DNA from: a virus
DNA length: 32,311 bases
IMG/VR virus record: IMGVR_UViG_3300042937_000217
Coordinates: 1 to 32,311 of that record
Reading direction: 5' to 3' (one strand)
Shown: positions 1 to 32,311 of the stretch, in pieces
How positions within the stretch are numbered: the stretch's first letter is position 1
Layout of the letters: the number at the start of each line of letters is the position of its first letter
Program-made: the position numbers and the translations under genes
Notes under the pieces: generated by a model
What the model was told of the DNA's origin: nothing
Seen by the model: the letters and a program-made list of their open reading frames with translations, nothing else
Databases searched by the model: none

Positions 1-127
1 TACATAATTGCGATGTTATGATTTTTACCAATGACCCGATTTATGTCAATGATTCTAACGATTTAATTGATGCCTTATATACAAGATATAACAAGGGAAT
101 GGATATGGCATGTGGATATGGGTACTT
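1..127. repeat. Terminal direct repeat, left copy (circular overlap)
   Basis: These 127 bases are identical to 32185-32311. An open frame that enters from the right end continues in the same frame through this copy, so the two copies are one locus seen twice. The length of 127 equals a common maximum assembly k-mer, which suggests an assembly overlap of a circular or circularly permuted genome. A true terminal repeat cannot be excluded from sequence alone. Confidence 0.95.
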
Positions 128-230
128 GGGAAAAAAGGCATTAGAGTATAATAAAACGGCAATACTAATGGATATTAATCCTTATTGCATTGGCTATATC
201 AAAGACGTATTACTTAAGCAACAACTATGA
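1..230 (+). CDS. DNA methyltransferase-like protein, 3' part (5' part at 31845-32311)
   Basis: This is the C-terminal part of a 189-residue protein whose start lies at 31845 on the other side of the joint. The frame here has codons starting at base 3 and stops at 228-230. The segment carries a motif-I-like SAM-binding loop (MACGYGYLG, residues 149-157 of the joined protein) followed by a strand ending MDINPYC, the usual acidic residue contacting SAM. The catalytic-type motif comes first in the protein, as in MT-A70/beta-class amino-methyltransferases. The stop overlaps the next start (ATGA). The first ATG inside the window, at 18, is not the true start. Confidence 0.7.
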   Translation, partial: HNCDVMIFTNDPIYVNDSNDLIDALYTRYNKGMDMACGYGYLGKKALEYNKTAILMDINPYCIGYIKDVLLKQQL

Positions 231-394
231 CAACCGTAGAATTTTTATTACATTGGATTAAGGAAAACCATCCAGAGATCGTTATAGGTCCAGAGCAGGA
301 GAACCATTTTTTAATGTTAGAAAAAATCAATTTTCAGAACCAATACAATCTTGGGTTTGCGAAGGCGAAGGACATTTATCTGGATGGAGAATGA
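227..394 (+). CDS. Small hypothetical protein (55 aa)
   Basis: An ATG at 227 overlaps the stop of the methyltransferase-like gene (ATGA), and the frame ends at 392-394, again overlapping the next ATG. The product is 55 residues, starting MTTVEFLLHW, acidic and without membrane segments. I recognise no family. Support comes from perfect ATGA coupling on both sides in a gap that would otherwise be empty. Confidence 0.6.
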   Translation: MTTVEFLLHWIKENHPEIVIGPEQENHFLMLEKINFQNQYNLGFAKAKDIYLDGE

Positions 395-627
395 CAAAAA
401 AGAAGCCACATAAAGACCTATTGTTTGGGGAACTCTATTGTAACTGCGAATCAGTTGCGACAAAATTTTATGGAGTAGCCATTAAAAAATTGGACTGGGA
501 AGATGAGTACGAATTTTTGACACATGACGGAGTTAAAATTGGCAAATCAAAATACTGCACAAAAGTTTTTGAGAAACACACTTTACTAGAACACAAAGCC
601 CTAATCAATGAAGCACGAGGAAAGTAA
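391..627 (+). CDS. Hypothetical protein (78 aa)
   Basis: The 78-residue product is basic at the N-terminus (MTKKKPHK) and mixed in charge after that, with three cysteines (Y-C-N-C near residue 18 and YC near 55). I recognise no family. It starts on the ATGA overlap with the upstream gene and overlaps the VRR-NUC gene by 20 bases, so translation is probably coupled along the operon. A role in nucleic-acid metabolism would be only a guess from its neighbours. Confidence 0.65.
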   Translation: MTKKKPHKDLLFGELYCNCESVATKFYGVAIKKLDWEDEYEFLTHDGVKIGKSKYCTKVFEKHTLLEHKALINEARGK

Positions 628-961
628 TTTACAGATATCTTGTGTACGATGGTTTAGATTACAATATCCAGAACTACGCTTAAACCTATTCTCCGTACCT
701 AATGGAGGTCATCGAAGAATTGAAACGGCAATCTGGATGCAAAAGGAGGGTGCAGTTTCTGGCGTATCGGATTTGATTTTTGCGTTTCCAAGTGGACAAT
801 ATTCGGCTTTATTTATCGAGATGAAAATTCACCCCAACAAGCAGAGCAAAGCACAAAAAGAGTTCCAGAAAGCAATCGAAATCTTCCCACAATATAAATA
901 CATTTTATGTTACACCTTAGAACAATTTATACATGAAATCAACAACTACCTTACAAGTTAA
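608..961 (+). CDS. VRR-NUC domain nuclease
   Basis: The whole 117-residue protein is a single VRR-NUC module of the PD-(D/E)xK superfamily. Visible landmarks are the N-terminal E4-E5, SVPNGG at 29-34, GVSDL with the metal-binding D55, IEMK giving the E71/K73 pair, and Q83-KEF after it. Stand-alone phage members of this family resemble Holliday-junction or branched-DNA resolvases, so processing of replicated DNA before packaging is the likely role. It overlaps the preceding gene by 20 bases and the following small gene by 29. The fold call is firm; the exact substrate is inferred. Confidence 0.85.
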   Translation: MKHEESNLQISCVRWFRLQYPELRLNLFSVPNGGHRRIETAIWMQKEGAVSGVSDLIFAFPSGQYSALFIEMKIHPNKQSKAQKEFQKAIEIFPQYKYILCYTLEQFIHEINNYLTS

Positions 962-1091
962 TGTACCAATTACTTTTATCGACCATTGCAATGTCAATGG
1001 AATTGATTTAAAAGCGTGGTACAAATGGAGGCTACACATAGCCAAAGAATCCAAAAAACTCTACCGAAAAAGGAATGAAATGGACAAATGA
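933..1091 (+). CDS. Small basic hypothetical protein (52 aa)
   Basis: An ATG at 933 inside the end of the VRR-NUC gene opens a 52-residue frame ending at 1089-1091, where ATGA couples it to the sigma-factor gene. The C-terminal half is rich in lysine, arginine and aromatics (WYKWR, then SKKLYRKR), so it may be a nucleic-acid-binding helix. I recognise no family. It fills an otherwise uncoded gap of about 125 bases, and the double overlap supports it. Confidence 0.6.
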   Translation: MKSTTTLQVNVPITFIDHCNVNGIDLKAWYKWRLHIAKESKKLYRKRNEMDK

Positions 1092-1684
1092 CCTTAACTC
1101 TGTTGGATATAGGAAAACGCCACAAGGAGTGGGTACGCATAGCAGTTTATGTTGGCTCACCTATATCCATCGCAGAGGACATGGTTCAAAATATGTATCT
1201 TAAGTTAGCAGAGATGGAGATACGAGAGGGTACATTGAATCGCATCCAAAACAATAATGGCTCAGTAAACACCGTATATGTTTTCAAGATACTCAGCAAC
1301 CTAGTAGTCGATGAAGTACGCAGAGGCTCTAAGGAGACGAGGTTAGACGATTCGATAGATATCCCTATCAATGACGAGATAGTTGACGACAAGGCTTACA
1401 ATGAACTAATAGAGGGCATAAAGATAGTAATTGATGACATGCACCAATATGACAAGATGCTTTTAGAGTTACATTTTGTATATGACATGAGCATGAGGGC
1501 TATTCAACGCAAAACAGATATACCAACACATTCAATATTTAACACACTAAAAAATGCAAAACAAAAAATCAAGCAGGAAACAAGTCAGAGATATCGTAAA
1601 TATGTCGACGACCGAAACGACAGAGAAACCAGTGATGGGATTGGGCGACATAATCCAGAAGGTAACGAAGGCGACTGGCATTGA
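1088..1684 (+). CDS. ECF-like RNA polymerase sigma factor
   Basis: The 198-residue protein has the two-domain plan of ECF (group 4) sigma factors. A region-2-like segment at about 10-85 contains the helix with AEDMVQNMYLKL (29-40) and a -10-recognition helix with VDEVRRGSKE (74-83). A region-4 helix-turn-helix lies at about 118-163 (LELHFVYDMSMRAIQ, then THSIFNTLKNAKQK). There is no room for region 3. It should direct host RNA polymerase to new promoters. Five late promoters here have an AAC -35 and CGT -10, the ECF signature, making this gene their likely reader. The tail of the frame overlaps the next gene by 83 bases. Divergence is high, so homology rests on layout and motifs. Confidence 0.8.
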   Translation: MTLTLLDIGKRHKEWVRIAVYVGSPISIAEDMVQNMYLKLAEMEIREGTLNRIQNNNGSVNTVYVFKILSNLVVDEVRRGSKETRLDDSIDIPINDEIVDDKAYNELIEGIKIVIDDMHQYDKMLLELHFVYDMSMRAIQRKTDIPTHSIFNTLKNAKQKIKQETSQRYRKYVDDRNDRETSDGIGRHNPEGNEGDWH

Positions 1685-1985
1685 AAAAGCAGTTAAATTC
1701 ATTGCAGGGGAAGATTGTGGATGCGATGCCAGACGAGAGAAACTCAACAAGTTGTTCCCGATTAAAAAACCATTATGTCTTACAGAGGACGAGTATAATT
1801 GGCTAACAACATTTCGTGAGGGGAAAACAGATACTTTGAGTAACGAGGAAAGCCGAACGCTAAGTGCCATTTACACAAGAATATTCCAGATAAGGAAAAC
1901 ATATAGCCCTTGCAAATGTGACCCAATGGCTTGGAATGATTTAATAGGAAACTTAAATGCTGTATATGACACCTATAAAAACTGA
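1602..1985 (+). CDS. Conserved phage protein with two CxC motifs
   Basis: I chose the ATG at 1602 (MSTTETTEKP) because the longer frame from 1554 has no better context; the gene then overlaps the sigma-factor gene by 83 bases. The 127-residue product has a GLGDIIQKVTKATGI segment at 13-27, then a C39-G-C41 motif followed by RREKLN, and a second pair C104-K-C106 near the end. Four cysteines in two CxC pairs suggest a metal site. The pattern resembles a hypothetical protein common in Bacteroidota phages; its function is not known to me. Confidence 0.75.
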   Translation: MSTTETTEKPVMGLGDIIQKVTKATGIEKAVKFIAGEDCGCDARREKLNKLFPIKKPLCLTEDEYNWLTTFREGKTDTLSNEESRTLSAIYTRIFQIRKTYSPCKCDPMAWNDLIGNLNAVYDTYKN

Positions 1986-2148
1986 GCCAGAATACCGAGG
2001 AGTATTGGCGATCCGTTTCCATGACCAGATATTCAGAATTTACAGAAACCAAAGAGTATTTGCGGAGTTCTACGATATCGAGGCTGGGAGAGAATACCTT
2101 AACAAAATAACCAATGGCAAAAGCGATAGTAATACCAGCACAGATTGA
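1957..2148 (+). CDS. Hypothetical protein (60-63 aa)
   Basis: Two ATGs in the same frame (1957 and 1966) overlap the end of the previous gene; neither has a distinguishing signal, so the product is 63 or 60 residues. It reads as a small beta-rich protein (RFHDQIFRIYRNQRVFAEFYD) followed by a lysine- and serine-rich tail. I recognise no family. It overlaps the next gene by 35 bases, in line with the compact operon. Confidence 0.6.
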   Translation: MLYMTPIKTEPEYRGVLAIRFHDQIFRIYRNQRVFAEFYDIEAGREYLNKITNGKSDSNTSTD

Positions 2149-2494
2149 AGGGATAAGCACGAGAGCAGATAGGACATTAAAGATAGTTCTGTCAACACAA
2201 GAGATGCCACCGAGCGATGCAGGGAGATTGTTCGCATTGAACCAGAAAATGTCCTACATAGCAATCAAGGAGGAATCATTCCAACAATCAGAGGTAGACA
2301 TGGTCGAAGGGCTTGCAGTCAACCCAGACGATACAAAGCAAAGAACTCCAAGTCAAAGGCTAAGAGCGATACTCTATGTAAGTTGGAAAGAGAGTGACGA
2401 AGGGCATCCATCGTTTGACTCGTTCTATGCTCAAAAGATTGAACGCATTATTACTCATTACAAAGACAAGTTAGATGCGTTGAAATTAGATTAG
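2114..2494 (+). CDS. Conserved phage hypothetical protein (126 aa)
   Basis: The 126-residue protein has a beta-rich N-terminal half (IVIPAQIEGISTRADRTLKI at 5-24) and a helical C-terminal half that includes TPSQRLRAILYVSW and ends in a lysine-rich helix. The arrangement resembles an uncharacterised protein family seen next to recombination genes in other Bacteroidota phages, but I cannot name a function. It closes the part of the operon that starts with the methyltransferase-like gene; a possible host-type promoter follows it. Confidence 0.7.
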   Translation: MAKAIVIPAQIEGISTRADRTLKIVLSTQEMPPSDAGRLFALNQKMSYIAIKEESFQQSEVDMVEGLAVNPDDTKQRTPSQRLRAILYVSWKESDEGHPSFDSFYAQKIERIITHYKDKLDALKLD

Positions 2495-2522
2495 GAAACC
2501 TCAACAATTATTTGTATATTTG
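2491..2522 (+). promoter_or_regulatory. Possible Bacteroidota-type promoter (weak -33)
   Basis: TATATTTG at 2515-2522 fits the Bacteroidota -7 consensus TAnnTTTG. Twenty bases upstream there is only TTAG (2491-2494) instead of TTTG. The start codon follows at 2527, the same tight spacing as at the better promoters before 28289 and 31138. Confidence 0.45.
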
Positions 2523-2526
2523 GAAA

Positions 2527-2835
2527 ATGGAAATCAGCGTAGAGCAACAACAAGACGAAGATAGAGCGAGGAAATTTATACAAAAACACTCGTGGAAATT
2601 CGCTAAAACAATGCCATGGGTACCTCATTTTTATGTTGTAAAATCGCTCATGAATCCAGAGGATAAACTAGAGTTTGATTGGTTTGTAACTGCATCTAGG
2701 AAATATGGCAAACTATTGAAATGGGGTAAAAAAGAGCCTAAGCCATATTGGTTTATCGATAACTATAAATATTGGACTATGATGGCACCAGTAGAGGAAA
2801 CAATCATTATCAATAGAGCGGAACACCATGTATAA
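2527..2835 (+). CDS. Hypothetical protein (102 aa)
   Basis: The ATG at 2527 (MEISVEQQQD) is preferred over the TTG at 2512, which lies inside a promoter-like TATATTTG. The 102-residue product is strikingly rich in tryptophan, tyrosine and lysine (HSWKFAKTMPWVPHFYVV, later PKPYWFIDNYKYWTMM). I recognise no family with certainty. Its end overlaps the glycosyltransferase-like gene by 8 bases, so it is co-expressed with the DNA-modification cluster. Confidence 0.75.
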   Translation: MEISVEQQQDEDRARKFIQKHSWKFAKTMPWVPHFYVVKSLMNPEDKLEFDWFVTASRKYGKLLKWGKKEPKPYWFIDNYKYWTMMAPVEETIIINRAEHHV

Positions 2836-3463
2836 TAAAATCCCGATAGCCATCCAATGCGTTCCAAGACGCAAAGAACATGTAGATAAAATGATGGCAG
2901 AACTCAAGCGAATGGGTTTTATCAATGTAATTCCTTTCTACGATCATGAATATAAAGGTACTCTACATAATTTCAAACGCATCATGAGTGAGGACTATGG
3001 CATGGCTACTCATTTATTGGTTTTACAAGACGATGTTATTTTTGCAGAGAATTTTGCAGAGCATCTAACAGAACTCGTTAAATTAAATCATCATTGCATC
3101 AGTTTATTTGCACCCCCTAGAAAGGTTTACAAAGAGCAACTTGAACTAGGAACGAGGTTATACATCGAGAAGAATTTTTTATGGTGCCAAGCCGTTTTAT
3201 ATCGTACTGATTTTCGTCTGGGAGTGATATCCCACAAATACACAGAAGCACAATTAAAGGAGATACGAGGCAAACACGATGATGTTATGGTTGGGCAATA
3301 TGCAAAAGACACCAAGCAACATGTATTGATTACAATCCCTAGCATAGTCCAGCACGATATAGCCATACCAAGCACTCTAGGAACTGCATCTAAAATCGGA
3401 AGCATCACAAGAGAATCGTCATTATTTTATACCATTCCACCAGATTACTTTAAACAATCATGA
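2828..3463 (+). CDS. Glycosyltransferase-like protein (GT-A type)
   Basis: The 211-residue protein begins with a beta strand (IPIAIQCVPRR), then an alpha helix and a strand ending THLLVLQDDV (61-70). This layout is typical of GT-A glycosyltransferases, where the DD pair coordinates the nucleotide-sugar metal. A later HDDVMVG segment and a C-terminal VQHDIAIPS could complete the active site. Phages use such enzymes to glycosylate modified DNA or virion proteins. Here it sits directly before a DNA methyltransferase and overlaps it (ATGA), favouring a DNA or host-evasion role. The acceptor cannot be seen from the sequence. Confidence 0.65.
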   Translation: MYNKIPIAIQCVPRRKEHVDKMMAELKRMGFINVIPFYDHEYKGTLHNFKRIMSEDYGMATHLLVLQDDVIFAENFAEHLTELVKLNHHCISLFAPPRKVYKEQLELGTRLYIEKNFLWCQAVLYRTDFRLGVISHKYTEAQLKEIRGKHDDVMVGQYAKDTKQHVLITIPSIVQHDIAIPSTLGTASKIGSITRESSLFYTIPPDYFKQS

Positions 3464-4020
3464 ATAAAGCAGAATGTAAATCCATCCTTGACTATAAGCA
3501 GTTCCCAACTTATGATATCCTCTGGTGCGACCCACCATGGGAAGAACGCATGACAAAATGGTTTAGAACTAAATTAACAAAGGATGCAGGGATTAAAACT
3601 GATTTTACCTTTGAGCAGATAATTGATAAACTAGGGGAGTTAGCAAATCCATCAAAGCCACTATATATAGAGTACGATATAAAGTATTACATAAATGTCA
3701 TAGCCAGAATAGTCCAGCATGGGCATAACTTCGTTAATGTATCAGAGCATCCCCTCTATGATAAAAGCCGATTCGTTATCCTTGCCTTTAATACGGACAA
3801 ATTTCCAACTGCGGAAACCAATGGAGTAACTGCCATAAAGGAAACGCTTAACCAATATCCAACTAAGCAACTAGTATTCGACCCGTTTGCAGGATTAGGC
3901 ATTACGGCAAAGGCAGTAATTACGGCAGGTCACTATTATCATGGCTCGGAAATTAACCCAGCCAGATTCCAGAAACTGAAAGCAGTCACCGAACAAAACG
4001 GACACAATAAAAAACAATGA
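3460..4020 (+). CDS. DNA N6-adenine or N4-cytosine methyltransferase
   Basis: The 186-residue protein contains the catalytic DPPW tetrad at 24-27 (YDILWCDPPW) and, far downstream, the SAM-binding loop DPFAGLG at 141-147 followed by the acidic SAM contact in SEINPARF (163-170). Catalytic motif before SAM motif is the permuted beta-class/MT-A70 order. All key residues are present, so it should be active. It probably methylates phage DNA against host restriction. It is translationally coupled on both sides by ATGA overlaps. The target base and sequence are not determinable here. Confidence 0.88.
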   Translation: MNKAECKSILDYKQFPTYDILWCDPPWEERMTKWFRTKLTKDAGIKTDFTFEQIIDKLGELANPSKPLYIEYDIKYYINVIARIVQHGHNFVNVSEHPLYDKSRFVILAFNTDKFPTAETNGVTAIKETLNQYPTKQLVFDPFAGLGITAKAVITAGHYYHGSEINPARFQKLKAVTEQNGHNKKQ

Positions 4021-4280
4021 AAAAGCACACGCAGATTTACCTTAATCATTTTGGCTACGATACTAGCGATTTCATTCCTTGTGAATGTTGCGGAACAAAG
4101 GCAGTAGATATCCATCATATTGAATCTCGTGGAATGGGTGGAACTAAACAAGCCGATATCATTGATAATCTACAAGCCTTATGCAGGGGATGTCACATAA
4201 AATTCGGTGATAAAAAGGAATACAAGAACTGGCTTAAATCGATTCACGAACAAAGATTGAGTAACACAAAAAAATCATGA
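4017..4280 (+). CDS. HNH endonuclease domain protein
   Basis: The 87-residue protein is a minimal HNH domain: a zinc pair C22-x2-C25, the DIHHI segment with H33 and H34, N51 in the NLQALC stretch, and C56-x2-C59-H60 for the second zinc pair and final histidine. Small phage HNH proteins near terminase genes can assist DNA packaging cleavage, while others act as free-standing nicking enzymes. This one is more than 2 kb from the terminase genes and lies between methyltransferase and PAPS-reductase-like genes with ATGA overlaps, so its role is open. Confidence 0.85.
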   Translation: MKKHTQIYLNHFGYDTSDFIPCECCGTKAVDIHHIESRGMGGTKQADIIDNLQALCRGCHIKFGDKKEYKNWLKSIHEQRLSNTKKS

Positions 4281-5401
4281 AGGTATACAAAAAAGAAAAT
4301 GTCCTAGAGGCAGGGCTTGAACGGATGCGTTACCTATTCGATGAGTTTGAACATATCTATGTTAACATAAGCGGAGGCAAGGATTCAACTATTGTTTATA
4401 ACTTAGCGATGCAGGTAGCCAGAGAAAAGGATCGTTTACCGCTCAATGTTCTGTTTCTAGACCAAGAAGCCGAGTGGGATGCCACGATAAATTATGTCAA
4501 GGAGATTATGTACTCTCCAGATGTTAAACCCTTTTGGTTTCAAATCCCTTTCCGTATGACCAATAGCACTAGTCAATTTGATGCCTTTGTAAACACATGG
4601 GGTGAATCGGAGGAGTGGCTGAGGGATAAGGACCCCATCGCCATCCATAAAGCAGGATGGAAAACAGATAGGTTTCATCCGTTCTTTGAAGAGTTTATGG
4701 CTTACTATCACCCTAATGAAAAAGCGATTCACATCGCAGGGGTACGAGGCGAGGAAAGTCCTAGTCGATTGTTAGGGTTAACCAATGCCTCAACATACAA
4801 ATGGATTACATGGGGGAAAACCTTAAACGCATCTAAAGGGCACTATAATTTTTATCCCATCTACGATTGGAGTTACAAGGATGTCTGGAAATACATTCTC
4901 GATAATAAATTGGCTTACAACCGAGTTTACGATTACCAATATCAGCATGGGATTCCAGTAAACAAGATGCGTATCTCAAACCTCCATCATGAAACTGCAA
5001 TCCATCAGTTGTTCTACATGGCTGAAGTAGAGCCAGAGAATTACAATAAACTATGTGCTAGAATACATGGCATTGATTCAGCTGTAAAAAGCAATAGCGG
5101 TGGATTCTTTGTTTACGAGTTGCCATTCATGTTTTCGGACTGGAAGGAGTATCGAGATTTTCTATTGGAGAACCTAATACAAGACGAAGCAGAGCGGATT
5201 AAGTTCCGTAAGGCGTTCGCTCAACAGGAGGCAATCTATGAGCCTTATTTGGCAACTAAAATGTTTAAGGTGCATGTGCAAACGATAGTGGCAAATGATA
5301 TCAGCCATACTAAATTATCCAACTTTGACCGCTCAAGGGAATGTTACGAAGTACGCAAAAGATTAAAACTAGAAAATGAAAACGATACACGAGTTAATTA
5401 A
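4277..5401 (+). CDS. PAPS-reductase-family PP-loop protein (IbrA-like, DUF3440 type)
   Basis: The 374-residue protein carries the PP-loop SGGKDS at 32-37, the pyrophosphate-binding signature of the PAPS reductase/ATP sulfurylase-like superfamily, then FLDQEAEWDATINYV and an IAGVRGEESPSR segment typical of this group. Length and downstream sequence match the IbrA-type subgroup found in prophages next to a ParB-like IbrB partner, and a ParB-like gene follows with a 26-base overlap. True PAPS reduction is unlikely to be the only option; the family also includes nucleotide and DNA sulfur-modifying enzymes such as DndC. Substrate unknown. Confidence 0.85.
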   Translation: MKVYKKENVLEAGLERMRYLFDEFEHIYVNISGGKDSTIVYNLAMQVAREKDRLPLNVLFLDQEAEWDATINYVKEIMYSPDVKPFWFQIPFRMTNSTSQFDAFVNTWGESEEWLRDKDPIAIHKAGWKTDRFHPFFEEFMAYYHPNEKAIHIAGVRGEESPSRLLGLTNASTYKWITWGKTLNASKGHYNFYPIYDWSYKDVWKYILDNKLAYNRVYDYQYQHGIPVNKMRISNLHHETAIHQLFYMAEVEPENYNKLCARIHGIDSAVKSNSGGFFVYELPFMFSDWKEYRDFLLENLIQDEAERIKFRKAFAQQEAIYEPYLATKMFKVHVQTIVANDISHTKLSNFDRSRECYEVRKRLKLENENDTRVN

Positions 5402-6032
5402 AGCCGAGTACGAAAAATCCTGCTACAAGGAATCATTCGTCTACGAACTTAGGGAGTGGATTCACAAAGAACTCAGCCCATTAAAAGGACAACCGATTGA
5501 CTTTGTTCGATGGGTGCCGATTGGCGAAGTACAAGCCAATGACTACAACCCTAATAGCGTAGCCAAAAATGAGATGCGGTTACTCTACACATCCATCCTG
5601 CATGATGGCTATACGCAACCAGTCGTTACCATTTGGGATGAAGCGATTGGCAAATATGTCATCGTAGATGGGTTCCACAGATATTTTACTTGCAAAACGA
5701 ATAAGGATATTTTGGAACGCAACAATGGCATGTTACCAATCGTTGTAATCAATAAGGATATCAATGATCGTATGGCATCCACAGTCCGTCACAATAGAGC
5801 CAGAGGAAAACACTCGGTCAATGGCATGAGTAACATGGTATTCCAGATGCTCGATAACGGATGGTTAGACGAGGATATCTGCAATGAGTTGGGCATGGAA
5901 CCCGATGAACTATTGCGTTTAAAACACATTACTGGATTCTCGAAACTCTTTATGAATGTCGAATACCAGAAGGCGTGGGAAACCCATAAACAAATCAAGA
6001 TAAGACAAGATTATGAAAAACAAAAAAAATAA
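5376..6032 (+). CDS. ParB/Srx-domain protein, IbrB-like
   Basis: The 218-residue protein has a ParB-N/sulfiredoxin-like fold: an entry segment VPIGEVQANDYNPN (47-60), the nucleotide-binding core IVDGFHRY at 96-103, and an arginine-rich VRHNRARGKH at 137-146. The GFHRY form is typical of IbrB and related phage ParB-like proteins rather than chromosome-partition ParB. It overlaps the IbrA-like gene by 26 bases, the same pairing known in enterobacterial prophages. Probable ATP- or CTP-dependent partner of that protein; a regulatory or DNA-modification role is inferred. Confidence 0.82.
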   Translation: MKTIHELIKAEYEKSCYKESFVYELREWIHKELSPLKGQPIDFVRWVPIGEVQANDYNPNSVAKNEMRLLYTSILHDGYTQPVVTIWDEAIGKYVIVDGFHRYFTCKTNKDILERNNGMLPIVVINKDINDRMASTVRHNRARGKHSVNGMSNMVFQMLDNGWLDEDICNELGMEPDELLRLKHITGFSKLFMNVEYQKAWETHKQIKIRQDYEKQKK

Positions 6033-6585
6033 GGTAGAGGAAGTAGCCCTTGCCAGAATCAAACCCTACTGGAGAAACCCTCGTAATAACTCTAAATCGA
6101 TTGAGGTAGTACGCCAGAGCATCGAGAAATACGGCTTTAATGTTCCATTAGTAGTCGATAAGAACTTTGTCATCATTACGGGTCACTCCAGATATAAAGC
6201 CTTGATTCAACTTAAATACGAATCAGCCCTTTGTATCATTAGCGATATGGACGAGCAAATGGCTAAGGAGTACCGCATAGCAGATAACAAGACCTCTGAG
6301 TTTGCTACATGGGAAATGGATATGCTAGAACAAGAATTGCGTGAAATCAAGGAGCGTGAGAATCTACAAGCGTTTTTCCCAGAGATTGACCTTGAGTCGT
6401 TTTTGGAGAATAGCGTAGGACAGAACATCGTGCCTATCGATTCAGTACAAATCCATAAAAAAGACGAGGCTTTGTCTAAGCAGTTCGATGACGATGGTCA
6501 AGATAAGATAGTCGAGATTCCATGTCCTCATTGTGGCGAACCTATTTTTTTGGATAAGTACGAATTAAAGGATAAACTCTTGTAA
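6013..6585 (+). CDS. ParB/Srx-domain protein with CxxC tail
   Basis: This second ParB-like protein (190 aa) has the entry strand VALARIKPYWRNPRNNS, a core ITGHSRYKAL at 55-64 and the IADNKTSE segment (89-96) typical of phage ParB-like proteins encoded just upstream of terminase. The C-terminus holds a single C171-P-H-C174 pair that could form half a zinc site. It overlaps the IbrB-like gene by 20 bases and is followed after one base by the small terminase gene. Phage homologues are often fused to methyltransferases, so a link to DNA modification is plausible. Confidence 0.82.
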   Translation: MKNKKNKVEEVALARIKPYWRNPRNNSKSIEVVRQSIEKYGFNVPLVVDKNFVIITGHSRYKALIQLKYESALCIISDMDEQMAKEYRIADNKTSEFATWEMDMLEQELREIKERENLQAFFPEIDLESFLENSVGQNIVPIDSVQIHKKDEALSKQFDDDGQDKIVEIPCPHCGEPIFLDKYELKDKLL

Positions 6586-6586
6586 G

Positions 6587-6940
6587 ATGGAAAGGGACAC
6601 AACTAAGAAAAAAAAGGAGATGATGTTAACCGCCCTAGAGCAAGGTATGGGCATCGTCTCTAGTGCCTCAAAGAAAGCCAATGTTAGCCGTACGCAACAT
6701 TATGTCTGGATGCAGGAAGATGCCGTTTACAAAAAGGCAGTCGAGGACATAACAGAGATGAGCATTGATTTAGCCGAGGCGAGTTTACTTAGTCAAATCC
6801 AGAACAAGAATACGAGTGCTACAATTTTCTATTTGAAAACCAAAGGCAAAAATCGAGGCTATGTAGAGCGTACTGAAATCATGGCAACTGGCATCGAACC
6901 TATTCGTATCGAGATAATCGAGAATGGAAGTAAAAACTAA
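6587..6940 (+). CDS. terS: Terminase small subunit
   Basis: The 117-residue protein has an N-terminal helix-turn-helix (ALEQGMGIVSSASKKANVSR followed by QHYVWMQED), then an acidic helix and a C-terminal segment with NTSATIFYLKTKGKNRGYVE. This is the usual form of small terminase subunits in this class: DNA recognition first, then oligomerisation and large-subunit contact. It directly precedes and overlaps the large-subunit gene by 17 bases, which strongly supports the call. It would recognise the phage packaging site. Confidence 0.85.
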   Translation: MERDTTKKKKEMMLTALEQGMGIVSSASKKANVSRTQHYVWMQEDAVYKKAVEDITEMSIDLAEASLLSQIQNKNTSATIFYLKTKGKNRGYVERTEIMATGIEPIRIEIIENGSKN

Positions 6941-8081
6941 TGTCGTATTTAAGCACCTTGAGAACTCCTCTAAGCGAATAATAGTCGAGCAGGGAGGGAC
7001 ACGCTCGGGCAAGACCTATAATATCCTTATATGGCTTTTGTTTGGATATATAGGACAGAATACTGGTAAGACAATTACTATCTGCCGTAAGACATATCCT
7101 GCGTTACGAGCGAGTGCCATGAGGGATTTCATTAACATAGCCACCGAGTTCGGCATGTACGATGAGAGTAGCCACAACAAAACGAATGCGGAGTTAATGA
7201 TTCATGGCAACCTTATCGAGTTTATCGGCATGGACCAGCCACAAAAGATAAGGGGGCGTAAACGAGATTTGCTCTATTGTAACGAGGCGAATGAGTTAAA
7301 CTTGGAGGATTGGAGGCAACTTATCCTGCGTACTACTGATAGGATTATTGTCGATTACAATCCATCAGATGAGTTCCATTGGCTATACGAGAATGTTCTA
7401 CCTAGAAGCGACTGCGATTTTTTCGTAACTACCTACAAGGATAACCCCTTTTTGGAACAATCTGTTGTTGACGAGATAGAACGGCTAAAGGATATTGATG
7501 AAAACTATTGGAGGGTATATGGATTAGGAGAACGAGGACAAAGCAGGTCCTTAATATTTAGCCACGATCAAATTAACGAACTACCAAAGGAAGCCAGATT
7601 AAAAGCGTATGGGTTAGATTTTGGTTATTCCAATGACCCAACGGCATTAGTGGGAATTTACGAGCATCAAGGTCGACTGATATTAGATGAGTTACTATAC
7701 AAAACTGGAATGACTAATAGCGACATCGCTAATTACATCGCATCATTAGGGTTAGACCGCAGGGATATTATCTGGGCAGATAGCGGTGAGCCTAAGAGTA
7801 TCGAGGAGATACATCGTATGGGTTGGAACATAAGACCAGCCACTAAGGGCAAGGACTCAATCGATGTCGGCATTGATATCATGAGGCGTTTCAAGTTACA
7901 GATAACTAGCCGTAGCATAAATCTGATTAAGGAGTTCCGTAACTATAAATATATCGAGGACAAAAATGGCAGAGTAACTAATAAACCAATCGATGCGTTT
8001 AATCATGGAATTGATGCGGTACGCTATGCTTGTTTCATGAGTTTCTCAAAGCCTAATGTCGGCAAGTATTCCATCCGTTAA
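6924..8081 (+). CDS. terL: Terminase large subunit
   Basis: The 385-residue packaging motor has an ATPase domain with Walker A GGTRSGKT at 24-31 and a Walker B ending in LLYCNE (116-121), then a linker and an RNase H-like nuclease with GLDFGYSND (D232), IWADSGEP (D286) and FNHGIDAVRY (D364), giving the three metal-binding acids. Length is near the lower end for the family but both domains are complete. It pumps DNA into proheads and cuts the concatemer. It ends the long operon; the next 70 bases hold a host-type promoter and no obvious terminator. Confidence 0.95.
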   Translation: MEVKTNVVFKHLENSSKRIIVEQGGTRSGKTYNILIWLLFGYIGQNTGKTITICRKTYPALRASAMRDFINIATEFGMYDESSHNKTNAELMIHGNLIEFIGMDQPQKIRGRKRDLLYCNEANELNLEDWRQLILRTTDRIIVDYNPSDEFHWLYENVLPRSDCDFFVTTYKDNPFLEQSVVDEIERLKDIDENYWRVYGLGERGQSRSLIFSHDQINELPKEARLKAYGLDFGYSNDPTALVGIYEHQGRLILDELLYKTGMTNSDIANYIASLGLDRRDIIWADSGEPKSIEEIHRMGWNIRPATKGKDSIDVGIDIMRRFKLQITSRSINLIKEFRNYKYIEDKNGRVTNKPIDAFNHGIDAVRYACFMSFSKPNVGKYSIR

Positions 8082-8098
8082 AATATTTTATTTTTTAT

Positions 8099-8129
8099 TT
8101 TGCAAATATGGGAAATATGTCTATCTTTG
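8099..8129 (+). promoter_or_regulatory. Bacteroidota-type promoter
   Basis: TTTG (8099-8102), 19 bases, then TATCTTTG (8122-8129) matches the -33/-7 consensus of the primary sigma factor in Bacteroidota. The gene at 8152 starts about 20 bases further on. Confidence 0.8.
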
Positions 8130-8151
8130 ATAAACTATAATAAATCAGAAC

Positions 8152-8436
8152 ATGGAAGATTACACCACTTATTCACGCACATGGCTAGATAGCAAACAAA
8201 ATGCTTATCGCCTATCGACTGATGGCATCCAATTGTCAATTCAACAATGCGATTACAAACTGAGCAAAAAGAAAGTCATCTCTACTGATTGGATTGAAGC
8301 CACAAACACCTATTGCATCTGGAATGTTATCGGGGTGCTTAAATTAGAACACATCGAAATCCCACGAAGCAGATGGGCAGACATTTCAAAACAACTTGTA
8401 TCTGGAGAAAACTGGAAGGAGGCTGGAACGATATGA
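8152..8436 (+). CDS. Hypothetical protein (94 aa)
   Basis: The 94-residue product is tryptophan-rich and looks like a small beta-rich globular protein (TYSRTWLDSKQNAYRL, later NTYCIWNVIGVLKLEHIEIP). I recognise no family. It has its own host-type promoter and overlaps the next gene at ATGA. Its position between the terminase operon and the late tail operon, under host sigma, suggests early expression; no function can be assigned. Confidence 0.75.
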   Translation: MEDYTTYSRTWLDSKQNAYRLSTDGIQLSIQQCDYKLSKKKVISTDWIEATNTYCIWNVIGVLKLEHIEIPRSRWADISKQLVSGENWKEAGTI

Positions 8437-8711
8437 ACGGCTGGATAAATAAATCAGACGATATAGATTCAATTGTTGAATCTAAAACCATTACTGGTAG
8501 AATGACAAAATCTAGATACAAAATTATTCGGCAATATGTACGCATACGCAATTATCATTTACAAGCACCTAATGGCAGAAGCGAAAATGGTTACGCTTAT
8601 TCATGCGGACATGAATGGGATTGTTGCGGATGCCCTTGTGGAGGTGGAATGAAAATGGAGTTGAAAAATGGAACGATAACATTAACTAGATACCAATCGT
8701 ATAACTACTAA
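8433..8711 (+). CDS. Cysteine-rich hypothetical protein (92 aa)
   Basis: The start is the ATG at 8433, which overlaps the previous stop as ATGA; the longer upstream frame is a shadow. The 92-residue protein is basic in its first half (MTKSRYKIIRQYVRIRNYH) and has a dense C58-G-H60 ... C64-C65-x-C67-x-C69 cluster (CGHEWDCCGCPCGGG), probably a zinc site. Similar WDCCGC cores occur in uncharacterised Bacteroidota phage proteins. A nucleic-acid-binding role is possible but unproven. Confidence 0.75.
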   Translation: MNGWINKSDDIDSIVESKTITGRMTKSRYKIIRQYVRIRNYHLQAPNGRSENGYAYSCGHEWDCCGCPCGGGMKMELKNGTITLTRYQSYNY

Positions 8712-8728
8712 AAAAATTTACAAATAAA

Positions 8729-8760
8729 TTTGCATTTTTAGAAAATAGGAAATATCTTTG
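8729..8760 (+). promoter_or_regulatory. Bacteroidota-type promoter
   Basis: TTTG (8729-8732), 20 bases, then TATCTTTG (8753-8760), followed by ATAAACAAT as at the promoter before 27735. It serves the two small genes at 8784 and 9028. Confidence 0.8.
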
Positions 8761-8783
8761 ATAAACAATTAAGAACTAGCAAA

Positions 8784-9038
8784 ATGGAAAACTTAACACC
8801 AGACCAAATTGAGGACCGCATCGAACTGCTCGAACAAGCGGATTACAATCTACGCAGGGCTATTGCACAAATCTCTGATGCTTTACAAGGCACAGAACAT
8901 GAAAGCCATGCTAACGCTTACATCATTCCACATTTAACTACATGGTTAGAGGGCGGACGATACGACATGGGCATCGCTCAATACCAAGAGGCTTTACAAA
9001 ACCCAGATAACGAGGAGGATAACGAAGATGAATTTTGA
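8784..9038 (+). CDS. Small acidic helical protein (84 aa)
   Basis: The 84-residue product is almost entirely helical and very acidic at the C-terminus (NEEDNEDEF). The N-terminal half reads as an amphipathic helix hairpin (IEDRIELLEQADYNLRRAIAQ shortened here to its core). I recognise no family. It has its own host-type promoter and overlaps the next gene by 11 bases. Small acidic early phage proteins sometimes block host enzymes, but nothing specific supports that here. Confidence 0.75.
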   Translation: MENLTPDQIEDRIELLEQADYNLRRAIAQISDALQGTEHESHANAYIIPHLTTWLEGGRYDMGIAQYQEALQNPDNEEDNEDEF

Positions 9039-9357
9039 ATCACTTAACACGATGTGCGGATGGGAACGCCAAAAGGCTATGTTCCTAATCCAAATCGCAG
9101 AACAAATCGGCATGAACATTGACGGCTATGGACAGATAGGAGTAAACAACAATTCGGGGTATACATATCTCTGGCTGGAGGATTATTCATTTACTCTCTA
9201 TATGCCGATTAACTGCGACCTTAAAAAGACGGATGTCTCAGCACTATGGACAAACCCAGAGGATGGTGAGGAGATAGAGTTTGACTTAAAACCCAATACA
9301 GATTTAGACGATCTGGAAAAATGGGCTAACGATTTATACAAGCAAATCGAGGATTAA
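9028..9357 (+). CDS. Acidic hypothetical protein (109 aa)
   Basis: The 109-residue protein is acidic, with a central beta-rich region (GYTYLWLEDYSFTLYMPI) and an acidic C-terminal helix (DLDDLEKWANDLYKQIED). I recognise no family. It is the last gene before the hairpin terminator at 9382-9400 and therefore the end of this early unit. Confidence 0.75.
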   Translation: MNFESLNTMCGWERQKAMFLIQIAEQIGMNIDGYGQIGVNNNSGYTYLWLEDYSFTLYMPINCDLKKTDVSALWTNPEDGEEIEFDLKPNTDLDDLEKWANDLYKQIED

Positions 9358-9381
9358 CCGAAAACAAGCAAGTCTTACATT

Positions 9382-9400
9382 GGCTGGGAAACCAGCCTTT
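9382..9400 (+). terminator. Rho-independent terminator
   Basis: A 6-bp GC-rich stem GGCTGG/CCAGCC with a GAAA tetraloop (9382-9397) is followed by TTT and then GTAATT. The T tract is short, so strength may be moderate. It separates the host-sigma unit from the first late promoter. Confidence 0.7.
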
Positions 9401-9406
9401 GTAATT

Positions 9407-9434
9407 CAAACATATTCAGTAAACATCGTTATAT
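9407..9434 (+). promoter_or_regulatory. Phage late promoter, copy 1 (ECF-type)
   Basis: CAAACA (9407-9412), 14 bases, then CGTTATAT (9427-9434). The ATG of the tail chaperone gene is at 9441, 14 bases after the C of CGT. The same element occurs at four other late unit starts with identical spacing. Confidence 0.85.
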
Positions 9435-9440
9435 TAGAGA

Positions 9441-10192
9441 ATGAAACAAATTCAAAAACTGGAAGATATTGGTTTACATCAATGGTTAGAACTGATGGAT
9501 TTTATTGATACAAATCCTAGTACAGAAGCATTGGCTATTCAGACCATTTCCATTATGTGCGAAATAAGTACAGAGAAGGTACGCAGATTAACGCTAGAAC
9601 AGATGGAGGATATCACCTCCAAGATAAACGAGATATTGTCACAGAAGCCAAAATATGAGCCTCGTTTTACATATCTCGGAGTTAAATATGGGTTCATTCC
9701 CAACCTTGACAAAATTACGGCTGGAGAATTTGTCGATTTAGAGACATTCCAAACGAGCAGGAAAAATCTGTGGAAGGTCATGAGCGTATTATATAGACCG
9801 ATTATCGAGGAACATCCGTACGAGCATTATCAAATAGAGCCATACAAAGGCTCGTTAAATGAAGCCTTTAAGGAGATGCCAGTTACGATTGCGTTGGGTG
9901 CACATCTTTTTTTTTGCGATATCGGGACAGAATTATTGAGTTATATCCAGAAATTTTTGGAACCAAAGAAGAACGAGAAAGCACCGAAAAAACGGAGGGA
10001 TGGGGGTTTGAAACGAGCCTTCAGTCATTTAATAACAAATGGGGATGGTCTGGATGGCTTATCGGTTTATGTAATGGAGACCCTCTCAAACTTGAGCCTA
10101 TATCGGAACTTACTTTACATCAAGCCCTTATCTTTACAAGTTATAAAATTGACTGGCAAAAAGTCCAAGAGAAAGCAATCAAACGAAAATGA
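9441..10192 (+). CDS. Tail assembly chaperone, -1 frameshift product
   Basis: The first 158 residues come from the zero frame, then a -1 slip on T TTT TTT (9908-9914) enters the frame from 9914 to 10192 for 92 more residues, total about 250. The extension (IIELYPEIFGTKEERE, later NKWGWSGWLIGLCNGD) is a familiar Bacteroidota phage tail protein. It contains no methionine, so it can hardly be translated on its own. The -1 frame is closed by TAA at 9869, so the slip must occur after that point; the T run is the only good slippery site seen. Confidence 0.7.
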
Positions 10193-10202
10193 ACATAACT
10201 AA
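9441..10202 (+). CDS. Tail assembly chaperone, zero-frame product
   Basis: The 253-residue zero-frame product starts at the first ATG after a late promoter. Residues 1-158 are the conserved part; the stretch ending in ALGAHLFFCDIGTELL looks like the Bacteroidota tail-chaperone family, analogous to lambda gpG. A run of nine T lies at 9907-9915, where a -1 slip yields a second product. The zero frame stays open for 290 bases more, but its last 90 residues look less protein-like than the -1 frame. The protein would bind the tape measure and recruit tail tube subunits. Confidence 0.7.
   Translation: MKQIQKLEDIGLHQWLELMDFIDTNPSTEALAIQTISIMCEISTEKVRRLTLEQMEDITSKINEILSQKPKYEPRFTYLGVKYGFIPNLDKITAGEFVDLETFQTSRKNLWKVMSVLYRPIIEEHPYEHYQIEPYKGSLNEAFKEMPVTIALGAHLFFCDIGTELLSYIQKFLEPKKNEKAPKKRRDGGLKRAFSHLITNGDGLDGLSVYVMETLSNLSLYRNLLYIKPLSLQVIKLTGKKSKRKQSNENEHN
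9907..9915 (+). other. Probable programmed -1 ribosomal frameshift site
   Basis: Nine consecutive T in the zero-frame phase C TTT TTT T, read as codons CTT TTT TTT TGC. Both the P- and A-site phenylalanine codons can re-pair perfectly after a -1 slip. No strong downstream stem was obvious by eye. Confidence 0.65.
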
Positions 10203-10683
10203 AAATCACATAGGAACTGGTAATTACTATTGGAAACAAGTAGCATCTAGGATGGATGCACAATATTCACATGGTGGCATGACCGAATACGATTTTAAAG
10301 CGATTACAGTTTTCCCTTTATTGCATATTACATTAACCAGAATCGATGTAGATACTAGTACGGCAAGGCTTACTTATTCAATTATGGTAGCCGACCAGAA
10401 TATTCATTACTCAAACGATTTTCAAGGAATGACGAATGCAGAATTATTCGAGGAGTACGGCTATACCGAAAATGCGAACTACGCCTTTGTGTTGCAGGAA
10501 ATCTATATCCGTCTAGTAAAACAGATGGAGTACATGGAACAAGCATTGTACAACACTTTGCAGATTGAAAAGCCGTACACACTAACTCCGTTTGCGGAGG
10601 ATTTGGATGCGGTTCTTACTGGGTATACTGGGGAAATTACATTGATAATCCTTAACCCAATAGTAACTGATGGCTGGTGTTAA
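10189..10683 (+). CDS. Conserved phage structural protein, putative tail or connector component
   Basis: The 164-residue protein has an alternating strand pattern (FPLLHITLTRIDVDTSTARLT) followed by helices that include LQEIYIRLVKQMEYMEQAL and a short beta C-terminus. It overlaps the end of both chaperone frames and the next gene. The position between tail chaperone and an HK97 gp10-like protein is that of head-closure or tail-terminator proteins in Bacteroidota phages, which is the likely role. The sequence alone gives no decisive motif. Confidence 0.65.
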   Translation: MNITKNHIGTGNYYWKQVASRMDAQYSHGGMTEYDFKAITVFPLLHITLTRIDVDTSTARLTYSIMVADQNIHYSNDFQGMTNAELFEEYGYTENANYAFVLQEIYIRLVKQMEYMEQALYNTLQIEKPYTLTPFAEDLDAVLTGYTGEITLIILNPIVTDGWC

Positions 10684-11227
10684 TCTACCCAAGACAGACG
10701 CTCAACTAGAGCGTATTGCAATCGCTTTTAAGGAGGCGTTGCAGAGTGCAATGAGGCGAAAGCGGAAGCGTACATCTTTGCGTGTTAAATGGGCTAAAAC
10801 TCAGACGGGATGGAAACCTAAGAAAGTAACAAAAGGATCGTATACTAGCAACATGGTTGCATCTGGATATCTATTGAACAATACAAAAGTTGTTTCAAAA
10901 GGTCCATTGGATTACTCGGTTTCAATGCCATCATACGCAAAGTTCCTAATCGAAGGGCGTAAAAAGGGGAAAGGGATTCCAGTACGCAACATGGATAGTT
11001 GGATTAAGCAAAAACGGATTAAGCCAAAAAATGAAAAAGGACAATTTAAAAAAATGGACAAGCGTACTTTGGGGTTTTTGATGAATAGGAAAATCAAGTA
11101 TTTTGGCATCGAGGGGTACGATTTTGTAGCACCAGAACGCAAGGACATTTTACGCAGATACAATAGTGCTTTAAGCAAGGCAATGAATCAAGATTTACAG
11201 AACATAATTACTAAGGGATTACGATAA
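10670..11227 (+). CDS. HK97 gp10-like head-tail/tail completion protein
   Basis: The 185-residue protein is very basic, with an RKRKRTSLRVKW stretch near residue 30, a central MPSYAKFLIEGRKKGKGIPV and a C-terminal helix (NSALSKAMNQDL). The pattern of an N-terminal helix, a YAKFLIEGR-type core and basic linkers is that of HK97 gp10-like tail completion proteins. The stop overlaps the next start (TAATG). The family match is by pattern, so moderate. Confidence 0.65.
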   Translation: MAGVNLPKTDAQLERIAIAFKEALQSAMRRKRKRTSLRVKWAKTQTGWKPKKVTKGSYTSNMVASGYLLNNTKVVSKGPLDYSVSMPSYAKFLIEGRKKGKGIPVRNMDSWIKQKRIKPKNEKGQFKKMDKRTLGFLMNRKIKYFGIEGYDFVAPERKDILRRYNSALSKAMNQDLQNIITKGLR

Positions 11228-12354
11228 TGGCAATAACATATACTCAGCAACCGAGTGGAAAACTAGGGGCAAATAGCCCTTTGATTTATCAAGTTAACGA
11301 TGCCTCGCAAAAAGCAACGGCAGGATTTTACTATAAATTCGAGGTGTTCGTATGGACTGGTTCTACAACAATTCCAGTTACCCCTATCGCAACGCTAACT
11401 AAGTTACCAGATGCCTATGCAGATGGAAGGGCGTATATGGATATCAGCCGATTAGTTACGCAATATGTCAAAACGAATTATTTAGTATTTGGGGCGTTAA
11501 CTCCTTTGATTGATTTAGGGGCGTATTGGGTACAAATAAAAGTATCTGGATTCAATACGGCTGGAGGTACTACTCCAGTAAGCGTAGCAGTAAATAGCAA
11601 TCGCATCCTCGCTACAAGGGGATATTCGTTTACTAAGGATGGAATCAATAGTGCCTTTGCACAGAATGTCTATACGGATAGAACTCAAATTTTGCTTACC
11701 CCAGATACGACAATCGATTACCTATGGTACAATCAGAGCGGAGTTTCTAGCGTAACTATTGGGGCTACGACAATTACTCCAACGGCTGGAACGCTAAGCA
11801 CTCAGCAGATTCAAGGCTTTGAAATTAAAACGGCATTGACAACAGCAGGGTTATGGGGAACTAATTGCAACATCATTTTTAATCTATCTGGAGGCGGAAC
11901 TCAAACTATACCAGTCATATTCGATTGTGCTACTCGATACGGAGCGTATTCAGTTTTATTCCTTAATCGATTTGGAGTTTATGAGGGCATGACATTTAAT
12001 GGAGTTTATCAGCCATCGTGGGCAGTCAATAGGGAGGACTATCAAACCGCATTGTTTACCAATTCAGATTTGACATCGGCATGGGCGGTAGGCATGAGGC
12101 AAACCAGACAATTCAATATCCAGAGCAAAGAGAACATGGTCATCAGCACCAACTGGATTCCAGAAAGTTATGTAACCTATATGGGGCAACTTATGATGAG
12201 TGAGGCGATAACTTTTGCTTATGATGGAATCTATTACGGAGTAAATTGCACCGATATGAATATGGAGCGTAAGCGAGTAACCAATGCCAAACTGATTCAG
12301 TATACTTTAAATCTTGAATATTCTCAGCCCTATATTAACAAGATTGTACGATGA
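11227..12354 (+). CDS. Tail structural protein, putative distal tail component
   Basis: The 375-residue protein is almost all beta strands with many T, S, G and N residues (AITYTQQPSGKLGANSPLIY at the start), the composition of secreted or virion beta-sandwich proteins. It lies between tail completion genes and the 914-residue tail-tip gene, with a TAATG start and a 4-base overlap at the end. The position in the tail-tip block suggests a distal tail or baseplate-associated protein. There is no catalytic motif. Specific role inferred from position. Confidence 0.65.
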   Translation: MAITYTQQPSGKLGANSPLIYQVNDASQKATAGFYYKFEVFVWTGSTTIPVTPIATLTKLPDAYADGRAYMDISRLVTQYVKTNYLVFGALTPLIDLGAYWVQIKVSGFNTAGGTTPVSVAVNSNRILATRGYSFTKDGINSAFAQNVYTDRTQILLTPDTTIDYLWYNQSGVSSVTIGATTITPTAGTLSTQQIQGFEIKTALTTAGLWGTNCNIIFNLSGGGTQTIPVIFDCATRYGAYSVLFLNRFGVYEGMTFNGVYQPSWAVNREDYQTALFTNSDLTSAWAVGMRQTRQFNIQSKENMVISTNWIPESYVTYMGQLMMSEAITFAYDGIYYGVNCTDMNMERKRVTNAKLIQYTLNLEYSQPYINKIVR

Positions 12355-15095
12355 GATTTGCATTATTAATTGAAAAACCTATAAACCAAACCAATGCTGT
12401 ATTTGCGAATCAGCAATGGCAAAATATTGTTATTCAATGGCAGGATATAAACGAACAATACAATTCAGATGAAGGCTATGTTGCAGTTGATTTATATCAA
12501 GACGAGAGCATTAATTTAACAAGGCAGGTAAAGGATTTTTCTCGTATTGAAACTATATTTACTGATTATACTCAATCATTTCAGATACCAGCAACTGATA
12601 TTAACAATAGCGTATTTGCTAACTATTTTGCTGAAAATATTGAGTTCCCAACATGGAACCCAAATTTGCGTTTACCAGCCTCGATTGAAATTTATGGGAT
12701 GCCAGTATTTTATGGTAGCGTGGAAATGCTCAGCGTAGATTTTAGTAATGGTTTACCACAATCATATTCGATAGTATTCTATGGTCAAGTAAAAAACCTA
12801 ACATCAACATGGGGCGAAAAAACCCTAGATGAAATCGATTGGAGTGCCTATGACCATACGATTGACAATGCAACTGCGGAGGCATCATGGACTGGTGGAT
12901 TGTTTGCAGGAAAAGTTATATGGGATATTAAGGATTACAATCAAGGCTGGGTTTATAGTAAATATGCCATCAATAACAATATTTATTTTGGTGATGGTAT
13001 TACATATTTGGATTTGCGACCTAGTATTAGATTGAAAAACATGGTTGAACATGTGTTTAATCAAGTCGGATATAGCATGAGCGGAACTCTATTTAGTCGA
13101 GGGGAATTTACAAATCTATATGTAACTCCAATGGGAAACGCTGGTCCTTTGCTGGATTACACCGCCTTACAATATGGATTATTTGACGCTGAGAATATTA
13201 CTCCAGTTACTATCAATCCTTATGCAACCACAAAATCTACATGGTCAACATTGCCATTGGGTGTTAATGTTATCAGTAACCCATCTGGATCGTGGAACGC
13301 AGGAACATTTGAGTATACTATGCCTATCAATGGTGACTATGCTTTTCAAATTGACATAACTCAAACATCGGCTCTACCATTAGTTGTAAATCAATACAAT
13401 GCGTTGCTGAATGGGGTCTTTTTAGATTCACTAAGTGGCAATGATGCTGGATTAAATGTGTGGACTATCTATGTTCGCAAAGCCACGAAGGGAGATAAAT
13501 TTAAAATCGTATACAATGCCTTTAAAATATCACAGATATCTGGAGAGATAAGGTGTACATATAGCCCATACAATGTCAAACCAGCAGTCGTTATGGCTGA
13601 AGCGATGCCTAAGATTAAGGTAACTGATTTTATTAATTCAGTACTGCAAACATTCAATGCCGTTATCCTACCAAATGGGCAAAATGGATTTGCAATTCAT
13701 AACATCGAGGATTGGTATAACGCAGGTGCCAATAAGGACTATACAACTTATATTGATTTTACCAAAATGACACATAAGAAAATGGACATACCTAGTTCCA
13801 TTTCCATGAAACATAAAAGTGGCGAATCTCAAAGCGATCTGTTCTTTAAAAATACTTATAGTAGGGAATACGGGTCAATATCCTTTCGACCAGATGTTGA
13901 TTTTGCATCGGCTGAAATGAAAATAGAGACGCTATTTAATGTATTCCCACCCCAACGCATGAATATGATTAATCAAAGTGGGATTAAGATTAGTGAAACT
14001 GATATTGACATGCCAGTAATCCTTAACAATGACGGCAAAGGAGTGCAACAAGATTTATTGTTATTCTATTTTCAAGATTACAAGGTCGTTACTCATCCTT
14101 ATCGATGGGCTGGTACAACAAAAACTTATCAACCAGTTAGTATGCCATATACAAATACGCCTACAACTGGTGCTAGTTCGGTTACTTGCTCATTTGGATT
14201 AGAGGCTAGTGCCGTTGGGGATATGCCAACTCAAACTATCTACATGAATTTTTGGAACGAATTTGTATCTAGGCTTTATTCTACTCGAAGCCGAGTGGTT
14301 ATTTGTTCGGGATATGTACCAGTTGGGGAATGGATTAATATGTCATTGAATGACAGCATAGTTATCTCTGGAAACTATTACAAAATACAGAAAATCGACT
14401 ACGATATTTTAACTGAGGAAGCCAAACTGGAATTGATTACTTATCCCAAAGTAAATAAGATAGCGGTTACTGGAGTAACTGGCAGGAAGCCAACAATCGG
14501 ATATCCAGTTTTAAATGCTGAGGGTAAAACCTATATCGATGGAATACCATTGTCGCTAGGGATTACCAATGCACAGATATTTGGAGGCGTGTTAGTTACT
14601 GATGCTCAGCCGATGCAGGAATACAATTACTCCATGAATCAAATGTTGGATGCCATGATGGGTAATTACCTCCGTCAAGTAACTATTAGCAAGGCAACAA
14701 TGTGGACAACGGCAGATTACAATTTAACCATATCAAATGTCGCTCAAAATTTAACCTATACTGATGAGGGAATTGAAGGGCAAAATAATTTGTATACTCC
14801 TACAATCGCTACTGGGACAATAACTATAAATCAAAGCGGACAATATCGTGTAAGGGCATGGGCAGTACTTGATACTTCTGGTAGCCATGATGTCGAATTT
14901 GTTATTGCGTTAAATGGCATTGAAACAGAAGGTTATTGGAGAATTGAATTAAATCACATACAAACTGCTAATTGCGAAACAATTGTCAACATCCCCGATA
15001 CTGGAGTTATCTCATTTTCTGCACGCAGTAATGATGGAGGGACCCATACATTGACAATCAAAAAGAGTAACATCACCATAGAAAAAATGTTCTAA
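12351..15095 (+). CDS. Tail-tip/baseplate protein (914 aa)
   Basis: This is the largest protein in the genome. It starts with a beta-rich domain containing DYTQSFQIPATDINN (about 75-90), typical of a Bacteroidota phage tail protein that resembles baseplate hub components. A long central beta-rich region follows, and the C-terminal 130 residues (from about 780) look like a jelly-roll or TNF-like module (QYRVRAWAVLDTSGSHD, ending ITIEKMF). That end could bind carbohydrate. Likely tail-tip hub with receptor or host-surface contacts. No peptidase motif noticed. Confidence 0.7.
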   Translation: MRFALLIEKPINQTNAVFANQQWQNIVIQWQDINEQYNSDEGYVAVDLYQDESINLTRQVKDFSRIETIFTDYTQSFQIPATDINNSVFANYFAENIEFPTWNPNLRLPASIEIYGMPVFYGSVEMLSVDFSNGLPQSYSIVFYGQVKNLTSTWGEKTLDEIDWSAYDHTIDNATAEASWTGGLFAGKVIWDIKDYNQGWVYSKYAINNNIYFGDGITYLDLRPSIRLKNMVEHVFNQVGYSMSGTLFSRGEFTNLYVTPMGNAGPLLDYTALQYGLFDAENITPVTINPYATTKSTWSTLPLGVNVISNPSGSWNAGTFEYTMPINGDYAFQIDITQTSALPLVVNQYNALLNGVFLDSLSGNDAGLNVWTIYVRKATKGDKFKIVYNAFKISQISGEIRCTYSPYNVKPAVVMAEAMPKIKVTDFINSVLQTFNAVILPNGQNGFAIHNIEDWYNAGANKDYTTYIDFTKMTHKKMDIPSSISMKHKSGESQSDLFFKNTYSREYGSISFRPDVDFASAEMKIETLFNVFPPQRMNMINQSGIKISETDIDMPVILNNDGKGVQQDLLLFYFQDYKVVTHPYRWAGTTKTYQPVSMPYTNTPTTGASSVTCSFGLEASAVGDMPTQTIYMNFWNEFVSRLYSTRSRVVICSGYVPVGEWINMSLNDSIVISGNYYKIQKIDYDILTEEAKLELITYPKVNKIAVTGVTGRKPTIGYPVLNAEGKTYIDGIPLSLGITNAQIFGGVLVTDAQPMQEYNYSMNQMLDAMMGNYLRQVTISKATMWTTADYNLTISNVAQNLTYTDEGIEGQNNLYTPTIATGTITINQSGQYRVRAWAVLDTSGSHDVEFVIALNGIETEGYWRIELNHIQTANCETIVNIPDTGVISFSARSNDGGTHTLTIKKSNITIEKMF

Positions 15096-15253
15096 TGTAT
15101 ACTAGCATAATCAAACTTTTAAAAGCCAACGAATACTACGGCGTATCGTTTAATATAGAGAGGGCAAAAGGTCACCATGAAATCCCATCTGGATTCAAGG
15201 ATTTTGTTAAACAATTTAAACGCATAATCAATGGCAAACGATATAAACTTTAA
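15095..15253 (+). CDS. Small basic hypothetical protein (52 aa)
   Basis: A TAATG overlap with the tail-tip gene opens a 52-residue frame (MYTSIIKLLKANEYYGV...), ending 23 bases inside the tape measure gene. It is basic, with a lysine/arginine-rich C-terminus (FVKQFKRIINGKRYKL). I recognise no family. Both overlaps and the otherwise empty 135 bases support it as a gene. Confidence 0.6.
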   Translation: MYTSIIKLLKANEYYGVSFNIERAKGHHEIPSGFKDFVKQFKRIINGKRYKL

Positions 15254-17090
15254 GGTAGACGCTGATACCAGTAAAGCCACGAAAGGGGCGGAACAATTAG
15301 CCCAAGCACTTGGCAAGGCAGGTAAACAAGCGGAGAATACAAATCAATCTCTTAAAGAGAGTGGAAATGCAGGAAGTAGATTTAGCAAGGTATTAGGTGG
15401 ATTAAAATTCGGTGCAGGACTGGCAGTAGGCAAGGGATTACTAGATAAGGTTATGGGTTCTTTAATCGAGAACGAAAAAGTAGCCAATTTATTCAATGAT
15501 GCCTTATCTGTTATTACTGGTACCGCAACTGGCTTAGTAGAGATTTTAGAACCAGGCTTTAAAGCGATTGGTGATGCCATCAAAAACCCCAAAAAAGCAT
15601 GGGATGATTTGGTTTCTGCGTTTGAACGAGGGGCAAAATGGATTAAAGAGAACCTCATTGACGGAGTAATTGGCTTATTTTCTGAACAGATAAATAATCT
15701 GGAGATTGGGATTTTAAAACTGCGTAAAGGCTGGAACGAATGGACTGGAGATACAGAGGAAGCAGTAATAATGCAGGAACGCATTAATGAGTTGCAAAAG
15801 GAAAATATCGAGATACAAAAAGAGCAATCAAAACGCTTTACAAATATCAAAGAGGTAGCAACTGGGGCAGTTTCAACTCTTACCTCATGGGGGAAAACGA
15901 TCGCCAAAAACATAAAAAGCACAGTCGAAGGGAATCAAGCCTTACGAGATTCTACCAATGCGTACATTACTCAAAATGCAGTCATCGAGGAAAACATTAA
16001 ATCCCTTGAACGCCAACAAGCACAGAACGAGGCGAACGCCAATAATGAAACGCTTACGTTTGAGGAACGCAGGAAATCAATCGAGGCAAACATTGAATTA
16101 AAAAAACAACAGATTGAACAAGAGAAGCAGTTAATCCAGAACCAGATTAATTTACTTGCACTCGAAAACCAAGCAAAAGGCGTATCAGCAGAAAGGAGTG
16201 CACAGATTGGGGCGTTGAATGTCCAGATGAAAGGGTTAGATGCGACTATTAGCGAAACTCAGATTACGGTTGATGAAACCTTGCGCACTATTGCAGAGCA
16301 GGAAAAAGAAACGACCAAAGCAGTTACTGATGCGTTACTAGAAAAAAATCGAGCAGAAGCCGAAGCCTTTGCACAGACAACTGGGTTAGAACACGAGAAA
16401 CTCAAGATGCAACTTGATGTTATCGAGGCACAGAAAAAAGCCTTTATGCAGTCCTACGATGAGCGATTGTCTAAGGAAAAGGAGGGAACATCCAAGTACA
16501 ACGAGATATTGGCTGAGCGTATCGCTAAAGAGGGCGAGTTCAATGCACAGCGTATTCAAGGCGAAGCCGAATATACTACGGCAATCAAGGAGTACAAGAA
16601 AACTCAGCAACAGATGGAATTGGATGCCATGAATGTCAAAGCACAAGCCATATCACAAGGGCTGACATTGGCGAGGACATTAATCAAGGAGGACTCCAAA
16701 ATGCAGAGTGCGATTAACATTGCTGAGGCTATTATGCAAACCTATGTAGGGGCGAACGTAGCATTGGCAAGTAGCCCACCGCCATTGAATTACATTAACA
16801 TGGCTGGGGTTATCGCTGGAGGATTAGCGAATGTTATCAAAATCCAACAAGAGGCTCGTAAATTGGCAAGTGAAACTGGAGGCTCAGCACCAAGTGGGGG
16901 TTCATTGACCGCTCCATCGATAGGACCGAATATCTCAGTTGCACGAAGCAATGTAGATAGTAATATGCAGTTAGGCAATGCCATGAAACAAGCAGGGAAA
17001 CCCCCTAGAGCGTATGTCGTTTCTGGAGATATTAACTCCGCTGAGTCACTAGATAGGAAGATTTATCAAAATGCAACACTAGGCGGTTAA
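15231..17090 (+). CDS. Tape measure protein
   Basis: The 619-residue protein starts with the KVDADTSKATKGAEQLAQAL pattern common to tape measures, has a hydrophobic glycine-rich segment at about 55-75 (FGAGLAVGKGLL), long coiled coils at about 250-315 rich in E, Q and K, and a C-terminal hydrophobic region near 515-540 (NMAGVIAGGLANVI) before a serine/glycine-rich tail. It sets tail length by spanning the tube; at about 1.5 angstroms per residue this gives a tail near 90 nm, consistent with a siphovirus. It ends the first late unit; late promoter 2 overlaps its last codons. Confidence 0.85.
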   Translation: MANDINFKVDADTSKATKGAEQLAQALGKAGKQAENTNQSLKESGNAGSRFSKVLGGLKFGAGLAVGKGLLDKVMGSLIENEKVANLFNDALSVITGTATGLVEILEPGFKAIGDAIKNPKKAWDDLVSAFERGAKWIKENLIDGVIGLFSEQINNLEIGILKLRKGWNEWTGDTEEAVIMQERINELQKENIEIQKEQSKRFTNIKEVATGAVSTLTSWGKTIAKNIKSTVEGNQALRDSTNAYITQNAVIEENIKSLERQQAQNEANANNETLTFEERRKSIEANIELKKQQIEQEKQLIQNQINLLALENQAKGVSAERSAQIGALNVQMKGLDATISETQITVDETLRTIAEQEKETTKAVTDALLEKNRAEAEAFAQTTGLEHEKLKMQLDVIEAQKKAFMQSYDERLSKEKEGTSKYNEILAERIAKEGEFNAQRIQGEAEYTTAIKEYKKTQQQMELDAMNVKAQAISQGLTLARTLIKEDSKMQSAINIAEAIMQTYVGANVALASSPPPLNYINMAGVIAGGLANVIKIQQEARKLASETGGSAPSGGSLTAPSIGPNISVARSNVDSNMQLGNAMKQAGKPPRAYVVSGDINSAESLDRKIYQNATLGG

Positions 17091-17100
17091 TCCGTTATAT
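17073..17100 (+). promoter_or_regulatory. Phage late promoter, copy 2 (ECF-type)
   Basis: GCAACA (17073-17078), 14 bases, then CGTTATAT (17093-17100); the ATG follows at 17107. The -35 part lies inside the tape measure coding sequence, six codons from its end. Confidence 0.85.
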
Positions 17101-17106
17101 TTTAAA

Positions 17107-17481
17107 ATGTCTATGAAAAATACATCGTACCATAAATTTATGTCGTCTACTGCAAAAAATCCAGTAAAGATTGACTTGGCTACTATCGACCAAAACCTTA
17201 AGCAATTAAATTCTGAAATTGATAAGGCATTTTCGGTTTTAGACAAAGGCACTAAAGATATACGTCAATTTTTGTCCGTAGCCAAAACACTCAAAATCGA
17301 TTCGGCTACAATAAATGAATTGTCAAAACAAAGAGAAACCTTAAAATCTTTAGGGGCACCCCCAAACGCTAACATTGATTTTACTATTGAAAATGCGGAG
17401 ATTGTCGAAGATGTAGTTAACCAAGTTAATAAATCTTTGACCGCTTATTTGAGTTCTATTCAAGGATATGACGTAGGATGA
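17107..17481 (+). CDS. Hypothetical helical virion-module protein (124 aa)
   Basis: The 124-residue product is predicted mostly helical, with a coiled-coil-like stretch (LKQLNSEIDKAFSVLDKG) and no membrane segment. It is the first gene after late promoter 2 and overlaps the XkdF-type protease gene by 4 bases (ATGA). I recognise no family. Position suggests a capsid-assembly or minor virion protein. A second in-frame ATG at 17113 gives nearly the same product; promoter spacing favours 17107. Confidence 0.7.
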   Translation: MSMKNTSYHKFMSSTAKNPVKIDLATIDQNLKQLNSEIDKAFSVLDKGTKDIRQFLSVAKTLKIDSATINELSKQRETLKSLGAPPNANIDFTIENAEIVEDVVNQVNKSLTAYLSSIQGYDVG

Positions 17482-18065
17482 GAATTGTAGAACTCATATT
17501 GGATGAGGACCAATTAGCACATGGTATTGATGCAATTTCGATTGTATCGGCACCAGCGATTGAGTCCAATTTTATTGCCTTAAAAAAGCACAATGTCAAG
17601 TTCGCAACTCTGGATGAAGACAAGCGTATTTTGATGGGACCAGCATTGATTCCAGACAAGCCGATTTATCGCAACCAAGATGGCGAGGAGTTCTATTGTT
17701 ATTTCAGCCAGAATACAGTCCGCAGGGCATCGGAACTCTATTTAACTAGAGGGAATCAAAACAATGCGACTCTAGAGCATGAGTTCAATATTCATGGATT
17801 GAGCCTTGTCGAAACATGGATTAAAGAGGATATGGTCAATGACAAGAGTGCCTTATATGGATTGAACGATCCAGTCGGAACTTGGATGGTTACGATGAAA
17901 GTAGCCAATGACCAAATCTGGAATGAATATGTTAAAACTGGGCTTGTAAAAGGCTTTTCAATAGAGGGGTTTTTTGCAGAAAATTCTAGCGTAAAAGCCA
18001 GTAAACTAGCAGTCCATCCAGAACTTGACGAATACATTAAAAGTTTGGGCTACACAAAAATCTAA
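17478..18065 (+). CDS. XkdF-type prohead maturation protease
   Basis: The 195-residue protein matches the XkdF family: VSAPAIESNFI near 23-33, MGPALIPDKPIYR (53-65), EEFYCYFSQNTV, the conserved H101 in LEHEFNIHG, VETWIKEDMVNDKS, and GFSIEGFF at 159-166 with S161 as probable nucleophile. These proteins cleave scaffold and capsid precursors in prohead maturation. It lies directly before the scaffold-like and capsid genes, as expected. Late promoter 3 overlaps its stop codon. Confidence 0.85.
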   Translation: MRIVELILDEDQLAHGIDAISIVSAPAIESNFIALKKHNVKFATLDEDKRILMGPALIPDKPIYRNQDGEEFYCYFSQNTVRRASELYLTRGNQNNATLEHEFNIHGLSLVETWIKEDMVNDKSALYGLNDPVGTWMVTMKVANDQIWNEYVKTGLVKGFSIEGFFAENSSVKASKLAVHPELDEYIKSLGYTKI

Positions 18066-18089
18066 CAACTCAAAATTAATCCGTTATAT
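18062..18089 (+). promoter_or_regulatory. Phage late promoter, copy 3 (ECF-type)
   Basis: CTAACA (18062-18067) overlaps the TAA stop of the protease gene; 14 bases later CGTTATAT (18082-18089), and the ATG is at 18094. It drives the scaffold-like and major capsid genes, ending at the terminator at 19867. Confidence 0.85.
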
Positions 18090-18093
18090 AGTT

Positions 18094-18897
18094 ATGTCAA
18101 ACGAAGCACAAAATATCTTAGACCGCGTATTAGGTGGATTAGGATATAAAAAATCAGTTGCCATTCAAATGTCTCAAAAAAAGACAGCAGATGGGGAAAC
18201 CATATTCGATTCAGAAAATTTCGCTATCGGTGATTCAGTATTTATTGTAACTGCCGATGGTAACATTCCAGTTCCATCTGGAGATTACGAATTGGAAGAT
18301 GGTTCAGTTGTAAGTGTTGACGAATCTGGTATTATCTCAGCCATTGGAACTAAAACTCCCGAGAGTGCTGAAATGGAAAGTTCTCCAGTTGTCGAGCAAC
18401 CCGCACCAATGACACCAAAAACAATTATCGAATCTATGACTAAAGAAACACAATTTGCAGAAACTCCAGTAATGGACAATCCTGCAATAGAGGAAAAAAT
18501 TGAAGAACAAACTATGGGTAAACCAGCCTTGTTAGTAAAATGCGAGGATATGGTTGGACCAGAAAATGCTCCACTAGCAGAAAAAATTGCTGAGGCTATT
18601 GTTAGCATTGTTGACAATGGAGATGCAGAGGAGTTAATCAGCGAATACAAAAAAGCAAAAAACAAAACTAAGATGAGTGCACATTCACCTGAAATCGCAG
18701 AAACATTGCGTGCCTTTGAATTGAAACTTAATGCGTTATCACAAGAAAATGAGGCTTTAAAAGAGGCTTTGTCTACTGAAGGGAATCGTACTTTTTTCAA
18801 CCCAGAGCAAAATAGCAAAACTAAAATCAACTTTAAAATCGGTGCGCAACGTGAGGAAACAATCACAGACCGAGTATTTAGTCAATTATTCTCTTAA
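18094..18897 (+). CDS. Putative scaffolding protein
   Basis: I chose the ATG at 18094 (MSNEAQNIL) because late promoter 3 lies just before it; the longer frame from 18025 runs back through the promoter. The 267-residue product is acidic, with a beta-rich module at about 40-85 (GDSVFIVTADGNIPVPSGDY), a proline/glutamate-rich linker, and a C-terminal coiled coil (FELKLNALSQENEALKEAL) followed by a basic tail (NSKTKINFKIG). A coiled coil plus basic tail directly before the capsid gene is the classic scaffold layout. Likely cleaved by the XkdF-type protease. Confidence 0.7.
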   Translation: MSNEAQNILDRVLGGLGYKKSVAIQMSQKKTADGETIFDSENFAIGDSVFIVTADGNIPVPSGDYELEDGSVVSVDESGIISAIGTKTPESAEMESSPVVEQPAPMTPKTIIESMTKETQFAETPVMDNPAIEEKIEEQTMGKPALLVKCEDMVGPENAPLAEKIAEAIVSIVDNGDAEELISEYKKAKNKTKMSAHSPEIAETLRAFELKLNALSQENEALKEALSTEGNRTFFNPEQNSKTKINFKIGAQREETITDRVFSQLFS

Positions 18898-18908
18898 AAA
18901 CCACAACC

Positions 18909-19844
18909 ATGAAAAATAGAAAACTTCACCTCTCTGGTCCTACGCTGTCTACTAACACCTATGCTGGTGAATTTAGTGGAAAGTATATCGCTGCGGCACT
19001 TTTGTCGGGCGAAACTTTGGCGAAGGAATTGATTACAATTCACCCTAATGTTAAATTCAAGGAAGTTATCCGTAACTACGCATCAAGCGTAAGCATCGAT
19101 AATGCTACTTGTGATTTTACCGATTCAAGTTCAGTAACATTGACAGAATATGTTATGACCATGACTGAAAAACAAGTAAACTTAACTTTGTGTAAGAAAA
19201 ACTTGTTTAACACATGGGAAACAATGCAAATGGGATTCTCTGCGTTTGAGAATTTACCCGCTACTTTCGAGGAATTTGTATTGGCACAAACCTCAGCCCA
19301 AGTTGCTCAGCAGAACGAATTGGGTATTTGGAAATCTAACCTTTGGTATGATTCAGCGATCGTCGCTGGTCAAGATGGAATGATTGGGTATCTCGTAGAT
19401 AACTCCGCTATCGTTCGCTCATTCTCTGGTGCTACAAGCAGTTCTAACGTAGTTGCTCGTTTTCAAGAGGCGTTAGACAATTCACCTAGTGCATTGTATG
19501 GAAAAGAGGGCTACCAATTCTATGTTGGACCTTTGACCATGAAAGCGTATCAAGGTGCGTTATCTGCGGGTAACTATAACTTCCAGTTCTATGTTGGAGA
19601 AAAGCCAATGAACTTCCAAGGTATTCCAGTTGTTATGTGTCCTGGTCTTAACGATTCAGATTGCGTATTGGGATTGAAATCTGATTTGCACTTTGGTACT
19701 GGCTTGGTTTCTGATTACAACGAAGTAAAATTGATTGATATGGCTGACATTGACGGAAGTCAGAATGTTCGTATTATCATGCGTTTTACTGGCGGTATTC
19801 TTGCAACTAACCCAACTCAGCAAGTTGTAATTAACGTAACCTAA
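18909..19844 (+). CDS. Major capsid protein (HK97-fold type)
   Basis: The 311-residue protein follows the scaffold-like gene after 11 bases and is followed by a strong terminator, as befits the most abundant product. The N-terminus (LSGPTLSTNTYAGEFSGKYI) leads into a long helix region, then beta strands of the A- and P-domains (YQFYVGPLTMKAYQG, later MNFQGIPVVMCPGL), and a C-terminal strand typical of HK97-like capsids. The length is within the usual range for a processed capsid. Assignment relies on context and pattern. Confidence 0.85.
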   Translation: MKNRKLHLSGPTLSTNTYAGEFSGKYIAAALLSGETLAKELITIHPNVKFKEVIRNYASSVSIDNATCDFTDSSSVTLTEYVMTMTEKQVNLTLCKKNLFNTWETMQMGFSAFENLPATFEEFVLAQTSAQVAQQNELGIWKSNLWYDSAIVAGQDGMIGYLVDNSAIVRSFSGATSSSNVVARFQEALDNSPSALYGKEGYQFYVGPLTMKAYQGALSAGNYNFQFYVGEKPMNFQGIPVVMCPGLNDSDCVLGLKSDLHFGTGLVSDYNEVKLIDMADIDGSQNVRIIMRFTGGILATNPTQQVVINVT

Positions 19845-19866
19845 TCGGTTACTGAGAAAAAATATA

Positions 19867-19891
19867 GGGCTGGGTAATCCAGCCCTTTTTT
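19867..19891 (+). terminator. Rho-independent terminator after capsid gene
   Basis: A 7-bp stem GGGCTGG/CCAGCCC with a GTAAT loop (19867-19885) is followed by six T (19886-19891). It is well formed and close behind the capsid stop. Confidence 0.9.
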
Positions 19892-19919
19892 AAAATGTCA
19901 AAATAAAAAATATAAAACT

Positions 19920-20486
19920 ATGCCATGTAATACAATCGATGCCCGTCTTGAACCCTGCAAAGAGTATGTAGGCGGTATACAAGGGATTTTCTTAATTCCG
20001 TTTGTTTGGAGTGACGTTATCGAACTACAAACAGTTGGTCAAGTAGGGACAGTAAAAACAATCAAAACTTCTGGAGCCGTATTAGTTACTGGTTATTTTT
20101 GGGAATTGAAAGGATCGTCATCTTTTGACGTTGCCATGACTTCTAGCAGGGATAATGGAACTACTATGTACGACCAGAATTTGACTGTTGTTTTCAAACC
20201 TAAATCTTTGACTACTCCCATCTATGATTTTAACGATTACAACACATTGGCTAAAGGCAGATGGCGTATCGTTGTTTGGGACAGAAACGATAACTTCTGG
20301 TTGGTAGGCGAGGAATATGGTGCAGATGCGACTACTGGAGTTGAAAACTTTGGTACTGCATTGGGCGACCCTCGTAACTATTCAGTTACTTTCGTTGCTA
20401 GTGAATCAAACCCTCCAAGACCATTGGACTCTACAACCTATGCTGGTTTGAGTACAATCTTTACTCCAGATTCAACACCTGCGTAA
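19920..20486 (+). CDS. Probable major tail tube protein
   Basis: The 188-residue, beta-rich protein has an N-terminal RLEPCKEYVGGIQGIFLIPF stretch, a core KGRWRIVVWDRNDNFWLVGE and a C-terminal LGDPRNYSVTFVASESNPPR. The 'GD-x-YSVTF-x-ES-PP' ending is typical of major tail proteins in Bacteroidota siphoviruses. It lies between two strong terminators with no late-promoter element in the 75 bases upstream, so it must be read by read-through of the first terminator or from an unrecognised promoter. Confidence 0.7.
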   Translation: MPCNTIDARLEPCKEYVGGIQGIFLIPFVWSDVIELQTVGQVGTVKTIKTSGAVLVTGYFWELKGSSSFDVAMTSSRDNGTTMYDQNLTVVFKPKSLTTPIYDFNDYNTLAKGRWRIVVWDRNDNFWLVGEEYGADATTGVENFGTALGDPRNYSVTFVASESNPPRPLDSTTYAGLSTIFTPDSTPA

Positions 20487-20510
20487 TTGATATTTGATTT
20501 AGATTTAGGA

Positions 20511-20538
20511 AGCCTCCGTAATTGGGGGCTTTTTTTTT
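20511..20538 (+). terminator. Rho-independent terminator
   Basis: A stem AGCCTCC/GGGGGCT (one T-G pair) with a GTAATT loop lies at 20511-20530, followed by an unbroken T tract to 20538. The -35 of late promoter 4 starts at the next base. Confidence 0.9.
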
Positions 20539-20566
20539 CTAACAAAATCAGTATATTTCGTTATAT
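20539..20566 (+). promoter_or_regulatory. Phage late promoter, copy 4 (ECF-type)
   Basis: CTAACA (20539-20544), 14 bases, then CGTTATAT (20559-20566); ATG at 20572. It abuts the terminator directly, so the incoming transcript ends exactly where the new unit begins. Confidence 0.85.
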
Positions 20567-20571
20567 TGTAT

Positions 20572-20919
20572 ATGTACATCAAGCCGACTGATACGACAAT
20601 TTTTATTTACCCCTTAATTCCCTTTCCAGCAGGGAACATAACATTGGTCGTTGTACATAAATTGACCAAGATTCAAGTATCGCTTACTCAAGCGTATTCC
20701 AGCACAAACTCTGGAGTTCAATTAACTTTGCCGAATATGACTGCTATCAGCGATGTTTCAAATAATCTGGATGAATTGGTTGTGCGTTGCTTTGATGGAA
20801 CTAATACATTGTTTTACGAGATGGTAAATAGATGGGTTACAAACTCGCCTAATATCCTGCTCAATCGCAAAACATGGACTGCTACAAATAACAATACAAA
20901 AGAATGGTTAACACTATAA
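20572..20919 (+). CDS. Hypothetical structural-module protein (115 aa)
   Basis: The start is the ATG at 20572; the TTG at 20566 overlaps the promoter -10 box and is unlikely. The 115-residue product is beta-rich (PFPAGNITLVVVHKLTKIQV, then GVQLTLPNMTAI) and may be an immunoglobulin-like domain. It overlaps the portal gene by 16 bases and leads the fourth late unit. I recognise no family; a small capsid decoration or tail-associated protein is possible. Confidence 0.7.
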   Translation: MYIKPTDTTIFIYPLIPFPAGNITLVVVHKLTKIQVSLTQAYSSTNSGVQLTLPNMTAISDVSNNLDELVVRCFDGTNTLFYEMVNRWVTNSPNILLNRKTWTATNNNTKEWLTL

Positions 20920-23165
20920 GCAATAGCAAAATTCGAGTACTGAATTTAAGTACCTATACTACGCCTAGCATCATTGAACGCAAGAACAAGTTATGGGTAG
21001 AATATGGAGACGATAACGATTACTACGGATATCTGATTGATATGTTTCATGGTAGCCCTACTAATAATCGTTGCGTTAAAGGAATAGCCGATTTAATCTA
21101 TGGTCAAGGCATCGATGCAAAGCGTAGCAATAGAAACTTAGGTGCTTATGTTGAATTACGCAAATTGTTTGACGAAAAATGCTTACGCAATGTAGTCATG
21201 GATTTGAAATTGTTAGGACAAGCATGTTTCCAGATTGTCAAAACAAAAGACAAAAAGAAAATCGCTAAGGTTTATCATTTTCCCATCCAAACAATCAGAC
21301 CAGAAAAATGCAATGACAAAGGCGAGATTGATGCGTATTATTATTTTCATGATTGGACACAATTAAAAAGAGGTCAAGAACCAAAACGCATCCCAAACTT
21401 TGAGTTCAATCCAGAAGCACCAGAAAGCCTATTGGTTATTCGCCCTTATTCGACTGGTACATTTTATTTTAGTCCAGTTGACTATCAAGGAGGGTTACAA
21501 TATGCGGAACTCGAAACCGAAATTGCCAATTACCATATTAACAATATCAAAAATGGCTTAGCACCATCCATGTTGATTAACTTCAATAATGGTGAGCCAC
21601 CAGAGGAAACGAAGTTATCAATCGAAGGGGCTATCATGAGCAAATGGTCGGGTAGCAGTAACGCTGGTAGGGCGATTATCTCGTGGAACGATTCAGCAGA
21701 TACCAAAGCCGATATAACTGCGGTGCCTTTAAGCGATGCTCATAACCAATATCAGTTTATGTCGAGCGAATCGCAGGACAAAGTTTTGGTGGCTCATGGA
21801 ATTACAAGCCCATTGATTTTTGGTATTAAAAATACAGCTAATGGATTCTCGTCTAACGCTGAGGAATTGAAAACGAGCATCGTGTTGTTTGACAACATGG
21901 TTATTCGACCATTTCAGAATATGATTTGTGAGGCAATGAACATGATTCTGAGTTACCAAGAGGTCAATCTTGAACTTTACTTTAAGCCATTGAATCCTTT
22001 GCAGGGAGATGAGTTAATGTCTACTAACGAAGATAAGGATTTTGCGTTTAAATTTTCAGACCAAAGAGGAGTTGACATGAACGATTCTAGTTTTGAACTA
22101 GAGGAAACATATAATGATTATCCAGATAGTGCAGTCAATAATGCAAAACGAGCAGTTAAATATGCGGAGGAAAATGGTTGGGGCGATTGTGGGACTGGCG
22201 TTGGGAAAGCACGAGCCCATCAATTAGCAAACCGAGAAAATATCAGCCGAGATACTATTGCTCGTATGGCATCATTTCGTAGGCATCAGCAAAACAAGGA
22301 TGTTCCGTATACTGAGGGATGCGGAGGATTAATGTGGGATGCGTGGGGTGGCGAATCTGGAATTGCGTGGGCAGAACGCAAACTAGAACAAATCGATAAA
22401 AAGGATTTATCATTAGCAGTTGACAATCCTTGTTGGGATGGTTACGAAATGGTAGGATTTAAAACTAAGAACGGAGTTAAAGTTCCTAATTGCGTACCTA
22501 TTGAACAAGCAAAAATCAATCGTAAATCGATGGCTATGTCTGATAATGACGAAAACGATTGGTTGTTACACCTTGCTGATAAGGGCGAAAAAATTGACGA
22601 GAGCGAATGGGAACTCGTAGACATATCGCCAGTAGAAAATACTGATGACGAAGCCGATATCCATTCTAACAAATTTGAGTTCTTTAAACGCTTTGCAGAG
22701 CCAAACGCTAAGAGTACAGATGACAAGGGTATTTTTAAGATTCGTTATCGTTATGGACCAGACAAATATTCTAGCAATAGCAGGATTTTCTGTAAGGACA
22801 TGGTTGCCAATCGCAACTTGAATGTAGTGTATCGCAGGGAGGACATTTTAACTATGGGTGACGAAGGCATCAATGGACAATTTGCACCAGCAGGAAAATC
22901 ATCGTACTCAATCTGGAAATTTAAGGGAGGGGTTAATTGCCACCATTACTGGGAACGATTGACTTTTAAACGCAAACAGACGGCAGGGAAATTTTTGCCC
23001 TTGCAACCTAACGAAATTGGTACCGATGAACGAGATTTAGAAAATTATCGCAAAGTTCCGAATCTGGAGGCTACTGCATCGGGAGTTCCCTTTAGCCCAC
23101 CAGCATGGAGTAAAGCCAAAACAAGACCTATTGATATGCCTAATAACGGAGGATTAAAAAAATGA
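20904..23165 (+). CDS. Portal protein with a C-terminal multi-module extension
   Basis: The first ~390 of 753 residues are a portal: LWVEYGDDNDYYGYL early, the LKLLGQACFQIV region, and SSESQDKVLVAHGITSPLIFGI with the stem-type helix after it. The remainder holds three further modules. Residues ~395-500 contain GVGKARAHQLANRENIS, an RMASFRRHQ segment and CGGLMWDAWGG, a module also found on other phage head proteins. About 506-525 reads NPCWDGYEMVGFKTKNG. Residues ~610-753 contain FKIRYRYGP and SRIFCKDM, ending PIDMPNNGGLKK. Portals of this kind are usually much shorter; the added modules have no function known to me. Ends with an ATGA overlap. Confidence 0.8.
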   Translation: MVNTISNSKIRVLNLSTYTTPSIIERKNKLWVEYGDDNDYYGYLIDMFHGSPTNNRCVKGIADLIYGQGIDAKRSNRNLGAYVELRKLFDEKCLRNVVMDLKLLGQACFQIVKTKDKKKIAKVYHFPIQTIRPEKCNDKGEIDAYYYFHDWTQLKRGQEPKRIPNFEFNPEAPESLLVIRPYSTGTFYFSPVDYQGGLQYAELETEIANYHINNIKNGLAPSMLINFNNGEPPEETKLSIEGAIMSKWSGSSNAGRAIISWNDSADTKADITAVPLSDAHNQYQFMSSESQDKVLVAHGITSPLIFGIKNTANGFSSNAEELKTSIVLFDNMVIRPFQNMICEAMNMILSYQEVNLELYFKPLNPLQGDELMSTNEDKDFAFKFSDQRGVDMNDSSFELEETYNDYPDSAVNNAKRAVKYAEENGWGDCGTGVGKARAHQLANRENISRDTIARMASFRRHQQNKDVPYTEGCGGLMWDAWGGESGIAWAERKLEQIDKKDLSLAVDNPCWDGYEMVGFKTKNGVKVPNCVPIEQAKINRKSMAMSDNDENDWLLHLADKGEKIDESEWELVDISPVENTDDEADIHSNKFEFFKRFAEPNAKSTDDKGIFKIRYRYGPDKYSSNSRIFCKDMVANRNLNVVYRREDILTMGDEGINGQFAPAGKSSYSIWKFKGGVNCHHYWERLTFKRKQTAGKFLPLQPNEIGTDERDLENYRKVPNLEATASGVPFSPPAWSKAKTRPIDMPNNGGLKK

Positions 23166-23674
23166 CACCAAATGACATTGTACTGCTAGTAACGACAGAC
23201 GATATTTTTAAATATACATCGTTGAATGGAAATGTCGATGTTGACAAGATTACTCCATTTATTAAGGTGGCTCAAGATATAGAAGTACAAGAGGTTCTCG
23301 GAACAGTCCTATATCAGAAAATCCTTACCGATGTTCGTACTACTGGATTATCTGGTAATTATTCTACATTGGTATCACAATATGTTCAGCCGATGCTTAT
23401 CCATTATGCCATGAGTGATTTTTTGCAGTTTCATGGCTACGAAATAAGCAACGCAGGGATATTAAGGAATAGCCCAGAGAACTCTCAGTTACCAGAAAAA
23501 AGCGAAATCGATACTATCGTTAGCAGACAAAGAGCCATCGCTGAAACCTATCGTCATCGCTTGATTTCGTACTTGACTTATTATCCTCAGTATTTCCCAG
23601 AATATACGGCAAACCAGAATGATGGGGAATACCCAACTACTAACCCAAATAACTATTGTGGATGGAACCTATAA
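23162..23674 (+). CDS. Head-tail connector protein (DUF6712-like adaptor)
   Basis: The 170-residue protein is mainly helical: TPFIKVAQDIEVQEVLGTVL near the start, then QYVQPMLIHYAMSDFLQF and RQRAIAETYRHRLISYLTYY. This helical bundle following the portal is typical of gp6/gp15-like head-tail adaptors that attach beneath the portal ring. It overlaps the portal gene at ATGA. The function is well supported by position and pattern but not by a catalytic motif, since none is expected. Confidence 0.75.
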   Translation: MTPNDIVLLVTTDDIFKYTSLNGNVDVDKITPFIKVAQDIEVQEVLGTVLYQKILTDVRTTGLSGNYSTLVSQYVQPMLIHYAMSDFLQFHGYEISNAGILRNSPENSQLPEKSEIDTIVSRQRAIAETYRHRLISYLTYYPQYFPEYTANQNDGEYPTTNPNNYCGWNL

Positions 23675-23799
23675 AAGTACCTTACAAGCCCAAAGAGGAA
23701 AAATTCAATAAACTCAAATCGTATTATACTAAACTAAAAAAAAATGAAAGCAAAACTGATAAAAAACATTCAAGTTACTTATTTGGTAAATCACAATGA
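23662..23799 (+). CDS. Small lysine-rich protein (45 aa), possible
   Basis: An ATG at 23662 inside the connector's last codons opens a 45-residue frame with many lysines (VPYKPKEEKFNKLKSYYTK). It overlaps the next gene by 56 bases, more than neighbouring genes do, so one of the two starts may be wrong. It covers an otherwise empty 70-base gap. I recognise no family. Confidence 0.45.
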   Translation: MEPIKVPYKPKEEKFNKLKSYYTKLKKNESKTDKKHSSYLFGKSQ

Positions 23800-24055
23800 G
23801 CGTAATCAATTTCATTTTTGGATTGACGAAGATGCAGTAGAATCTCTAGTACATAGTTGGGTTTCTGATATACCCGAAAAAGATAGCGATTCTGTTTACA
23901 TAGGAATTAATCTTAGTGACCATAATTCTGAAGCACAAAAGGAGGCTCTGTCGCTTATTTTAAAGCGATTTGAGGGTATCGAGGTTATTTTCCCTATGGA
24001 GATATCAAAAGAACAAAAGAAAGCCACTAAATCGCCTAAAAAAGAGGCACAATGA
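23744..24055 (+). CDS. Hypothetical protein (103 aa)
   Basis: The 103-residue product has an N-terminal beta-rich part (IKNIQVTYLVNHNERNQFHF), a middle helix (EAQKEALSLILKRFEGIEV) and a lysine-rich tail (KEQKKATKSPKKEAQ). I recognise no family. It overlaps the u-spanin gene by 4 bases. Position between connector and lysis genes fits a minor virion or assembly protein, without direct evidence. Confidence 0.65.
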   Translation: MKAKLIKNIQVTYLVNHNERNQFHFWIDEDAVESLVHSWVSDIPEKDSDSVYIGINLSDHNSEAQKEALSLILKRFEGIEVIFPMEISKEQKKATKSPKKEAQ

Positions 24056-24468
24056 GAAGTGCAATTTTTATATTGGCGATCGTACTTAGCGGATGTTCGG
24101 CACAATGGCATATTAAAAGAGCCATCGCCAAAGACCCAAGTATATTGACAGAGAAAATTGTAACTATATTAGACACTATTATTGTTAAAGAGGGATTCCA
24201 AAGAATTGATACCTTTGTAACTAAAGAAGTCGATACACTCTTAATCCATGAAAAGGGTGTAAATACGCAGATAATTCGATTTAAAGATAGGCTAATCGTT
24301 AAAACGGAGGTCAAAAATGACACAATTCGCATCATAAAGGCAATTAAGGATTATCAGTTAATTTACAAGGAAAAGCCAAAATCCAACAAATCATTTTGGA
24401 TAGCGTTTATTATTGGCGTAGCAACTGCAATTATGTTTGTAATTGGACTTAAACAATTATTAAAATGA
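24052..24468 (+). CDS. Probable unimolecular spanin (u-spanin)
   Basis: The 138-residue protein has a lipoprotein signal (MRSAIFILAIVLSGC) with lipobox cysteine C15, a periplasm-sized middle of about 100 mostly charged residues, and a C-terminal transmembrane helix at 115-133 (FWIAFIIGVATAIMFV). An outer-membrane lipid anchor plus an inner-membrane helix in one chain is the defining plan of u-spanins, which fuse the two membranes at the end of lysis. The class is usually called from this topology because sequence is poorly conserved. It precedes, but is not adjacent to, the holin-amidase block 2 kb later. Confidence 0.75.
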   Translation: MRSAIFILAIVLSGCSAQWHIKRAIAKDPSILTEKIVTILDTIIVKEGFQRIDTFVTKEVDTLLIHEKGVNTQIIRFKDRLIVKTEVKNDTIRIIKAIKDYQLIYKEKPKSNKSFWIAFIIGVATAIMFVIGLKQLLK

Positions 24469-24620
24469 CTGGCATAGATAGAAAATTTACCAACCCATCT
24501 CGCTCAAGCCCAAAATCGAATGGCAGGGCTTGTCTATGTAAAGACAAAAACAAATATTCCAAAAAATGTTGCGATGGAACATTGTGGGCACAAGGCATTG
24601 GTAACATCACACAACCCTAA
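24465..24620 (+). CDS. Cysteine-containing small phage protein (51 aa)
   Basis: Starting on an ATGA overlap with the u-spanin gene, the 51-residue frame has C-L-C-K-D at about 23-27, then CCDGTLWAQGIGNI near the end. The same CLCKD/CCDG pattern recurs in small proteins of other Bacteroidota phages. The four cysteines could be a disulfide or metal pair. Its stop codon overlaps the -35 of late promoter 5. Confidence 0.65.
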   Translation: MTGIDRKFTNPSRSSPKSNGRACLCKDKNKYSKKCCDGTLWAQGIGNITQP

Positions 24621-24644
24621 CAAATTTACATAAAATCGTTATAT
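24617..24644 (+). promoter_or_regulatory. Phage late promoter, copy 5 (ECF-type)
   Basis: CTAACA (24617-24622) overlaps the stop of the preceding gene; 14 bases later CGTTATAT (24637-24644), with the ATG at 24649. It opens the fibre and lysis unit that runs to 27650. Confidence 0.85.
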
Positions 24645-24648
24645 AGTT

Positions 24649-24921
24649 ATGAGCATTTCAGCATCAGCGTTTTCTGCGGGTTACACAGGGTGTAAACTCG
24701 TTTCAAATACATCTGCAACAACTGGTCAATTTCGTGGTTTTGTAGTAAATTTTGATTGTGTAGTTTCGGCTTGTTTGGATAAGGATGGCAATTCATTGAT
24801 GACATCGTTGGGATTAACAAGCAATACAATTAACCAAGGGGCATTCATTTGTGTTGCGGATGGTGATTTCATTTCATCCATCACATTGGCAAGTGGGTCA
24901 ATAATCCTTTATACAATTTAA
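24649..24921 (+). CDS. Small beta-rich virion-type protein (90 aa)
   Basis: The 90-residue product is rich in small polar residues and likely all beta (SASAFSAGYTGCKLVSNTSA, ending SSITLASGSIILYTI). It is the first gene of the fifth late unit, directly after the promoter. I recognise no family with confidence. Composition and position next to the fibre gene suggest a tail or capsid surface protein. Confidence 0.7.
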   Translation: MSISASAFSAGYTGCKLVSNTSATTGQFRGFVVNFDCVVSACLDKDGNSLMTSLGLTSNTINQGAFICVADGDFISSITLASGSIILYTI

Positions 24922-24923
24922 TT

Positions 24924-25052
24924 ATGTGGGTTGGTATTGGCGTGGGCATTGGCCGTCAAAGATTCGCACAATCATCACCCGATTTTGGACATCAACAATG
25001 GCAGTTGATAGTAGAACAATGGCAAACAATAAACGAACTTTGGAATTCATAA
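24924..25052 (+). CDS. Small glycine-rich protein (42 aa)
   Basis: An ATG 2 bases after the previous stop opens a 42-residue frame starting MWVGIGVGIGRQRFAQ and ending in a tryptophan/glutamine-rich helix (QQWQLIVEQWQTINELW). The glycine/valine N-terminus resembles small proteins next to tail-fibre genes in other Bacteroidota phages. The C-terminal WQxI pattern echoes the start of the tail-tip protein (WQNIVIQWQDINE, near residue 23 at 12351), which may be a shared virion-binding peptide. Confidence 0.6.
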   Translation: MWVGIGVGIGRQRFAQSSPDFGHQQWQLIVEQWQTINELWNS

Positions 25053-25056
25053 AAAT

Positions 25057-26130
25057 ATGGGAACTTCTTTAACTGGGTTAACCCCCGCAACAACATACGA
25101 TGCCTTGATTAAGGTAGGCGATAATGGACCGCTAAGTGCAACGGCAAAAGTATTAAGTGATGGATTGGGTAATGATTCAATTCTTGCTTTGTCTACAACT
25201 GCAGTTGGTATTGGTACAAATTCACCCGTTACCTATGGTGCTGATTTAGCAATTCAAGGTTCGGGAAATGGTATTATTTCAGTAGGTCAAGCAACAAGTT
25301 ATACTACGCTACAATCTAATGGACAAGATTTTTACTTAAACGCAAAAGGAACGGGAAATATCATTTTTAGAAATGGAAGTTCTGACACCGAAAGAATGCG
25401 TATCACCTCCGCAGGAAATGTAGGTATAGGAACGAGTTCGCCTGTTGGATTTGCTTCTGATGACATTGTTTTACAAGTTCACAATGCTACGGCATCACCT
25501 TCTTCATCGCGTTCTATCTTTCGTTTGACTAACTCCTACACGGGTAGCACATTCGGAAATGGTAGCGGATTGCTTATTGACAATAATGTGCATTTGAATG
25601 TAATCAACTATGAAAATGCTGACATTGTATTTTTAAGCAACAATGGGACTTCGGTAACTGAAAAAGGGCGTTTCCTCTCAGGTGGCGGACTAACCTTCAA
25701 CGGAGATACGGCACAAGCCAACGCCCTTGATGATTACGAGGAGGGGACTTTTACTCCGAGTGTTGCTTTTGGTGGTGCATCAACTGGAATAACTTATTTT
25801 GATAGACAAGGTAATTATACTAAAATTGGTAGACAAGTAACTTGTACAATGTATATCGCAATGACAAATGTTGGAAGTTCTACGGGGATTGCTACTATTG
25901 AAGGTTTGCCGTTTACTTGTAGTAATTTAAACAGAGGTAGCGTTTCTGCCATTGCAATAAGGTATGACAATATAACTTCAACAGGTCAATTAATGGGGAA
26001 TGTAGTACAGGGAAGTACCCAAATAGGATTGAGTTCTACAAGTGTATTAGGTGCTGATACTGCATTAAATAATACAAACTTTAATGGGTCATCGGAATTT
26101 AACGCAATCACAGTAACTTACTTTGTATAA
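25057..26130 (+). CDS. Tail fibre / receptor-binding protein
   Basis: The 357-residue protein starts with LTGLTPATTYDALIKVGDNG, a fibronectin-like strand pattern, then has beta-prism-like segments with the fibre motif VGIGTNSPV (about 50-58) and again ERMRITSAGNVGIGTSSP (about 111-128). The C-terminal third (EEGTFTPSVAFGGASTGITY through ITVTYFV) looks like a receptor-binding or trimerising head. No S74 peptidase catalytic end is visible. It probably determines host adsorption. Its neighbours up to 26553 are small and likely fibre-associated. Confidence 0.75.
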   Translation: MGTSLTGLTPATTYDALIKVGDNGPLSATAKVLSDGLGNDSILALSTTAVGIGTNSPVTYGADLAIQGSGNGIISVGQATSYTTLQSNGQDFYLNAKGTGNIIFRNGSSDTERMRITSAGNVGIGTSSPVGFASDDIVLQVHNATASPSSSRSIFRLTNSYTGSTFGNGSGLLIDNNVHLNVINYENADIVFLSNNGTSVTEKGRFLSGGGLTFNGDTAQANALDDYEEGTFTPSVAFGGASTGITYFDRQGNYTKIGRQVTCTMYIAMTNVGSSTGIATIEGLPFTCSNLNRGSVSAIAIRYDNITSTGQLMGNVVQGSTQIGLSSTSVLGADTALNNTNFNGSSEFNAITVTYFV

Positions 26131-26149
26131 CCTTAAAAAATAAAAAATT

Positions 26150-26419
26150 ATGATAGAAGAAATAGTTTACATCAGTTCATTCAATGTGAATGCTGACGGC
26201 TCGATTGAAGTTCGTAAAACTACGGATGTAGTAAAAGATGGCGTTGTAATCGCATCAAGTTTTTGGCGTGGTGTGTTAGCAGTAAACGACCCAAGTGCCG
26301 ATGAGGTATTAGGCGTTGACACTTACTATGCAAACATCGCTTCATACACTTGGAGTATTGCACCCGCACCCGTTGTTGAAGAAGCAACCGAAGAAGAAGC
26401 ATCAACCGAAGAAGCATAA
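26150..26419 (+). CDS. Small protein with acidic tail (89 aa), fibre-associated
   Basis: The 89-residue protein has a beta-rich body (YISSFNVNADGSIEVRKTTD, then ANIASYTWSI) and a low-complexity tail rich in alanine, glutamate and threonine (EEATEEEASTEEA). Position after the fibre suggests a fibre chaperone or attachment subunit. No family recognised. The frame ends in TAATG with the next small gene. Confidence 0.65.
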   Translation: MIEEIVYISSFNVNADGSIEVRKTTDVVKDGVVIASSFWRGVLAVNDPSADEVLGVDTYYANIASYTWSIAPAPVVEEATEEEASTEEA

Positions 26420-26553
26420 TGGAACATTTGCAACAACGATTAGAGCAACTCCAACAACAACAAGCGAGTTTGTTGATGCAACTTGACGAGGTGAAAGTTC
26501 TAATCAATGCGTATGAGAACGCCTTGAAACCTGTTGCCGATGAAAAACTTTAA
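26419..26553 (+). CDS. Short coiled-coil protein (44 aa)
   Basis: A TAATG overlap opens a 44-residue frame that is one continuous amphipathic helix, glutamine- and leucine-rich (HLQQRLEQLQQQQASLLMQL). It would form a coiled-coil dimer or trimer. It overlaps the next gene by 14 bases. No family recognised; an accessory of fibre assembly or of lysis timing is possible. Confidence 0.6.
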   Translation: MEHLQQRLEQLQQQQASLLMQLDEVKVLINAYENALKPVADEKL

Positions 26554-26731
26554 TGATACAACGGCGGTTATTGCAACTGGAATTTCGGGCAGTTCAGCCG
26601 TCATTACTTTTGCTCAAATTTACCAGCCACTTGTTACTTTTGGTGTGGGTATTCTCGGTATTGTGTCTGGCATTTTGGCGATTATTTACTGGGGTAAAAA
26701 AATCAGTCGATTGAATGGCAAAAGTCACTAA
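26540..26731 (+). CDS. Putative holin (two transmembrane segments)
   Basis: The start is the ATG at 26540 (MKNFND) within the overlap with the coiled-coil gene. The 63-residue product has two hydrophobic segments, about 9-27 and 31-51 (LVTFGVGILGIVSGILAIIYW), and a basic C-terminus (KKISRLNGKSH). This is the topology of a small class II or similar holin. It lies two genes before the amidase. A second small membrane protein follows at 26810, so which one is the holin and which an antiholin is not settled. Confidence 0.6.
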   Translation: MKNFNDTTAVIATGISGSSAVITFAQIYQPLVTFGVGILGIVSGILAIIYWGKKISRLNGKSH

Positions 26732-26837
26732 AGGCAATGTATCGGCATTTCAGCCTAAGCCTAAGAAAAAATTGCGTAGACACACCAAGCACAAGAACAA
26801 GCACAAATCATGGAAACCAAGCGTAGGGCAAGGCTGA
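26715..26837 (+). CDS. Small highly basic protein (40 aa)
   Basis: An ATG at 26715 inside the holin-like gene opens a 40-residue frame dominated by lysine, arginine and histidine (KPKKKLRRHTKHKNKHKSW). It overlaps both neighbours. Such K/H-rich peptides with a terminal SW-P-S-G-Q-G-like end are common near lysis genes of Bacteroidota phages. Function unknown to me; nucleic-acid or membrane-surface binding is possible. Confidence 0.6.
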   Translation: MAKVTKGNVSAFQPKPKKKLRRHTKHKNKHKSWKPSVGQG

Positions 26838-27031
26838 AATGGAAATCTTATTTTAGTCCTACTCCAAAAAGAGTTAGGGTACTTGGCGATAGTTTAGCCG
26901 TTGCTAGTATTTTTGTGGCTGGGTTAAATCTGGATGACTCACGAGTTATGATGGCTTGTGCTATATGCGGAGGCTTAGGTAAATTTATCAGTAACTTTAT
27001 CGATATAGACAATGGGGTTGACAAATCATAA
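26810..27031 (+). CDS. Small membrane protein, holin/antiholin candidate (73 aa)
   Basis: The 73-residue protein has a basic N-terminus (ETKRRARLKWKSYFSPTPKR) and one or two hydrophobic stretches at about 28-40 (LAVASIFVAGL) and 46-63 (RVMMACAICGGLGKFISNF). It overlaps the small basic gene and the amidase gene. Its position directly before the amidase fits a holin, with the 26540 product as partner or antiholin. Confidence 0.6.
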   Translation: METKRRARLKWKSYFSPTPKRVRVLGDSLAVASIFVAGLNLDDSRVMMACAICGGLGKFISNFIDIDNGVDKS

Positions 27032-27650
27032 ACTTGTTCCTTTCAATAGTTTCATGCACGAGATTACTGAGAAGAAACAGATCTACTTGCACCATACGGC
27101 TGGAGGTCCCGATGCAGAACAAGTTTACAAATGGTGGGATATGGATGCTCGACCAGTTGCTACTTGTGTAGTTATTGGTAGAGATGGATTAATAGCACAA
27201 GGGTTCCACTCTATGTACTGGGCATATCATTTGGGGCTGACTAATAAGGTTTTTGCTCAAAATAATGTGCCATACAAAAGTTTGGACAAGATTAGTTTAG
27301 GGATTGAAATATGCTCGTACGGATGGGTTGAATACAAGAATGGCGGTTACTACAATTATGTTAACGGCAAAATTCCTGCTAACGAGGTAGTTGAACTAGA
27401 TTCCCCATTTCGAGGTCGCAAGTTATATCAAGGCTACACCGACCAGCAAATCGATAGCGTACTTGAGTTACTCGAATTATGGAAAACTCGTTACAGCATT
27501 GATATTAGTTACAAACCAGACCAAATGTGGGATATCTCGAAAAAGGCATTAATGGGCGAAAAAGGATTGTATACCCATTGTTCAGTACGAGGGGATAAAT
27601 CAGACATATTCCCAGACCCTAAATTGATTACTGCATTAAAGTCATTGTAA
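27012..27650 (+). CDS. N-acetylmuramoyl-L-alanine amidase (endolysin)
   Basis: The 212-residue protein is an Amidase_2 (PGRP-like) enzyme. The zinc ligand H27 lies in IYLHHTAGG (24-32), the conserved SLGIEICSYG occurs near 95-104, and the second ligand site is YTHCSVRGDKSD (187-198) with H189 and D198, followed by IFPDP. There is no signal peptide or cell-wall-binding domain, so it depends on a holin for release. It cleaves the amide bond between MurNAc and L-alanine in peptidoglycan. It is the last gene of the late block; the next gene has a host-type promoter. Confidence 0.9.
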   Translation: MGLTNHKLVPFNSFMHEITEKKQIYLHHTAGGPDAEQVYKWWDMDARPVATCVVIGRDGLIAQGFHSMYWAYHLGLTNKVFAQNNVPYKSLDKISLGIEICSYGWVEYKNGGYYNYVNGKIPANEVVELDSPFRGRKLYQGYTDQQIDSVLELLELWKTRYSIDISYKPDQMWDISKKALMGEKGLYTHCSVRGDKSDIFPDPKLITALKSL

Positions 27651-27696
27651 GCAGGGAAACGGCTACCTAAAAAAATTTGATTATTTTTTATTTATT

Positions 27697-27727
27697 TTTG
27701 GAAAATGCAAAAATAGTATTATCTTTG
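27697..27727 (+). promoter_or_regulatory. Bacteroidota-type promoter
   Basis: TTTG (27697-27700), 19 bases, then TATCTTTG (27720-27727), followed by ATAAACAATG. It opens the early region; the next ATG is at 27735. Confidence 0.8.
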
Positions 27728-27734
27728 ATAAACA

Positions 27735-28244
27735 ATGATAGAAAATATGAAACAGAAACAAACCAAACTCAGCCACACTGGCTCATTTATTAACTGGATG
27801 ATGTCTAGCAACTCAACAATCCCAGAAGTAGGCAAAGGGGCTACTGAATTACATTGGAGTGACCGCACTCCTTATGAGGTACTAGAGGTAGCCAATGGAG
27901 GCAAATCAGCACTCATTCGACAAATGGGATATAGGGCATCCAGACAGATGCAAATGGGCGAACAAGCATGGGAATTATTTTCAGAACCAGAGAACGAAGC
28001 GAAATGGGTACATTGGAGATGGAACGCATGGAGAACCAAAAACTCACGCTGGTATAAAACAGACAAATTTTGGGAGGACTTGGAAGCCAATAAACAAACA
28101 ATGGAAAAAGAGGAGTTACAAATTTGGCTTGATAGCATGGAGGACAAAGCCAACTTTCCAGAATACTACGAATTTCATACGGAATGGAATGTAAAAAAAT
28201 TGCTTTTTGGCAAGGCTGAATACTACTACGACTGGTCTTTTTGA
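27735..28244 (+). CDS. Tryptophan-rich hypothetical protein (169 aa)
   Basis: The 169-residue product is acidic overall with many tryptophan residues (KWVHWRWNAWRTKNSRWY near 96-113). ATGs at 27735 and 27747 are both possible; the first sits 7 bases after a promoter -7 box. The aromatic, charged composition resembles a family of early Bacteroidota phage proteins of unknown function that starts by binding small substrates, but I cannot name it. It is alone on its promoter. Confidence 0.75.
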   Translation: MIENMKQKQTKLSHTGSFINWMMSSNSTIPEVGKGATELHWSDRTPYEVLEVANGGKSALIRQMGYRASRQMQMGEQAWELFSEPENEAKWVHWRWNAWRTKNSRWYKTDKFWEDLEANKQTMEKEELQIWLDSMEDKANFPEYYEFHTEWNVKKLLFGKAEYYYDWSF

Positions 28245-28254
28245 CGAAATAAAT

Positions 28255-28285
28255 TTTGATTTTTGGCAAAATAAATATATCTTTG
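28255..28285 (+). promoter_or_regulatory. Bacteroidota-type promoter
   Basis: TTTG (28255-28258), 19 bases, then TATCTTTG (28278-28285). The ATG at 28289 follows after only 3 bases, so the transcript is probably leaderless. It drives the 28289-29613 unit containing the SSB-like gene. Confidence 0.8.
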
Positions 28286-28288
28286 CAC

Positions 28289-28492
28289 ATGACAAAATGG
28301 GAAAAAATCGATAAACTGCTAACGATGAAAAAAGGTACGATGATAATCTATACTCCCAACTTTGGGGATGGCATCCCACAAGAGGCTAGATTCTACCGAA
28401 TACGCAATGAAAGGCAGGATTACATTATCGATGTCGAACTCCTTGATGGAGGAGTTCGATGGGGCTACATTGACCAAATAACGACTTTTTAA
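28289..28492 (+). CDS. Hypothetical protein (67 aa)
   Basis: The ATG at 28289 (MTKWEKID) is preferred because the longer frame reads back through the promoter. The 67-residue product has a short helix followed by beta strands (GTMIIYTPNFGDGIPQEARF, then DYIIDVELLDGGVRWGYI), an SH3-like or small barrel pattern. No family recognised. It is the first gene of the SSB unit and is followed by a helix-turn-helix gene after 4 bases. Confidence 0.7.
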   Translation: MTKWEKIDKLLTMKKGTMIIYTPNFGDGIPQEARFYRIRNERQDYIIDVELLDGGVRWGYIDQITTF

Positions 28493-28496
28493 AACG

Positions 28497-28712
28497 ATGA
28501 ATAATAAACAAGCACTAGACGAGATTTTCAATCTCAGCAACCCAGAACTTTCAAAAAAACTGGACGCACCTTATCAGACAGTTGCCTCATGGAGATTCAA
28601 ACACCAACGAGGTGACTTATCGATTGAGAAACAAATCGAGATTATCGGCAAAATGAATTACAAAATGCAAAACACAATATCATGGAAAAAACTAGCAAAG
28701 TCACCAGCGTAG
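28497..28712 (+). CDS. Small helix-turn-helix DNA-binding protein
   Basis: The 71-residue protein contains a helix-turn-helix: LSKKLDAPYQTVASWRFKHQ with the turn at DAP and the recognition helix at YQTVASWR. The rest is a basic helix (KQIEIIGKMNYKM). It resembles small Cro-like or YdaS-like phage regulators and could repress the early promoters. It overlaps the SSB-like gene by 31 bases. No operator is obvious. The regulator role is inferred. Confidence 0.7.
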   Translation: MNNKQALDEIFNLSNPELSKKLDAPYQTVASWRFKHQRGDLSIEKQIEIIGKMNYKMQNTISWKKLAKSPA

Positions 28713-29179
28713 CCTCAAACGGCACATTTAACTCCCAGTATGGGATGCTTTACAAATTTGAGGTAAATTTCGAGAACGGAGATTCTGGAGAGTACGCCTC
28801 AAAAAGTCAAGACCAAACAAAATTTGTTAATGGGCAGGAAGCCACTTACACTATTACGAGTAAGCAATGGAACGATCGCACATTTTACACAATCAAACCA
28901 GCGATGGCACAAGCCTCATCTGGCGGTGGAGGATTCGCATCCAAGCCCAAAGACCCAGAGACGGAAAAACGCATTACTCGAATGAGCGTACTCAAGGCAT
29001 CGATTGACTTGGTTACCAATGGCAACATCGAGTTACGCCAAGCCCTTGCTTACGCCAAGATTTTTGAGGCTTATGTAATCGATGGCACAGATTTATTGAG
29101 TACCCAGAAAACAACACAACCAGACGCGTTCAAAAGCATGGGCTTAACATCACCATTGGACGACGATTTACCTTTTTAA
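28682..29179 (+). CDS. Single-stranded DNA-binding protein-like (OB fold)
   Basis: The 165-residue protein has an N-terminal OB-fold pattern at about 1-72 (YGMLYKFEVNFENGDSGEYA, then GQEATYTITS), a glycine linker (SSGGGG), a helical middle (SVLKASIDLVTNGNIELRQA), and an acidic tip DDDLPF ending in phenylalanine. An OB domain plus an acidic tail ending in F mimics bacterial SSB, whose tip recruits replication proteins. Length is near the typical SSB range. It lies with replication genes. Call is by architecture rather than sequence identity. Confidence 0.75.
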   Translation: MEKTSKVTSVASNGTFNSQYGMLYKFEVNFENGDSGEYASKSQDQTKFVNGQEATYTITSKQWNDRTFYTIKPAMAQASSGGGGFASKPKDPETEKRITRMSVLKASIDLVTNGNIELRQALAYAKIFEAYVIDGTDLLSTQKTTQPDAFKSMGLTSPLDDDLPF

Positions 29180-29190
29180 CAAAATAAAAC

Positions 29191-29613
29191 ATGGAAACGC
29201 ATACAATTAATTTACTCGAGGATTTTATCCTAACACAAGTAACGGCAGTCGAGAATGGGAACTTAAACCCCCTTGACCTTAAAATCGCTTTAAAGCGACT
29301 ATCAGAACTCATCGAAGGGGTAGATAGCCAAATCAAACCATTAGTCCAGCAGGAGGCACGAAAATGGCATTTGCAGGACTATGGAGGGTATCGCATCGAA
29401 TACATGGAGAGCGGTGGGCGATATTCTTACGATCATATCCCACAAATTGTTGCATTGAAAAACGAATTGAAGGAACGAGAGAAGTTGCATCAACTTGCAT
29501 ACAAGAACATGAATCAAGGTCTATTCATAAATGAGATAACGGGAGAGGTTTACGAACCAGCGGTTTTCAAGCCCTCCGAATCCTATGTCAAACTGATAAA
29601 AGCGAAAAAGTAA
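29191..29613 (+). CDS. Conserved phage hypothetical protein (140 aa), SSB partner
   Basis: The 140-residue protein is helical at both ends (NLLEDFILTQVTAVENG and HIPQIVALKNELKERE) with a central beta part (GYRIEYMESGGRYSYDHI). A protein of this form often follows the SSB-like gene in Bacteroidota phages, so it may assist recombination or replication. It is the last gene before the terminator at 29619. No catalytic motif was seen. Confidence 0.7.
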   Translation: METHTINLLEDFILTQVTAVENGNLNPLDLKIALKRLSELIEGVDSQIKPLVQQEARKWHLQDYGGYRIEYMESGGRYSYDHIPQIVALKNELKEREKLHQLAYKNMNQGLFINEITGEVYEPAVFKPSESYVKLIKAKK

Positions 29614-29618
29614 GTAAC

Positions 29619-29646
29619 AAAAAAGGGGTGTAAAAACCCCTTTTTT
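29619..29646 (+). terminator. Rho-independent terminator
   Basis: AAAAAAGGGG (29619-29628) pairs with CCCCTTTTTT (29637-29646) around a short loop, and two more T follow to 29648. The 3' end of the T tract forms the -33 TTTG of the next promoter. Confidence 0.85.
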
Positions 29647-29677
29647 TTGCAAACATGGAAAACATTTGCTAATTTTA
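29646..29677 (+). promoter_or_regulatory. Bacteroidota-type promoter of the replication initiator
   Basis: TTTG (29646-29649), 20 bases, then TAATTTTA (29670-29677), one mismatch from TAnnTTTG. It overlaps the preceding terminator by one T-rich element. The initiator ATG is at 29702. Confidence 0.6.
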
Positions 29678-29701
29678 GAACACGCTTAACGGCACAAATA
29701 T

Positions 29702-30415
29702 ATGGAAACGCAAGAACAAAACAATTATTTTATCATGTTCCCATCTTATTTGCTAGACGAATTGAACGCTCATGAATGTGTACTCATGGGGGTATTGATA
29801 AGCCTCAGCAAAAAAGAGGGGTACGCTTACCCATCCAATCAGATGCTATCTGATACGCTTAAAACTAGCATCCCTACTATCGGAAGGATGTTATCCAAAC
29901 TGGAGGAGAGTAAGCACATCATTAGAAAAATTACTAGGGATAAAACTGGACAAATCATATCCAGACAAATCTATATCCAGAACTCACTCGTGAGGGGAGG
30001 TCATATCAATTCTGATAATACCCTCCTATCAGAAATGAGTACACCCCTCCTATCAAATTTGAGTATACCCTCCTATCAAAATCGAGAACATATAAGTATA
30101 ACAGATAATATAACCTCTATAAGTAAAAAGGATAATATAAGTATAGAGGCGATTTTTGACATAATTTGGAATAAATATCAAAAGCGAGGCAATCGCAAAA
30201 CGAGTTTTTCAGCCTTTAAAAAACTAAATACGCAGGACATGAAATCAATCGTTAACCATATACCACAATATGTCGAGGCTCATGTTAACGCAGACAAGAT
30301 GCAGTTTTTACCGCATTTAAGCACTTACATAAACCAGAGGCGATGGGAGGACCAGATGCCGTATCAAGACGGAAAAATCAATTTAACTAAAGAACTAATT
30401 AACTGGAATGAATAA
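29702..30415 (+). CDS. Replication initiator with winged helix-turn-helix
   Basis: The 237-residue protein has an N-terminal winged-helix domain at about 12-80 (LLDELNAHECVLMGVLISLS, then NQMLSDTLKTSIPTIGRMLS), a variable linker, and a C-terminal DnaD/RepA-like helical domain at about 148-220 ending HLSTYINQRRWED. This is the plan of phage replisome organisers. The linker DNA at 29999-30144 contains repeats that look like an iteron origin, as in lambda O. It probably binds those iterons and, with the next gene product, loads a host helicase. It overlaps the next gene by 8 bases. Confidence 0.8.
   Translation: METQEQNNYFIMFPSYLLDELNAHECVLMGVLISLSKKEGYAYPSNQMLSDTLKTSIPTIGRMLSKLEESKHIIRKITRDKTGQIISRQIYIQNSLVRGGHINSDNTLLSEMSTPLLSNLSIPSYQNREHISITDNITSISKKDNISIEAIFDIIWNKYQKRGNRKTSFSAFKKLNTQDMKSIVNHIPQYVEAHVNADKMQFLPHLSTYINQRRWEDQMPYQDGKINLTKELINWNE
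29999..30086 (+). repeat. Iteron array (probable replication origin)
   Basis: CCTCCTATCA occurs at 30022-30031, 30046-30055 and 30069-30078, each followed by a similar AT-rich stretch ending in TACCC before the next copy. A degenerate fourth copy starts near 30002 (ATATCAATTCTGATAATACCC, 17 of 22 matches). Spacings are 23, 24 and 23 bases. The 23-base steps break the codon phase, so the DNA rather than the protein is conserved. Confidence 0.8.
30091..30144 (+). repeat. Two AT-rich 27-bp repeats (probable unwinding element)
   Basis: Two consecutive 27-base units begin at 30091 and 30118. Both start TATAAGTA and both contain GATAATATAA at the same offset (30104-30113 and 30131-30140). They lie right after the iterons and are nearly all A and T, as expected of a DNA unwinding element. 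Confidence 0.7.
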
Positions 30416-31091
30416 CGAGAGAATTTACATCATAGATGCCGACAATCAACTTATCGGCAATGAGATTCAACGGCTTTGTGTATTGGCTGATATCCAGATT
30501 CCAACGATGCCAAAACTTGTAGCAGAATTTATTAAGGAACATTTTGGGTTATTACCCCTTGACATAATACCAAAAGCGTTTGACAATTGGATATCTGGAA
30601 AGACGGCAATTAAAAAACCAATGACCATGAACGCTCATTTTCTAAGCGTAATCATGAGGGAGTATTACGATCAGCATAAACACACAATACAATTAAAGCC
30701 ACGCATCATGCTCGAAGCACCAAAAAACGAACCAACCAAAGAGGAGATACAAGCCCAGTCAATCAGAACTTATGAATTATGTTACAAAGAATATCTTGAT
30801 ACTTTTAACGGAGATACTAAACTGATTCCATATTTACTAGAGATAATAGCGAACTGGAGATTACGAGAGCAGGACTATGTTATTACTGAAAGCGATATAG
30901 AACATGCTCAAACATGGATTAGTCAATATCAGCATCGCAGAGATAATGCAATGCGTGAAGCCCTAAAAGATGCAGGACGAATAAGGATTTACAACGCATT
31001 ACCGAATCCTACTAGGAACATAGAATTAGTAGCCATAACCATTACTCATTTTGAGAGACGGAAAAAAGGACAAGAAAAATCATGGATTTAA
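30408..31091 (+). CDS. Putative replication accessory protein (possible helicase loader)
   Basis: The 227-residue protein has a helical N-terminal half (EIQRLCVLADIQIPTMPKLV, later LDIIPKAFDNWISGKTA) and a basic helical C-terminal part (HRRDNAMREALKDAGR). There is no Walker A motif, so it is not an AAA+ loader. Its position directly after the iteron-containing initiator, with an 8-base overlap, is that of phage helicase loaders or partners such as lambda P. Assignment is by position and is tentative. Confidence 0.55.
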   Translation: MNNERIYIIDADNQLIGNEIQRLCVLADIQIPTMPKLVAEFIKEHFGLLPLDIIPKAFDNWISGKTAIKKPMTMNAHFLSVIMREYYDQHKHTIQLKPRIMLEAPKNEPTKEEIQAQSIRTYELCYKEYLDTFNGDTKLIPYLLEIIANWRLREQDYVITESDIEHAQTWISQYQHRRDNAMREALKDAGRIRIYNALPNPTRNIELVAITITHFERRKKGQEKSWI

Positions 31092-31099
31092 TTTTTAAT

Positions 31100-31130
31100 T
31101 TTGAAAAAAGAAAAATTTAGTTTATCTTTG
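31100..31130 (+). promoter_or_regulatory. Bacteroidota-type promoter
   Basis: TTTG (31100-31103), 19 bases, then TATCTTTG (31123-31130); ATG at 31138, 7 bases later. It opens the operon that runs through the circular joint to the terminase genes, including the sigma factor. Confidence 0.8.
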
Positions 31131-31137
31131 AAATACT

Positions 31138-31533
31138 ATGGAAAACAGAAATAATAAATACCCAGAACCAACTTACCTTAGTTGTTGGACTGTAGAAACC
31201 GCTTGCAAATTAATCATTATGCACAAGGAAGGGATGGAAGCCATCATTAGAACTGATTTACATAACCCATCAAATTTACTTATTAAATTCATGGGCTATA
31301 CATGGACATTGATGACGGATGGAAATCTTTACATGAACCATTGTATTACCGATGACGATAAAATTAACTGGGATAACCTCAATTACATTTTTAATCAAAT
31401 TGACTTCCCAAAAATGGTTAAAAATCTTGTGGAAGAGTACAAGCAAAAATTAGAATTTCATACTCATTGCTCAGATATCAGAGATTACATTTTTGAAGCA
31501 TGGGATAAGGACTGGAAACATTTATACAAATAA
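31138..31533 (+). CDS. Hypothetical protein (131 aa)
   Basis: The 131-residue product is a mixed alpha/beta protein (SCWTVETACKLIIMHKEGME, later PSNLLIKFMGYTWTLMTDG) with an acidic DDDKINWD and a C-terminal helix. No family recognised. It is the first gene of the long early/middle operon under a clear host-type promoter and is followed 4 bases later by the next gene. Confidence 0.7.
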   Translation: MENRNNKYPEPTYLSCWTVETACKLIIMHKEGMEAIIRTDLHNPSNLLIKFMGYTWTLMTDGNLYMNHCITDDDKINWDNLNYIFNQIDFPKMVKNLVEEYKQKLEFHTHCSDIRDYIFEAWDKDWKHLYK

Positions 31534-31537
31534 GAAC

Positions 31538-31855
31538 ATGACAAACAAAACAACAATTAAGAGCGTAGTAGAGTACATCCTTAAATCGAACCCTTCCGCT
31601 AGGGACAATGATTATCTATTAACTCTATCTGTTTGGAGGGCACTCGAAATAGAGCCGTTAACTGAAACTGGATTTACAACTCTACATGGTATGATTACTG
31701 GCAGGATTCCTGCACTCGAAACAATTAGCAGATGGAGGCGAAGATTACAACAACTGAATCCAGACCTAAGAGGTGTACAATACGAAAAGCGACACGCACA
31801 TATTAAAAATCGATTAGATGAGTTAGGATATAATATTACGAATTATGTATCATAG
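31538..31855 (+). CDS. Conserved phage hypothetical protein (105 aa)
   Basis: The ATG at 31538 (MTNKTTIKS) is chosen because the longer frame overlaps the previous gene heavily. The 105-residue product is helical and basic, with DYLLTLSVWRALEIEPLTE and ISRWRRRLQQLNPDLRGVQY, a pattern found in small phage proteins next to recombination genes. It may bind DNA through the arginine-rich helix. It ends on an 11-base overlap with the methyltransferase-like gene. Confidence 0.7.
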   Translation: MTNKTTIKSVVEYILKSNPSARDNDYLLTLSVWRALEIEPLTETGFTTLHGMITGRIPALETISRWRRRLQQLNPDLRGVQYEKRHAHIKNRLDELGYNITNYVS

Positions 31856-32311
31856 TGCCATTAAAAAATTCAAAGAGTATACTGAAACTCAGTCATCATA
31901 TTTTGAGCAGGATGGGTTTTACGGAATGGTATACGATCTGGAGGAACAAAATCCACCAGCGATTGTAAACAAAGCCGATTTTATTTACTGCGAACTGCCA
32001 TGGTTAAAAGGCTACTCAATTTTCAATCAACGGGCAAAATCAGAATCGGTAAATGATTGGAAATATTTGTTACTCTCGGCAAGGAAACTGGCAATCGATT
32101 TAGGGGTACCATATTATTTTGCGGGTAACAAGCAATTTTCAAAGGTATTTACTACCGAATATCAAGTGCCGATGAAATGGCACATACATAATTGCGATGT
32201 TATGATTTTTACCAATGACCCGATTTATGTCAATGATTCTAACGATTTAATTGATGCCTTATATACAAGATATAACAAGGGAATGGATATGGCATGTGGA
32301 TATGGGTACTT
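31845..32311 (+). CDS. DNA methyltransferase-like protein, 5' part (continues at 1-230)
   Basis: The ATG at 31845 overlaps the previous gene. Joined across the end repeat the protein is 189 residues. The catalytic-type segment ADFIYCELPW (44-53) lies where the active methyltransferase at 3460 has LWCDPPW, with E-L in place of D-P, and the SAM loop follows at 149-157. The changed catalytic tetrad leaves activity uncertain: it could be a diverged enzyme or an inactive partner of the 3460 protein. Confidence 0.7.
   Translation, partial: MYHSAIKKFKEYTETQSSYFEQDGFYGMVYDLEEQNPPAIVNKADFIYCELPWLKGYSIFNQRAKSESVNDWKYLLLSARKLAIDLGVPYYFAGNKQFSKVFTTEYQVPMKWHIHNCDVMIFTNDPIYVNDSNDLIDALYTRYNKGMDMACGYGY
32185..32311. 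repeat. Terminal direct repeat, right copy (circular overlap)
   Basis: This copy is identical to bases 1-127. Removing it gives a unique length of 32,184 bp and restores one uninterrupted reading frame across the joint. Confidence 0.95.

Follow-up and report, generated by a model that had tools for sequence, protein, structure and literature searches.

Phage sigma factors with late promoters of their own are already known as a kind from gp36 of phiEco32 and gp47 of phage 7-11 (SaPh711_gp47), both of which have been experimentally worked out along with their middle or late promoters, transcription starting at a distance of 6-9 bp from the element (PMC8948821). In phiEco32, gp36 redirects the core enzyme of the host to middle and late promoters of the form tAATGTAtA (PMC8948821); these consist of a single element, gp36 has no recognisable region 4, and the phage also possesses an inhibitor of host transcription (gp79). 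Phage 7-11 combines a protein with sigma region 4 and a repeated, bipartite late promoter (GTAAtg-(16)-aCTA), leaving its early genes to the host sigma factor, and further sigma/promoter pairs have been predicted by the authors of that study (PMC8948821).

The present analysis concerns a stretch of DNA of 32,311 nucleotides from a virus of Bacteroidetes (hereafter the window, meaning the whole stretch), in which a predicted ECF-like sigma factor gene accompanies five putative late promoters. The window resembles phage 7-11 in the predicted region 4, the repeated bipartite late promoter and the assignment of early genes to the host sigma factor, and it resembles phiEco32 in that a phage sigma would redirect the host core enzyme. 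Phage 7-11 differs in promoter sequence, in the phylum of its enterobacterial host and in its podovirus morphology, and a lock of the promoter onto the start codon, as seen here, is not reported for it. An earlier note, made from the sequence of the window, had judged that a phage with so precise a regulon looked undescribed. As regards the kind of system, phiEco32 and 7-11 contradict this judgement; nevertheless, no report of a sigma regulon in Bacteroidetes phages was found in the open-access literature, where the family in these phages, its promoter sequence and its start-codon lock appear to be unreported.

Putative late-promoter elements and host-type promoters of the window

A scan of the whole window for AACA-N14-CGTTATAT gave five exact matches, all on the plus strand, against 0.01 expected from dinucleotide shuffles, none of which reached five. 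This establishes the elements described in the earlier note (albeit with coordinates given two bases early) and rules out that the motif is as frequent at random positions. Allowing up to two mismatches added one match, on the minus strand (151-176) within the early region, and no copy of CGTTATAT was found outside the five elements in the whole window. The elements had been called identical, which applies to the core (AACA, CGTTATAT and an A at offset 14) and not to the spacers, which vary. Scanning with a matrix had been proposed on the basis of the five elements; a matrix built from other phage subclades only, with the window's own sites left out, ranked these sites 1-5 in the window at 17.2-26.4 bits, the next site scoring 10.6. 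The elements, the late units and the adjoining hairpins are given below.

9382-9397, plus strand: terminator-like hairpin, just upstream of P1
9409-9434, plus strand: putative late promoter P1, AACATATTCAGTAAACATCGTTATAT, 6 nt before the ATG at 9441
9441-17090, plus strand: late unit 1, with unknown proteins and a tape-measure-like protein at 15231
17075-17100, plus strand: putative late promoter P2, which overlaps the tape-measure-like gene at its 3' end and stops 6 nt short of the ATG at 17107
17107-18065, plus strand: late unit 2, including a prohead-protease-like protein (Peptidase_S78_2, 50.2 bits, cut-off 24)
18064-18089, plus strand: putative late promoter P3, which overlaps the protease gene at its stop and ends 4 nt short of the ATG at 18094
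18094-20486, plus strand: late unit 3, with conserved head-region proteins of unnamed families
20507-20534, plus strand: terminator-like hairpin with a T run, just upstream of P4
20541-20566, plus strand: putative late promoter P4, directly 3' of the intrinsic-terminator-like hairpin, 5 nt before the ATG at 20572
20572-24468, plus strand: late unit 4, with the portal protein at 20904 and a weak spanin-like match at 24052
24619-24644, plus strand: putative late promoter P5, 4 nt before the ATG at 24649
24649-27650, plus strand: late unit 5, with a tail-fibre-like protein and an N-acetylmuramoyl-L-alanine amidase (27012)

All five elements precede late units, as the earlier note had stated, and each adjoining ATG is the first of its unit, the gap between element end and ATG being 4-6 bases in every case. 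These start codons are backed by orthologue alignments whose start falls on or close to them. The closeness of the elements to the ATG was absent from the earlier note. An almost constant distance to the ATG, together with the lack of Shine-Dalgarno signals in Bacteroidetes (PMC6847099), could suggest that the element acts in the RNA as a translation-start signal and is no promoter. Such a role has next to no likelihood, given that the element is found only at the heads of late units and never before internal late genes, that terminator-like hairpins precede two of the sites, and that an AACA block located 15 bases upstream across a free spacer suits recognition of DNA.

Apart from the late elements, a separate host-type promoter class, implied in the earlier note, is present in the window. 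Promoters of the Bacteroidetes sigmaA type (TTTG-N19/20-TATCTTTG) occur five times against 0.07 expected, in all cases before non-structural genes, and the late motif was found before none of the non-structural genes of the window.

8099-8129, plus strand: host sigmaA-type promoter, TTTG-N19-TATCTTTG
8729-8760, plus strand: host sigmaA-type promoter, TTTG-N20-TATCTTTG
27697-27727, plus strand: host sigmaA-type promoter, TTTG-N19-TATCTTTG
28255-28285, plus strand: host sigmaA-type promoter, TTTG-N19-TATCTTTG
31100-31130, plus strand: host sigmaA-type promoter, whose unit runs on into the sigma gene in the relative G005

By their match to the Bacteroidetes sigmaA consensus, these putative host-sigma promoters would serve the early genes. 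The contig of G005 is unbroken at the corresponding place, where a host-type promoter (22620) and the sigma gene (24792) share a strand, the promoter lying upstream by ~2.2 kb; this layout agrees with the claim that the sigma factor is made from a host-type promoter unit and fits its host-driven early expression.

In some other phages, late genes are driven by activators, and the late sites might similarly be used by the primary host sigmaA with the aid of a phage activator, the sigma-like protein having another role. This arrangement is highly improbable, since the late sites are unlike the host TTTG/TAnnTTTG pattern, which is found separately before non-structural genes, and since a bipartite motif of fixed spacing suits a reader with sigma2 and sigma4 domains.

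The predicted sigma factor

1088-1684, plus strand: predicted ECF-like sigma factor ORF, 198 aa; in the AlphaFold2 model, sigma2 (~5-81), a disordered linker (82-98), sigma4 (~100-165) and a divergent tail
1554-1985, plus strand: conserved small protein g1554, overlapping the 3' end of the sigma gene; candidate partner

From the predicted sigma2-linker-sigma4 arrangement, the fold matches in the PDB and the Pfam matches of relatives, we conclude that the product of the gene at 1088-1684 is probably an ECF-like sigma factor, in line with the two-domain protein proposed earlier. The AlphaFold2 model, obtained with a 33-sequence alignment as input (the P12024S protein being left out), has a pLDDT of 80, with both helical domains near 90. 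A Foldseek search of the PDB with this model returned 17 matches at E <= 0.001, each to an ECF sigma factor; the modelled C-terminal domain is similar to region 4 of sigmaE on -35 DNA (2h27; TM 0.84 by target, rmsd 1.1). Over the full length the TM-scores are low, since the two domains have no fixed position with respect to each other. A profile of the sigma alignment found no sigma factor among PDB sequences, the relation being visible by fold comparison only.

At the level of sequence families, the window protein alone stays under the Pfam cut-offs for both Sigma70_r4_2 (16.6 bits, cut-off 25.7) and Phage_antitermQ (16.4 bits, cut-off 26), and it matches phrog_1740 (RNA polymerase sigma factor, 8e-7) as well as phrog_79 (Q-like). 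The cut-off of Sigma70_r4_2 is passed by the relative P0004 (56% identity; 27.7 bits), and that of Sigma70_r2 (24), at lower identity, by gp33 of P12024S (25.2) and by the L195 protein (25.8), with no family member passing both. The sub-threshold Phage_antitermQ match and the phrog_79 match could point to a Q-like antiterminator in which only a helix-turn-helix resembles sigma4. That identity is extremely improbable: relatives pass the Sigma70_r2 cut-off, a sigma2-like helix (VQxMYxK) is conserved in the N-terminal half, the fold matches of the whole protein are ECF sigma factors, and Q requires no new bipartite promoter for each unit.

The ECF-like sigma factor shares its predicted sigma2-linker-sigma4 fold with bacterial ECF sigma factors (sigmaE, SigW, SigH, SigK) at ~15% identity. 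No match to an anti-sigma factor was seen, the neighbouring g1554 being without a Pfam match; a homologue of g1554 lies within ~0.5 kb downstream of the sigma gene in all 32 sigma-bearing contigs compared.

The motif and the sigma family across relatives

An alignment-based scan identified at least 310 viral contigs with a relative of the sigma factor, and most relatives are metagenome fragments; those that are complete or near-complete share synteny with the window. In bacterial genomes, strict patterns gave no relatives and thus pointed to neither a prophage nor a host origin. The cultured members are the Nonlabens phages P12024S and P12024L (Inhavirus; gp33/gp35), with a Flavobacteriaceae host, which were reached through a search with the portal protein, a tblastn search of cultured phages with the window sigma having given no matches. 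They share with the window the gene order VRR-NUC, sigma, g1554 homologue and terminase, and their sigma is annotated as a hypothetical protein with sigma-70 region 2 only.

ECF promoters have an AAC -35 and a CGT -10 at a distance of 16-17 bases. The AAC-type -35 of bacterial ECF promoters is common to the phage elements (in the relatives, AAC was set by the design of the search). The family core is TAACA-N15-GTTATAT, with GTT[A/T]TAT variants, and at orthologous sites the core is kept while the spacers and the flanks of the -10 drift; P1, for example, is kept before the orthologues in G005, G006, G012 and G016. Unlike that of bacterial ECF promoters, the phage -10 is GTTATAT-like and preceded by a variable base, which is C in the window and C, G or A within the family. 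The CGT put forward in the earlier note as an invariant ECF -10 was dropped after this comparison with relatives.

Among 20 sigma-bearing contigs, AACA and GTT followed by an ATG-started ORF are most frequent at a gap of 15 (40 sites, as against 2-13 at other gaps); no gap-15 sites occur on the opposite strand, and unrelated control patterns show no such peak. A search for the motif in phages with homologous sigma factors, suggested in the earlier note, yielded 76 elements in 22 phages at gaps of 15, 16 or 17, all of them on the sigma strand; the GTT-to-ATG distance is exactly 8 bases (GTT-N8-ATG) at 46 sites. The elements stand before late-gene homologues: 58 downstream proteins have a homologue in the window, and all but two match late genes, the two exceptions being the g1554 homologue copies that head the packaging operon of P12024S and P12024L. 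In these cultured phages the elements take the form AACA-N16/17-GTTAATAT, ~8 bases before the ATG of late genes, and at most sites the gap is 17, two bases longer than in the window. The 15-base core spacing noted earlier holds as the peak of the family and does not extend to most sites of its cultured members.

De novo dyad discovery was restricted to gene starts, the full set of ATGs giving too much noise; dyads of the AACA-gap-GTTAT/CGTTA/GTTTT types came out on top in the window, G005, G016, G022 and P12024S, above the shuffled maxima. No clear motif of this form was seen in the contigs of distant sigmas (G033-G036) or in the partial contig G009, and gap-15 sites were absent from three Bacteroidetes phages in which no sigma gene is annotated, a control of three phages only. 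Both promoter classes and their partition, the predicted sigma fold and the conservation across the family are evident from the sequences themselves.

Furthermore, scanning 2.9 million viral contigs with nothing but the motif retrieved this lineage: of 120 stretches picked, 27 carry window genes; the sigma gene is present in 9 of these 27, as against none of 40 other motif-picked contigs. The sigma-less contigs among the 27 are mostly short fragments, and one 83-kb contig shares a single window gene. Motif and sigma are co-inherited; given their shared ancestry, the co-occurrence is no independent proof of recognition. Flavobacteria possess several ECF sigma factors, one of which might read the late promoters instead of the phage protein. 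A host reader is very unlikely, as the C of CGT varies in the phage family, the flavour of the -10 tracks the phage lineage, and the phage sigma is held by all four clearly syntenic motif-picked contigs >27 kb. The pairing of the phage sigma with the late promoters is strongly supported by comparison.

Proposed transcription programme and its implications

In the proposed programme, the host Bacteroidetes sigmaA holoenzyme would first read the TTTG-N19/20-TATCTTTG promoters, thereby expressing replication and other non-structural genes along with the operon of the phage's own ECF-like sigma (1088-1684). The phage sigma would then bring the core RNA polymerase of the host to the five late promoters, with TAACA recognised by sigma4 and, over a fixed gap of 15 bases (GTT numbering), (C)GTTATAT by sigma2, and use of these promoters would turn on the units for head, tail and lysis. 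It is very probable that the phage sigma and the five late promoters constitute such a late switch after a sigmaA-driven early phase; we infer the binding of the sigma to these promoters, the start positions and the timing.

Late mRNAs should start near the ATG, considering the geometry of the promoters and the start distances in 7-11 and phiEco32. Since the -10 lies 8-10 bases from the start codon (GTT to ATG), the first mRNA base would fall on or within ~six bases of the ATG, and the late mRNAs would be leaderless or nearly so. In F. psychrophilum, leaderless mRNAs are a minority of only 5.5% of those mapped (PMC9723704), and a whole leaderless late programme would therefore be unusual. For the family at large, the balance tilts towards a large lineage of Bacteroidetes phages with an ECF-like sigma of their own, a start-codon-locked -10 and a leaderless late programme, in which promoter and gap have probably diverged with the sigma by subclade.

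If true, this would show how transcription is organised in a broad and mostly uncultured group of Bacteroidetes phages, the gene regulation of which is little studied, and would render their late genes recognisable by sequence alone. The family is the sort of further sigma/promoter pair foreseen by the authors of the 7-11 study (PMC8948821), and its many natural pairs, with varying -10 and gap length, lend themselves to the study of how sigma specificity evolves. With the start-codon-locked promoters, leaderless translation could be tested in hosts that lack Shine-Dalgarno signals, and the sigma system is testable in a cultured phage.

The sigma gene and its downstream neighbour

A small protein carrying a GEDCGCD motif (window 1554-1985) is encoded just downstream of the predicted ECF-like sigma factor and is conserved, with homologues in all of the sigma-bearing contigs compared (32/32); Pfam returned no match for it. 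In the window lineage, the called start of its gene overlaps the 3' end of the sigma gene in a different frame; in the related cultured Nonlabens phages P12024S and P12024L, the homologue is preceded by its own late-type promoter. Separately, the sigma homologues of two related contigs (G059:9964-10392 and G060:17020-17451) each contain an in-frame TAA within the match.

Late elements and host-type promoters

In the subclade of related contigs G027, G030, G031 and G032, both late elements found extend as GTTA[C/T]TTATATATG through the start codon, and the sequence is therefore fixed up to the ATG. The interval that separates the terminase gene from the first of the late promoters holds two host-type (Bacteroidetes sigmaA-type) promoter matches:

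8099-8129, before the small gene at 8152
8729-8760, before the small gene at 8784

Gene content and genome completeness

Window 2828-6585 is a possible DNA-modification cluster, encoding:

a glucosyltransferase-like protein (phrog_854)
a DNA methyltransferase-like protein
a PAPS-reductase/DUF3440 protein
two ParB-like proteins

The comparable region of P12024L harbours an HMC-glucosyltransferase and a 2OGFeDO oxygenase. Since gene order in the related contig G005 (L144/L145) runs unbroken across the junction of the window's two ends, the window appears to be a circularly permuted, nearly complete genome.
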